This document shows, in pieces, positions 1 through 64,000 of a DNA stretch of 64,000 nucleotides (the first letter of the stretch is position 1; each line of letters starts with the position of its first letter). Position numbers and translations under genes: made by a program. Origin of the DNA: Sacculina carcini. Lineage: Eukaryota; Arthropoda; Thecostraca; Sacculinidae. The notes beneath the pieces were generated by a model that searched no databases, was not told the origin of the DNA, and worked only from the letters and a program-made list of their open reading frames with translations. The stretch is from contig OU696595.1 of assembly GCA_916048095.2 (NCBI GenBank), positions 2,420,795 through 2,484,794 on the forward strand. The letters run 5' to 3'.

Positions 1-955
1 TGCAGGCGGCAACAGGGTACACTGGTGCGAACAGCCAGCATAACCCCGCCATGGGCTATAGTCGAGCTATAGTCACTCCTCGGCGAGGCTGACTTGACCG
101 AACGGCGGCTCTTGTGTTGAACCACCGTCCAGTCTCCGGATTTCCTCCGATTCGGAGACGACCGCTCTGCTGGCTCGGAAGCCTGCTGAGCGGCCGGTTT
201 TTTGCCGCCCTGACTAACCGGCATCGCTGCCGATTTGCCAGCAAGGTCCGGCGACGTCTCTGAGAAATTTGTCCCGACGAAGGTCGGTACCGGGTTGGGA
301 TGAGCGGCAGACGCGGGCGTAGTGCCCACGCTTTCCGCACCGACTACACAAACTCTCCGCGGTGCGGCACGGGGCCGACTGATGATGCTGCCCACACCGC
401 ACACAAGGGGCGGAGCCATCGTCGCGGTCTGACTGCCGGCTCAGTTGACTGCGCATGCGCGGCTGCTGACGGCGTACAACAGCGACCTTTGCGCGGGGAA
501 CCAGGGAACCAGTCACATCGGTCGAGGCGCCCGCATAGCTGCAGCGTTGAGGCGGGCCGACTCAGCCGATTGGCATATTTTGAGTGCCTTGTCCAACGAC
601 AGGTCCCTGTGCGCGACCTGCAGGAGCTGGTGCAGAGCGGCAGAGTCGGCCGTACCCGTCACCAGCTGATCGCGAAGACGCTCGTCGCGGCAGTCAGCGC
701 AAAAATCGCACCTGGCAGCGATTTCTTGCAGTGAGCGCAAGAATTCGCCGTCCTGCTGTCGACGGGTGAAGAATCGCCGGCGCTCCACCAGTTCATTCTG
801 CCGCGACTGCTGATGCTCCTCCAATAGGTGTATGCAGGCGGGCAAATCAGCTGTCGCCGGCAGCGTCAGTGAGTGGCGGATGACGCGGCACCACTCGTCG
901 TCCAGCAGGGTAGTGAGCAGCGCTTGCTGCTGGGTAGGGCTGGGCTCTACCGTGT
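1..955 (-). pseudogene. Ty3/gypsy-type Gag fragment, C-terminal part with zinc knuckle
   Basis: Reading the minus strand, 955 to 513 encodes a Gag-like stretch: TLLDDEWCRVIRHSLTLP, then a glutamine/glutamate-rich helix region, then motifs such as FLRSLQEIAARCDF and ERLRDQLVTG that are typical of gypsy-class Gag. The frame breaks near 515 and resumes at 516-214, where a CCHC zinc knuckle is visible (CSRCGKRGHYARVC, spacing C-x2-C-x4-H-x4-C), preceded by a second Cys/His cluster (CVRCGQHHQSAPC). In retroelements Gag forms the particle and the knuckle binds element RNA. The reading frame stops near 214 and no protease or RT is visible before the window edge, so this is a broken copy. The N-terminal part of the same Gag lies at 1733-1989, beyond an inserted element. 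Confidence 0.72.
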
Positions 956-1732
956 TGCGCTAAACCGTTAAGTCAACGTACGCTAAATAGGCTCCGCCCA
1001 CCGGATTAGCCCAGGCGCACCGAGAGGGATGGGGCTACGCTCAGTGCGGCAAGAAATTTGTGAGCCGTCATTGCAGATAATTAGTGCAACGTTTCAATTT
1101 CTCGGCGCGTTGCTTAGAATTTAGTGAATTTCAAAGCGTAAAGTAGCCTAGATTGTTCTTGTCGTTTTGAGATGATCGTTCAAGCCTTTTTCTAAATATG
1201 ATTTATAAGGTTCTTGGCGTGTTTTAGACAGTCTGGAAAATATAAATGTATGTTTATTGATTTAATTGAAGTGCTAATATAACCTTAGACATTCATTGCT
1301 TCACTTCGAATTATAAATATGCTGGTTTAGCTCGATTTTATGTACTGGGATTCTGATGATCGACAAAGAACAACTTTTCAAAGATGATTAAGGCTCTTCT
1401 AGTGTGCAATCTTTAATATTATTGAATTATTTCTATTTATTTCGATTTTTGTCTTGCCGACAAAACAATAAGAATTATTATACCTAAGTAACATTGATTA
1501 TTGCGATATTACTTTTTGTAAGTTATATTTATCAAAGCTAATCAACGCACTGTTCTAGTGTTATTTTTGACAAATGCCATTTCGTTGTTAGGTTAGGTTA
1601 GGCTTGTTAGTTTAGGTTAGGTTGGGTTGGTTAGGTTAGATTAGGTTAGTTACAATTTCCGCCGTTAGAGAGCGCTAGTATCGCAGTCGATGTAGCGCGC
1701 CTGTTAGCTCCGCCTCCATTTTGTTTAGCGCA
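956..1732. mobile_element. Putative TIR element inserted in Gag
   Basis: The Gag-like coding sequence is interrupted by about 777 bp that begins with TGCGCTAAAC (956-965) and ends with its exact reverse complement GTTTAGCGCA (1723-1732). The interior is A/T-rich, has no recognisable coding capacity, and carries a TTAGG-like run. Terminal inverted repeats of 10 bp plus interruption of a coding sequence suggest a small non-autonomous DNA transposon. I cannot define a clean target-site duplication, so the superfamily is open. Confidence 0.45.
1587..1650. repeat. TTAGG-like degenerate run
   Basis: A 64-bp stretch is made of GTTAGGTTAGG and variants (GGTTGGGTTGG, TTAGATTAGG). It resembles the arthropod telomere unit TTAGG but is short and imperfect. 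It lies inside the putative TIR element at 956-1732. A similar run on the complementary strand occurs near 48.05-48.15 kb. Confidence 0.6.
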
Positions 1733-1989
1733 CTTTGGAGCGATGCGCAAATAGGGTAGTGCCGGAAGGGCTCAGGCCTTCACTGCATGACAGTGTGGTG
1801 TATGACAGCACGCGCTCCTTCCAAGAGGCGAAGTAGGCCGCCGATGCGGCGAAGGTCAGACGGGCTGGTGGCTGGCAATGAGCCATGGTACGTGAGGCTC
1901 CTGCAGGCACGCTGGCGAGCGAGCTGAGTCACCAACTCTGTGAGCAGGTCCAGCTTCTGCTGTTGGTCGTCTCGCAGCGGCTGAGCCAT
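1733..1989 (-). pseudogene. Ty3/gypsy-type Gag fragment, N-terminal part
   Basis: A minus-strand start at 1989-1987 opens MAQPLRDDQQQKLDLLTELV, followed after a frame break by PPARLTFAASAAYFASWKER, which looks like the start of a gypsy-class Gag. The sequence reaches the left-terminal repeat of the inserted element at 1732, and Gag-like coding resumes beyond that element at 955. The order, strand and protein type fit one Gag gene split by one insertion. At least one frameshift is present within this fragment. No LTR or primer-binding site could be defined upstream. Confidence 0.55.
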
Positions 1990-2279
1990 GTGCGATATAT
2001 TCAATAACAATGCCAATAACAATAACAATACACGAACAATACAATAATACAACGTCACGAACCGCGCACCACCGCTCACAAAACGTACATACTAAGAGTG
2101 TAATGCTATATTTTTTCGGTAGTGATATGGATACTTCTGCTTTACTCTCTACTGTGCCCTTTCTGGTTTCGTCGGGTAATGTGCGACACATGAAACGATA
2201 TAACGTCAGGATGGATGGTGCTGAACTAAGAAACATTTCGCAGGTAACTTTCCTAATAGTGCGGTGTCAGACGCGTGCA

Positions 2280-2389
2280 GCGCCACGTGCGACAGCGTCA
2301 CGCACCACTTCAGGGAGCCTGATAGAAGCAAATGCACAGCGTCTTCTGCACTTGGACGAAGTGGTGCGTGACGTTGTCGCACGTGGCGC
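2280..2389. repeat. Perfect-stem inverted repeat (31-bp arms)
   Basis: The arm at 2280-2310 and the arm at 2359-2389 are reverse complements with a single mismatch, separated by 48 bp. The core is GTGGTGCGTGACG, itself part of a motif that recurs at 2589-2620, at 60894-60926 and, inverted, at 2053-2072. The region 1990-2665 has no credible gene apart from this. Confidence 0.7.
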
Positions 2390-2665
2390 ACCAGAGGTTT
2401 GCAACTCCGATCTTGTGTTAGGTTTGGTCAACGCCAGTCAAACATAATTGTACATACACACCGGGGCAGGACGACCAGGACACACTCACAAACAAGCCCA
2501 TGCACACTTGGTACTACAACACACACAATGACATGGACCAGCACGACATACAGACATACCTACGAAAAGCGTGTATACAAACTTGGCAGTGGTGCGCAGT
2601 GTAATTTCGCATGGCGCACCACAGGTCAATTCTGACTCCGCCTCGCATTTTAGGTGTGTTTTCCT

Positions 2666-3145
2666 CAGTGGCGGCGCCAAGGGGACGCCTTTGGAGGGCT
2701 GAAGGGGAATGCTTGGTAGCCCCCAATAATGTGCCGAGCCCCTCAAAAATACCTACCATGAACAGTTCGAGTGGAGTTCCTCATGTTTTGTAGGGTGACC
2801 ATACGCTATTTCCCGGATATATAGCATTTGGGAGGCTGCCGCCCTGTCCGGGTTCATATTTGTAAAATTCATATAATGTCCGGGTAGTCCGTGTAGGTAA
2901 ATTCAATATTCCCTCCGCGAGTAACAAATGGTTTGATGCGTGCCTAAAAATCAATGAAAACCCTTGCCATTGCCCTATAAAAATGATCACTTTTGAAAAT
3001 AAAAATGTCATTTTTCAGTAAAAGGTAAATATTTCACGTGCTCAGTGTCCTCTTATTAGATATTCCAAATATGGTCACCCTATTTTTCGCCAGTCCCCGC
3101 ATCTTTTTCCTTAGCCCCCATCGGAAAATCCTGGCGCCGCCACTG
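2666..3145. mobile_element. Non-autonomous TIR element, family F (CAGTGGCGGCGCCA ends)
   Basis: The element starts with CAGTGGCGGCGCCA (2666-2679) and ends with the reverse complement TGGCGCCGCCACTG (3132-3145). Related copies are recognisable at 46390-46574, and inside the hAT-like elements near 31506-31640 and 56246-56430. These share the terminal sequence and an internal run like CCCGATAGGGGCTAAGGAAAAA. The CAGTG terminus resembles hAT ends. No transposase is encoded. A clear 8-bp duplication was not found, so the hAT assignment is inference. A second element (2791-3082) sits inside this copy. Confidence 0.6.
2791..3082. mobile_element. Nested 292-bp TIR element (TAGGGTGACCATA ends)
   Basis: TAGGGTGACCATA at 2791-2803 is matched by its reverse complement TATGGTCACCCTA at 3070-3082. 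The element interrupts the family F copy: sequence on both sides aligns with uninterrupted family F copies elsewhere in the window. It has no coding capacity. The TAGGGTGACC end is similar to the end of the hAT-like element at 58227-59508. Confidence 0.6.
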
Positions 3146-3403
3146 CTATACACTGTTCCGCACTTTGCAAGACAGTACTTATTGCGCAAGCCAGTGATTA
3201 TACAACAAAGATACCCAATAAATACCCAAACCCAAAAAAGATCTCAGCGATTAGCATACAAAACAATATATTCCACCCGTCCTCCATATAAACAACGAGA
3301 CAAATCGGGCCAAATCCCATTCAACGATCACACATCACGCATTTAACAAGGAAACCATTCACCACACTCGCATCCTAAAATATATGTACCATCAAAACAC
3401 ACT

Positions 3404-6400
3404 TCAAATAATCTTGAAGAGTTTCTTCAGCTCAATCATCAATTGCCAATCGGCCTTGATGAGATCTTCCCGGAAATAATTTTTGCATGCATCAATTGAT
3501 TCGCGCGTGATCAAACTGGTGAGGATGTCCTTCTCGTCGAAATGTCGGCCAAACATCTTGGGACTTTCACCGGCAATTGCCTCTATTTTTATACAGACAT
3601 CAGCACCCTGACGAGCGGAATCAACCTGTTTGTGGTTGTTCTCAATGCTCGAAACGTGCCCGATGTGTATAAAATCGCGAGAAGGCACTGCCAACGGAGT
3701 GCCCACGTGTACAATACCGCCCTCAACTGTTACGCCCACCACTATAGGATCTCGAGAGTTGAACACAAACTGAGGCAGGACGCGAAGTCGACAGGGAAAC
3801 ACGGCAATGTGACGATGTTGATCGCGTCTCTGTTGACGTAGACGCTCCTTGAAGGCGGTGAACTTGTCGAACAAGTGGTAGATGATATCTGCCTGGAAGA
3901 TGGTCACTGAAAGCTGATCGGCCAACTCCTGTGCGTCGCGCTCCACTTTCACATCAAACGCCAAAATGCAGGCGAATTCTGCAGAATGTTGCAACTGTGC
4001 TGAAGCCTTCATCACATCTCGCTTGACCACCGGTCCGATCCGGACGCCCGAATAGGCGATCTTGGACGTGCGTAGAAACTCTAGCAACGCCTCCAAAGAA
4101 CCCAACGTGGATGCTTGAACGTGTACGCCCCGCTCGCTCAGTCGAATCGAACGCAACGCTGAACGTAGCTCGTTGTTGACCAGGGCACGACATACGTCCA
4201 CCTCGTCGGGACTTTCTGCTACTAGCAGATTGAGTCCGGCAATGGCCTTCTCCAGATCCCGTGCGGCGATCTTCACTCCTTGCGCCGCACGCACCTCGGC
4301 AAACTCCTTGTAGGCATTCTTGACGCGCAGCTCCTTGAGCGGCTGCGGCATCAGCAGCGAGCGAATCTGTGTGACTATCGGCCCGTCAGTTCCGGCGACC
4401 ACAACTGTGCTTCCTTCACGCAGTGTGCCATTAATGAGGATGACATCGATGGTCGTGCCGAGACCGGCTATCTGTTTGACCTCCAAGACAGTCGCTTGCA
4501 GCTCGTCCGAATACATCAACCTCTTGGTCAGTAGGTTCTGCGTTAGCATCACGACCAGCGACATCAGATTAGCCATTCCCTCGCCGGTGATAGCACTAGT
4601 GGGCACAACAGACAAGTACTCGCGGACGTTGGGATTGTCGTAGAAAAGACGAGCATTCAATCCCTGTTCGGCCAACTGGGTCATCACATGCTGCCAGCGC
4701 TGTTCGAACTCCATGCATGTGTGTCGCTCCTGTGCGGCAATCACATCCTGTACGTCGCGACCACGTCCTGTCTCCCAGTCGTACAGACGATCGATCTTGT
4801 TGAGCGCCACCACAAACGGAGTGCGCTTGGCCTTCAACAGGTTGATGGACTCGATGGTTTGCGGTTCGAGACCGTGCATGATATCCACCACTAGGATGGC
4901 CAGATCGCACAGTGAAGATCCACGCGAACGCAAGTTGCTGAAAGACTCGTGTCCTGGAGTATCGATGATCAACAAACCGGGAATTCTCAGCCGTTCAGCC
5001 TTGTGTTGCTTCACATGGCGCTGCTGTTCTTCAATGACGCGCAGAGGCACATTGGTGGCTCCAATCTGTTGTGTGATGCCGCCGGCCTCGCCCTCCTGCA
5101 CGTTGGTGCGCCGCAACTTGTCGAGAATCTTGGTCTTGCCCGTGTCCACGTGTCCCAGCACGCAAATGACCGGAGCGCGCAGACATTCGGGGGTCATGCG
5201 TCGTCGCGCCTCTTCCTGCCGACGTTTAATACGTTGAAGCACACGATCCCGCTTGCGCTGAGCTTCAGTACGGTCATCATCCTCTTCGTCATCATTATCA
5301 CTCGATGACGAACCTTCAGACGACGTTGCCTCCGCCTCGTCTTCGGACGCAGACGATGAAGATGATGCTTCCCGGTCGTTGCCGCTTACCAAAATTTTGC
5401 CGTTAGCCTTGAGTTTCTTGTCCTCCGTCTTGGCGGTGGCAGTCGTGCCAGCCGTAATCTTGCTGCCGCCGTTGACTTCATCGTCCGCTTCGTCTGAGTC
5501 CTGGTCCCACGATTCCTTGACACTGTCATGCCAGGAATCAGTCACACTATTCTCTATTGCCTCGCTGATATCATCATTTCGCACCGTCGCTTTGTCGCTC
5601 TTCTCGAGCGTCAAGACCGGCTTCGTCACGACACTCTCTTCCGCCACTAGCGTCTCGGCCGACGATTGCTGCTGCTTCTTGCGCTGCTTACGAGCATCTC
5701 GTGCCGATAACTGTCGCGGTTTCTGAGCACCAGCAGTCTGACCCACCTGGACTCCCTGAAGCTTGAGCGATTCCAACATCGCCTGAGCGCGGGCGGCGTT
5801 CTGTCGCTGCTTAGGTGTCAACAGTTTGCCCTCTGCCTTCAACTGATCACGCCGTTCCTTAGCCTGTTTGCGCTTCTGTTCTTTCAGCTCGAGCTCGCGG
5901 GCGGCCTGCTCCTGGCGAGCGAGTGCCTCAGCCTCCTCGCGCCGAATACGCTCCTCTTCTTCACGCTGCATTCGCTCCTGAGCCGCTTGTTGTTGCCGAA
6001 GTGCCTCCTGCATAGCGGCCACAATCTTCTTGCTCGGTCCCTTCTTTTTATCGTCCTTTTCCTGCGTGACAACCGGATCTGCCTTTTTCTTCTTCTTGGA
6101 CTTTTTCGATTCCTTTTCAGCCTGAGTGTCTTCGGTGGTAGGCTCTTCCCCCGTTTTCATTTCTTCCATTGATTTTTCAGCTGGTTCACTCAACTTCTCC
6201 ATTTTGAGTCGTTCCTTCTTCTCTTTGCGAATCTGCGCTTTCGTTTTGACACTCGCGTCGGCAACATCATGCACGTTACCCTCCTCTACAACCTTCTTGT
6301 CAACCTCTTCGACGTTGGCTTCTACGACGAGATCAATCTGTCTGGGCGCAGAATCGGACTGAGCTTCGGCGACTTCTTCGGCCGGTTGAACACTCAATTC

Positions 6401-6952
6401 CGACAACATCTTCTCCAAATCGTCCTCCTCGTCCAGTAAAATCGCGTGCTTTTTCTTCTTCTTCTTGTCTTTGCCTTTCTTTTTGTCCTTTTTCTTGGCG
6501 CCGCTCTTGATCGCCTGTTCGTCGTCCGAATGTCGGTCAGCTGCATTACCCAGCTCTTCGTCATCGTCGCTGTCCGCCAAGAGAGACGCAAAGCCGCCCG
6601 TTTGTCGTCGCGGCACAGGTGACCCGCCGTCCTCCTGATCATCACTTACATCCGAATCGTCCATCATCAAAGCTGCAAACCCAGTGGGTTTTCGACCAGC
6701 CTTGCCAGCTATCGGGAAATCGTCGTCTTCATCAGCGCTGTCGCCGTATCCAACCCCGTTGGTGATGTCCGATTGCTTTGGCACAGACTTGCCCTTCTGT
6801 TTTTTCTTGGCGGGCTTCTTTGCCAGTGAAGTGGCGTTGACAATCGCTTGCTCTTCAGCCTCATCAGAGTCAATAGGCGCCAATACTCGAGGCGGCTCTT
6901 CGTCGTCAGACACAAACTCCTTCTTCTTGTCTTTCTTCTTGGGTTTGCCCAT
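3404..6952 (-). CDS. eIF5B: Eukaryotic translation initiation factor 5B (eIF5B)
   Basis: A single uninterrupted 1182-residue reading frame. eIF5B is the ribosome-dependent GTPase (IF2 orthologue) that joins the 60S and 40S subunits with initiator tRNA in the cytosol. The N-terminal half is low-complexity, acidic and lysine-rich, with KKKDKKKGKDKKKKKK-type runs and a long charged helix at about 310-420, as in other animal eIF5Bs. The GTPase domain is complete: G1 GHVDTGKT (about residue 597), switch region GEAGGITQQIGATNVP (about 622), G3 DTPGHESF (about 664) and G4 NKID (about 717). The beta-barrel, IF2-like and C-terminal helical/barrel domains follow, ending in the characteristic LKKLFKII. 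Length is near that of the human protein (about 1220). The ATG at 6952 is the first in frame and precedes MGKPKKKDKKKEF. No introns are visible, which is unusual for animals. The catalytic motifs are intact, so I treat it as functional. Confidence 0.97.
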   Translation of the reverse strand: MGKPKKKDKKKEFVSDDEEPPRVLAPIDSDEAEEQAIVNATSLAKKPAKKKQKGKSVPKQSDITNGVGYGDSADEDDDFPIAGKAGRKPTGFAALMMDDSDVSDDQEDGGSPVPRRQTGGFASLLADSDDDEELGNAADRHSDDEQAIKSGAKKKDKKKGKDKKKKKKHAILLDEEDDLEKMLSELSVQPAEEVAEAQSDSAPRQIDLVVEANVEEVDKKVVEEGNVHDVADASVKTKAQIRKEKKERLKMEKLSEPAEKSMEEMKTGEEPTTEDTQAEKESKKSKKKKKADPVVTQEKDDKKKGPSKKIVAAMQEALRQQQAAQERMQREEEERIRREEAEALARQEQAARELELKEQKRKQAKERRDQLKAEGKLLTPKQRQNAARAQAMLESLKLQGVQVGQTAGAQKPRQLSARDARKQRKKQQQSSAETLVAEESVVTKPVLTLEKSDKATVRNDDISEAIENSVTDSWHDSVKESWDQDSDEADDEVNGGSKITAGTTATAKTEDKKLKANGKILVSGNDREASSSSSASEDEAEATSSEGSSSSDNDDEEDDDRTEAQRKRDRVLQRIKRRQEEARRRMTPECLRAPVICVLGHVDTGKTKILDKLRRTNVQEGEAGGITQQIGATNVPLRVIEEQQRHVKQHKAERLRIPGLLIIDTPGHESFSNLRSRGSSLCDLAILVVDIMHGLEPQTIESINLLKAKRTPFVVALNKIDRLYDWETGRGRDVQDVIAAQERHTCMEFEQRWQHVMTQLAEQGLNARLFYDNPNVREYLSVVPTSAITGEGMANLMSLVVMLTQNLLTKRLMYSDELQATVLEVKQIAGLGTTIDVILINGTLREGSTVVVAGTDGPIVTQIRSLLMPQPLKELRVKNAYKEFAEVRAAQGVKIAARDLEKAIAGLNLLVAESPDEVDVCRALVNNELRSALRSIRLSERGVHVQASTLGSLEALLEFLRTSKIAYSGVRIGPVVKRDVMKASAQLQHSAEFACILAFDVKVERDAQELADQLSVTIFQADIIYHLFDKFTAFKERLRQQRRDQHRHIAVFPCRLRVLPQFVFNSRDPIVVGVTVEGGIVHVGTPLAVPSRDFIHIGHVSSIENNHKQVDSARQGADVCIKIEAIAGESPKMFGRHFDEKDILTSLITRESIDACKNYFREDLIKADWQLMIELKKLFKII

Positions 6953-7108
6953 GATTGGAGTAGTCTGATGACTCCACGATGGCCGTGAGAAAATCGACCA
7001 CGGAGCGGAATGATGATGATGATGATGAAAGGTAGGTCACAAATCACCTGTGCATCAGGCACAAAACAAGTGAGCGAGGTAGCATATATTAATAAAGATC
7101 CTATAATA
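6953..7108 (-). promoter_or_regulatory. Presumed 5' leader/promoter-proximal region of eIF5B
   Basis: This short gap separates the eIF5B start codon from the mariner at 7109. It contains a (CAT)n run on the minus strand near 7010-7027. No TATA box or defined start site can be supported, and the mariner insertion limits conserved upstream sequence to about 150 bp. Confidence 0.3.
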
Positions 7109-8054
7109 CAGGGTGACCCAACAAAGTGTCTCTCACAAAATCCTCGATAAAATCCACAATTTGTATTGCAATCAAACTAAACTTTGTATAAATAAACTTT
7201 ATTCTATGCCTGACATATCAGTGTGACTGTGACTGTATTGACAGTATTGACTGTGACTGAGGGTTGGTTTTTATCTTCAAACCAGAAAAGACCAATCAAT
7301 CCATGCTTCGAAATCGCCACCCATATTGTGTATTTCACGGAATGCATCGGCCTTTGGAGACAACCCTCGGGTGGGGTTGTCCCCCAGAAGATGTTGTTCT
7401 TTGAGTTCACATGTACAAACAATAAAATGAGCCTAATCAAAGAGCCAAACATCGCTCAAAAATCTGGGTTCACATCGATCTTGTCACTGAACCATCGACA
7501 CATCACAACCCGCTAAATATTGTCCCTTTGAGTAAGCTGATGTTGGATATGTATCCTATAGGGGTACAATTGCAGCTCCTGGACCATGATCCTTCGAATT
7601 GATTATCTAGGAATGTCAAGTTCTTGGCTGTGACGGCGTAATGACATGCGGGGACTGTGACCAACAGAATCTATGACAGCATCAATATTGGCCAGCAATC
7701 GAGCAGTCTTGGGTCGACCTGAATTAGAAGCCCTATTGCCCTTAGCATTCAAGTTTAAGACTGTTCCATGGGCCCTGAATTTATGCACCCATCTGTACAT
7801 GACCCTGTTTGCTGGATAATGACGACATCCAAATAGTCTTTTGAAGCGCGCCTGCACAGCAACCATTGGCTTCGTCTCAAAGTAGGTATCTACACAAAAC
7901 GTCTTTTGTTGAAGTGTCCCAAGCATTTTCGAAAATTATCTGTGCTATTTCACCTTGCAATTATATATCTTCATAAACCCGAAAAACAAAGACAATTGGT
8001 TAAATAATAAATATTGTATGGATGTTTTTAGGACACATTTTTTGGTTCACCCTG
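7109..8054 (-). mobile_element. Deleted mariner-like transposon
   Basis: Terminal repeats CAGGGTGACCCAACAAAGTG (from 7109) and, inverted, CAGGGTGAACCAAAAAATGT (from 8054) are flanked by TA on both sides, the target duplication of the Tc1/mariner group. The minus strand carries pieces of a transposase. The N-terminal DNA-binding part runs 7926-7603 (FETKPMVAVQARFKRLFG, a helix-turn-helix domain). A segment of the catalytic core runs 7452-7204 (HVNSKNNIFWGTTPPEG, then WVAISKHGLIG). The two pieces are in different frames, and the DxG and final catalytic segments are missing, so this copy cannot encode active transposase. Confidence 0.8.
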
Positions 8055-8221
8055 TAAAATATAGGATACAGGATGAAGCTACCAACAGCTAGCGATTTGA
8101 AGCCAATATGACCTGCTAGCCAGCGAATATAACTTATTCTGTTCTGCTCGTACGCATATAAATTTTTGAGGTATATACGGTATATTTTCTGGATGAAAAG
8201 AGAACCAGGTAACGTTTGAAT

Positions 8222-8228
<7 letters not shown>

Positions 8229-8288
<60 letters not shown>
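8229..8288. repeat. (TA)n microsatellite
   Basis: An uninterrupted TA run of about 58 bp follows a short ACACAC. It is followed by a 22-bp palindrome (CCAAAGTATATATATACTTTGG). A matching TA run bounds the other outer edge of the Penelope-like element at 13810-13830. Confidence 0.95.
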
Positions 8289-8289
<1 letters not shown>

Positions 8290-8309
8290 CAAAGTATATA
8301 TATACTTTG

Positions 8310-9058
8310 GAAGGAGGTCATTATGTATGCACGATTCGTTGAAAACCACAGCAATCTGGGCACTGTTGTGCTGGTAGGATACGTTTTCTAAGCTTCGCAC
8401 GATTTTTATGTGTTCAGGAGACAACACACTGAAGTTTAATTCTGGAGGTACCTTTCGGCTATCAATAACCATCGTCAGGAGAAACAGACAACATAATACA
8501 AAGCAAAATCCACAATATCAAACAATAAATGATAAACGGTGTTTATATACAAGGTAGGACAATATATCACTCATATGACAATGTGGCACTTACATAATAA
8601 CACCCATGCGACAGTTGTTGTTGTAACAGTTGTTACAAACTTAGCACCTATGCGCCAAGGTCGATTGGTGTCGCATGGATGGGAGGACGACCTCTGGCTG
8701 CTGTTTGTTAATTTCACATTTTTGTTCATGAATAAAAACAGCTTCAATTATTTTGAGCATACGGATGATATTTTCTCTGTAAATCATTTCGGCTTTTTCA
8801 TTCATGGCTTTTAGGTCCGATTTGATTAGCTATTTCTGGCGGTAGTGCCTAGCAATAGCTACGCTTGCTCTCATCGACATACCTGGCGTATATTGGTGGC
8901 TTGCGAGTCGGTTCTATGGCGGGTCGGAACTGTGGTGAGTTGTTTCAACGTGGCCCATGTAGAAATTGGCGCAAAGCACGCCGAGAGGAGAACCCATCGC
9001 TACACCGTCTACACACGTGCGTGCGTAGACGGTGCGTCCGTTTTCGTGTCTGCACGAA
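8310..9058 (-). mobile_element. Inverted, internally deleted copy of a Penelope-like element
   Basis: On the minus strand, 9054-8882 encodes an RT fragment (GVAMGSPLGVLCANFYMGHV). It is followed directly by sequence matching the reverse complement of the GIY-YIG/3' region of the plus-strand copy (8870-8480 matches 13281-13630). Then comes a small reading frame (8472-8320, VIDSRKVPPELNFSVLSPEH) matching 13663-13812. RT and nuclease are joined at about 8875 without the RT C-terminus, so an internal deletion occurred. Together with the plus-strand copy it makes a head-to-head inverted dimer centred near 9058. Confidence 0.75.
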
Positions 9059-9226
9059 AGAAGCACCGTTCTACGCACCAGATGGGAAGATGTACATACA
9101 GCACGACGGTGCAGCGATGGGTTCTCCTCTCGGCGTGCTCTGCGCCAATTTCTACATGGGCCACGTTGAAACAACTACGTTCGCCACAGAACCAACTCGC
9201 AAGCCACCAATATACGCCAGGTATGT
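9059..9226 (+). pseudogene. Penelope-like RT, 5' fragment (upstream of LINE insertion)
   Basis: Encodes YIQHDGAAMGSPLGVL and CANFYMGHVETTTFATEP, and ends in IYARYV. The AMGSPLG block and the RYVDD lead-in are hallmarks of Penelope-like reverse transcriptases. The segment ends with CAGGTATGT (9218-9226). The same 9 bp restart the RT at 12121 after the LINE, so this is the 5' half of one RT. The N-terminal part of the protein is absent because the element is truncated at the dimer centre. Confidence 0.8.
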
Positions 9227-12120
9227 GTGCGCACAGAGTCGTGTGCGCGCAGCCGTACTGTGAACACGTGTTTTTTCGTTGCTGGCCGTGACTGCGGCTC
9301 CATGTGTTTAGTGATGGGTTTGACAGCTCACCGTGGTAAGCGTTCGCGGCCGCATGGGCGGAAGCGATCCCTTCAATGGACACACGACGGACTTGCGGTG
9401 TGCCAGCCGGAGCCATGAGGCCCTCAGGGCACCCGCTCTAAACGTTGTAACATTAAATACGAGGACTTTGAGGGAAAATTGTCGTCTTAATGAATTATGT
9501 AAATTAGCTATAGATTTGAACATTGACATCATCGCCGTCCAGGAGCACAGACGAACTGTGAAGGCACCAGCCACGTCTGTCAACGTTCACGGCTGGACTT
9601 TCTGAATTGCAACTGCAAACTCTCAAGGCCAAGGTGGTGTTGGCTTATTGTTGTCTCGTTGTTGTATTGCTGTCGTGCCAGGCGACCTCTCCTCAGCATC
9701 GAGTATCCGCACGCGCGAGTCACAACAGCGACATTCCAGCTGAAGGCCAAAAGATTGCGCATTGCAAATTGTTATATGCCCACCGCATGTGCAGCCGCAC
9801 TGGACGATGCAGAAGAGTGCATTAATGTGCTGACAACGTTTGTGGCCGGCGGTGCAAATCGCGATGTCACCTGTGTTGTCGGTGACTTCAACGCCGACCT
9901 ACAGACTGGAGTCAACAACAAGCATGCCTTTCCGCAGTCCATATCAACGCACACCGACGCAGTGAGTGATTTCGTGGCTAGCAACGACTTGCTCGCTGCA
10001 AATGGAGTCATGCGGTAACGGCAAAGCCATATTCCGACATTCTTCGGACCCAATTGCCGCAGGGCTCGACTGGACTATGTGTTCGTTCAGCGCCAGTGGT
10101 GTCGCATACTGCGTAGTCTCCCGAATTCGTCCTCGCTGCATTCCATCGGATCACGCCATGCTCCTGTGCTCACTGAGTCTGCGCCTGTGGATGGGCGTCA
10201 AACATAGACAACAGCGTCAAATCCAGTGGTCGACACTGAGAAAACCGGCAGCGCGCAGGAGGTTTATCGGCGCTGTAATCAATCAGCAAAGACAGGGCGA
10301 CGGAAGCTACACCAGCCTCGCTAAGTCGGTCCTCGTATATGCGGCCGATGTGACCCTCCCCTCACGCGCGCGAGGGCCCAGGAACGCTCTGTGGGACGAC
10401 TCTGCCATAGCGACAGAGCGCGTGAAAATACTGCACAGCACCAAACAAGGGTCAGTCTCCCACACAAACTCTCTTCATGAAGTTTACGAGCGACGGCGTA
10501 AAGAGCTTATCGACATCGTGGTGAGCGAAATAGAGCGACAAAGAGAAAATGGGAGGGTGCAGCGGCATGGCAGTGTATTAACTCAATTACGGGGCGGAAG
10601 AGCAATCACCCATCACTTTTCAATGCGGAGAACCCCAGCAAGCGCCTCAACAAAGTCCGAGCACACTTCAGTGACATCCTCAATACTGAAATGTCAAATG
10701 TGTGCTCTACTTTGCTGGACTTCGGTTCAATATCACTACACTGCCAGTTCTCAGCACAGCAATGGCGGTCAACCTCGCAGAGCTGAAACGGGAGTGCGGC
10801 ACAGTGGCTACAGGCAAGCCGTCCGAAAAAGATGGCATACCGTCAGAAGTGTGGAAACTGCCGCAGTTGACGTCTCTGCTCCTACCACACATCAACGCGG
10901 TAGTGCAGCGAGCTGATCCTCCATCGGAATGGTTGTCGTCGCACATAGTGTGCATACTTAAAAACCCAGGCAATACAGCACTCAGCGACCAGCGTGGTAT
11001 CTCTGGTGTGTGCTGCAGCCAAGCTGTGCAACAGAGTCTTGTTGCATCGCATAAGGAGAATACTAGAAGAAAGGTTGCTGAATGTCCAGGCGGGTTTCAG
11101 ACCTCACAGGTGCACGTCTGAACAAATTGCCACACTTCGTGTCTGTATAGACACCTGCCGCACGAGAAAAAAGTCAGTGTGTGGTGTTTGTCGACCTTTT
11201 CAAAGCGTTCGATCGAGTAAACCGTGGGTCACTGCAGTCCATCTTGCTCGCCTACGGAGTCGACAACACACTGGTCAGCGCCATAATGAGCCTCTACACC
11301 AATACCGTAGCACAGGTCAGGGTCGGCAGCGAGTACACCGAGCAGTTTGAGACGTAAAGCGGTGTACTACAAGGTGACACTCTCGCACCGTACTTGTTAG
11401 TTGTAGTCATGGACTACATCATGAGGTGTAGCATCCGGCAGGAGCAGGCATTCACTGTGAGAAGGCGGCTATGTCAGCGGCGACCTGCGGTTAATCTTGC
11501 AGCTCTGGCCTATGCCGACGATCTGGCGCTGCTGTCGGACAACATTGCCGACGCTCAAAAACAGCTGGCCAGACTGGAGGCGGCCGCCGCGTCTGTGGGT
11601 CTGCAGTTCAATGCCTCCAAGTGCAAGGTACTGTTAGTGGGTGTGCAGAAATCTGACAACAGTCTATCTTCGAACGGAGATCACATTGACGTCTACGAGG
11701 ACTTTGCCTATCTGGGCAGTCAGCTGAAGGACAGTCGGTCGGCGTTCAGACGAAGAAGAGCACTGGCGTGGATTGCTGCACGGAAACTCCACGGATTTTG
11801 GGCATCATCAGCAGCAATATCGGAGAAAGTGCAACTGTTCAGGGCATGTGTTGAGCCTGTTCTGTTGTACGCAAGCGACACATGGGTGTTGTCTGGCAGT
11901 TTGTCTAGCGAAGTCGACGCCGGTCATCGCGCACTGCTCCGGAAATATTGGTCACGGCTGCAATCTCGGCTACCCGCAGCTGGTATCCAACGACGTGCTC
12001 AACGATAAATCTGCGAGTCGACCTGTCAGCCAGATGATACACCGTCTACGCATCGCTCTGCTCCGTCACCCATCCGAATACGCCACTGGCCCTTACACGT
12101 GATAATACACGTATCATCAT
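9227..12120 (+). pseudogene. APE-type non-LTR retrotransposon (LINE) inserted in Penelope RT
   Basis: A 2.9 kb LINE flanked by a perfect 9-bp target duplication (CAGGTATGT at 9218-9226 and 12121-12129). The coding order is that of an ORF2. An APE endonuclease comes first (TLNTRTLRENCRLNEL near 9460, IIAVQEHRR near 9530, VVGDFNADLQTGV near 9880, IRPRCIPSDHAML near 10130). The RT follows (KDGIPSEVWKL near 10830, DQRGIS near 10990, ILEERLLNVQAGFRP near 11060, YADDLALLSDN near 11510). The frame is broken repeatedly (for example near 9605, 10018, 10960, 11350), so it is inactive. The 5' about 200 bp is non-coding and shares blocks with the SINE at 33641. I do not assign a clade with confidence. 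RTE, L2 or CR1 relatives are possible. Confidence 0.85.
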
Positions 12121-13130
12121 CAGGTATGTCGATGATGTATGTATATGTGCCGAAGAAGACGCCGTATATCAGTTGGCAAATCAGCTTCAGCGAAACTCAT
12201 GTTTGAAGTTCACATATCAGCAGGAAGCGAACTGCAAACTGAGTTTCCTAGACGTAGCAGTAGAGCGACACGAGACTTCATTTTCCACAGCCGTCTATAC
12301 GAGAAAACAGACCTAGGATTATGCTTGAACGCCGCTAGTGAGTGCCCGCAAGCGTATAAGATGCGCGTGATAAGGTCTTTCGTGAACAGAGCGATTACGC
12401 ATTGCTCAACATGGTCTGCAACGAGCACAGAGCTGAAAAGAGTCCGGCAGCTACTAGTAAACAACGTCTACGAGCAAACGACCATTGATCGTGTAATACG
12501 CGACAAACTGACGAAATATATTGAAGGAGAAAGAAAACACAAAGAGACATCGACCATCAAAGTGTACTACAAGAACGTCATGTCTTCTGCCTATCGAGAT
12601 GATGAGAACGCCATCAGAAAAATCGTCGATGGAAACGTACAGCCATGTAACGAAAACAGAAAAACCAAAATATATTACAATCAGGCGCGCGTGGGCATAA
12701 CCGCCCCAAGCGCCTACAAGAGGTCACAACCAGACCAGACCACCAGCCCAACTCCACGCGGACACCATCACATACGGGAACACACACACACACAGACAAC
12801 CACGCAAAGGCCTCACATCCACCGAAACAACCAATCAGCGGCGAGCCGGTTACTCGCTCGCCGCCGCGGGGCATCAACACTTCACAAACACACACACACC
12901 GACACAAATACACACACTTGCTCACACACTCTCGCACGCAATACGCAATTCAACTATACACGGTCACACATAGACAAACTAACATGTTCACGCACTCAGA
13001 CACAATATCTCACACACACTTTCTCTCTCACTGCACACGATCACACCACAAACCAACAGAAGAAGGCACCAAGTTGCAGCTTGTCATTTATTACAAGACA
13101 GGCAAGACACGCAGCTTAGTCATGAAAATA
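12121..13130 (+). pseudogene. Penelope-like RT, 3' half and linker
   Basis: After the 9-bp duplication the RT resumes with RYVDDVCICAEEDAVYQLAN, giving the catalytic YVDD, then FLDVAVERHETSFSTAVYTR and a thumb-like region to about 12740. The reading frame is open from 12139 to 13119. The stretch 12740-13080 has been enlarged by A/C-rich sequence encoding Thr/His repeats, which is unlikely to be part of the original protein. A frameshift near 13120 separates it from the nuclease. As a unit with 9059-9226 it represents one Penelope RT lacking its N-terminus. Confidence 0.82.
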
Positions 13131-13503
13131 GCTGCCTTCCCAAGACCAGAATGTTGCAAGAAACCAATGTAGTGTAGCAGCATACATGTACAACTGGTGA
13201 CTGCAGTCACGGAAACTCGCATTACATTGGCTACACGACAACAACGCTGTCCAAACAAATTTCAGCATACCTTCAAGACGGAGCCATTGCTAGGCACTAC
13301 CGCCAGCAACATCAAATCAAATTGGACCGAACAACCATGGATGAAAACACCGGAATAATTTACAGAGAAAATGACATACGTAGGCTCAAGGTAATTGAAG
13401 TTGTTTATATTAATAAACAAAAATGTGAAATTAACAAACAGCAGCAGCCAGATGCCGCACTCCTATCCATGCGACACCAGTCGACCTTGGCACATAGGTG
13501 CTA
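13131..13503 (+). pseudogene. Penelope-like GIY-YIG endonuclease domain
   Basis: In a frame shifted from the RT, about 13163 onward encodes NVV and a stop, then QHTCTTGDCSHGNSHYIGYT and TTTLSKQISAYLQDGAIARHY. This is the nVVY..C..C..YIGyT..tL pattern of the GIY-YIG nuclease that Penelope elements use to nick target DNA, with the Cys/His insert typical of EN-containing PLEs. Coding continues to a stop at about 13503. The stop codon within the VVY motif and the upstream frameshift make it a pseudogene. The inverted copy at 8480-8870 contains the same 3' part. Confidence 0.8.
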
Positions 13504-13636
13504 AGTTTGTAACAACCGTTTGCCGCATAGGTGTCATTATGTAGGTGCCACATTGGCACATGAGTGATATATTGTCCACCTTGTATATGAACACCGTTTA
13601 TCATGTACTGTTTGATAATGTGTATTTTGCTTTGTA

Positions 13637-13830
13637 TTGTGTTGTCTGTTTCTCCTGACGATGGCTAGTGATAGTCGAAAGGTACCTCGAGAACTAAACT
13701 TCAGTGAACAACTGAGTGTGTTGTCTCCTGAACACAGACAAATTGTGCGAAACATAGAAAAGTTATCGTACCAACACAACAGTGCACAGCTTGCCGTGGA
13801 TTTGAACGAATATATATATATATATATATA
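13637..13830 (+). pseudogene. Start of a second, tandem Penelope ORF (pLTR-like unit)
   Basis: Downstream of the nuclease stop, an ATG at 13663 opens MASDSRKVPRELNFSEQLSV and LSPEHRQIVRNIEKLSYQHN, then runs into a (TA)n tract. The inverted copy carries the equivalent reading frame at 8472-8320. An ORF start placed after the 3' end is what a head-to-tail arrangement of Penelope copies produces (the pseudo-LTR), so I infer this is the N-terminus of a downstream copy cut off at the TA tract. Confidence 0.5.
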
Positions 13831-16800
13831 CTAGCATTAAAACCCGCCCGTTGTGCGGAGGAATTCATAAAATGGAATTAATATTCATAATAATTCATAT
13901 TCATAAAAATATTCCAAATTAAAAAAGAAAATGAAAACTCATCAGTGTCTTACTCAATAGAAAAGTCCAAGTGTGAATATTTTTATTTTTATTTTGACAT
14001 AATATTTTCCCTCAACCCGCCTCATATATAAACCAACCCATTGTGCGGAATAATTCAGAACACAAACACGTAACAAACAATGAAAATCCTAGCATGTAAA
14101 CCCGCCCGTCGTGCGAAACAGTTCATACTATTAAATTTGTATTCAATTCATGAGAGAAAAGGAATATGAATTAAAAAAGAGTTGAGTAAACCCATACAAA
14201 AGTCTAAATTTCTATATTTTCATATTTATTTTCACAAAATAGTTTGCCTAAACCGCCTCATATTTATACATGCCCGTCGTGCTGAATAATTCAGAACTCA
14301 GACACGAAACAATGAAAAATGACTACACTTTTTCATCATAATGTTTCCAAAATATTTTAATAACTTAATATCACCGTCTAGCATTGAAACTCGCCAGTTG
14401 TGCGGAGCAATTCATAAGATGAAATTCATATTTAATTCATAAACATATTGCAAATTAAAAAAGAAAACAGATACTCTCATTAAAATCTTACTCAATTGAA
14501 AAGTCTAAATTCAATTATATTTTTTGACAACATATTTTCCTTCAGCCCGTCTCATATTTAAACCCGCCCGTCGTGCTGAACAATTTAAAAAATAAAATGC
14601 ATATTCAATCCATAAAATAAAATGCATATTCGATCCATAAAATAAACTGAATACAAATTAAAAAGCAAAACATTTAACATTTTCCCTCGAACAGCCTCAT
14701 ATTTAAACCCGCCCGTCGTGCGGAACAATTAAGCCCCAACACCAATGGTTCTTTATATATAAACCAACTAATGACAACTAACTAACTAATATCCAAATGG
14801 TTCTTTATTATATAATAATGGTTTTTTATTTAATGGTTCTATATGGTACAATAATTCAGTAGTTTACTTTGTTCCCAGTAGCATTTTACCCGCCCGTCGT
14901 GCGGAACAATTAAGCCCCTGAACTATACCATTGAACCCGCGCAATTATGTCACCTCATATTCAAGCATACACACACAGACAGACAGATAATTTCTTCTTT
15001 ATGTATATATATACCATTGAACCTGCGCAATTATGTCACCTCATATTCAAGCATACATACACAGACAGACAGATAATTTCTTCTTTATGTATATATATGG
15101 CATTAATACCCGCCCGTTGTGCGGAGCAATTCATACAATAAAGCAAATCATGAACCATTTGAAAAAATGAACTAAAAACACTTTTTTTAAACCCACCCGT
15201 CGTGCGGAACAATTCATACAATAAAATTCATATCAAATCCATAAAATATAATGAATACAAATTGAAAAGCAAAAAATTTAAGCTATAAATATCTTGACCA
15301 ATAGAAAAGTCCAAATGCCCGCGTGACATTTTTATTTCATAAAAATGAGCCATTGCTTCGTTTGCGTTTGAAGCCCCTGGTCATTGAACCAGCGAGCCAT
15401 GAACCAGCGCAATTATGTCACCTCATATTCAAGCATACATACACAGACAGACAGATAATTTCTTCTTTATGTATATATACATATGTATGTATAGGATTAA
15501 AACCGCATTAAGACCCGCCCGTTGTGCGGAACAATTCATAAAAATATTGCAAATTAAAAATAAATAAGGCAAACTCATGAAAACATTAATCAATTAAAAG
15601 GTCTAAATTTCATTATTTTTAATTTTATTTTGACAACATATTTTCACTAAACCCGCCTCATATTTAAACCCGCCCGACGTGAGGAATAATTCAGAACTCG
15701 AACACCATCCGTTCTGGTTCTTGAAGTCAAATCCATTAGTTTTGTAAATGAATTCGTTCTATACGGTGAAATTGAACGTTTTATTGCTGCCCGCGGGACA
15801 TTTTTATTTCATAAAAATGAGCCATCGCTTCGTTTGCGTTTGAAGCCCCTGATAATTGAACCAGCGAACCATGAGCCAGCGCAATTATGTCACCTCATAT
15901 TCAAGCATACATACACAGACAGACAGATAATTTCTTCTTTATGTATATATATAGCATTAAAACCGGCCCGTTGTGCGGAGCAATTCATATTCAATTCATA
16001 AAAAATATGGAAAAATAAAAATGAAATAGGGTACACTCATAAAAATATTAATCAATTGAAAATTATAAGTTTAATTATTTTTATTTCGACACAATATTTC
16101 CCCTCAGTCCGCCTGAGTCATTTTTAACCCCGCCCGTCGTGCTGAATAATTCAGAACTCGAACACGATCCGTTCTGCATCTTGAAGTCAAATCCATTGGT
16201 TTTGTGTATGGATTAATTCTACAGGGTAAATTGAACGTTCTATTGTCTATAGTTGCTGCCCGCGGAACATTTTTATTTAAAAAAGAAACCTTTTTTTAAA
16301 TGAACCATTTGAAAAAATGATCTAAAAACACTTTTTTAAACCCACCCGTCGTGCGGAACAATTCATACAATAAAATTCATATCAAATTCATAAAATATAA
16401 TGAATACAAATTGAAAAGCAAAAAATGTAACCTATAAATATCTTAACCAATAGAAAAGTCTAAATGTGAATATTTTTGTTCTTATTTTGATAAATATTAT
16501 CCCTCAACCCGCCTGATATATAAATCTGCCCGTCGTGTGGTATAATTCAGAACACAAACACGAAACAAACAATGAAAGATGATGAAATCTTTTCATCAGA
16601 CTGTTTCCAAACTATATTTATTACTTAACATCATTCCCCAATATCATTTGCTTAAGTACTATTTCACTTTTACCGCTATAATATTTATTGTTAAAATTTA
16701 TATATTTTCCGCTATCATTAAAACCCAATATAACCTGAGTCAAACCTACCCAACCCAACCCAACCATTCAATCTTGACCGCTCTCAGCCTAGTCTGAGGT

Positions 16801-18878
16801 GATTTAACTTATTAGTTTGTGATCACAAAATATACTGATGCGATCATAATTTGTAATCAGAAGACTGAGATTATCTACCCCAGGGGTCCCAAACACGCGG
16901 CCCACCAATACTTTTCTCTCAACCCGCCAATATAGTATCGGGACCAAACTGTAAGGTAGCTAAATTCACATTTGTTGCATAATGCGATATAATTTTACAC
17001 CATTATCATATTATCTCATAATTCCCGGTTAATGCTTCCACTAATGCATCATATTCATACAGTTGTTATTTTTTGGATTACATCGATAATGCAGCCCTTG
17101 ATATTACAGCCGATATTATATTATGCAATGTATATTCTGCTACGTATTATTCCTAATACATATATCATCAGATCGCAAAATATATTTAAAGGTTCACATC
17201 ATTCTCCAAAATCATTTGCTTAAGAGCTATTCTACTTTTATCGCTAGAATATTTACTGCTAGCAAAATATCATATACCTCGCTATCATTTAAACCCACTC
17301 TTTATAGATACATTTAATTCGCCCGTCGTGCGGAACAGTTCATAAAATATAATTAATATTCAATTCATAAAAAAATTAGTGCAAATTGAAAAAGAAAAAC
17401 AAACCCACAGGAAAGTTATAGCTAATCTAAAAGTCTAAATGTGAAATTTATGTTTCAATTTAGAAAACATGTTTTTCCACAACACTATCAAAACAATGCA
17501 ACCTTCTGTCATCTCTATAATTCCAGGTTAATGCTTCCGCTAAAACAGCATAAGTTGGCATTACATGATATTGCAACCCATATCCTTATGCAACTTATGC
17601 TTATGCAACTTGAAATTAAACCAATTAAATTACACAGTTAAATTCAGTAGTTTACTTTGTTCCCAATAGCATTTTACCCGCCCGTCGTGCGGAACGTTAT
17701 TGAGGACAATAAAGCCTTTATATTCAGTAGAGTGTAGCATTAATTAAACTGTACGCAATAAAACCACACCATCCATGCTTGGAGATAATATGATGCATTC
17801 TTAATTGTGATTGGGCTTCATTGAAATTTAATCGGTGTATATTCCTGTGTAATCGCAAGTGCGCATAATAGCTGTCAAATTGGCAATATGTCCTTTTGAC
17901 TTTACACCGCCGTCACTTCCTTCAGATACACTTTGGAAAATTAAGAATTATACCGCATTTAAAAAAATACAATTTCCAGCACGATGATATAATTTATTTT
18001 AATGTGTGACAAATAGTTCCTGAGAAATAGGTAGAAAAATGAATTAATTTAGGCGCCCGGTGATCAAGTGTAATTTTGGATGTATTTGACAATTTTGCCA
18101 ATTTTACACATTTTTTGTATCATTTGTGGGTATAAATTATAACTTTTCTTGTAGAACACAAAATTATCTACACAATAGTATAATTTTTATAGCTGTACCA
18201 TTGCTGGTTTATGAGGAATAGATAGGGGAATATTTACCAAAACATTCACGGTTTCCAGTGCTAATTTTGCATTTTTGACTTTGTCATTTTGACTTCACAC
18301 CGCCGTAACTTTTTTTTAATACACTTTGGAAAATTAAAAATTATACCGTGTTGTAGCAAACAAAATTCCCAGCATGATGGTAATATTTATTTAGTTGTGT
18401 GATAATTAGTTTTTGATACATAGAGAAAAAAGTATAGAAAATCGGACGCGTGGAGTATAAATATAATTTTGAATATAGATTGAAATTTTGTCATGTTTAC
18501 ATCTTTTATGTTCTATTTTTGGATATGAATTTTAACCTATCTTGTAGAACAGAAAATTCTCTACACAGTGGTATAATCTATTTGGCTGTACCATTTCTGG
18601 TTTATGAGGAGTAGATGGCAGAGCATTGACCACAATTTTCGCATTTTTCAGGGTTCATTTTGTCTTTTCACCGCTATAACTTTTTTTGATTTCATTTTTG
18701 AAATTTAAAATTTAATCTAAAGTGTAGACAAGAAAATTTCCAACGTGATGGTATAAATTGTTAGCGGGTAGGCTGAGTGGTGGCCGAATAATAGCTGATA
18801 GAAAATGGACCAAGGAGGGTCGAACACACACACAGACACACAGACAGACACACAGAGGATCTCTTTTATATATATAGA
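13831..18878 (-). mobile_element. Helitron-like element H1 (non-autonomous)
   Basis: Read on the minus strand it begins TCTATATATATAAAAGAGAT (at 18878) and ends CACAACGGGCGGGTTTTAATGCTAG (described by its last bases GCTAG at 13831), followed by T. A 5' TC, a 3' CTAG preceded by a G/C-rich hairpin-like block, and no target duplication are Helitron features. No Rep/helicase is encoded. The 3'-end block (CGGGCGGGT preceded by CGCACGA/CGCACAA) recurs about 18 times between 13840 and 17700, several with an adjacent CTAG, suggesting joined or nested 3' ends. The region 17700-18800 is A/T-rich and homologous to the 5' half of H2 at 48463. Confidence 0.65.
14930..15960. repeat. Repeated 85-bp block inside H1
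   Basis: A block containing GCGCAATTATGTCACCTCAT followed by AGACAGACAGATAATTTCTT occurs at about 14938, 15024, 15407 and 15878, each followed by a short TATATATA tract. One inverted copy is in H2 at about 52245-52310. The first two copies are nearly identical and adjacent, which indicates recent tandem duplication. Confidence 0.75.
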
Positions 18879-18989
18879 TATATATATGTATACTAGTGAC
18901 AAATTACGCAGTTATTGTCATAGTGCGGTTATTGTCGCTAGTAGATCAGCACTGCGTGCGTCTCGTAACCTCGTAGTCAATCATAGTGT

Positions 18990-19652
18990 GTGTATGTGTG
19001 CCTGGCGCGTCCCCCTGTGTCGGGGACGGCCCCTCAGTGTGTGAGTTGCGTGTTTGTGTGCGCGTGTGCCTTTGACCGTCATGCCGCGATGACCAAGCCT
19101 GCCGGACTTCAACCGTCCCGCGCTGCTTTCCCTACTGATGGATCATCCTGCGTGATGTGCAAAATGCCTGTGACTGAATGTGCGTTGTGTTGCTCAAAAT
19201 GCACAAAGTACGTGCACGTGAGATGCACCCGGCTTACCAAGTACATGGCCATGCACTACTTCACAACTCGGTCAGCCTTCACTGCTTCACTCAGTCGTGA
19301 GCGCTGCACTCTCGCTCGCGACTGCAACACTACAGAAATGCAAGAGTGGCTGGACAGCCTTGTTGGCATAAAAACCACCGACAAAAAGACCATGACCAAC
19401 ATGACCCAATCTTCATCGACCGAGAGTCAATCCCTCATGCAGCTGACCAAGACTGTCAGCGAAATAAAGGCTCAGCTGCAATGGATGACCAGCCCGAAGC
19501 TGCCGACTCCGCCACTGCTATCAACTCCACCACTGAGGCCGACTCCGCCACTGCCTGTTCAACATCCGCGTTCATACGCGCAGGCAGAGTCATGTGAGAT
19601 CATTGTGCACTCACATGATCAAGCTCCAGTGGACAAGAAGCGTGTGTCATAG
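18990..19652 (+). pseudogene. LINE ORF1-like fragment with PHD-type zinc finger
   Basis: An open frame of about 220 codons. From the ATG at 19089 it reads MTKPAGLQPSRAAFPTDG, then CVMCKMPVTECALCCSKCTK and YVHVRCTRLTKYM. This matches the start of a PHD finger (C-x2-C ... C-C-x2-C-x4-H-x2-C), which is common in ORF1 proteins of non-LTR retrotransposons. A helical region follows (residues about 85-130 of that frame), then proline-rich PTPPLLSTPPLRPTPPLPV. The usual last Cys pair of the finger is not obvious. No matching ORF2 follows on this strand, so it is an orphan fragment. A host PHD gene exon is less likely. Confidence 0.5.
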
Positions 19653-19794
19653 GCGCTGAAATCTGTGCCGGTTGTAAAGATGACAAAAACCAAGCGTGAT
19701 ACCGTCAAGAAATAAGGGTAGAATGAACAATTAAGAAGACGCGGTAGTCAATAAGTGCCTTAATAGGGAGAAGTCCTAATTTCTGTAGAAAGGA

Positions 19795-20755
19795 AGAGAC
19801 ATTTTGGGCGCTTCCGGTACATGGGGCCACCTTAGGGTGATAATAGTGCTTGCACTCTTCCCATGCTACTGGATTTGCCTGTAATTAATAATGATAATAA
19901 TAATAACATGAGAGCCAGCAGGGAGATTGTAGATTAAACGACAGGATTTTTTTTATAACAGATTGAAGTTTCCGAAGCTGGCGGCGTTTAAGAGAAAGAA
20001 AATGCGAGCAACAATATTAAATCCTACTGAGAATGAAACAATTGGCTAGTTTAAAGGCAGCAGAGGCAGTTAAGTATCTACGGATAGAATAGATTCGCCT
20101 AATATGAAAGTTACATACCCTAATAATATCAGAGATGTATAGATCAAAAGAAAGAGAATCATCTAGTAATACACCTAAGCTACGAACAGAGTCAGAGAGA
20201 GGAACATATAGAGAAGTTAAGCTTCTAGGAGATTGAAAAGGATATATTTTGTCTTATCGGGATTGAGCTTGAGATGGTGGGAAAAAGACCAAGTTTCAAT
20301 ATCATCCAAGAGAGAAGAAACAGAAGATTGGGAAATATTATCAGACGAGAGAAGAATTTGGATGTCATCCGCAAAGATTTGGAAAGTGACATCGTGACGA
20401 TGAAGGATTGCACCAATGGAAGTTAAGTGAATATTGAAAAGGAGAGGGCCTAGAACGGATCCCTGTGGGACACCGTATGAGAGTGGGAATCACTAATACA
20501 AACACATACCCTCACACACATCACTACGAGAATCACTAATACAAACAAACTGAGACCTAGTAAGGAAATATGAGCGGAAGAATGATAGTGCAGTGCCACT
20601 AATACCTAGGTTCGACAGAGCATTGAGTAGAATTAGATGATCAACAGTGTCAAAAGCTGCAGAGAAGTCCAGTTGAATGAGAAGAACATCCTTATAAACA
20701 AGGGTAGACTTGAGAATAGAGTCATTTCCTCCATGAACAGTACCCAAGACAAACA
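19795..20755 (-). pseudogene. L2/CR1-like LINE, 5'-truncated RT with 3' tail
   Basis: From 20755 down, the minus strand encodes LLIQLDFSAAFDTVDHLILL, then (20480-20225) SVLGPLLFNIHL, FQIFADDIQILL (catalytic ADD) and HHLKLNPDKTKYILF, then (20220-19920) LGVLLDDSLSFDLYI. This is the palm-to-C-terminus of a LINE RT, with one or more frame breaks. A 3' tail at 19905-19800 contains (ATT)n-like sequence and a stem-loop (CACCCTAAGGTGG) whose relatives are at 29400 and 61805. The 5' end is truncated at about 20755, where plus-strand gypsy sequence begins. Confidence 0.8.
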
Positions 20756-22160
20756 GTGTGCGGGATCGACTCTAGTGGTATTGTAAAGGCACATCCCGTC
20801 GCTAGCGAACCTTCAAATGCAATGGTCTCACATCCAGCAAGCGATGTTGATGCCAAAGTGCTGAAAGAAATCACCGATGACATACTGCAGCGTTTTCCTC
20901 AAGTTTTTGACGGAATCATCAGACCACTTCCAGGTGAAAAATTAAAAATTGCTCTTCGTGAAGACGCCAAGCCTTTCTGCGTTACATCACCCAGAAGGAT
21001 ACCGTTCGCTCTAAGAGACAAACTCAAAGATGAACTCGACACTCTCGTACGGAGCGGCGTTATCACTCCAACGACTGAAACGTCGGACTGGTGTGCCCCA
21101 ATAGTCGTGGCACCAAAAAAACATTGCGACAAAATTCGTCTTTGCATCGATCTGACGCGCCTAAATCGGTATGTCGTCAGGGAGCCTTACATGAGCGACA
21201 GTCCGGCAGATGTTGTGTCATCTATTTCACGATCTGACGCACAGTATTTTGCAACCTTCGATGCGCTCAAGGGTTATCACCAGTGTGAGCTGGACGAAAC
21301 AAGCCAAAGTCTCACAACGTTCTTGACACCTTTTGGGCGGTACAAATTTTTAAGAGCCCCATATGGCATCAGCAGTATCTCTGATCATTACAACAGACGC
21401 ATGACCGAGTGTCTTTCTGGTATACCTCGCTTTGCACGTGTGGTCGACGATGTGATGCTCTATGACATGACACTCTATGAGCACATCAAGCACGTCACCG
21501 AGTTTGTAGAAATATGTCCTTATTCTGGCATATCGCTGAACCGCGAGAAGTTTTGTGTCGCGCAAAATGCGGTAAAGTTTGCTGGATATGTAGTAAAAAG
21601 AAATGGTTATTCTTTAGACACTGATCTCACCGACGCATTGGCTGAGTTCCCTACCCCGCGGAACATCACAGAACTGAGAGCATTTTTCGGCCTCGTCAAT
21701 CAAATAGCGTCATTCTCCAAGGTTGTCGCCAGTGCACTTCAACCGTTACGCAGCCTTCTGAAGAAGAACAACGAGTTCTTGTGGGACGTCAGTCATGATC
21801 GTGCGTTTCAAAATGCCAGACAAATATTGTCATCAAATGCAGTGTTGGCTTTCTATCACCCGAGTCGACCAACTTCGCTAACAACCGACGCTAGTCGCAC
21901 TCATGGCTTAGGCTTCATACTGTCACAAGAGCAAGAAGATGGCGAGTGGAGAGTCGTGCAAGCCGGTTCGCGATTCATCAGCGACACGGAGTCGCACTAC
22001 GCAACCATTGAGCTCGAAGCACTTGCCGTGAGTTGGGCATTGCACAAATGTCGCAAGTTCCTGGTGGGAAGACAACACTTTGACATGATCGTCGATCACA
22101 AACCGTTGGTCCCCATATTCAATTCAAAGCGGCTGGACGAGATCGACAACAGAAAGGCTT
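20756..22160 (+). pseudogene. Ty3/gypsy Pol: reverse transcriptase and RNase H
   Basis: An open frame encodes the gypsy RT block set: SPRRIPFALRDKLKDELDTL, SDWCAPIVVAPKK, IRLCIDLTRLN, FATFDALKGYHQ, TPFGRYKFLRAPYGI and the catalytic FARVVDDVMLYD (about residue 230). The connection domain (FFGLVNQIASFSKVV) and RNase H follow (LTTDASRTHGLGFILSQ with the first catalytic Asp, ATIELEALAVSWAL with the Glu, DMIVDHKPLVPIF). The frame diverges from the family after about 22160. The rest of RNase H and the zinc-binding head of integrase are missing. The 5' side (protease, Gag) is lost at the junction with the LINE at 20755. Confidence 0.88.
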
Positions 22161-22232
22161 CCGTCACAGCAGAAAGAGACCTACCGTCGTCACGCACTGC
22201 CCGAAAGACCTTTCCAAGTCGTATCAGCGGAC

Positions 22233-23153
22233 TTGGCGGAATATGGTGGGAAACACTTTTTGGTAGTGGTTGATCACTTCTCTGGTTGGCCAACTATCGG
22301 AGAGCTGGGCACCGATAGCAGTACTCGACGATTAATTTCTATACTGCAGGACATGTTTTGTTTCGCCGGAGTACCAGATGTGTGGTATTCAGACGGTGGG
22401 CCACAATTCACATCAAACGTCTTCCGTGATTTTCTGCGACGCTGGGATGTGGAGCCAAGATATTCGTCGCCCAACTATCCTCAATCGAATGGGAGGGCGG
22501 AAGCTGGTGTGAAAAGCATCAAGAAAATCATCGCAAAGTGTTGGTGCCGACGCGGCAAAACTTTGGATCGAGAGCAGTGGACGCGCGCTATATTGCAATA
22601 TCGCAATATACCATGTGCAAATGGACTTTCTCCTGCTCAAGTATTATTTGGACGACCAATACAAGACAGCCTCCCGGCTCATCGACGAGCCCTCAGCCAG
22701 AAGTGGCAAACCATCGCTGACGTGACCGATAGCACGCCATCTCCGACGATTCGGCGTTACAATCAGACATCGCGTGATCTACATGGACTGTCAATTGGCA
22801 ACCAAGTTGCTGTTCAAGACCCCGTTACAAAGCAATGGTCTCGGTACGGGGTTATTGTTGCGGTAAATCCTAATCGGAAATACCTCATTCGAATGACGAG
22901 CGGCAGAGTATTATGTCGCAACAGACGCTTCATCAGACGACGGTTCGCTCACGCAAAACGGCCTCAGCAAAACAGACACCTGGGCACTAAGCCAGCTTCG
23001 TCTGCCGATAGAAAGACTGCATCACCCGAGAGAGGTAGTTCTCCGAAACGAGACCAGTCGGACGTTACTGATCAGGTAATTCCTGATGAGCCGGCACTCA
23101 GAAGATCAGCGAGAACACGCCGCCGACCAGCCAGACTAATTAAGGAGATATGA
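22233..23153 (+). pseudogene. Ty3/gypsy integrase core and C-terminus
   Basis: A 306-residue frame encodes the integrase core: FLVVVDHFSGWP (first Asp), WYSDGGPQFTSNVF (second Asp) and NYPQSNGRAEAGVKS (Glu), with 35 residues between second Asp and Glu, the classical D,D35E. A basic C-terminal domain follows (VQDPVTKQWSRYGVIVAVNP) and an Arg-rich tail (RRSARTRRRPARLIKEI). It is offset by one frame from the RT/RNase H frame and fused to it by a deletion that removed the integrase HHCC head. A purine tract (GATGGGGGAGG, 23160-23170) just past the stop could be the polypurine tract, but no LTR pair was found. Confidence 0.88.
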
Positions 23154-23429
23154 GTTCTGATGGGGGAGGCGTTGGGAGTTAGCTCCCCTACGCGTTACGG
23201 AGTGCGCTCCTGCGAATATGACCCAGCTACACTAACTGTGTGTATGTGCTGACTGACTGTGTGTATGTGCTGACCGAATGTGTGTATGCGCGTGTGCTAG
23301 TGGTGTGACATTGACATGTGGTAGTTGTGTTCGAGTAGTATTGGTGTACGCTGCCTGTGACGTGTACTGTGCAATATCAGTGTGTACTTTTACTGGGTGT
23401 GTTTCTTGTGGGGCAAGGCAAATTAGAAC
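23154..23429. other. 3' flank of gypsy fragment, GT-rich
   Basis: After the integrase stop and purine tract come short palindromes (GGGAGTTAGCTCCC near 23173) and then imperfect TGTGTGTATGTGCTGAC repeats (23236-23300). I see no coding sequence and no second LTR. Confidence 0.5.
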
Positions 23430-24010
23430 ACACATCATTCACACATGCGCTGACACGACACATCATACACAACATTAAACAATCATCAGCCTGTGGTCCA
23501 GATAGAATAAGTAACATCCATCTGAAACATCTTGGACCCCAAGGCATACAGACACTCTCCAACATATCCAAATACAGCTAATCACACAACACAATACCTC
23601 ACATCTGGAAAACGGGCATCATCATCACACTACACAAACAAGGCACAGATCCGACGCTTCCTTCTTCACATCGTCCAATCACACTGCTCTGCACACCATC
23701 AAAAATCACAGAACGCCTCATACTCAAACTCATCACATCACAAATTCCACTCTCACAACCACAACACGGCTTCAGAGCACTGCACTCTACAACCACACTG
23801 CTCACAAAACTCACACAGACCATGATGGGTAACATAAACACAACAAAACCACCACACCGAACACTACTCATAACACTCGACATCAGCAAAGCCTTCGACA
23901 GAGTTTCACGACACAATCTCACAAACAAAATACTAGACACCACACTTCACAATAACACAAAAAGATGGTTGGCCAACTACCTCGCTGACAGATGCGCCCA
24001 TGACACTGAT
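23430..24010 (+). pseudogene. A/C-rich LINE RT fragment (Jockey/CR1-like)
   Basis: Spread over several frames are the finger and palm motifs of a non-LTR RT: SSACGPDRISNIHLKHLGP, IPHIWKTGIIITLHKQG, SSHRPITLLCTPSKITERL, PQHGFRALHSTTTLLTKL and LLITLDISKAFDRVSRHNL. Frame changes occur near 23580 and 23820. The coding strand is strikingly poor in G and rich in A and C (ACACAACAC-type codons), unlike the LINE that follows. The YADD block is missing because another LINE begins near 24050. Confidence 0.75.
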
Positions 24011-24049
24011 GTCATACCAACGGGGCAAATGGAAGACTGCACATGGAAA

Positions 24050-26150
24050 CTAAACTATCACATGACAAACATCGGCAAAATGAGAACATTATACACTGAA
24101 ATAGAGTGGGCGGAACAGATGAAGGACACAACGGCTAGTCAGAAGTGGGACATATTTAGAGAAAAATATGGCAATATTGTGGAGCTTTGTGTGCCGACTC
24201 GTCAAACAAGACAACAGAGGTCCCGACCGAAATGGATGACTACTGCATTGGAAAGGTTTTTAAGGCGGAAACAGGACAGGTAGATTTTGTACAGGGCAAA
24301 CAAAACAGCTAGTGACCGAAAAAACTATACTACAGCAAGGAACGCTGCAACACTGGCAACAAGGGCGGCAAAATATAACTATGAAAAGAAAGTGGCGACT
24401 GATGCAGCGAGCAACACTAAGCACTTTTGGGCGTATGTTCGATCAAAAACCTCCACGAAGGAGCGCATTGTGAAAACATTGACAACGGATGGATACCTCA
24501 TTGACGACGATACTGGGATTGCAGAAGTAATGAACAAGGCCTTCAACTCCGTGTATGTGAGGGAAGACTTAAGCCAAGGCATACCAGCTCCAAGCCAAGT
24601 TTTTCAGGGAAGAAGCTTAAAGGAAGTCAAAGTCAGCAAGGAGGAGGTGAAGAAAAAGCTCTCGGAACTGGAAGATAGTAAAGCCCCTGGACCAGACGGA
24701 ATAGCTCCCTTCATGTTGAAAGTGTGTGCCGAGGAACTTTGTGATCCATTCACTGACATATATACAACATCACTGAGGTCTGGAGACGTATCATTCAACT
24801 GGAGGAAAGCCAACATTTCACCCATCCACAAGAAAGGGAGCAGGACAGACCCACTTAACTATAGGCCAGTATCGTTGACCAGTATGCCATGCAAGGCACT
24901 GGAGAGGATCGTCAGGGAACACGTTGAACGGCACCTCAGCAACAACGCACTCATCACGGATGCACAACATGGGTTTAGAAAAAACAGGAGCTGTCTGACC
25001 AACATGCTGTGCTACATGGACGACCTGGTTGACGCTGTGGACGGTGGGCCCTGTGTGGACGCCAACTATCTTGACTGTGAGAAAGCTTTTGACAGAGTCC
25101 CACACGAAAGATTAATGACCAAGCTGATGGACTTAGGTATCAAAGGCAACATCCTGGCCTGGATAAGAAACTTCCTCACAGACAGGGTCCACCGGGTGCG
25201 CGTCAGGAAAGTGTTCGGGTTGGCTTCAGGTAACGAGTGGCGTTCCACAAGGCTCAGCCCTTGGACCATTACTTTTTCTGGCTTACATCAATGATGTGGT
25301 CGACGGCCTCGAGTCAACAGCCAGTTTGTTTGCTGACGACGCAAAGATATATAGAGTCCTGAGGACCGAGGATGACACGGAAGCCCTCCACCGAGATATG
25401 CAACGTTTGGGAAACTGGAGCGAAAAATGACTGCTTACATTCAACGCAACCAAATGTAAAACAATGCATTTCGGCCGGAATAACCAACAAGAGGTGCACT
25501 TTCTCAACAACAGGAGGCTTGGAGAGACAGCACAGGAGAAGGATCTTGGGATAATTGAGGCTCACAACCTCCAATCCTCGGCCCACGTCTCATCGGTGGC
25601 AGCCAAGGCAAACAGCAGGCTGGGCATCATCAAGAGAAACTTCAGTGTGCTCACCAAGGACATTCTGCTGCCCATGTACCTCTGCCTGGTCCGCCCCATC
25701 TTGGACTACGGAGCCCAGGCTTGGTCCCTCACCTGGTGCGTGATATTCAGGCCCTGGAGAGAGTACAGAGGGCCACTAAGCTGGTCCCGGGACTGGCCCA
25801 GCTGCCCTATGAGGGGCGGTGCCTGGGACTACAGACACTGGAGGCAAGGAGAGTGAGAGGCGACATGATAGAAACTTTCAAGCTGTTGCACCACTACGAG
25901 GACGTCCCCTACTCTAGGTTTTTCCAACTGAACACCAACCAGCTGCGTGGCCACTCTCTCAAGCTCAACAAACCGGACCACTGGCGGACCACCATGAAGG
26001 GGAAAAGGTTTGCCCTCAGGGTCATTGACCCATGGAACGCCCTCCCAGAAACTGTAGTTACGGCACCATGAATAGCCAAATTCAAGGCTCGCTACGACAG
26101 GCACTTAGGTCTCGGACAGGTGGCTGACTTGTCCTAGAGGTGGGGATCAC
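24050..26150 (+). pseudogene. CR1/Jockey-superfamily LINE, RT and C-terminal domain
   Basis: The long frame 24287-25234 encodes a linker (HFWAYVRSKTSTKERIVKTL) and the RT: DSKAPGPDGIAPFMLKVCA, ISPIHKKGSRTDPLNYRPVS, LITDAQHGFRKNRSCLTNML and DCEKAFDRVPHERLMTKL. After a frameshift near 25235 it continues with SLFADDAKIYRVL (ADD catalytic pair, near 25330), a stop near 25428, LTFNATKCKTMHFGR, KDLGIIEAHNLQSSAHV, and then PMYLCLVRPILDYGAQAWS. The C-terminal region runs to about 26130. Several frame breaks make it inactive. The 3' end has a short inverted motif (GGTGGGGATCACCACAAGAAG, 26139). The endonuclease is absent (5'-truncated). Confidence 0.85.
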
Positions 26151-26229
26151 CACAAGAAGATCACTTCTCATTTCACCACTATCTTTTCATAGGTAAGCAT
26201 TTCAAGGGAAGAGTACAAAGTGCCCTGTA

Positions 26230-26720
26230 TGTGATTGTGAAAAAGAAACTCTGGAGCATCAGAGTAAAATTTACATTAAATAACAGAATAAATGGAGAAA
26301 GTACCCGAGAAAAACTGAAAAGTACACTAGGATTTTAGGAGCTAACGCCACAAGAAACAAAAATTAGAAAAGACTTCATGAAAGCACTGTAGAGTGAAAG
26401 GAAAAAAACATCAGCAACAATCAGGCTAAAAAAGCAAATTAGTGGACTGAAAACAAGCAGAGCAGTGAACAGAAAGAAGAGAAAACGAAAAATCACGACA
26501 GCGTATACAAGATAGGCAGAAAAGCAAAACAGTGAACAGAAAGCAGAGAAAATAAGAAATCAAGACAGGCAGTGATAAGCACAAAGCAGTGACAGCGTAT
26601 ACAAGACAAGCAGAAAACAAGAAAACAAGCAAAGCAGTGAACAGAAAGAAGAGAAAACGGGAAATCAATACAACGAAACAACAGTGGGAGCCGAAGACAA
26701 GGCGCATCCCACGACTACTA
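26230..26720. repeat. Purine-rich degenerate tandem repeat
   Basis: Imperfect copies of AGCAGTGAACAGAAAGAAGA and GACAGCGTATACAAGA alternate from about 26390 to 26680. The plus strand is almost devoid of T. No coding potential is visible on either strand beyond repeat-driven frames. Confidence 0.7.
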
Positions 26721-26759
26721 CTCGACTGGACTGGTTGTTGCTGTTGTTACTGAAACGTG

Positions 26760-27630
26760 GTCTAATAAACGGTCAATCGGTTTTGCGTGATTGACTTGTT
26801 CCTGTTCGTTTTTTTCTATTTTCAAATATACTTCTACACTATCATACGACGAGAGACTAAGCAATCCACATAAGTTCAGAAATGCACATACGAAAAATAA
26901 ATGAGACCACTGCTAGCACTACAAGTGGGAACAGGAAAACCAATGAGAATGTAAATAATACTCACAATCAAACAACAAAATTAAGCGTTGACTTTAGCAA
27001 AATCAAGTGTTGAGCACTCCATATGTACCAGAGAAAAAACGAATCGACGATGGTTGCGCACACACGACCAAAATTGAAAAAGCATGGCATTTCGTTTGTT
27101 TATAAGTTCGTTTTCATTCGTCAGTTGTGCCTGTGCTGGTTATTTGGGTTTATGATGGTTTTTCTTCCTGATTTATCCCACATTTGAGGTAATTGCTTAC
27201 AGTTTCTGCTTTAAACAAGTCGGTTAGTGTTTCGTGTGTTTTCCCTGCATCAAGCCTGGTGAGACGTCAATTTTATTTTGACCGCAATTTATATTCTAGT
27301 GCTATAACTGTGTCTGCAGGTAGTGTTTTGGCATTGAAACTTTGAACTCAAATTGTGAGAGACGAAATGTATTAGTGTGTGCGTTGGTGGATTTTTTATA
27401 TACAACTACCAACCTATCTATTAATGTGTCTGTAAAAGATGTGAAAATGCAAATGTATTTGTGAAAGATGCGAAAGTGTCATCGTACACTGATATTTATC
27501 CTACACTTAATTGTATTCACACTAATCTTACACGTAGACGCCTACATATCTCACACGGCTACGGTGGCGTAAATATTAGCAACAATGTGTATGCATCTAC
27601 TCAATCTATATATTACCTATCTTTGTCCGA
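26760..27630. other. No supported feature
   Basis: A/T-rich sequence without coherent reading frames, terminal repeats or recognisable elements, apart from a short near-duplicate pair of about 15 bp around 27437-27475 (AAAGATG.GAAA). It separates the purine-rich repeat from a LINE fragment. Confidence 0.5.
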
Positions 27631-27639
27631 TCCCTAGAC

Positions 27640-28060
27640 GCCGCTCTATTTGTTATATATCCCTTGTTCTATACATTTATATATCCCTTGTGCATTTTCC
27701 CATCCTGATCTGGCTGACATTCTGTCTGTTATCTCCTTCTGGTCCTCTTCTCGTCGTCTCTTCTTGAATCCTTCTAAATCCGAATTCGTTGCTCTCCATC
27801 CTCCACGTGTTTCCCCTCCCCTCCTACCTTTTTGCTCTCTCTCTTTCTCTGTGTCCGCCAAGAATCTTGGTGTAATTTTCGATTCCTCCCTTTCTTTCTT
27901 AACTAACATCCTATCACGTACATGTCGCCTTATACTTCGCTCTCTATATCATATCCGTCCTTGTCTCGATCAGTCTTCAGCTATCAAACTTGTTCACTCT
28001 CATATTTTTCCTGCTCGATTACTGCGGCTCACTTCACCTCAATTGTCCTAAATCCTCCCT
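27640..28060 (+). pseudogene. LINE RT C-terminal fragment
   Basis: The frame reads HPDLADILSVISFWSSSRRL, FLNPSKSEFVALHPPRV, AKNLGVIFDSSLSFLTNI and CLDQSSAIKLVHSHIF. This matches the region after the YADD box in L2/CR1-type LINEs (NPSKSE, LGV.FDSSLSF, LVHS). Only about 130 codons remain. The palm and endonuclease are missing. The fragment may be related to the minus-strand LINE at 19795, which has the equivalent block LGVLLDDSLSF. Confidence 0.7.
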
Positions 28061-28084
28061 CATACTTCTTGTAGAAGGAAAACA

Positions 28085-28365
28085 AAAGCAATATGTATTC
28101 AAAGACAAGCACGCGTGGGACAGCGATGTTCCACGCGTGCCTACAAGACCACACCACCCAACAACCACAGCCGAACACGACTCCTCACACACACATCTCA
28201 ACACGACACCATATGACCGCCGCGCGATACCCAGAACCCACCCTGCAGACGCAGCATTGTGCAAACGCTGCACTTTGCACTCACACGCACTCCCACACAA
28301 ACTTACATACACAATGCGCAAAGCACCACGCCAGCAAATACAAGAAGCATAAGCCCACATACACA
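28085..28365. other. A/C-rich segment with a 10-bp hairpin
   Basis: GCACGCGTGG (28109) and CCACGCGTGC (28131) form a perfect inverted repeat. The following A/C-rich sequence has open frames on both strands with no recognisable domain. It may be the tail of the A/C-rich LINE type seen at 23430. Confidence 0.35.
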
Positions 28366-28379
28366 GACACCCACACACA

Positions 28380-28510
<131 letters not shown>

Positions 28511-28734
28511 GCATACACACGGACGCACATGTACTTACACTTGTTTGCACGCAAGTATAGTCCAATAAAAAACTGGTCACACATTTCAAAATGAATGGTT
28601 AAGATCAAGTACGAACATTAAAACCGACGATTAATATATATGTGATTACAGCCATATAAACAGGCGCTGCGAAACACAGTCAGACTCTTGAATAATGTCA
28701 ACGTTGTTAAAAGTTTGAAGGCAGAAGTTCTCAA

Positions 28735-29050
28735 GTGACAGCTGCTACACGAGAAGAAGTCGAAGCTTATGAACACACACAGGTGTGTCCCGTGCAGCTC
28801 GCTGCCACCACAGACCCCACCCTCTCCACGCTATGGCTCCACAAGGACGGAAGACGTATTAAAGAGGGCCACCTCCCCAGAATGCCTGGCAAAACACATG
28901 ACTGATATCTGGTACCATTTACTGCTGGATGGACGCGGGATGATGGATTATATAATTCGCCTAAAGAAATTCTCCTCCGCAGGGTTTCGAACCACGTTCC
29001 TCCCGCTTATGAGGCGGGTGTGCTACCACTACACGCAGTCCAACAGGCTC
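28735..29050 (-). mobile_element. tRNA-derived SINE, copy a (tRNA-Met-like head)
   Basis: The minus strand from 29045 reads a tRNA-like head: a D-arm A-box-like GTGTAGTGGTAGC, an anticodon arm CCCGC-CTCATAA-GCGGG (perfect 5-bp stem, 7-nt loop, anticodon CAT), and a B-box GTGGTTCGAAACCC. A body of about 240 bp extends down to 28735. A second copy lies at 40764-41080 in the same orientation, with most of the body recognisably identical (for example GCTTATGAACACACA, CCACCTCCCCAGAATGC). Presence of two copies with a shared non-tRNA body identifies a SINE rather than a tRNA gene. Confidence 0.82.
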
Positions 29051-29397
29051 TTGTGTTGGCTTTACTATTGTACGGCAGCGGTAGTCTGACTTGCCATAAA
29101 CTGTCGGTGGTTTTAATCTTCGTTGCCGGAACGTAGAGGGGATCGCGGATTTATGCGCCTTCTCTCGTCACGAGCGACTCGTGACATCAAATATGATGAG
29201 TCAGTTTTGATGTGCATTATCGAGTAGAGGAATGCCTTATCCAGCCAGTGTTTTCTCATTTCAAAAGACGGAACTCTTCAGTCTCTTGATTTTTCAAGAG
29301 ATTGAAATCAGGAGACGTCTCAAATTGCAAGGATGTCAAAGAGGTCTAACCGTAGCATAAGGAGTAAGGGAGTAGATTCAAAGGATATCCATTATTA

Positions 29398-29505
29398 TTA
29401 TTATTATTAATTGCAGGCAAATCCAGTAACATGGGATGAGTACAAGGACTATTACCACCCTGCGGTGGTCCCATGTAACGGAAGCGCCCAAAAGATATAG
29501 ATAGT
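29398..29505 (+). mobile_element. Orphan LINE/SINE 3' tail with stem-loop
   Basis: Consists of (ATT)n, then TGCAGGCAAATCCAGTAACA, a stem-loop CCACCCTGCGGTGG and GGAAGCGCCCAAAA. It is homologous to the 3' tail of the minus-strand LINE at 19800-19905 and to 61805-61910. No coding part is attached, so it is an extremely truncated LINE or a SINE using the same tail. Confidence 0.65.
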
Positions 29506-29605
29506 TTGAGGAAAAGGAGCTTAGTCAGTATTTGAACCCAAGCACAATCAACAACGCGCTATATAAAATACACAAACCGCATACACGCTACATAACACGC
29601 TACAT

Positions 29606-29779
<174 letters not shown>

Positions 29780-30855
29780 TGTGCACCACACAAAATACAT
29801 AAAACACTACATAAAAGACGTGCGCGCAATATAAAATACATCAAGTATCTAAAGAGAGCCGAACGAAATGAGAAATAGGACATTAGATATCAACGAGGAA
29901 CATATACACGTATAGAGTTAGGTTGGGTTATTTCGCTATCTGGGTTATCTGCGATGCGATCTCAATAATTTTTCAGCAAATATGTAAACGATTGAAGACA
30001 TTTGCACACAAACTGAAACGCTCGCACTACCGAATTGCTCCACAGATCGCCACAACATTTCATACTTGGTCTTAGTATTATCAATATATATATATATATA
30101 TATTCGCTGCTGTCTTTTACAGCTCGTACACTTCAAGTTGACTGTATTACATCAATTTTAACCACGTGCCAACATTTGTAGATCGTCGTTTTCCGTTATT
30201 CTTTCTACAGATGCGCAAGGTCGAACACGCTAGGATACATCAACGATAAACAAAATTATAACGAAATCACTTTATAACGAAAACAGAACAACAACTAATT
30301 TGAAATATTCAAATCAGTGTTTAATTAAAACAAAGAGTGAGTCGGATCGAGTAAATATTTGGTACATCATCTATCTGTCTAGACACCTAGGTAGGATTCC
30401 TATTTATCGATGTATTTGTCTACCTATCTGTAGCCGCACTGATGAATATATTGCATTCAGTGATTCCGCCTGCTTAAATACAGTTAAGTGACTGGAAACA
30501 AGCTAAATTCAATCACACATTTGTCCTTCTGTCCTACGTTTAATAATTCCCCACTTGACATCCTTTCCATTCCCCACCAGTTGGGAATTCCCCACACAAG
30601 TTACCGACCAATGGTCTAGAACATCAGGACTCAACACACGCGCACACGCATCATCACATCACATCTTATAATGAAAAACGCTACGATAAGTCCAATGGAA
30701 GTCAACTCAGATTACCAATGAATTAAAATATTATTGAACCGGGTAAATGTATTGTATAATCCCTAGTTGAGTGATATTCCTTTCTAATTTTCAAATCTTG
30801 CCCCGTGGTGAGGTTCAATTAGAGGGCTCCGCTCTATTTTTCCACTAGCTGGTCG
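29780..30855. other. No gene; remnants of MITE sequence
   Basis: Mostly unannotatable A/T-rich DNA. At 30510-30600 the string TTGTCCTTCTGTC..CCCCACTTG..CCATTCCCCACCAG resembles the right half of the hAT MITE at 54289-54538, so a decayed partial copy is likely. A short (TA)n lies at 30083-30102. Confidence 0.45.
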
Positions 30856-31015
30856 GAATTTTGCGAAGATACGGCATAGTTTATGGATGGAAAGAGTACC
30901 AGGTGACATATGCATATTTATTTAATAAAATGCACAGATACAGGGTGATTACCGGGTAATTAATCACAAGTTCACTGGTAGAAATCAAGTGACACGTTGC
31001 TATTGAAGCTGACTT
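30855..31015. repeat. Dispersed repeat, copy 1
   Basis: Contains AAGATACGGCATAGTTTATGG, described in full by comparison: the same order of motifs (ACGG-ATA, ATGGATG, AACCAGGT, CAGGGTGATTACCGG, CAAGTTCACT) occurs at 63500-63640, and a shorter piece at 8167-8222. No coding sequence. It probably represents an old interspersed element. Confidence 0.55.
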
Positions 31016-31268
31016 AGCGGTGTTCAATTACACTGACATACAACGAAATTGAGACAAGCACAAAAATATCCGTTTTTACCTAATTTCGCGGTGCTGAATT
31101 CAAATTTGAAATTCGTTCTTAGTCATCACCTCTAGTTTTTTTGGTATGTATATTGTGCATTTTGAGCATATACGATACATAAAGGCGTATATGTATTTAG
31201 GTTTAATTATAATATTGTGATAATTATTTCTTATTTTGTGTTAATATGCACTAAATGTAAGTGATAGC

Positions 31269-32357
31269 TAGAGTTGAGAATTTTATGTGATCATTTTTGG
31301 TGTTTTATGTTTTTATTATGTGACTATAAGTCCCAAAATATGTTATTCAATTTTCATATAGTATGTGAACTTTGCACTCTTTCATAGATTATTTGTATTT
31401 CATGCATGTATCCAGCAATATAACATTGGGGAGCCACCCTCAGGGGAGCAAAATTTTCGTAGTACGTGGCAAAGGTTTCACCTTGATTGGGCCCTTCGAT
31501 AAGGTGCAGTGACGTCGCCAGGTTTATTCCGGTGTGGAGAGGAGGGGATAAGGGAAAAATGAGCGGTTTGACGAAACATGATAAACCACACTCGAAATGT
31601 TCATGGAAGAGGTGCCACTGTGGGGGTGCCATTTTGGACTTTTGCTTCGAGGCGAAATTATTCCAAGATTCGATTCTGCATGTTTAGTTGATATGACATT
31701 TTTCGAGTGAGCAGCCGATTTGTTGTGTCGATCGAGCTGCGACTTGTCACCAGCGGACACGTTTTTCTCACATGCAACGCAAAACATTCTCTTCATATCA
31801 GACATGTTTTTTTCTGGGAAAATTCTCCTACACGTTGAATTCCTTAAACCCTTTGAGCGTGACGATACAGTACATACAGACGCCATTTGAGGAATTTGTG
31901 TTGAATAATTTCCGAAAATGTAAATATGAAGTGCATGTATTACCCTGCCTTCCCAAAAAGCTAATGACACGTGTACCTACCTTGGAGCGATTGGATCACA
32001 CAAATTAAACCACAACCACAACACAAACGGTAGTTAACCAGGAGTATAACACCGTGCTACGCTCTTCGTGTCCAGACGTGAAAAGCTAATATGAACGTTG
32101 CTATATTTACATTGTTAATGTTGCTGGCGTTAATATTAAACCTATATACAATGTTCGAGTGTATCATAACATCTTAAATCCGTCATCTGTGTAATTATGA
32201 TTATTAACAGGATATAGTAATTCAAAGCACAACCAATACAATTATATATTTGGACATTTTAAAGTGAACATGACATTCTGTGTTTTCTCACTTAAAAGCG
32301 TCATTTTATGTGAAAAAATATGTTTTATGTTATGATCACACAAAATTCCCAACTCTA
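31269..32357. mobile_element. hAT-like transposon, family B, copy A
   Basis: The element is flanked by a perfect 8-bp duplication GTGATAGC (31261-31268 and 32358-32365), the target-site length of hAT transposons. Ends are TAGAGTTGAGAATTTTATGT and, inverted, TAGAGTTGGGAATTTTGTGT. It is homologous along its length to the larger copy at 56023-61494, but without the two insertions that copy contains. It encodes only the N-terminal zinc finger of a transposase (31800-31700 minus) and a family F-like segment near 31506-31640. Confidence 0.88.
31680..31885 (-). pseudogene. BED/C2H2-type zinc finger of hAT transposase (truncated)
   Basis: Within hAT copy A the minus strand encodes MASVCTVSSRSKGLRNSTC, then FCVACEKNVSAGDKSQLDRH and NKSAAHSKN. 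The pattern C-x2-C ... H-x5-H is that of the DNA-binding BED-like finger at the N-terminus of hAT transposases and related proteins such as CGGBP1. No catalytic RNase H-like domain follows in this copy. The equivalent in copy B (57083-56990, minus) begins MTSVLSRSKELREF and keeps FCVVC before diverging. Confidence 0.6.
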
Positions 32358-32589
32358 GTGATAGCATTACAATAAATATACTATATGTCAAGACGGATTT
32401 TAGCAGTCTCAGCAATCGGAACAACGATATTGCTTCCTTTTTCGACATGGAAAACAATGCCTGGCTTGTTCACGTCCCTTGGTTTGCCATATAATCCTTC
32501 AGATTGACGTATTTTCATAGATTCTTCCAGGCGAAGTATCAATGCTGTGCTTCTACACAACGGTAATACACATTTCAGCATTTCCATTG

Positions 32590-33400
32590 CATACTCTGTC
32601 CATCTAAAGGATTCCTATGACAATATGGAGCTTTTTTTAGAAGCCATTAAGTACAGCGAGTACCAATGGAGTATTTGTGGTGGCCTGAAGGACATTATGG
32701 GTGTGCAAGCGGGCTTCACAAAGTACTGCTGTTTTCTCTGTCTGTGGGATAGTCGAGTTGTAATCCAGCATTACAAGCACAAAGACAGGGAGAAGCATTT
32801 TCTTCCTGGCGAACAAATATTCAAGGAAAATTCTTAGGTGGACATGAATAAGGTGCTTGAATGAATAAGGTCCACCTCTTCACATCAAGCTTGGTTTGTG
32901 AATTTCGTGATGGCGTTGAACAAAAATGGTGCTACCTTCCAACATCTGTCTTCCAAAAATGGTGATGTCTACTGTGTTCCCAGGCCTTAGTGTTTCTAAA
33001 CTCAAAGAGGGCATCTTTGTTGGACGTCAGATCTGAGAAGTGCTGAAGGATACTGATTTTGAGGAGCTTCTCAACTTGAAGGAACTGAGAGCTTGGGAAA
33101 CATTCAAGTCAGTTTGTAGTCGTTTCCTTGGTAACACACAAGATTTCACCAGATTTCCGAGCCTGTATTGAAAAGTTGCTAAAGTCTTACGAGGATATTG
33201 GGTGGCGAATATCACTCAAGCTTCATTTTCTCCATTCCCACCTCAACTTCTTCCCGCCAAATCTGGAAGCAGTGAGTGATGAGCATGGAGAATGATTCCA
33301 CCAAGACATTACGAAGATGGATAGCAACTATGAAGGCAAATGGAACCCGGCATGATGGGCGACTTCTGCTGGATGCTCTTGCGTGACATCCCGAAGGCAA
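32590..33400 (+). pseudogene. Decayed repeat-associated protein of unnamed family
   Basis: Several frames together encode SYDNMELFLEAIKYSEYQW, GVQAGFTKYCCFLCLWDSR, then (other frames) LGLVNFVMALNKNGATFQHL-like sequence, KLKEGIFVGRQI, LRAWETFKSVCSRFLGN, and near 33270 SDEHGE-FHQDITKMDSNYEG. This order (CFLCLWDSR, KEGIFVGPQI, FLGN, SDEHGERFHQDI) recurs in many uncharacterised, multi-copy arthropod and cnidarian proteins. I recognise the family but cannot name a function. At least four frameshifts or stops are present. Membership in a mobile element is inferred from its multi-copy nature elsewhere, not from sequence here. Confidence 0.65.
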
Positions 33401-33640
33401 ATTACACCAGATCTTCTAAGAAAACACAGTTTTGACTGTATGTTATACTATGAATTGTGTATATCATCCAAGTATATTGCTCAACCATTGCTATTCATCT
33501 ATCCTGTTTTATCAGGTATAAGCTGCCGTAGTTCTTGAAATGTGCACATATATTCTTAGTTCATTCTCAAATGAGACTATTTAAGATCCAGCAGATTATA
33601 GGTGATGGAACGAAATTATTTATAAATTTGAATTCAGTCC

Positions 33641-33930
33641 GCCTCGTAGCCGAGTGGTTAAGACGCACACTCTGTGCACGAAAGGTCCAGGGTTCGATTC
33701 CCTGGCGAGGTGAAACGGTTGCGCTCGTTTCTTAAAGAGATAGCCCAATTGCCGCAGTGCGGGTTTCGTGTGCGCGCAGTCGTGCAGTTTTCTGTGCTGG
33801 CCGTAACTGCAAAACCCGTGTGGCGGGACCTGCGCTGTGCCAGCCGGGGCCGTGAGGCTTTGCCTCCGCAAAATTCACGCCTTTCCACTAATGCTGAGTT
33901 CAAATGCGTAAATTATTATTAATTATAATT
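33641..33930 (+). mobile_element. tRNA-derived SINE sharing sequence with a LINE 5' region
   Basis: The head 33641-33711 has a tRNA fold: acceptor GCCTCGT/GCGAGGT (five Watson-Crick and two G-U pairs), A-box TAGCCGAGTGG and a T-arm CAGGG-TTCGATT-CCCTG with perfect B-box. The anticodon region (CACACTCTGTG) cannot form a normal 7-nt loop, so it is not a working tRNA gene. The body shares GTGTGCGCGCAG, GCTGGCCGT and TGTGCCAGCCGG..CC.TGAGG with the 5' non-coding region of the LINE at 9227-9440. It ends in an A/T-rich ATTATTATTAATTATAATTA tail. Confidence 0.75.
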
Positions 33931-34104
33931 ATTAAAAACTAATATCCCATGTTTGCCTCAGACCAATTTTTTAACCAGTGTTAGAGGTGACCTTCAATTA
34001 GAGGTTTTTCGGTATATTTTGGTTGTGTGTGTGTGTGTGCGTGCGTGTGTGTGTTCTTTGTCTCGGTAGTAAATGTAACTGTGTATATTTGTGTATTTTG
34101 CCAG

Positions 34105-34150
34105 GTGCTGTCATCATACAATAAAAGCACTGACATCAGCAGCAGTAGCG
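34105..34150 (+). other. Possible 5' extension of exon 1 after a 3' splice site
   Basis: TATTTGTGTATTTTGCCAG at 34086-34104 looks like a 3' splice site, preceded by (GT)n at 34024-34055. The frame from 34105 to the ATG at 34151 is open, so a further upstream exon is possible. None could be identified. Confidence 0.3.
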
Positions 34151-37100
34151 ATGTCAACCTGCAATGCCTTCGATTCTTGTACTTCTAACCAGGCTGAAAT
34201 CGCCGAATTTGCCGGTTTTTCGCCGACTTCGGCAGTGTTGCCAGATTGTCATGTGCCTGTGTGTGACGTGTGTCAGCGGCGTTTCGCGGTGCGGCGCTAT
34301 CGTCCACTGCGCGCCGTTTCCGCCTCACAACAACGTCTACAGCTGCTAGCCGTCCAACAACGACTACTTCGCCTCTTTGCCAGCAAGAATGATATAGATG
34401 GCGCTCAGGTGACAGAAAATGATGTATATGGTGTTCGGGTACAAGAAAATGGTATAGATGGTATTCAGGTGTCAGAAAAAGTTGTGCATGACCTTCGGCT
34501 ACCAGAAAATGGTATAGATAGCGCTCGGGTGCCAGAAAAAGTTATGGACGACGATCGGGTGCCAGAAAATGGTATAGACAGCGCTCGGGTGCTAAAAAAT
34601 GATATAGATGGTGTGCGGGTGCCAGAAAACGGTATAGATGGTATTCAGGTGTCAGAAAAAGTTGTGCATGACGTTCGGCTGCCAGAAAATGGTATAGATA
34701 GCGCTCGGGTGCCAGAAAAAGCTATGGACGACGATCGGCTGCCAGAAAATGGTATAGATAGCGTTCGGGTGCTAAAAAATGATATAGACGTTGTGCATCT
34801 GCCAGAAAAAGTTATGGACGACGTTCGGGTGCCAGAAAATGGTGTAGACAGCGCTAAGGTGCTGGAACGTAATATATATGGTGCTCGGATGCCAGAAAAT
34901 GGCATGGATGTCGTTCAGACGGTTGTCGGTGGTCCGAGAAGTTATACGGTTGATCAAAACAGTGATCAGGTAGTATTGAGAGGTATCGATTGGCGTTCAA
35001 TTTCAGAGAGTGGTATAGGTGGCGCTTTGGTGACTGTGGATCGTGTTAACAGCACCGGACTTCCGGCCGGAGGCGCCACATCTTGTAAATTACCAACGCT
35101 TCATCCAGATACCACCGGAGCATTGAATAGTGATGTTAATAGTGATTTGTCTGTAAAGACGGGTGAAAATACGTCGCCTGGAAAGAAAGACACTCTCGGG
35201 TGTTCAAATGAAATGTGTGGTATTGAAAAAGTCGTCACTCAGCCCTTTGGGGACCTATGCAGTCCTGCCAAGGACGTATCGACTGTAAATTCACCTACCA
35301 GTGATAAAGACTCCTTGAAACCTTTCTCAAAAGCGGTAAAAAACTGGACAAACTCAGCTTGTGATCAATTGTCTACAGCTGATATTGATGTTACCGCTCG
35401 TCAGATTAATGGCAATAATCATCATGGTAGTAAAACAGGATATGAAATGCATGTTGAAGATGCTGCCACTCGTGCTTTAGAAGTGCATCAAGAAAGATAC
35501 TGCATTGCACCACAGATTTCTTGCCTGTCAGCAACTACCCTCACAGGGACTCCTTCGGGACACATGCTTCCCGTTCGGGCCGATGACTTCGGTTTGTTGG
35601 GCGGTGTTCTTCGTCAGGCGCATTTACCAGGCAGACGGAGGTCCTGGGACGCTCCAGTATCGACGGAGGTAAATCGGTGTCGGCGGCGGCTTTCGAAGAA
35701 GGGACAAAAACGTGATGAGGTTGACGAGCGTATTGCGGGAAGACGTGATTGTGATGTTATTGGTGGACGGAATGACGTAAATCTTCTGGAAACTGGATTG
35801 AGCGGGAAAGATCCGTCTGCGAGGCAGATTTCGAGTGGAGATACAACAGGCGTTAATGAGTCTACCGAGCAAGTTCGTGTTGATAATGGTCACACGTCCG
35901 GCGATGACCATATCGGGATGAAACTATCCTCCATCGCTCCGTCAACAGCCAACGCACGGGAAATCGCTTCTGGGACTATGGCGCACGTTGACACAGCTAC
36001 GTCTGTGTGTAGTATTGCGATGGTTGGCAGCAGTGGGGCTGACATCGGTATTCTGGCCACGTCGGATAATTGTTCAATCGATACGTTCAAACACCATGTC
36101 GGAGATGTGGTCAACACGATATCCGCGAAGAATACGAGTGGATGGGACATCGGCGTAATCAAGGAAGACGCAAAATATATAGCCGTGAATGGAATGTCCG
36201 CAAATGCCGAATCGGGCATGATAGTGTTAGACGGTTGTAAAAGTGGTGGAAATCGTCCGTTGAAACTCAATGGACATTTGAAAGGAGCGGATAAGTCCGA
36301 TTATTCCAAACGAGCAGCGGAGAGATCGTGTGTCAAACTAAACAAAGGCAAGGTGTCCCGCACTGCATGTGAAGCATTGAAGGCAGGTATTTTGAAACCA
36401 AAACACACTGCTTCTGAATGTAGCTCAAGGAAGATTGATAACACCACTAGGAAATCAAGTAAACTGATCCATCGCTCAAGGACTCACGTTCAGCGCCTAC
36501 AAAGCTCTGCGTGTGATGTGCTATCTGGAGGCGCTGCTCCTAAGGAAAAAACGTTGAATCTCAATAAAGGACGGAAGCGAACAGGCAAACCTGAATCTGC
36601 TTATAGGAGGGAAGTTAGCACTGCAGTGAATGGAAATGTAAACGGATGTATTGTGAGGAAGAGGAAAGGTGGTGTTCCTGTTGTGAATAATGAAGTTGAG
36701 AAACATGTTGGGAAGAAAACTACCGAGAAACGAACAGATTTATTTGATGTCATAAGATCACAAACGGAAATGTCTTCCTTCACAAAGAGAAGCAGTGGAT
36801 ATTCCGACAATAAGAGTAAGAAAATTCGGGAATCTCAATCAGCTGAAAAGCCGACACAACAAATTGATTCTGCAATTGCTATTCCAAGCGAACACGGTTC
36901 TGCGAGGAAGCAGGCAGAAGTCGAGGTAAAAAATATGATGGTTGTAGCAAGGGAGTCGTTCACTCCGGGGAATGACACTACATCGTCGGCTTGTGTGAGA
37001 AACCGGAGCAAGGAACGTTCTGCTGTTGAAGGACGAAGTGTAAGCCCTGCTGATGGGAAACAAGTGCATGGAACCGTCACGCCCATGAAACAAGTGGACA

Positions 37101-38579
37101 AATCCGTCGTACGATCATTTGACAGCAAGGGAAAGCATGGTGCACCAACAACAAACACCAAAGATAAGGAAAGTATGTCTAGTTCTACAGGAAAATCAGA
37201 AGCGATGAATTTCCCTCAAGGAATGGACGGCTCAGTTGGGAAGGGGGTTGTTGAAGCTGACTCCACATCGTGTAAAGCCAGCAATCTGGAGAGTCAATCT
37301 GAACGTCATAATAGTGGGAAATCGCCTAGTGTCATAGTCATACCCCGAAGGTGTTTACGTACTAGGAAGTCTTCAGTGACAGATGTCACTGACACGGGGA
37401 AAACCCCGACCGCTGTTTTCAACGCGAAAGCGGAAATTTCTTTACCGCCGAATATGATCAGTCCTTCCCAATCTGCTGACGTTCTCAAAGACGTCTCCAA
37501 TGCCGATAACGAGAAGTCAGTGGTGATTGGAGAAAAAGCTACAGATGATAATTCCAAGTCGAGTGGACCAACCTTTTACAGCGAGCTGTGTCGGCTTCCA
37601 GTGTCTGTGGTACGGAGTACCATCAGCAATCATCACACCGTCTCCGATCAGTCGAATACCAGTCTTCCTGCTGTGAACAGTACTCGGTGTTGTTGTGTCA
37701 ATTTGCGACGATTCAGTTTTGAAGAGTTGCATCGGCTAGCGGCTCAGTTTAATATCAGCGTGTGCCAGTCTTCCTTTCCTCCCGAATCCTCGTCCTGCTC
37801 CTCCTCGCCTGTGCCCACGGAAACAGCGGAATGTCATACGTCTACAAACGTCAGTGTCACTGGACCACTCATTGATCCGCAGCTGAATATCGAAGCCAGA
37901 TCTGAGCCAACCATGGATAAACACCTGCCGACTCGCAGAAAGCGCAGGCGAAGGGTCGCTGATTGTTTTTCGGTGGTGAGAAAGCGGCGGCGGCGACCTG
38001 TTTCCCGCTCATCAATCGGCCAATCAAGGACGACTTTGACTACTGCCAGTCAACCTGTGGCGGCATCGGCGGAATCTGCCAACCAATCAGAGGCGACAAC
38101 GAATACAATCCTCAGCCAATCAGAGACAATAACGAAGACAACCAGCCAATCAGAGGCGGCGGCGAATACAATCCTCAGCCAATCGGAGGTAGCGAAGGCA
38201 ACTGTCAGCCAATCAGAGGTGGCAGCGAAGACAAGTCAGATCAAACGAGCCAGAACGTGTCAATCGCACGAGCCAATAAGGAAAACCAAGAGCCAATCAG
38301 AGTCAACCGGAAACAAGTCTAGCCAATCAAAGACTAAGGAAATTACCAGCCAATCAGAGCCAGTGGCGACTATCAACAGCCGATTAGAGTCAACGATGAA
38401 GACTGAGAGCCAATCAGAGACAACCGAGAAAATTTCTAGGCAATCCCAGGTGGCGACAGGTGAAATTTCCAGCCAATCAGCGGTCGTTTTATCAAGTTAC
38501 GTCAGCGGTGACACTGAAGACGAACAAGAAACGAGTAGTGAAGATGAAGACTATGAAGATTGTTTCTCCAAAGAGGACG
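34151..38579 (+). CDS. Large exon of an unrecognised repeat-rich protein (candidate multi-exon gene)
   Basis: About 1476 codons stay open; I do not recognise the protein. Start: MSTCNAFDSCTSNQAEIAEF, then a Cys pair in CHVPVCDVCQRRFAVRRYRP (about residues 34-55). Residues about 79-255 are tandem 10-residue repeats (PENGIDSARV, PEKVMDDDRV, LKNDIDGVRV). The middle is Ser/Thr/Lys-rich and probably disordered, with basic KRRRR-like clusters near 1260-1290 that could act as nuclear localisation signals. The end (about 1310-1450) is a SQSE-rich repeat, then an acidic segment SSEDEDYEDCFSKED. The frame reaches a stop at 38617, but a consensus donor GTGAGT starts at 38580 and the next exon (38796) continues in phase, so splicing is likely. 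No signal peptide or membrane segment is seen. A single-exon protein ending at 38617 is the alternative. Confidence 0.72.
34384..34920 (+). repeat. 30-bp tandem coding repeat
   Basis: About 18 imperfect copies of a 30-bp unit such as GTGCCAGAAAATGGTATAGA, each encoding ten residues in two alternating types (PENGIDSARV and PEKVMDDDRV). The reading frame is kept throughout, so copy-number change would not break the protein. Confidence 0.9.
38083..38480 (+). repeat. CCAATCAG-containing coding repeat array
   Basis: CCAATCAG or a one-base variant begins at 38083, 38116, 38146, 38179, 38209, 38273, 38293, 38323, 38350, 38380, 38410 and 38473, mostly 30 or 33 bp apart. In the reading frame the repeats encode SQSE. 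At DNA level CCAAT followed by CAG is the classical NF-Y binding core. A second cluster of the motif lies at 43489-43558. Confidence 0.85.
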
Positions 38580-38795
38580 GTGAGTGTTTTTATGATCGAT
38601 CGGTTAGCGACATGTGAGCTCGTATGCGTACATTTTGCCCATAATCCATATCATGTGTGTGTGTGGGTAGGTGTGTGTGTTTGTGTGTTCGTAGTTCATA
38701 GTTTGTGTGTGTGTGTGTGTGTGTGTTTGTGTCTGTCACTATGTGCTTGTGTGTCGCTTTCCATATGTCAGTGTCTGTGTGTGTGTGTTTGTCAG

Positions 38796-38959
38796 GCAAG
38801 CCAGTAATAACTGTACTGCCTCCCGTGTTACACGCTAGCAACAAGACGCGCTCTGTTGAGTTGTCCACTCGCTGGGGCAGTGTGTGTGTCTCGGTCACGC
38901 CCAAACTAAACTGCAAATTGACCAACACGCACCGCCCACTGTCTAAGACTGTCCGGTCA
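38796..38959 (+). CDS. Candidate exon 2 of the large gene
   Basis: A 3' splice site GTGTGTGTGTTTGTCAG ends at 38795. Taking one base from exon 1 (phase 1) gives an open frame: GKPVITVLPPVLHASNKTRS, then VELSTRWGSVCVSVTP and KLNCKLTNTHRPLSKTVRS. The exon ends at the consensus donor GTGAGT (38960) with complete codons (phase 0). Composition looks coding rather than repeat-like, and the two splice sites plus phase match are independent of each other. No homology is recognised. Confidence 0.6.
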
Positions 38960-39215
38960 GTGAGTTTATTGCCAATTGACTCACAAATCAGTCACAAACA
39001 CACTCATCCACATACACATTACATTAGATTAGGTGAATATTTACATAGCGGCTTACACCTAGAGCAGTGGTTCTCAACCTTTTTCAAATCAGCAGTCGGT
39101 TCTCGCACTCCTTGCATTCTTAATATCCATATTAAAAGGATAAAAATGTTTTATTCAACTTGTATTCACACAGCTTCAGGTTTCCTTTAAGGAAAAATGT
39201 ATATATATATATATA

Positions 39216-40535
39216 CAGGGTGCGGCACAGAAACTTGCTGATTTGTATCGGTCGCCTTGTGGCGAGGAATGGTGGGGTATGGGCGAGTCCATTTTCATTG
39301 GAGAGGGGAAGCCCTGACGTTTTGTTTCTATCCTCATCAGTCACCATCATGCATTGGTCGAAGCAGGAGCGAGCGTTTGCGTGCGAGGCTTACTTTTCCA
39401 ACGGTCGCTCCATTATCGCCACTCAACGTGCCTTCCGTACTCGGTTCAATATTCATCGCGCGCGTCCCGTGCCTGGCCGGCAATCAATTGTGTCGTGGGT
39501 GAACACATTCAGGCTGAGTGGAAGTGTGGCAAAACCGGGTCAGGAGGTCATCAGACAGCCAGAACTCCAGAAAATGTTGAAAAGGTGAGAGAGTCATTCC
39601 TCCGATCTCCTCGGCGCTCGGCGCGGAAACATGCAGCTGCTCTGGGAATGTCTGACCGCACCGTGAGACGAATTCTTCACCAAGATCTTAATTTTCATCC
39701 CTACAAAATGGCTGTGGCGCAGCAGCTGGGTGAACGCGATTTTGATGCCCGCCGAAATGCATGTGAAGCGCTCCGTGAAAACTTACCTCACGACGCGCTG
39801 GTGTTCTTTAGTGATGAAGCTCACTTTCACATTTCTGGCTGTGTGAACAAGCAAAACATGCGTTATTGGAGCGCTAACAATCCACATGAACTTCATCAGA
39901 GACCACTCCATTGTGAACGTGTCACTGTGTGGTGTGCACTTTCAAGAATAGGGATAATTGGTCCTTACTTTTTCGAAGAAAATGGAGGCACTGTTACGGT
40001 GAATGCAGCTCGCTACAGGGAGATGATTGCAACCTTTTTTCTCCCAAGCCTCCAGCAAATGGACATTGGTAATGTGTGGTTCCAACAAGATGGAGCCACA
40101 GCACACACAGCGCGAGGGTCAATGAAACTTTTGAGGGAGCATTTCCCTGAGCGTCTCATATCCTTGATAGGTGATCTTCTGTGGCCTGCGCGCTCGCCTG
40201 ATTTGGCTCCATGTTATTTTTTTTTGTGGGACTACCTGAAATCCATCGTTTATGCTGATCGCCCACAGACCCTGCTTCATCTAAAGGACAACATTCGCCA
40301 AGCCATCACCGACATACCCGTCGATATGCTCGAAAGAGTGGAAGGAAACTTCAAGAATCGGGTAGCTCAGTGCATTGACAATGGAGGCAATCACTTGGCC
40401 GATGTCATCTTTAAAACAGTTTAATAAATAAATTCAGAGAATGTAAGATGAGATGTGAAATGAATTATAACAAAATCACAACTATTTTGGTTTTTATTAA
40501 CCTTTCAAATCAGCAAGTTTCTGTGCCGCACCCTG
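39216..40535 (+). mobile_element. Near-intact mariner-like transposon
   Basis: Terminal repeats of about 29 bp start with CAGGGTGCGGCACAGAAACT and are almost perfect inverted copies (39216-39244 and 40507-40535). TA flanks both ends (39214-39215, 40536-40537). It encodes one transposase with a single frameshift. It inserted in a TA tract inside an older hAT-like MITE. The near-identity of the ends and nearly intact coding sequence mark it as one of the youngest insertions in the window. Confidence 0.92.
39349..40424 (+). pseudogene. Mariner-family transposase with one frameshift
   Basis: Begins at the ATG 39349 (MHWSKQERAFACEAYFSNG) with a helix-turn-helix N-terminus. A frameshift near 39535-39555 moves the protein into the next frame, which runs to a stop at 40424: GGHQTARTPENVEKVRESFL, then ALGMSDRTVRRILHQDLNFH (second helix-turn-helix). 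The catalytic core FFSDEAHFHISG, VWFQQDGATAHTA and WPARSPDLAPCYFFLWDYLK supplies three aspartates. By my count 36 residues separate the last two. Transposases of this group cut and paste the element at TA. Apart from the frameshift no stop is seen. Confidence 0.88.
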
Positions 40536-40763
40536 TATATATACAAACACTATATTTGGTTCAAAATTACATTTGTTTGGCAGGAATCCTCGCACCCCTT
40601 AGGAACGTAAAGCGTAAAATCGTCTATGTTAAGCGTAAAACCGGACGGAAAACTATGAACTTTTGAATGCAAAACCGCAATTGGAACGTACAGCGTGTAT
40701 TGCTCGGCTAACTATCTCCTTCTGACATCCACTTCTGGTTAAAGGTTAAGGTCAAAATGCCTA

Positions 40764-41080
40764 AGTGGCAGCTGCTACACGGGAAGAAGTCGAAGCTTAT
40801 GAACACACAGGCGTGCCCCGTGCAGCTCGCTGCCACCGCAGAACCGACCTTCTCCACGCTATGGCGCCACAAGGACGTAAGACGTATTAGAGAGGGCCAC
40901 CTCCCCAGAATGCATGGCACAACTCATGACTGATATCTGGTACCATCATTTTCTGCTGGGTGGACAGAGGCTGTGGGATTGTAGAATTCGCCCAATGAAA
41001 TTCTGCCCCGCCGGGTTTCGAACCACGGACCTTCCCCTTGTGAGGCGGGTGTGCTAACAACTGCACCACGGTCCACTATG
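40764..41080 (-). mobile_element. tRNA-derived SINE, copy b
   Basis: Homologous to the SINE at 28735-29050 over its full length. The head (41076-41008, minus) reads GTGGTGCAGTTGTTAGCACA, an anticodon loop CTCACAA (CAC) and B-box GTGGTTCGAAACCC. The anticodon stem is degraded (CCCGC against GGGGA), so it is clearly not a functional tRNA. Confidence 0.8.
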
Positions 41081-41089
41081 TGATGCTAC

Positions 41090-42260
41090 AAATTCACTGT
41101 CTGTTAATAAACGCAAGGACACGCAAACAAACACGCGCTATAGTACGCTGCAACACAAAGCAATGACGTAAGACAATGTAACTTCAACGAAGACAATACG
41201 CACGTTGCAATAACGGTCAATGGCGTAGCAATACAAGTTCAGGGGAGCATTACACATGCATTCACGCGTATACAATTCACAGACAGGAACCAGGCCTGTA
41301 TTCCGGGTAAATAACCCCGGACCTAGATAGTTTCTAGGGCGCTGCAAATGTCCAACTAACAAACACACGCACATAGACACACAGACACATTGTTAACCAT
41401 GGTTGCATGCATGCAAGACAATACTCTAGCACTGTTTGTTAGCCCGGACGACAGGCCGCACTGCACTCGACTGAACTAGTGAAACACCTGTAGCACCAGT
41501 AGCTTTTACAGAGTCGGAATATTTTTACCCCAAGTAGGACACCGGTCACGTGGTCTTCTGGAAAGTACCGTGCGATGTTTGGGAAAATAGTCGATGGTGT
41601 CCGTCGCGAGTAATAGCGTGACTATGATCGACGCGGGTGTTGTGAACGCACAATGATGCTTCCACCGGTTCGCGTGGGGAATGGGCGGCTCACACAGGCG
41701 GCCTAGACGGACAGACACAAACCTACAGGCGGCGTGGACATGCGACCCAGACAGTTGTAGGCACACGGACACACACAGGCGACCCAGACAGAGAGGTGGC
41801 ACAATCAGGCGGTATAGACTTACGCGAAAACTTACCTCATAAATACACGGCGCAAAGAGGCGACGACAATGACGCATACATTCAGTCGTGTAAATGATGA
41901 AAAATACATAAAAAATATTCGCAAGTCGTGTGCTTTTTTACAATAATATACAATACAACAGTTAACATATGCACAATGCGCTGCATTAAAATTATACATT
42001 AAAAATCAATAAACATCGAAATTAATACAAAAAGTAACATATGCGAAACATTAAAAAACGGGTGTCTACGCCACAACATACACCATTCATTTGATTCACA
42101 CGCACAGTTACCTATTCTCAAGTTTATGTTCAGTCACAGATAGCTGAGTCATTGTTTAGATATCGCGTCGCCCAGTGTCTGATGATGAGTCATTGTTGTT
42201 ATCGTCAAATTATTGGGTCAAATGAGTCATCATTATGTTTCTGCTCAATAACCCCTCAGG
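41090..42260. other. Intron-like DNA without supported gene
   Basis: A/T-rich or ACACAC-rich sequence. The 41690-41820 stretch has imperfect repeats of CAGGCGG and ACCCAGACAG. An open minus-strand frame at 41877-41506 shows no domain and lies over these repeats, so I do not call it a gene. Confidence 0.5.
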
Positions 42261-42289
42261 ACAGGAAAATGTGAAGGTACTTAACTAGT

Positions 42290-43009
42290 TACTAGTCACG
42301 CATATAATTGTTTGTTTACTTAGTTATTGTTAAGTTACTTGGATAATATCTCAGAAACTTAGTCAATTGGTTTAATGACTCAGATGCATGCCTAGTTACT
42401 TATTTATGCATAGTGTTGTTTTTTAGTTACTCGGATGGTTAATCGATTAATTGCTTACTCAGATTATTGATCTTTTGTTACTCAGATGGTGGATTGGTTA
42501 GTTCCTCAGATGATTGATTGGTTAGTTACTCATATGATTGATTGGTTAGTTACTCAGATGATTAATTGGGTAGTTACTGAGATGATTGACTGGCTAGTTA
42601 CTCATATGATTGATTGGTTATTTACTCAGATGATTGATTGGTTAGTTACTCAGATGGGGGTTTGGTTAGTTAATCAGATGATTTATTGGTTAGTTACTTA
42701 TATGATTGATTGGTTAGTTACTCAGATGATTGATTGGTTAGTTACTCAGATGGGGGATTGGTTAGTTACTCAAATGATTGATTAGTTAGTTACTTATATG
42801 ATTGATTGGTTAGTTACTCAGATGATTAATGGGTAGTTACTGAGATGATTGACTGGCTAGTTACTCATATGATTGATTGTTTAGTTACTCATATGATTGA
42901 TTGGTTAGTCACTCGGACGATTGATCGGGTCGTCACTGAGATGATTGATTGGTTAATTATTTACTGAGAGTATTGATTATTAGTTACTCAGATGATTGAT
43001 TGGTTAGTT
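42290..43009. repeat. 24-bp satellite (TTAGTTACTCAGATGATTGA-type unit)
   Basis: About 28 copies of a 24-bp unit, TTAGTTACTCAGATGATTGA followed by TTGG, with variants GGGGGTTTGG and ATATGATTG. The array is most regular from 42480 to 42960. Because 24 is divisible by three, one frame stays open (MIDWLVTQ repeated), but this is a by-product of the repeat. Confidence 0.92.
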
Positions 43010-43345
43010 CGGGGGTCGGCATCCCGCGGCTCTACAGCCTGCCTAGTGGCTCCTTGGAGCTTTTTGAGAAAAAATTAGAAAATGTAAAAATATAGGGTAG
43101 GGAAAAAGATGAAAAATGTTTGATAATGGAAAATATGGGGTAGTTTTTTGTGTTCATATATAATGTAGATATGACTAATATATATATATATATATATATA
43201 TTAGTTATATCTATATTATATATGAACACAAAAACATAAATATATATATTCAGCATGTGTTGCCTTCATATTCGCTGCAGACATGTTTGTGATTTGTTTT
43301 TTGGTTCAATATGGCTCTTTCAACATTTCGGGCTGCCGACCCCTG
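43010..43345. mobile_element. hAT-like MITE (CAGGGGTCGGCA ends)
   Basis: The left end CGGGGGTCGGCATCCCG (43010) matches the inverted right end CAGGGGTCGGCAGCCCG (ending 43345). Flanks GGTTAGTT and GGCTACTC agree at 5 of 8 positions, compatible with a decayed hAT duplication. It lies at the end of the 24-bp satellite. The interior contains a long A/T hairpin (43150-43232) and TGGCTCCTTGGAGC near the left end. Confidence 0.65.
43150..43232. repeat. A/T-rich hairpin
   Basis: TGTGTTCATATATAATGTAG is matched, inverted, by CTATATTATATATGAACACA, with TGACTAATATATATA/TATATATTAGTTA completing arms of about 40 bp that meet at a TA tract. It forms a near-perfect cruciform-capable palindrome. Confidence 0.85.
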
Positions 43346-43429
43346 GGCTACTCACACAGATAGTTGATTGCTTGTGAATCTATAGGAAAAAGCTTGGCTT
43401 CAGCGAGTTTCATCATTGGCTGGAGCCGG

Positions 43430-43485
43430 TGCGGTTGCGTGACGTCATCAAGTACGTGTGCGTCTGGCCCCGCCCACTTCTGCAG
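43430..43485 (+). promoter_or_regulatory. CRE plus GC-box cluster (alternative promoter) or polypyrimidine tract
   Basis: TGACGTCA (43439-43446) is a perfect CRE, CCCCGCCCAC (43469-43478) a GC/Sp1-like box, and CCAAT motifs follow at 43490, 43521 and 43553. This is a strong vertebrate-style promoter grammar. The same bases CCCGCCCACTTCTGCAG also make a good 3' splice site for candidate exon 3. Both readings are possible; sequence alone does not decide. Confidence 0.4.
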
Positions 43486-43588
43486 GCGACCAATCAGCAG
43501 ACGGTGATTCATTTGTCAGCCAATAATCGTTCGACAAGCCACGACGGTGCAGCCAATCGCCGCTCGGTTGCCATGGAAACTCAAGCAG
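43486..43588 (+). CDS. Candidate exon 3 of the large gene
   Basis: A C/T-rich 3' splice site ends CTTCTGCAG at 43485 and a consensus donor GTGAGT starts at 43589. In phase 0 (as required by exon 2) the exon encodes ATNQQTVIHLSANNRSTSHD and GAANRRSVAMETQA, leaving one base (phase 1). A Kozak-like ATG (GCCATGG, 43573) sits inside, so this could instead be a first coding exon driven by the CRE/CCAAT cluster. Confidence 0.45.
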
Positions 43589-43604
43589 GTGAGTTTATTC
43601 TAGT

Positions 43605-44224
43605 GCAGTGGTTCGCACCCTTTTCAAATCAGCAGTCAGTTCTCGCACCCCCTCTGTATTCTTGATCGCTATGTTGAAAAAGATAAATATACAAACGGTG
43701 TAATAACAAGACTTGTATTCAATATCCAATCATATAGCCTAATCAGTAGTGAATGCAGGGTGATTTTTTCGGGGGCAGGAATATGTATGAGTGACTAAGT
43801 AGCGTGTGAAGGTGGTGTAGCGTACAGTATTTGCCTATTTGCGTACGATTATATTGGGCCAAATGTGGCCTGTGTTCACTGACACGCGACCCGTCCCCTT
43901 TTGAAGCAGGGCAACCCACGCCTCTGCTAGCCTGTTTTGGCCTGGGTTCAATCAGGACCGGTGTGCTCCGGGATCGTACTGCACCCGGAGCGAGCACTCT
44001 CACCTCCAGTGGGTGAGAGGCCTAGGCCAAGCTCCCGGAGTCTCCCTGGATCTGCCAGTGAGCAATAATGTCTCTTGAAGAAAATTCGGCAAAATGATTT
44101 ATTTCCAGGAAGAAATATAAGGCATAGATAAATGATATTAATTATTCACAGGAATTATCGCACCCCTTGGAACCAGACTTGAACCCCGTAGAGGTGCGAG
44201 CACCCCCGGTTAATAACCTCGTGC
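43605..44224. mobile_element. Decayed hAT-like MITE, second copy
   Basis: The left end CAGTGGTTCGCACCC and TTTTCAAATCAGCAGTCAGT match the element at 39065. A weak right end GGTTAATAACCTCGTG is at 44209-44224. Inside, 43860-44060 is a G/C-rich segment with CCCGGAG/CTCCGGG inversions and a GGGTTCAATC box that may be a decayed tRNA-derived SINE. Confidence 0.4.
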
Positions 44225-44571
44225 GATGTTTATTGTAAGCATTGTGTATTGTAAGTGTTAGGTTTAAATCACCTAGAAAATATTTACACAATACGTATTT
44301 GTTATTGCAGATTTTATATATCTTATATATTGTTCCTTTTAATTTTGTCATATTTTATAGTGGCTAATTGATGTAATAATTATAGTGTATTGATTGTTTC
44401 CGCTAAACGGAAATGATGACACCATTTTAAACCAATTTTCATGTTAGCATGTTATATATCTTCATTTGTTTCAAATAATAAATTATTTATTCCTGAATTG
44501 TGAACTAAATTGTGATTTATCTACTGATAAATTTGTTTCAAATTTCATTTATTTTTTGGAATGCTTGACAG

Positions 44572-44636
44572 AAGATGGCCTCATTTGCAAGCAGAAATCT
44601 ACTCGTGACGTCACAAACTCCAGTCAGCTGACTAAT
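44572..44636 (+). CDS. Candidate exon 4 of the large gene
   Basis: The 3' splice site ATTTATTTTTTGGAATGCTTGACAG is described by its end at 44571, and a donor GTGAGT starts at 44637. Joined to the single base from exon 3 it encodes EDGLICKQKSTRDVTNSSQL and TN with no stop (phase 1 in, phase 0 out). The other two frames are also short, so openness alone is weak evidence. The support is the pair of consensus splice sites plus phase. Confidence 0.42.
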
Positions 44637-44989
44637 GTGAGTCGGCTGGTTTGTATGTTCAACACTGTTGAGGGCCAAAGTTCTAATCTGGCCTCCGAAA
44701 TTTTTTCCATTGCTCTCTATCTGAGGTTATCGACAGTTATCATATACCGTAAAACCCGGCCTTTAAGTCCACCTAGCCATATTAACCGATTTAACCGAAC
44801 CTGCGACCATAAAATTAATGAAGTTGGCAAATTGAAATAATTTATTTGTGTATATTTAGGTTCATTATACATTATTAAATGTGAATAAAAATTGCTATGC
44901 TATTTTTTAGGGTTTTCATGGTGATCTAAAATATATCACTGCTGGAGAGCGCCGTGGGATACAACGCGTATAGCGGGTCTCTTACTAAT

Positions 44990-46290
44990 GTCTTATTTTT
45001 CAATATAATATCTGCACAATGTGGTCTAACTATGAATAAGGGTGTGACCTTCCTGGACGACCTAGGCTTCGATGTCGATGAGGTTGAGGCTTACATTCTT
45101 CTAAGTTGAGGTTGACATTGGAGGTTCTCGAAGACTTTCAATCGAGGAGATGATTATAAAGTATCACAGCCATCACGACCTGAAGAGCTTATTCGAGGTA
45201 AACACATTCGATTCAATATGGTCCTTGTGCGCCTCCGACGGCTACATCTACGCTTCATTTCTGTATCAGGACAAGGAGTAGGGTCGCTCAGCACGGATCC
45301 CAATGGGTTATCGAGTAGTTCTCAGCCCCATATCCTGTGTCGACATCGCTAACTGGAAGGAGCTCTATTTCGAAAAATTGTTCACCTCTCCATCACTTCT
45401 CGTCTCGCTGACCAAAATGAGATTCAGTGCGTTAGGAACCATCCGTGCCAATTGAACCAAGAAGGCTCAGTTCAAGTCGGACAAGGATATTAAGGCTTTG
45501 GACTCTTGAGCAGAAATGCAACCATAAGAACCAGATTAAGTTTGTCAAGTGGAACGACAGCAGTTTCGTTCACATGGCGGCGAACTACTCCAAGGTACGC
45601 CCCATAGTGAAGGCGCTGCGGTACAGCCGCACCGAGAAGAAAGTGAAGGTCGGCAAATATGCTGTCCTAGGTACGTTTGATACTGCTTCAGTCCCGGGTC
45701 TCTTTTTGTTTATGTTAGGTTTAGTTGGGAAGAGAGCGGGACTGAAGCAGGACCAAATATACCTGGGGTGCATATATCCTTATCCAAATGTCAAATAGCT
45801 CCGTGGAGGTTGACATGTTCCGCGTCATCTCCAAGTACAACAGTAACATGGATTCGTGGACCACCATGATTTGATGGTGGCGCACGTTGTGATTGGGATC
45901 GGAGAGAAAATGCTACTTCTATCCTCTGACGGGCGCGATCCAGATGAGCCTGGTGAACGCCTGATAGCGCTGCCTGGTGGTGCACACAATAAGTTGGTGG
46001 AAAAGCCGGAACAGATTTCGGTCCTTGACTTCACGCGCGAGGTGGCGCTCTCATATATGAAGATCATCAATGGCAAGGACTCAATAATTTAACGAGCCCG
46101 GATCGCTTCTCGTGTTGGAATGATAGCGCGTCCTCCGCTAGACTCCCGCTTCAACGTCGTCGGACATATTCGCCTCGTGCGTGAACAGCAACGGTGATGT
46201 CAGGGACCCGGTTGCAAGTCAATCCCGTTGTCCTAATACGGAAAGTGTGCAAACACCACGCTGTGCAGGCAGTGCTTCAATCCCTATCAT
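44990..46290 (+). pseudogene. piggyBac-type transposase pseudogene
   Basis: Across several frames it encodes IWSLCASDGYIYASFLYQD (the KLW.LC...GY motif), GYRVVLS, ELYFEKLFTSPSLLVSL (FDNFFTS..LL), ALGTIRAN (GT.R.NR), IKFVKWNDSSFVHMAANYSK (KW.D...V.LLS) and SSVEVDMFRVISKYNSNMD (corresponding to GGVDL.D). A Cys-rich tail near 46220-46290 (CANTTLCRQCFNPYH) matches the C-terminal zinc-binding domain. This is the DDE domain order of piggyBac transposases. At least six stops or frameshifts exist and the GGVDLMD aspartate context is altered, so it is dead. No TTAA-flanked ends were found. Host genes derived from piggyBac exist, but decay argues against that here. Confidence 0.7.
45683..45750. repeat. 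14-bp perfect inverted repeat within piggyBac pseudogene
   Basis: CTGCTTCAGTCCCG (45683-45696) and its exact reverse complement (45737-45750) flank a 40-bp loop. The pair lies in about 110 bp of extra sequence that separates two adjoining blocks of the transposase, so it may be a tiny insertion. Confidence 0.8.
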
Positions 46291-46389
46291 ACGACATAAT
46301 TACCGACTGACAGCTCGAAAAAGTCAATTTCATGTTCCGATACGGACCATCTGGACTTGGATTGCAACTATTGTATATACTCAAAGATT

Positions 46390-46574
46390 GTAGCGGTACC
46401 AGGATTTTTCCGATAGGGGACTGAGGGGGGCTAATAAAAAGGTGCGCAGGTTGGGGAAACATGAAGAACTATTCTTGAAATGTTCATGGTCAGGATTTTC
46501 GGTGTACTCGAAGGGAGTTTGGCACAGATTGGGGAATTTCAGCCCCTCCAAGTCCTCCTTTGGCACCGCCGCTG
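46390..46574. mobile_element. Family F non-autonomous element, second copy
   Basis: Left end TAGCGGTACCAGGATTTTTC and right end CTTTGGCACCGCCGCTG are diverged forms of the CAGTGGCGGCGCCA repeats of the copy at 2666-3145. The interior shares CCGATAGGGGACTGAGGGG and AAATGTTCATGGTCAGGATT. At 185 bp it lacks the nested element of the first copy. Confidence 0.6.
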
Positions 46575-47008
46575 CTCGAAAGTATTGAAAAAACCGACAG
46601 TAACGCATATTTCCATTATTAGACTGGTTCTTCTTTTATATTTTTTATATATTTCGTACGATGAACCTATTTCCTCTAAAATGGAGTTGGTACTATTATG
46701 AGCGTTCTCCGGCAGTGATCTATTTATAGATCAGTGAATGTAAATCGCTCCTATACATAATTACTAATGATCAGAGTATTGAAATTTGTTGTGAAGGAGC
46801 ATTGATTTTGTTGTGTTGTTTTGTATGAGACAATAAATAAATTATTAAAACAATTTGTTTTTTCTACTCAAGGTCGTGTCTATACTATGGGTCAACAGAG
46901 AGAACCACCGAAAATATGGTAAAAATGGTCTACTTCAATGCTCTATCAGAAGTTGAAAAACTAAAGTAATGATTAAAAATAAAATACTAAAAGTAAAAGG
47001 TCCAAATG

Positions 47009-47940
47009 CAGGGAGTTTTGGGTGGCCACAAAACACTCCTTGATTTCAAATATTTATTACATGATTTATTGAGTTCATAATCAGTCGATTTTGGTGGCTA
47101 CATTTACAGAAAACAACAAAGTTTCATATGAGAGATGTCATAGGCAATTAATAGGCACTCATAGGCACTTAATGTGTGCCCCTCTTGTTGCCCGGCGTAT
47201 GTCAAGGCGATAGTCAAGAGTGGCATGGAGATTCAATCTCAAGAATGACATGAGGATTCTTGGTCCCCCATATTCTCACATTCCCCTGTTCACCTTCCCA
47301 TTGAGGTGGAAGGTCGCTTCATCACTGAAGATGATCTTCGACAGCAGATCAAGATCATTTTCCATTGACTCTTGGAGACCGTGGCAAAAATTAACACCTG
47401 TTTCTCTGTCTTGTGAGTATAACTTTTGGACCAGCTACAGCTTATAAGGGGTAAACCTCAAGCGTTTGCGTAAGACCTTTTTTACTATGCTTCGTGGAAT
47501 TTGTAACTCTTGGCTAGCTCTATGAGTCCACTTCTTGGGGCTGCGAACAAAAGCTTGTCTGATACTGTCAACAACTACTTCAGAAACAACTGGGCGTCCG
47601 GAATGTCCCTTTCTCTGATCACAAATGCACCCCTTTTCAAGAAATCATTGTACCACTTCAAAATGGACTTGTTAGTAGGTGGATTGTTATGATAGATGCG
47701 TCTGAACGAACGCTGCACAGTTGCTAGCTGCACAGGTGTTAGCAGCACAGCTGCACAGGCGTACGCCATCTTGGATAAGACTTCCGCCTAGCGGGGGATG
47801 TAAAAATTTCAACCTGGAAATAAAGGAAAACAAAGTTTTATTAGTTTATGTAACTATAGACACCAAAATTGTAAGGTTATGAACGTCATACGACATACTA
47901 TGAATATTTGAAATCAAGGAGTGTTTTTGTGCCCACCCTG
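47009..47940 (-). mobile_element. Deleted mariner-like transposon with empty-site partner
   Basis: The right end, read inverted, is CAGGGTGGGCACAAAAACAC (from 47940) followed outside by TA. The left end is diverged (CAGGG..GGTGGCCACAAAACACTC from 47009). The minus strand encodes the N-terminal helix-turn-helix of a transposase (47769-47578, ATVQRSFRRIYHNNPPTNKS then ILKWYNDFLKRGAFVIRERD). Further down (about 47330-47220) it encodes DEATFHLNGKVNRGNVRIWG, holding the first catalytic Asp. The middle and the C-terminal catalytic residues are deleted or out of frame. The homologous direct-repeat unit at 48150 has no insertion at this point. Confidence 0.8.
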
Positions 47941-48039
47941 TAATATAACAAATGAATTATATTCGTTATATCAAAACAATTCAGAGAAAAAAGTAGTTGA
48001 AGTTGGTGATATATTTTTAGATCACTGCCCGCTAATGGT

Positions 48040-48130
48040 TTAATCTAACCTAACTTAACCTACCTAACCTACCTAACCTACCCAACCTACCCAACCTACC
48101 CAACCCTTCCTCTATGCCTAACCTAACTTG
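48040..48130. repeat. AACCTACC/TTAACC-like run
   Basis: Degenerate CCTAACCTACC and CCCAACCTACC units for about 80 bp, complementary to TTAGG/TTGGG-like motifs. Telomere-like in appearance but internal and imperfect. Confidence 0.6.
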
Positions 48131-49479
48131 CCCTAACTACTATACTTAACTTATAAATTGCACTAACTATAACTATTATATCATTGAATTTTTTTGTGAA
48201 GCAGTATGAGGCTATAAATAAATTATTAAAGTCATTTTCTAATCGGGGTCGTGTGTCTACCCTGAGGATATACAAAGAGAACGACCGAAAAAGGTTAAAA
48301 ATTGTCTACTTCAATGCTCTATTAGGATAAGTTAAAACTTTAAAGTTATGATTTAAAATAAAATACCATAAGTACAAAGTCCAAATATTATAACAAATGA
48401 AGTATATTCATTATATCAGAAAACAATTATGACAAAAAAGTAGCTGAAATCGGTGATATCTATCTATATAAAAGAGATCCTCTGTCTGTGTGTCTGTCTG
48501 TCTGTTTGTCTGTCCCACCCTCCTTGGTCCATTTTCAGCAAGCTGCTACTCGGTAACCACTTGGTGTACCCGCCAACAATTTATACCATTACGTTGGAAA
48601 TTTTCTTGTCTACACGATAGGATAAATTTTAAATTTTAAAAATAAAACCAAAAAAAGTTATCGCGGTGAAAAGACAAAATGAACCCTGAAAAATGCGAAA
48701 ATCTTGGTCAATATTCCTGCATCTACTCCTCATAAACCAGAAATGGTACAGCTAAACAGATTATACCACTGTGTAGAGAATATTCTGTTCTACTCGGTAG
48801 GCTATAATTCATATTCAAAAATTAAATATAAAATATGTAAAAATGACAAAATTTCAGTCTACATTCAAAATTATATTTAAGCTCGACGCGTCCCATTTTC
48901 TGTACTTTTTTCTCTATTTCTCAGCAACTAACTATGACACATCTAAATAAATATTACCATCATGCTGGGAATTTTGTTTTCTACAGCGCGGTATAATTTT
49001 TAATTTTCCAAAGTGTTTGAAAAAAAATGTTACGGCGGTGTGAAGTCAAAATGACAAAGTCAAAAAGGCAAAATTAGCACTAAAAACGCGAATATTTTGG
49101 TCAATATTCCCCTATCTATTCCTCATAAACCAGCAGAGTTACAGCTATAAAAATTATACTATTGTGTAGAGAATTTTGTGTTCTACAAGAAATATTCTAA
49201 TTTATACCCACAAATGATACCAAAAACGTAAAATTGGCAAAATTATCAAATACATCCAAAATTACACTTGAACACCGGGCGACTAAAATTAATTCATTTT
49301 TCTACTATTTCTCAGTAACTATTTGTTACACATAAAAATAAATTATACCATTGTGCTGGAAATTTTGTTTTCTACAATACGGTATAATTTGTAATTTTCC
49401 AAAGTATATCTGAAGTAAGTTACGGCGGTGTAAAGTCAAAAGGACATATTGCCAATTTGACAGCTATTATGCGCACTTG

Positions 49480-51203
49480 CGATTACACAGGAATATACTA
49501 CTGTGTAGATAATTTTGTGTTCTACAAGATAAGCTATAATTTATACCCACAAATGATACAAAAAACGTGTAAAATTGGCAAAATTCTCAAATACATCCAA
49601 AATTACACTTGAACAACGGGCGACTAAATTTTTCCCATTTTTTTACTATTTCTCAGTGACTATTTGTTACACATAAAAATAAATTATACCATCGTGCTAG
49701 AAATTTTGTTTTCTACAATACGGTATAATTTGTAATTTTCCAAAGTGTATCTGAAGGAAGTTACGACGGTGTAAAGTCAAAATGTCATGTTGCCAATTTG
49801 ACAGCTATTATGCGCACTTGCGATTACACATGAATATACACTGATTTAATTTCACTGAAGTCCAATCACAATTTACGCACTTGCGATTACACAGAAATAT
49901 ACTACTGTGTAGAGAATTTTGTGTTCTACAATATAAGCTATAATTTATACCCACAAATGGTACAAAAAACGTGTAAAATTGGCAAAATTCTCAAATACAT
50001 CCAAAATTACACTTGAACACCGGGCGACTAAAATTAATTGATTTTTCTACTATTTCTCAGTAACTATTTGTTATACATAAAAATAAATTATACCATCGTG
50101 CTAGAAATTTTGTTTTCTACAATACGGTATAATTTGTAATTTTCCAAAGTGTATCTGAAGGAAGTTACGGCGGTGTAAAGTCAAAAGGACATATTGCCAA
50201 TTTGACAGCTATTATGCGCACTATTATCTATCTATCTATTATCTATCTATTATCTATCTATTATCATCGTGCAAGAAATTTAGTTTTCTACAATACGGTA
50301 TAATTTGTAATTTTCCAAAGTGTATCTGAAGGAAGTTACGACGGTGTAAAGTCAAAATGTCATGTTGCCAATTTGACAGCTATTATGCGCACTTGCGATT
50401 ATACATGAATATACACTGATTTAATTTCACTGAAGTCCAATCACAATTTACGCACTTGCGATTACACAGAAATATACTACTGTGTAGAGAATTTTGTGTT
50501 CTACAAGGTAAGCTATAATTTATACCAACAAATGATACAAAAAACGTGTAAAATTGGCAAAATTCTCAAATACATCCCAAATTACACTTGAACACCAGGT
50601 GACTAAAATTAATTCATTTTTCTTCTATTTCTCAGTAACTATTTGTTGCACATAAAAATAAATTATACCATCGTGCTAGAAATCTTGTTTTCTACAATAC
50701 GGTATAAATGTTAATTTTCCAAAGTGTATCTGAAGGAAGTTACGGCGGTGTAAACTCAAAAGCACATATTACCAATTTGACAGCTATTATGCGCACTTGC
50801 GATTATACATGAATATACACTGATTTAATTTCACTAAAGTCCAATCACAATTTACGCACTTGCGATTACACAGAAATATACTACTGTGTAGAGAATTTTG
50901 TGTTCTACAAGGTAAGCTATAATTTATACCAACAAATGATACAAAAAACGTGTAAAATTGGCAAAATTCTCAAATACATCCCAAATTACACTTGAACACC
51001 AGGTGACTAAAATTAATTCATTTTTCTTCTATTTCTCAGTAACTATTTGTTGCACATAAAAATAAATTATACCATCGTGCTAGAAATCTTGTTTTCTACA
51101 ATACGGTATAAATGTTAATTTTCCAAAGTGTATCTGAAGGAAGTTACGGCGGTGTAAACTCAAAAGCACATATTACCAATTTGACAGCTATTATGCGCAC
51201 TTG
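49480..51203. repeat. About 404-bp tandem repeat array within H2
   Basis: Units contain TTTGACAGCTATTATGCGCA, ATATACTACTGTGTAGA and TTACGGCGGTGTAAA in fixed order. 50397-50800 and 50801-51203 are nearly identical, 49822-50222 is close, and 49480-49821 and 50263-50396 are partial. A (TTATCTATC)n microsatellite at 50222-50262 marks a break between units. The homologous part of H1 (17830-18300) is essentially unamplified. Confidence 0.88.
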
Positions 51204-52629
51204 CGATTACACAGGAATATACACCGATTAAATTTCACTGAAGCCCAATCACAATTCAGAATGCATCATATTATCTCCAAGCATGGATGGTGTGGTTTTA
51301 TTGCTTACAGTTTAATTAATGCTACACTATACTGAATATAAAGGCTTTATTGTCCTCAATAACGTTCCGCACGACGGGCGGGTAAAATGCTACTGTGAAC
51401 AAAGTAAACTACTGAATTTAACTGTGTAATTTAATTGGTTTAATTTCAAGTTGCATAAGGATATGGGTTGCAATATCATGTAATGCTAACTTATGCTGTT
51501 TTAGCGGAAGCATTAACCTGGAATTATAGAGATGACAGAAAGTTGCATTGTTTTGACAGTGTTACACTTCTGAGTTACTGCACACGAAGGATGGGTGTGA
51601 ATTTGAGCAGTGTTGAGGGAAAAAAATTCGTCAAAAATTAAAACAAGAACTTACACATTTATATTTTTATATTGGATAAGCTTTTTGATTTTTGTTTCAT
51701 TATATTTTATTAATAGTTCCGCACGACGGGCGGGTTTAAATACGAGGTTGTTCGAGGAAAGATATTTTGCCACATCTAACATAAACACATTCATATTTAG
51801 ACTTTTCTATTGGTTAAGACTTTTTATGGGCTTGCTTTTTTAATTTTTTAATTTGTATTAGTAATTTTATTAACTCAATATTTATTTTACTTTTTGTTCT
51901 AATTGTTCCGCTATACGGGATGGTTTCAATGCTAGATGATATTAATTTATAAATATACTTTGGAAACATTATGATAGAAAATTTAGACAATTTTCATTTT
52001 TCGTGTGTGAATTTTTAATTATTCCGCACGACGGGCAGGTTTAAATATGAAGCGGGTTGAGGGATAATATTGTCAAAATTAAAATAAAAACATCCATATT
52101 TGGACTTTACTATTAGTTAGCATATTTACAGCTTTAATTTGTTTGCTTTTTAATTTGTATTCATTTTCGTTTATGGATTGAATATGAATAGATTTTATGA
52201 ATTGTTCCGCACGACGGGCGACTTTAAATTTATATATATATATATATATATATATAATGAATTATCTGTGTGTGTGTATGCTTGGATACGAGGTGACATA
52301 ACTGAGCGGGTTCAATGATATAGATCAGGGGTTTTAAACGTAAACGAAACGATGGATCATTTTTATGAAATAAAAATGTCCCGCGGGTAGCAACTATAGA
52401 CAATAGAACGTTCAATTTCACCGTGTATAATGAATTCATATACAAAACTAACTTTGTTGACTTCAAGATCCAGAACAAATCGTGTTCGAGTTCTGAATTA
52501 TCCCGCACGACGGGTGGGTTTAAATATGAAGCGGTATGAGGGAAAATTTTTGTCAAAATTAAACTGAAAATCATTAAATTTACACTTTTCAATTGATATC
52601 CTTTGTTTTATTAATTGTTTTTGCACGAC

Positions 52630-53800
52630 GAACGGGTTTAACTGCTAGATGAGAACTTGAATTAAATTATATATAATTAAATCGCATTATACAATAGATG
52701 TGAATTAATCTGTCTTACAGTTTGGTTACTATATTATATTGGCGGGATTCGAGAACATTATTGGTGGGCCGCGTGTTTGATACTAAAAGGGGATGAGATG
52801 ATATACGATAAGATGGGATGGTTGGGTTTGGTAGGATTGGGTCAGGTTATATTGGGTTTAATATGAATGCGGAATATAATGTATGTTTATGAATTTTTTG
52901 GCAGTAAATATTGTACTGGCAAAAGTATAAGAGTACTTGTGCAAATGATGTTGGGGAATGATGTTAAGTTATGCATATATTTGGGAAACATCATGATGAA
53001 AATATTTCATTTTTCATCATTCTTCATTATTCCGTGTTTAAGTTCTGAATATTTCCGTACGACGGGCAGACTTAAATATGACGCTATTTGAGGGAAATAT
53101 TTTGTCCAAATATATAAAAAATATTCACCTTCATACTTTTCTATTAGATAAGACTTTTAATGGGTTTACTTTTTTCTTTTTAATTTTTATCTCTATTTGT
53201 AACTTGTAATATTTTTTATGAATATCAATTTTTATAAATATGAATTTCATTTTATGAATTCCTCCGCACAACGGGCGGGTTTTAATGCTATATGAGAACT
53301 TAAATTAAATAATATATAATTAAATGGCAATATTCAATAAATGTGTATTAATCTGTCTTACAGTTTGGTTTCTATATTATATTGGCGGGCTGCGAGAACA
53401 TTATTGGTGGGCCGCGTGTTTGATACTAAAAGGGGATGAGATGATATATGATAAGATGGGATGGTTGGGTTGGGTTTGGTAGGATTGCGTCAGGATATAT
53501 TGGGTTTAATATGAATGCGGAATATAATGTATGTATATAAATGTATATGAATGTATGTATATGAATTTTTCGGCAGTTAATATTATACTGGTAAAAGTAT
53601 AATAGTACTTGTGCAAATGATGTTGGGGAATTATGTTAAGTTATAAATATATATTGGAAATGTTATGATGAAAATGTGTCATTTTTCATCAGTTTTCATT
53701 ATGTCGTGTTTGAGTTCTGAATATTTCCGTACGACGGGCAGGCTTAAATATGATGCTATTTGAGGGAAATATTTTGTCCAAATAAAAATAAAAATATTCA
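52630..53800. repeat. About 640-bp direct duplication within H2
   Basis: 52640-53140 and 53280-53800 share long blocks, including TCTGTCTTACAGTTTGGTT, GGTGGGCCGCGTGTTTGATA and TAAGATGGGATGGTTGGGTT, each ending with the Helitron 3'-end block. The inverted form of one block occurs in H1 at 16890-16945. Confidence 0.85.
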
Positions 53801-54288
53801 CCTATATACTTTTCTATTAGATAAGACTTTTAATGGGGTGACTTTTTTCTTTATAATTTGTATCTCTATTTTTAATTGAATATTAATTTTATTCTATTAA
53901 TTGCTCTGCACGACGGGCGGGTTTCAATGCTAGATAGTGATGTTAAGTTATCAATATATTTTGGAACCATTATGATGAAAAAGTGTAGTCATTTTTCATT
54001 GTTTCGCGTCTGAGTTCTGAATTATTCAGCACGGCGGGCAGGTTTAAATATGAGGCGGTTTAGGCAAACTAATATGAACATATATATTAAAATATATAAA
54101 TTTAGACTTTGTTATGGGTTCACTCCACTCTTCTTTAATTCATATTCCTTTTCTCTTATGAATTGAATACAAATTGAATAGTATGAATTGCTCCGCACAA
54201 CGGGCGGGTTTTAATGCTAGTATATTTATATTTATGCCGGTTAATGGGTTAAGCACACATGTCACTTTTCAAACCTGAAATACTAGGT

Positions 54289-54538
54289 CAGTGGTTCTTA
54301 ACCTTTTTTCTCTGATTCCCCACTTCTTAATGAGCCATCTCTTCATTTTCCACGACTGCGCTTATAGATTAAATAAATTCAGTTGTTACATCAAAGTAAA
54401 TGCCAAGAGGTCATAAACAAAAATAAACGAATTTGAATTGACAAAATCATACATTTGTCCCTCTGTCTAACATTTACATAACATTATTTAGCTTCCCACT
54501 TGGCGACTCTTCCATTCCCCACAGGTTAAGAACCACTG
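54289..54538. mobile_element. hAT-like MITE with 8-bp duplication TACTAGGT
   Basis: CAGTGGTTCTTAACC (54289) and its exact reverse complement GGTTAAGAACCACTG (to 54538) bound a 250-bp non-coding element. The left flank is TACTAGGT (54281-54288). The right copy of the duplication is split by the Tigger element: TA lies at 54539-54540 and the full TACTAGGT at 55536-55543. Confidence 0.88.
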
Positions 54539-54540
54539 TA

Positions 54541-55535
54541 CAGGAGTCGCGATATTCGACCGTTCACAATTCGACATTTCACGAATTCGGCAGCGCCTAA
54601 TTTATACCCCAAGCCTCATGGCTGGACAGAAAAACTCGCGAATTCGACATTCAAGTCTCGCGCGCCATCCTCCCAACATTACCTTGCGCGCCGCCGCAAC
54701 ACATCACACCTCAGTCTCCCACCAGCTGTCGGCGTAGTAAAGCGCTCAGGTGCTCCAACTGCATCATGCCGAGCAAATCTACCTCCGCCCCCACGCCTAA
54801 GAAACATATTTTTCTGCCTCTCAAAGATAAGCTAGATCTTGTAAGGACACGTGAGCCCGGTATAACTCACTCAGCCATAGCAGCGGAAATGGGTGTCGCA
54901 AGGTCTACAGTGTCAACAATTCGGAAGAACGGACGAGCTAGGCAGGCAGCTACTTCAACATCATCTACAGAAACTCTTGTTCTTTTTACCGCAGAGACTC
55001 CCGTCTCAACACGTTGGAAGAGATGTTGATCAAGCGGATGGAGGACAGGACACAACGCAAGATGCCCATTAGACTGGGACTTGTGCGAGAACGCGCCTTG
55101 TCACTGGGAAGACTTACAGCAACAACATCATCCAACAGCAGGACACAATAAACATTCACGGCGAACAAGGGCTGGTTCCACCGATTCAAGGAGTGATCAG
55201 GCCTCCACAATGTCACAATGAGCGGGGATTCAGCCAGTGCAGATGAAGAAGCTGCAAGTTCCTTTCCTGCCTTCTTCAAAACACGAGTGGAGGAGGGCGG
55301 CTTCACACCCAAGCAGCTCTTCAACATTGACGAAACCGGCCTCTTTTGGAAGAAAATGCCTAATACTGATTTAGTTTTAGTTTTTAGTGGTAGTTTTGGG
55401 TCTGGGCTGGAGGTCGGTCCGTACTCTCCCTAATTATAATGTATTTATATGGGAAATACAGTTTCACAAATTGACCAAACGCAGGTTCGACCAATGATAG
55501 ACCGCCGTGTCCCCGTCGAATTGCGGGGACCCCTG
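54541..55535 (+). mobile_element. pogo/Tigger-type transposon, internally deleted
   Basis: Ends CAGGAGTCGCGATATTCGAC and, inverted, CAGGGGTCCCCGCAATTCGA are flanked by TA on both sides (54539-54540, 55536-55537). It inserted exactly in the TA of the hAT target duplication. It encodes pieces of a CENP-B-like transposase, with the region after NIDETGLFWKKMPN deleted. Confidence 0.85.
54766..55370 (+). pseudogene. Tigger transposase fragments (CENP-B HTH and start of DDE core)
   Basis: From the ATG at 54766: MPSKSTSAPTPKKHIFLPLK, then DKLDLVRTREPGITHSAIAA and EMGVARSTVSTIRKN, the N-terminal helix-turn-helix of pogo/Tigger transposases and CENP-B. A frameshift near 55010 breaks the frame. In another frame about 55230-55370 encodes SSFPAFFKTRVEEGGFTPKQ and LFNIDETGLFWKKMPN, which contains the first catalytic Asp (NIDETGL). 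The remainder of the DDE domain is absent. The CENP-B middle domain between the pieces is scrambled by frame changes. Confidence 0.82.
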
Positions 55536-55543
55536 TACTAGGT

Positions 55544-55933
55544 ATTTAGCAGTACTCTACAATAAGCCCACACAAAATTCGAACTTTTCTCCGGTAGGAT
55601 TTTTCAAATGCTGTTTTACATATGCAATATTTTGAGCAAAAAATCGTTATTTCCTATAATTTACGTGTTTCATTGCACATATTTCTACTTTATCAACATT
55701 GATATTATTCATACCAAAATGATAATGATATTCATACCAACATTGATATAATTAATACCAAAATAAGCTTGTGGCTAAATCAAATTTTGGCAGACTGAAT
55801 TTTTTACCTTGTGAAATAGCTCTGATTAAGCCCGTCATGGAGATTAGATTTTAGGAGATTTTTGGACTAAAAATATGGGCTTAATGGCCGGGATCTACGG
55901 TATACAAATAGTGTACGTGTTTTTGTGTGTCAG
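55544..55933. other. No supported feature (intron-like)
   Basis: A/T-rich sequence with a small direct repeat (ATTGATAT..CATACCAAAAT, 55700-55765). It ends in a TG-rich tract that leads into the candidate splice site at 55933. Confidence 0.4.
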
Positions 55934-55994
55934 GATTCTAAGATGAATTGTGATTCAGTTCCAATAGCTGACACACCAAACCAGCACAATTCAG
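55934..55994 (+). CDS. Candidate exon 5 of the large gene
   Basis: The 3' splice site GTGTTTTTGTGTGTCAG ends at 55933 and the donor GTACGT starts at 55995. In the phase 0 required by exon 4 it encodes DSKMNCDSVPIADTPNQHNS with one base left over (phase 1). The exon lies in the short unique stretch between the Tigger and the hAT composite. Confidence 0.42.
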
Positions 55995-58226
55995 GTACGT
56001 ATACACACACAATTGAAATGAGTAGAGTTGGGATTGTTTGTATGTGATAATTTTAGGCGTTTTATGTTTTCATTATGTGACGAAAAATGCAAAATATGTT
56101 GTCGAAATCACCAAAATATGTTATTCAACTATATAATACGTGAGTTTTGGACTTTCGTAGATTATTTGCTTCAAGAGGCAAATTTTCCGTAGTACATGGC
56201 GAAAGTTTTACCTTGATTGGGCCCTCCGGATAGGATAAGGGTGCAGTAGCGGCGCCAGGATTTCCCGGTAAGGGGCTAAGGAAAAATATGCGGGATTTGG
56301 CGAAACACTAGGAAGTACCATCGAAATGTTAATGGTGAGGATTTTGAGAGTGTGCTCAGAAGGGCTTGACAAATTTCGAGAGGGGGAGCTTCAACCCCTC
56401 TTGGTGCGGTCACCGCAGTGGTGCCACTTTGGAATTTTGCTTCGAGGCGCAATGATCCTATTATTCGATTCTGCATGTACATTTAATATTTTTCGAGTGA
56501 GTAGCCGGTTTGTTTTGTTGCTCGAACTGCGACTGATGACCAACGCACACGTTTTTCTCAACATACTGTGAGGTCACTTCTCACACTCTTCAAAAAAAAC
56601 CTGGCATAATGCAAACAATGTATTTTCCGGACTAAAATGAAAAATCGAATCGAGCAACATTTGCAAAACAAGCAACAAGTAGCGCTTCCTAAATGACACT
56701 GCCCCGCACTCGCATATACGAGGCGAGCATCATGAATATTGCAACAACGAGACGAGCATCATGAATCAATATTGCAACAGCGCGCCGCGCAATTTTGCAA
56801 GTGTTGAGCCCTCATAGGCCAGCACAGCGCGCGGCAGCACAACAAGAGACGAACACACACACACACGCATAAAATACACACAAACAAACGATTACAAAGC
56901 CGTGCACAAGTCACCATAGGCTAGCACAGGGCGATCAGATGTGTGCACAAACCGCCATAGGCGTGCACAAGCCGCAACACATACAACGCAAAATATGCTC
57001 TTCTTGTCAGACACGTTTTTTGGGAAATTCAACTTCACATTAAATTCCCTTAATTCCTTTGATCGTGATAATACAGACGTCATTTGTGTTGAATAATTTG
57101 CCTAAATGTAGATTCGAAGTACATGTATGATCCTACCTTTCCAGAAAAGCTAATGGTACGTGTACCTAGCTTTGAGTGATTCGGTGTACATAGCGAGTTA
57201 TAACTAGGGCTGCCAAAAAAGTAACCTAAAATCAGAAAAAGTAACTTTTTTCGAGAAAAAGTAACCTAAAAATAACCTATGAGTTTTAATGTTATCACTT
57301 TTGTGTCGCTTTATCACATGTTTATCACCCCTTTGCTGATTAGTGCGCTATATGAAATACACGGTTTGTTTTTGAACATAAAAAGTAACTTAAAAATAAC
57401 CTAACCTTCGTAAAAATAACCTTCAAAAAAGGTCTGTTTCTGTTTGCAGGTCTGAAGGAAGAAAATACACCAGTCCTTCTTTTTTATCCTCTTTCCGAGT
57501 TGGTACTATTTTTCCACCCTCTCTTCGATCGGGTACCATTTGTACAACAAACCACCAAAAGTGACATAATATTATTGGGCTAACATCACAAAAGGGAGCA
57601 TAACCATCAAAATGCAATTTAAAGTGGAAAGCGAATACAAAAGTGAAATACACTAATTGAAAATGTAAATATTTTTTATGGTCGCAATAATGTTCTTTAT
57701 ACTGTTTCAACGGAACTTTTTATCAAATAGCACGTAGTACAGCTTGTATATTAGTGTGAGCGTAAACACTGCATGTGTAAATGCCCCCGTCCTCCCATAT
57801 GTAGCACCCTGTGATCACAGTCTTATAAATGTCAAACGTGGGAAAATGGCGCTATCTCGCGCCCTGAAAATCACGTGCTAATTCCTGTTCAAGTAAATGC
57901 GTACTGTCAAGTGCTACAGTGCAGTATCTGATATAGAGAGCTCACACATCGTACTATACCACGCTCCAAACATCTCACGACACCCTCCGGGTCGTGGACA
58001 TTTCCTAAAATGGAATGACGCTATCCTGCGTTCCCAAAAACGTATAAATATCGAGTAGCACATATATTAAGGTGAATATCAATTGCTAAATCCCTGCAGC
58101 AGAAATTTTGACATTTCTTCAGACCTAATATCCCATCTCTTTTCATATTTCATCCTGATTTATACCGTTTTTGTGCCTCTTATTTGCAAAAAGTCACCAA
58201 ACGTCGTGGTTAACTTACCTAATAAC

Positions 58227-59508
58227 TAGGGTGACCTTTTGGTGCGCTTAAAATAAAGAAAAGGTGCGCTAAAAAGTTGCACTTAAAATTTTGTTGGAAC
58301 TTCACTAAAACCTATAAAAGACTAGTGAAAATTATATAATTATGAAAAACATACTTGTGAGAAAAGGTTGTACTTTTTACATTCCATAAATATTACCACA
58401 ATACGTTTTGATCATTCGCGGTTGTGCTAAGATTGCATGCTTCATGATCTTCAACTGTCACCTCACTGGCGACAAGGGTGACATTTGGATGCGCTAAAAC
58501 TTCAAATAGTTGCGCTAATAAGTTGAGCTCAATGTTTTGCTAAAATATTACCAATTTTAAATAATAGGGTAATACAATTTTAACACTGAAATCACTCCTT
58601 AACATTACAATTTGAGACTTTCACGTTTTTGTTTTGTTTTGTTTGGATGTCTGGTAGTGACATTTAAATATGCAATATAATTTGACAGACTCGCTCGATG
58701 TTAATTTCCTTGCATGTTACAAGGTCTAAATGGATTTTGCAGATAAAACATAATCTGATTATGAGGTAATTATAGTCAAGTGCTTTTGATCTAACTAGTT
58801 GCTCTAAGGTTGCTCGAAAAGTATACAAATTAAGGTTGAATTTTATTGCACAAATGCACCTGTCTATATCATAGTGTTATGTGTATATTATATTGTATAT
58901 GTCTATATTGTCTATGGGAACGTACATACGCAGGATGGACAACTTTACAACCGAATTTTTTTCCTGATAATGTGAAACAATTGTTCTAAAAGTTCGAGAG
59001 TTGTCCTAAATCAAAATAATTGTATTTAAAAATGAAAAAGTTGCAAAAATTGCGCTAAAACAAAAAGTTGCATTTATAACTTCTTTAATATGTACCTCAT
59101 ATTAGGCCTGGGCAGGAACCGGTTCTGACGGTTCTGCTACGTGGGTATTGGAACCAGGTCCGAGACTCGGAACCGGTTCTGGAACCGGGTCCACACGGAT
59201 CCGAGTCCACACGGTTCCGATTCTCGGACCCGGGTCCACACGGATCCGAGTCCACACGGTTCCGATTCTCGGATCCGAGTCCACACGGTTCCGATTCTCG
59301 GACCCGGGTCCACACGGATCTTAGTATCAGGACTGACAGGAAAATGTATGCGCCTTGCGCACACACTACATGAACACTACGGTGCGTTTTAGAATTAACG
59401 CTATTTCATTGATATGAGGCTCATATCAATAAAATATTGATTTTCGGGCTTCTCAGAATGAACAGAGTATAGATGAAAAAGTTGCATTTGCAACAAAAGG
59501 TCACCCTA
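58227..59508. mobile_element. hAT-like element E nested in copy C
   Basis: Ends TAGGGTGACCTTTTGGTGCG and, inverted, TAGGGTGACCTTTTGTTGCA. Flanks CTAATAAC (58219-58226) and CTGATAAC (59509-59516) agree at 7 of 8. The homologous copy D has an intact CTAATAATAAG there, with no insertion. Subterminal GCGCTAAAA motifs repeat at both ends. A further AGGGTGACATTTGGATGCGC near 58478 suggests that a related end is duplicated inside. Confidence 0.88.
59188..59322. repeat. G/C-rich minisatellite
   Basis: About three and a half units of GGGTCCACACGGATCCGAGT plus CCACACGGTTCCGATTCTCG, roughly 45 bp each, preceded by AGGCCTGGGCAGGAACCGG. It lies within element E and contrasts sharply with the A/T-rich surroundings. 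Confidence 0.9.
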
Positions 59509-59933
59509 CTGATAACAAGAAAAATTACAAAAAGGTAACCTGACGATAAAAAAGTAACCTGAAAGCAAAAAAGTAACCTAACGATGAAAAAGTAACTTTT
59601 GGTAACCTAATAACTTTTCAAATAATTATCGTACACAACTTTTGCATGCAGTTTTAGGTAGCTTAAGCAAGTGACCTTTAGGTAGAAAAGTAACTTTATT
59701 AACTTTTGGCAACCCTAGTTATAACAGATCCCGTTGCCACGCTATCACACCACTTAATTCCCCCATAACCCATATGGTAGGGGGTAGGGGTATAAACCGC
59801 GTGACGCTTTTTATGCCCGGACTTGGGCAGTTATCATCATCGCTGCTATGTTTTCATTATTAACATTGCTGGTGTTAATATTATACATATATGCAGTGTT
59901 TGAGTGTATTCATCACGTTTCACAGCACGTAAC

Positions 59934-60770
59934 TAGGGCTGTGAAAAGTTAATAAAGTTACTTTTGCAACTAAAGGTCACTTTTTCATAAGCTACCTAAA
60001 ACTGCATGGAAAAGTTGTGTAGGATAATTATTTAAAAAGTTATCAGGTTACCAAAGGTTACTTTTTCATCGTAAGGTTACTTTTCTTGCTTTTAGGTTAC
60101 TTTTTATCTTCGGGCTACCTTTTATTTTTCTTATTATTAGATCACTTTACCACGGAGTTTGGTAACTTAAAGGCACAGATAAGAGGCACAAAAACGGTAT
60201 AAATGAGGATAAAATAGAAATAGATGGAGTATGAAGTCTGAAGATCAAGAAATGTCCAAATTTCTGCTGTTAGGATTTAGCAATTAATCTTCACCTTAAT
60301 GTCTGTGCTACTCGATATTTTTACGTTTTTGGGTGCACAGTAGTGTCGTTCCGTTTTAGCAAATGTCCACGAACTGGAGGGTGTCGTGAGATGTTTGGAG
60401 CGTGGGACGTGTGAGCTCTCTATACCAGTCAATGTACTGTAGTACTTGACAGTATGCATTTACTTGGACAGGAAGTAGCATGTAATTTTCAGGGCGTGAG
60501 AGTGCCACTTTCCCACGTTTAAGCTCAAGCGACGAAACAGTGCCCCTTATCATAAGACTGTGAGTACAGGGTGCTTACATGAGGATGGGGGCATTCACAC
60601 ATGCAGTGTTTACGCTCACACAAATGCACGAGCTGTAGCACGTGCTTGTGGCGTTTAGGTAGCCACGGAACGGCAGAAATTCACAATGTGAGTGCTTTGG
60701 ACCGACTGTATTTGACACAAGATGACGAAATCAGCAGGTCACACATGCAGCATACAAACATACAATTGGT

Positions 60771-60812
<42 letters not shown>

Positions 60813-61304
60813 ATCTAACAACACACGCAGTGACACAGACAAACACGACACACATGCATACAAATCAATAGGCGTGCAGCTAGACTCGACGAGGTGGTGC
60901 GCGGCGTAATTGCACGTGGTGCACCACATGCTTATTTGATAGGGTTGCCTCAAAAAAGTCTCATTGAAACAATATATGGAACATTATTGCGACCATTACT
61001 AAAAATAATTACGTTATCAAGTAGCGTATTTCACCTTTGTATTAGCTATCCACTATTTAATTACATTTTGATGGTTATGCCCTTTTTGCGATGTTAGCCA
61101 AATTATGTTAAGTCACTTTTGGTGGATTGGTGTAAAAATGGTAATAAGTCGGAGAGAGAGTATAAAAATGGCACCAAATCGGACATAGGATAGAAAAGAG
61201 GTACTGGTGTGTTTTCTGCCGTAAAACTGCAAAAAGAAATTAACCTTTTTTGAGAGATCTTATGTTATTTTTCTGATTTTTAGCTTACTTTTTTGACAAC
61301 TCTT
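59934..61304. mobile_element. hAT-like transposon, family C, inverted copy D
   Basis: TAGGGCTGTGAAAAG at 59934, with a right end near TTTTTTGACAACTCT (61291-61304). Its full length is the reverse complement of copy C without element E: for example AGTGTTTACGCTCACAC/GTGTGAGCGTAAACACT and CGACACCCTCC/GGAGGGTGTCG. The target duplication is decayed (CACGTAAC against ATCATAAC). It carries its own insertion at 60647-60925. Confidence 0.8.
60647..60925. mobile_element. 279-bp insertion in copy D, with palindromic ends
   Basis: Compared with copy C, copy D has extra sequence flanked by ACGTGCT (60640-60646) and ACATGCT (60926-60932). It begins TGTGGCGTTTAGGTAGCCAC (self-complementary GTGGC/GCCAC) and ends with the GTGGTGCGCGGCGTAATTGC block, whose relatives are at 2280-2390 and 2589-2620. 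It contains (AC)n at 60774-60811. Probably a SINE or small DNA element of an undescribed type. Confidence 0.6.
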
Positions 61305-61499
61305 ATCATAACCTATTGAATGCGTTATCTGTGTAATAACAATTATTAAAAGAATATATTAACACCAGGCGCAACCTATAAAATTATATATTTGCAAAAT
61401 ATTTCTCAGTGAAAATGAGGTTTTATGTTTTTTTCGCTTAAAACCGACATTTTATGTGAAAAAAATGTAGTTGATCACAAAGTTCCTAACTCCAGCAAT

Positions 61500-61800
61500 C
61501 AGTGTACATTTATAATTTGTGAAACTTGTGAACTTGCGAAATAACATTTTTTAAGCCAATTAGCACTGGGTAAATGCGTTTGCCTTTTTTGTTAAAATAC
61601 GCTTTTGCAAAGCACTATAATACAGAGAAAAAAAGAAAATATAAAATATTGATAAAATAAATATATATTATATTCTCGAAGGTATTGTATACAAAATATT
61701 TGATTTAATTATACTAAGATTAAATAATGCAACAATACATAATGTAATGTAATGCATTGATTGGTGAAACTGTGGGTCACATATAAACACCATCTTCATT
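61500..61800. other. No supported feature
   Basis: A/T-rich intron-like sequence following the hAT composite. No reading frame or terminal repeat is recognised. Confidence 0.4.
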
Positions 61801-61804
61801 CCAT

Positions 61805-61910
61805 TATTATTGTAATTAATTAGAGGTAAGTCCAGTAGCATGAGAAGAGTGCAAGCAGTATTACTACCCTGTGGGGTGGCCCTATGTATTGGAAGCGCCC
61901 AAAGTTAACA
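61805..61910 (+). mobile_element. Orphan LINE/SINE 3' tail, third copy
   Basis: CATTATTATTGTAATTAATT, TCCAGTAGCATGAGAAGAGT, a stem-loop ACCCTGTGGGGTGG and GGAAGCGCCCAAAG match the tails at 19800-19905 (inverted) and 29398-29505. Confidence 0.62.
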
Positions 61911-62045
61911 AATGTGCTAAATGTAACAAGGTTATAAGTAAGTTATAAGTAAAGTTAAGTGTATTTGACTGTTTTTGTTGTTAATGTTTCAGTTATTGTT
62001 TTTCAATAATATTAATTATATTTGTGTGTGTGTGTGTGTGTGCAG

Positions 62046-62078
62046 CATTGCTTGGTACCAACAAGACACTTTCACTTA
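62046..62078 (+). CDS. Candidate micro-exon 6 of the large gene
   Basis: A (TG)n tract ending GTGTGTGTGTGTGCAG (62045) precedes 33 bp, and the donor GTGAGT starts at 62079. With the base from exon 5 it encodes ALLGTNKTLSL and leaves one base (phase 1). The consensus sites and phase are right, but the small size makes chance plausible. Confidence 0.3.
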
Positions 62079-62233
62079 GTGAGTCTGACAGCGAATAATA
62101 CATGTGTGAATATTACATCGTGGTGTAAACGCTCACACTCCCTGATGGTGTAAAATGGTGAAGGTGCCGTATGGTCTGGCTTATTACACCTTAACATTCA
62201 CACAAACACACATTGTTTTGTTCATAAGTGCAG

Positions 62234-62451
62234 ATGATGTGTGTGTGTGTGTTACTCTGCCGAATTTTCCAAATTTGTCTGCAATTTTTGAGCTTGTGTG
62301 TTTCATTTTATTTGCGTTCGATGTTCTGGTGAATACATTGTTCATGTATGTGTATGTATTAGTACCAAACACAAACAAGCACTATTATCAGATGATTTTA
62401 TCAGAGAGTACACATCGAAATTTAAGCAAGCATGAAAACAGTGCGCAATGA
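62234..62451 (+). CDS. Candidate terminal exon 7
   Basis: TTGTTCATAAGTGCAG ends at 62233. In phase 1 the frame reads NDVCVCVTLPNFPNLSAIFE and LVCFILFAFDVLVNTLFMYV, then HRNLSKHENSAQ and a stop at 62449-62451. The hydrophobic middle could be a membrane segment, or it could simply reflect T-rich DNA. This is the weakest exon of the model. Confidence 0.22.
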
Positions 62452-62824
62452 GAACATAATATGGATGAATAAGAAGACTATAACAGCGCAACAAAACAAG
62501 TATATTAAAAATATGACTTAGCATTAGAAATACTCTGCGCCACAGTTCCTGACAAACACAACCCCTGATTTGAATTTCTCACAAAATGCGCATTACAAAT
62601 GATAAAATCATTGAAATCACACACCCGCGCAAAATATCACGTCAACAACAATATGAAAAACAAATAGGCAAACTTCGTTAAAATACCATAAGCCCCACGA
62701 ATCGCCATTTGAAAAACAACAGTATTTTTAGAACAACCAATAACAAAACAAAGATAAATGCTGCAATCAACGCCTGGCGTTGTGTTCAAGCGCAAGCGAG
62801 GTAAAACATACCCCAATCCGGATT

Positions 62825-62905
62825 CGAACCGCCGACCTCTGACATATGAGTGGACTGTGTCATGTGAGTGAGTATCTTATCTATGCCACTGATCTAAGTA
62901 GCAGT
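62825..62905 (-). mobile_element. tRNA-like SINE head (decayed)
   Basis: On the minus strand, TAGATCAGTGGCATAG resembles an A-box and GGCGGTTCGAATCC a perfect B-box, about 55 bp apart. The anticodon stem does not pair. Most likely a tRNA-derived SINE or tRNA pseudogene with internal Pol III promoter remnants. Confidence 0.5.
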
Positions 62906-62997
62906 GCGCAAAAAAGTGTAGCACACTTAAAACACTAAGTATATGTATATACAAGACATTCAGATTCATATAAAATTGCACATTGCGACGAGGATAG

Positions 62998-62999
<2 letters not shown>

Positions 63000-63052
<53 letters not shown>
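63000..63052. repeat. (TA)n(TG)n microsatellite
   Basis: About 26 bp of TA followed by about 25 bp of TG. Confidence 0.95.
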
Positions 63053-63213
63053 CTCTGTGTGCGGCGCATAAAATACACAGAAATAAGTCGAGAAGTAAAC
63101 AAAAGGTACAAATATGAACCTAACCTCTATTTGAGCGGCATGCCGTTCTACTTTGCACACCTTTATCCCGTGGTAGTACCGTTAGATGGTGCCGTTCTAT
63201 AATTCGACTAGCT

Positions 63214-63496
63214 CAGGGGTACTTAACCGGGGGTGCGAGCCTAGTTCCTAAGGGATACGAGAAATTCTGTGAACATTAAAGAAGGTATATGTTTTTGCCT
63301 ATGCTTTATATTCTCCCTGGAAAACACTTTTTTCTCACAGCGAATTTAGGCTGTATGAGTGAATAGTAAACTTGGAAAGTTGTGATTTCGTCGTTTGTAT
63401 TTTAGTTTTTTTCATATAGTTATCAAAAAAAGGGGCGCGAGAACTAACACCTTATTTCAAAAGGGTGAATACGCTGAACAAGGTTAACAACCACTC
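63214..63496. mobile_element. hAT-like MITE (CAGGGGTACTTAACC ends)
   Basis: Left end CAGGGGTACTTAACC and right end GGTTAACAACCACTC are inverted relatives of the 54289 element. Flanks GACTAGCT (63206-63213) and GATTATCT (63497-63504) agree at 6 of 8. The homologous dispersed repeat at 30845 has CCACTAGCTGGTC with no insertion, consistent with the empty site. Confidence 0.72.
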
Positions 63497-63499
63497 GAT

Positions 63500-63760
63500 T
63501 ATCTGCTCAGAATTTCAAGAATATACGGTAAATTGTATAGATGAAAAACAACCAGGTAACGTGTAAACATTTAATTAACAAAAGACAAACCTACAGAGTG
63601 ATAACCGGTAACTAATCGCAAATTCACTAACAAAAATCAGCCAGTCATAGCTATTGCCAAAAGAGAAGAATTCATCAACTTTTTGATGTGCCGTTGAATT
63701 TTTAAATTGTTCCCTAAGGTGCCGTTCAAATAGAGGTTTTACGGTATACTACACTACAGT
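63500..63760. repeat. Dispersed repeat, copy 2
   Basis: Shares the ordered motifs ATACGGTA, AACCAGGTAACG, GAGTGATAACCGGTAAC and TTCAAATAGAGGTTTTACGG with 30800-31015, 8167-8222 and 33985-34015. No coding sequence is seen. Confidence 0.55.
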
Positions 63761-63829
63761 TGTGGACATGCTAACTCGAACAATGCGTGACTGATAACTT
63801 GAAGTGTTGTTGATCAGTGAATATTCACG

Positions 63830-64000
63830 AAACTCGCTATCACCAAACACAACCACATCGACCACATCCACATGCGCGCGTGTGAGCTACACATCACACA
63901 TCCACTTGACACATCACCTCCAAACAACAGACGATTGCTCACCGAACAATTCCACGCAAATACGCGCACATTATCAACGGCGACCTCTGGTGGCGAATTT
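63830..64000 (+). other. A/C-rich sequence running off the window, possible LINE tail
   Basis: The plus strand is C/A-rich with a frame reading DTSPPNNRRLLTEQFHANTR. Composition resembles the A/C-rich LINE fragment at 23430. Identity is unproven. Confidence 0.25.

Follow-up and report, generated by a model that had tools for sequence, protein, structure and literature searches.

Whether the window, a stretch of 64,000 nucleotides of the Sacculina carcini genome, harbours a single 28-kb gene with small exons scattered between mobile elements is the question raised by this locus. The initial annotation had chained six, possibly seven, exons by splice phase, and its borders and open phases are present in the sequence. 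An ATG is found at 34151, exon 1 ends at 38579, CAG precedes exons 2–7, GTGAGT follows exons 1, 2, 3, 4 and 6 and GTACGT follows exon 5, while the running phases (1, 0, 1, 0, 1, 1) keep the frame open up to a sole stop, the last codon of exon 7. Since exon 7 ends in this stop codon, the donor that had been placed after it does not exist.

The borders were scored with a splice-site model trained on 27 introns taken from CCT genes of this genome. The model supports the donor of exon 1 (8.6, at least as high as 22 of the 27 CCT donors), the acceptor of exon 2 (16.3, at least as high as 25 of the 27 CCT acceptors), the donor of exon 3 (10.5, at least as high as all 27 CCT donors and the best donor of the chain) and both sites of exon 5, although the CCT comparison scores are somewhat inflated because the same introns trained the model. 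Two splice points of the proposed chain look misplaced. The donors at 38959 (1.9; 1/27 CCT donors as low) and 62078 (1.3; 1/27 as low) are poor by the genome's own splice statistics, and the model prefers 38955 (7.7; 16/27 as low) to the former and rejects the latter.

At the 3' splice sites of the CCT genes, the pyrimidine tract usual at such sites is replaced by a UG-rich tract, which, if general in this genome, would deviate from the norm in a way open to testing. A literature search on UG-rich acceptors pointed to work on CELF-type splicing factors, and the tract is not claimed here as unpublished.

The features at the 5' end of the locus, referred to below as gene A, are as follows:

34151..38579, plus strand: exon 1 of gene A, a giant coding exon with 1476 codons and one base (open frame, single copy, donor score 8.6)
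34388..34927, plus strand: decapeptide repeat in exon 1 (18 × 30 bases; repeat analysis, dN/dS)
38083..38477, plus strand: SQ-rich repeats in exon 1, with a row of CCAAT at steps of mostly 27–33 bases (sequence)
38796..38955, plus strand: exon 2, its donor shifted from 38959 (acceptor 16.3, donor 7.7 versus 1.9, single copy)

Exon 1 lies within an open frame of 1512 codons (34079–38617), a length far beyond chance, and is perhaps not the first exon, given a possible acceptor upstream at 34105 (7.2 in the splice-site model). In the genome copy searches, which skip very common words, exon 1 gave 17 other matches (32 of 80 candidates scored), all of them over residues 70–313, that is, the decapeptide repeat (best E 3.7e-11). 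Exons 2, 3, 4 and 6 matched themselves only, and the exon 5 query had one extra match, confined to the flank from 56008 on. The placement of exons 1–6 in unique islands between mobile elements is thereby confirmed, each lying in DNA that occurs once genome-wide; a control stretch (45000–47008) returned 39 other long copies at 79–83% identity among the 40 candidates scored of 1589. Within the decapeptide repeat, dN approximately equals dS in three comparisons of 180-base units. The codon usage of exon 1 is unlike that of eIF5B, and a model trained on eIF5B scores this exon near zero. The region 38560–38980 folds with a z of −1.52, and 7 of 100 shuffles fold equally well. The open frame, the single copy, the high-scoring splice sites at both ends of the first intron and the persistence of exon 2 in the searches described below make it well supported that exons 1 and 2 belong to a real gene, present once and without a recognisable family.

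Gene A would be a plus-strand host gene in which the giant exon is joined to exon 2 across a GT-rich intron of 216 bases. Its product is predicted to be a long, SQ-rich nuclear protein, probably disordered. As regards the function of this protein, we infer from its sequence that the SQ cluster may provide sites of the type phosphorylated by ATM/ATR-type kinases.

Further downstream, the following features were delineated:

43440..43580, no strand: promoter-like cluster with TGACGTCA at 43440, CCCCGCCC at 43468, CCAAT at 43490, 43520 and 43553 and an X-box at 43567–43580 (motifs, single copy)
43386..43588, plus strand: exon 3 in a longer alternative form, if internal (weak acceptor, 4.2; 1359 of 5000 simulations give such an open frame by chance)
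43573..43588, plus strand: putative start codon of transcript B, with the end of its first exon (ATG position, donor 10.5)
44572..44636, plus strand: possible exon 4 (acceptor 6.7, 4/27 CCT sites as low; donor 4.6, 3/27 as low; single copy; absent from the masked optima)
55934..55994, plus strand: likely exon 5 (acceptor 12.1, donor 9.5; picked in free and masked searches)
62046..62099, plus strand: possible exon 6 as last exon, ending in TAA (acceptor 7.5; stop by translation; single copy; ATTAAA at 62504)
62234..62451, plus strand: exon 7 of the initial annotation, which could follow exon 5 directly as an alternative last exon (acceptor 10.5)

Phase-chaining on its own proves little. Under loose acceptor rules the real chain reached 6, as did 9 of 60 simulations; under stricter rules it reached 2, a value attained in 18 of 60, and under the strictest rules it reached 0, which provides no test. 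Frames open over the length of exons 2, 3, 4 and 5 arose in 876, 1359, 2073 and 1685 of 5000 simulations, respectively. An unsupervised best-chain search retained 38796–38955 in all best chains of two or more exons and 55934–55994 in those of four or more. Compared with 18 decoy runs, its two-exon score was above all of them, whereas at 1, 3, 4, 5 and 6 exons some decoys scored higher. When repeats were masked (by hand), exons 4 and 6 were absent from the best chains, exon 7 was the best last exon in the three-, four- and five-exon chains and in one six-exon chain, and two optima took the donor 38893 for exon 2 instead of 38955. The masked five-exon optimum joined 38955 to 43386–43588. Of the 28-kb chain, exons 1–2 look like a gene, and the six- or seven-exon chain as a whole is not shown to exceed chance.

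Both acceptors of exon 3 are weak (4.2 for the form starting at 43386, 3.9 for 43486 as first proposed). Its island carries, besides a CRE-type site (TGACGTCA) and a GC box, three copies of CCAAT and a perfect X-box of the RFX type. Scored for these motifs, the island ranks first in the window (13 versus 6 for the runner-up), on weights chosen after the cluster had been seen. The X-box is the only one within the 239 kb of sequence examined. Genome-wide, the motif occurs 221 + 195 times versus 1 + 1 for the reversed control, being about 200 times commoner, and is hence a selected motif in this genome. The flanks of 12 other X-box sites have only CA/TG repeats in common, so these sites are not copies of one element. 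Near the same 12 sampled sites, CCAAT was found in 3 of 12 on either strand (0.45 of random pieces) and a CRE half-site in 3 of 12 (0.42 of random pieces); as both rates are below those of random pieces, no general partnership of X-box, CCAAT and CRE was seen. With regard to coding potential, the score of the island frame is reached by 0.005 of open intronic pieces under the eIF5B codon model, which places exon 3 on the coding side, by 0.218 under a model of exon 1 and by 0.062 under both; however, since exon 1 itself scores near zero, the eIF5B model is unfit to judge short exons. The phase of the island is compatible with the donor 38955. Judged by its motifs, exon 3 resembles a regulatory region more closely than an internal exon.

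The best explanation, which we adopt tentatively, is that the initial annotation had joined two separate things, gene A (exons 1–2) and a promoter, B, situated in the island at 43.44–43.58 kb together with its downstream transcript. To judge by the CRE-type site, GC box, CCAAT boxes and X-box, factors of the CREB/ATF, NF-Y and RFX types would bind promoter B, which would start a transcript with a first exon running to 43588 and probably an ATG at 43573. Of the later exons, 55934–55994 would most likely belong to it, 44572–44636 and 62046–62099 possibly. Should gene A also splice into these exons, B would be an internal alternative promoter of one gene. The weak exon 3 acceptors, the best donor of the chain, the motif cluster and the X-box support promoter B; against it stand the coding score of the island under the eIF5B model, the fit of its phase to donor 38955, the inclusion of 43386–43588 in the masked five-exon optimum and the X-box sites sampled elsewhere, which show no general partnership with CCAAT or CRE.

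A single 28-kb gene with corrected borders (34151–38579, 38796–38955, 43386–43588, 44572–44636, 55934–55994 and 62046–62099, ending in TAA) appears unlikely, even though all its phases fit, its frame reaches a natural stop, its exons lie in single-copy islands, the masked search picks the junction from 38955 to 43386–43588 at five exons, and the codon scores of exons 3 and 4 are on the coding side. The phase-chaining is equalled in 9 of 60 simulations, frames of such length are common by chance, the acceptor of exon 3 is weak, and the corrected six-exon chain scores 79.1 versus 83.0 for the best five-exon chain; the motif cluster would have to be fortuitous or reflect a dual role of that exon. 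That the island serves both purposes, coding for part of a 28-kb gene and acting as the RFX/NF-Y/CREB-type promoter of a short internal transcript, in a genome whose spliceosome reads a UG-rich instead of a pyrimidine tract at 3' splice sites, is improbable. It is also rather doubtful that only exon 1, or exons 1–2, is real and that the small exons beyond these reflect nothing but chance in intergenic sequence: decoys do score as high at 1, 3, 4, 5 and 6 exons, and exons 4 and 6 have splice scores in the lower range, but exon 5 has two good sites and is picked in both the free and the masked search, all islands are single copy between repeats, and the motif cluster of exon 3 needs explaining. 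The repeat-rich surroundings might suggest that exon 1 belongs to a mobile element as its coding region. This is extremely improbable, as exon 1 is single copy apart from the decapeptide-repeat matches, a second copy with the same ends was not found in this genome, Pfam gives no mobile-element domain at E up to 1, and none of six peptide patterns was found in viral contigs. The locus teaches that phase-based exon chaining across repeats is weak evidence; once a splice model had been learned from conserved genes of the same genome, one junction was shifted, a second dropped out and the promoter-like island came to notice.

In agreement with the first impression of an unrecognised protein, no Pfam family above the cut-off was found for exon 1, its N-terminus, the exon 2 frame, exon 3 or the joined C-terminus, the best weak matches being DnaA_N (E 0.011) and PMT2_N (E 0.012), both below it. 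A PDB search with the joined C-terminus gave no match, and exon 1 matched four eIF3A chains (best E 6.4e-7) over the decapeptide repeat only. A Tantalus/PRR14L-like identity had been suspected from the giant-exon layout and was dropped when no Pfam hit appeared.

Gene A resembles orphan genes in these respects and in its low-complexity repeats. It differs in being an orphan by Pfam and PDB alone, and relatives may exist in other genomes; with this reservation it is an ordinary orphan, long, repeat-bearing and without known relatives. Its protein also conforms to the definition of an SQ/TQ cluster domain given in PMC4705472 (at least three S/TQ in 100 residues), with up to 9 S/TQ per 100 residues, a density reached in 0 of 1000 shuffles (scanned at every fifth start only). 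Unlike in other proteins of this kind, the cluster is a tandem SQSE-type repeat and therefore may stem from repeat growth, and no kinase or repair domain was found in the gene A protein. As for promoter B, members of the RFX family bind GTTGCCA-TGGCAAC, and RFX5/RFX7 sites are often near CCAAT boxes (PMC11344851). The island differs from such RFX/NF-Y type promoters in that it is known from sequence alone, with its start site and gene only proposed, and in that CCAAT is absent from most X-box sites sampled elsewhere in this genome (present at 3 of 12); it resembles them in that its palindromic-type X-box adjoins CCAAT boxes.

Exons 1 and 2 of the plus-strand exon chain appear to form a genuine gene that belongs to no known family, while the 28-kb gene put forward in the initial annotation is at best partly right: two of its junctions look misplaced and its exon 3 may be better understood as a control region. 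With corrected borders, the chain reads as follows.

Exon 1: 34151-38579, + strand
Exon 2: 38796-38955, + strand (initially to 38959)
Exon 3: 43386-43588, + strand (initially from 43486)
Exon 4: 44572-44636, + strand
Exon 5: 55934-55994, + strand
Exon 6: 62046-62099, + strand, ending in TAA (initially to 62078)
Exon 7: 62234-62451, + strand, possible alternative last exon

The CAG before exons 2-7, the GTGAGT or GTACGT after exons 1-6, the phases 1, 0, 1, 0, 1, 1 and the single stop at the end of the initial chain are all present, and exon 1 lies in an open frame of 1512 codons. The phase chain itself does not exceed chance, its length of 6 being matched under loose acceptor rules by 9 of 60 runs on dinucleotide-simulated sequence. 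At the stricter of the three levels applied to acceptors the real chain shortens to 2 (attained by 18/60 simulations), and at the strictest to 0. Frames staying open over the full length of exons 2, 3, 4 and 5 arose by chance in 876, 1359, 2073 and 1685 of 5000 simulations, respectively.

A search of the genome for the TCP-1/Cpn60 family (CCT genes) gave 53 matches and 32 candidate neighbour-exon junctions; five lacked sequence and a splice model was fitted on 27 introns, 23 of them with a posterior >0.9. G directly precedes GT at 24 of the 27 donors. At the CCT 3' splice sites (loci L030-L059) a UG-rich tract replaces the pyrimidine tract: T+G amounts to 0.76 and C+T to 0.49 at positions -20 to -3, despite a starting state biased toward pyrimidines, and T+G exceeds C+T in 23/27 acceptors, falling to 0.58 at -170 to -120. 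The same tract is found at acceptors 38796, 55934 and 62046 of exons 2, 5 and 6 (T+G 1.00, 0.88 and 1.00) and is less marked at exon 4 (0.76).

Good scores were obtained for the exon 1 donor (8.6), the exon 2 acceptor (16.3), the exon 3 donor (10.5, the best of the chain) and both sides of exon 5 (acceptor 12.1, donor 9.5). Both sites of exon 4 (acceptor 6.7, donor 4.6), like the acceptor of exon 6 (7.5), fall in the lower CCT range, which is somewhat inflated because the CCT introns trained the model; the exon 7 acceptor scores 10.5. The initially chosen donors of exon 2 (38959) and exon 6 proved poor (1.9 and 1.3), and donor 38955 (7.7) is phase-compatible with an exon 3 starting at 43386. 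A candidate acceptor at 34105 (7.2), closely upstream of exon 1, means that the gene may have a preceding exon.

In an unmasked search for the best chain after exon 1, 38796-38955 was present in the optima of two or more exons and 55934-55994 in those of at least four, the remaining exons lying mostly within repeats. The two-exon chain (38.3) exceeded all 18 decoy runs, some overlapping each other (best decoy 35.8); at 1, 3, 4, 5 and 6 exons, the real chain was surpassed by 4, 1, 3, 3 and 2 decoy runs. With repeats masked by hand, the five-exon optimum (38796-38955, 43386-43588, 44262-44359, 55934-55994, 62234-62451) reached 83.0 versus 79.1 for the corrected-border chain, and the initial chain including exon 7 scored 84.7 versus 95.0 for the top six-exon chain. 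The masked three- and six-exon optima use donor 38893, counter to the chosen 38955. Exons 2 and 5 were thus recovered unguided and exons 4 and 6 were not, and exon 7 could be the last exon, spliced to exon 5.

A Pfam search of the gene's protein returned no family at cut-off, and a PDB search gave four eIF3A chains, aligned over the decapeptide repeat of exon 1. The exon 1 product contains 12.7% serine, clusters of basic residues at positions 1262 and 1277, an acidic end and up to 9 S/TQ per 100 residues, a density that 0/1000 shuffles attained when every fifth start was scanned; the protein is predicted to be nuclear and regulated by kinases. SQS is spelled AGCCAATCA in 8 of 12 cases, which produces a row of CCAAT mostly at 27-33 base steps.

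The surrounding eukaryotic genome comprises 264.4 Mb in 43 contigs, 37 of which are presumably chromosome-sized, as contigs appear ordered by size and C37 has 6.4 Mb versus 155 kb for C38. At contig starts (loci L014, L015, L018, L020, L024, L025), telomere-like arrays of 11- to 12-base units contain TTAGG, e.g. ACACTTAGGTA. Exon 1 has at least 17 further genome matches (32 of 80 candidates scored; best E 3.7e-11), all 17 lying over residues 70-313, a segment that contains the decapeptide repeat. For exons 2, 3, 4 and 6 the sole genome match is the exon itself; the exon 5 query has one further match, confined to its flank. For the control stretch 45000-47008, scoring 40 of 1589 candidates revealed at least 39 further copies that exceed 1.2 kb and are 79-83% identical, so the placing of the exons in small unique islands amid repeats holds. 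Other elements of the window are listed below.

3407-6952, - strand: full-length eIF5B of 1182 aa, matched in both Pfam and PDB, in a single uninterrupted frame
28980-29034, - strand: tRNA-like stretch reaching the Rfam threshold
about 33640-33712: tRNA-like stretch, recognized by eye
41003-41075, - strand: tRNA-like stretch reaching the Rfam threshold
42455-43009: 24-base minisatellite, ~23 copies, 0.4 kb upstream of the exon 3 island, with ATTGG (CCAAT on the opposite strand) in many copies
48740-51256: satellite-like tandem repeat (unit ~404 bases) within the supposed intron 4

Unlike the eIF5B frame, which may be a retrocopy or an intronless gene, the CCT genes are intron-rich. ARAGORN called no tRNA in the three tRNA-like stretches, which are probably tRNA-derived SINEs.

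The single-copy island around exon 3 carries the following motifs, which include a CRE-type site and a GC box.

43440: TGACGTCA, found in the window just once more, at 44606 within exon 4
43468: CCCCGCCC
43490, 43520 and 43553: CCAAT
43567: X-box GTTGCCATGGAAAC

It is the window's top 150-base cluster of such motifs (score 13, next 6), by weights of our choosing set with the cluster already known. An ATG at 43573 opens a frame through exons 4, 5 and 6 to the TAA at 62099; GCCATGG is a good start context. We tentatively regard the island as a putative promoter and first exon, at a little under even chances. That it is an inner exon of one gene seems rather unlikely: acceptors 43386 and 43486 are both weak (4.2 and 3.9; 1 of 27 CCT acceptors is as low). 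The UG-rich tract is not seen at exon 3 (T+G 0.65 or 0.41). What counts for an inner exon, and against a promoter, is that the eIF5B codon model places the island frame on the coding side, a fraction of 0.005 of open intronic pieces scoring as high; with the eIF5B and exon 1 models combined, the fraction is 0.062.

As for the X-box of this putative promoter, the pattern GTTGCCATGGMAAC occurs genome-wide 221 times forward and 195 times in reverse, palindromic sites being tallied on both strands, versus 1 + 1 for the reversed control, and is therefore a real motif class in this genome. Some palindromic sites, among the matches listed, are paired at 2-4 kb spacing. In the flanks of 12 of the 21 GTTGCCATGGAAAC sites among 100 matches listed, CA/TG repeats were the only shared feature; CCAAT, CRE half-sites and GC boxes each accompanied 3 of the 12 (versus 0.45, 0.42 and 0.23 of random pieces), and no general X-box/CCAAT partnership was seen among these sites. 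Such a partnership of X-box and CCAAT is described for RFX5/RFX7 in one report (PMC11344851).
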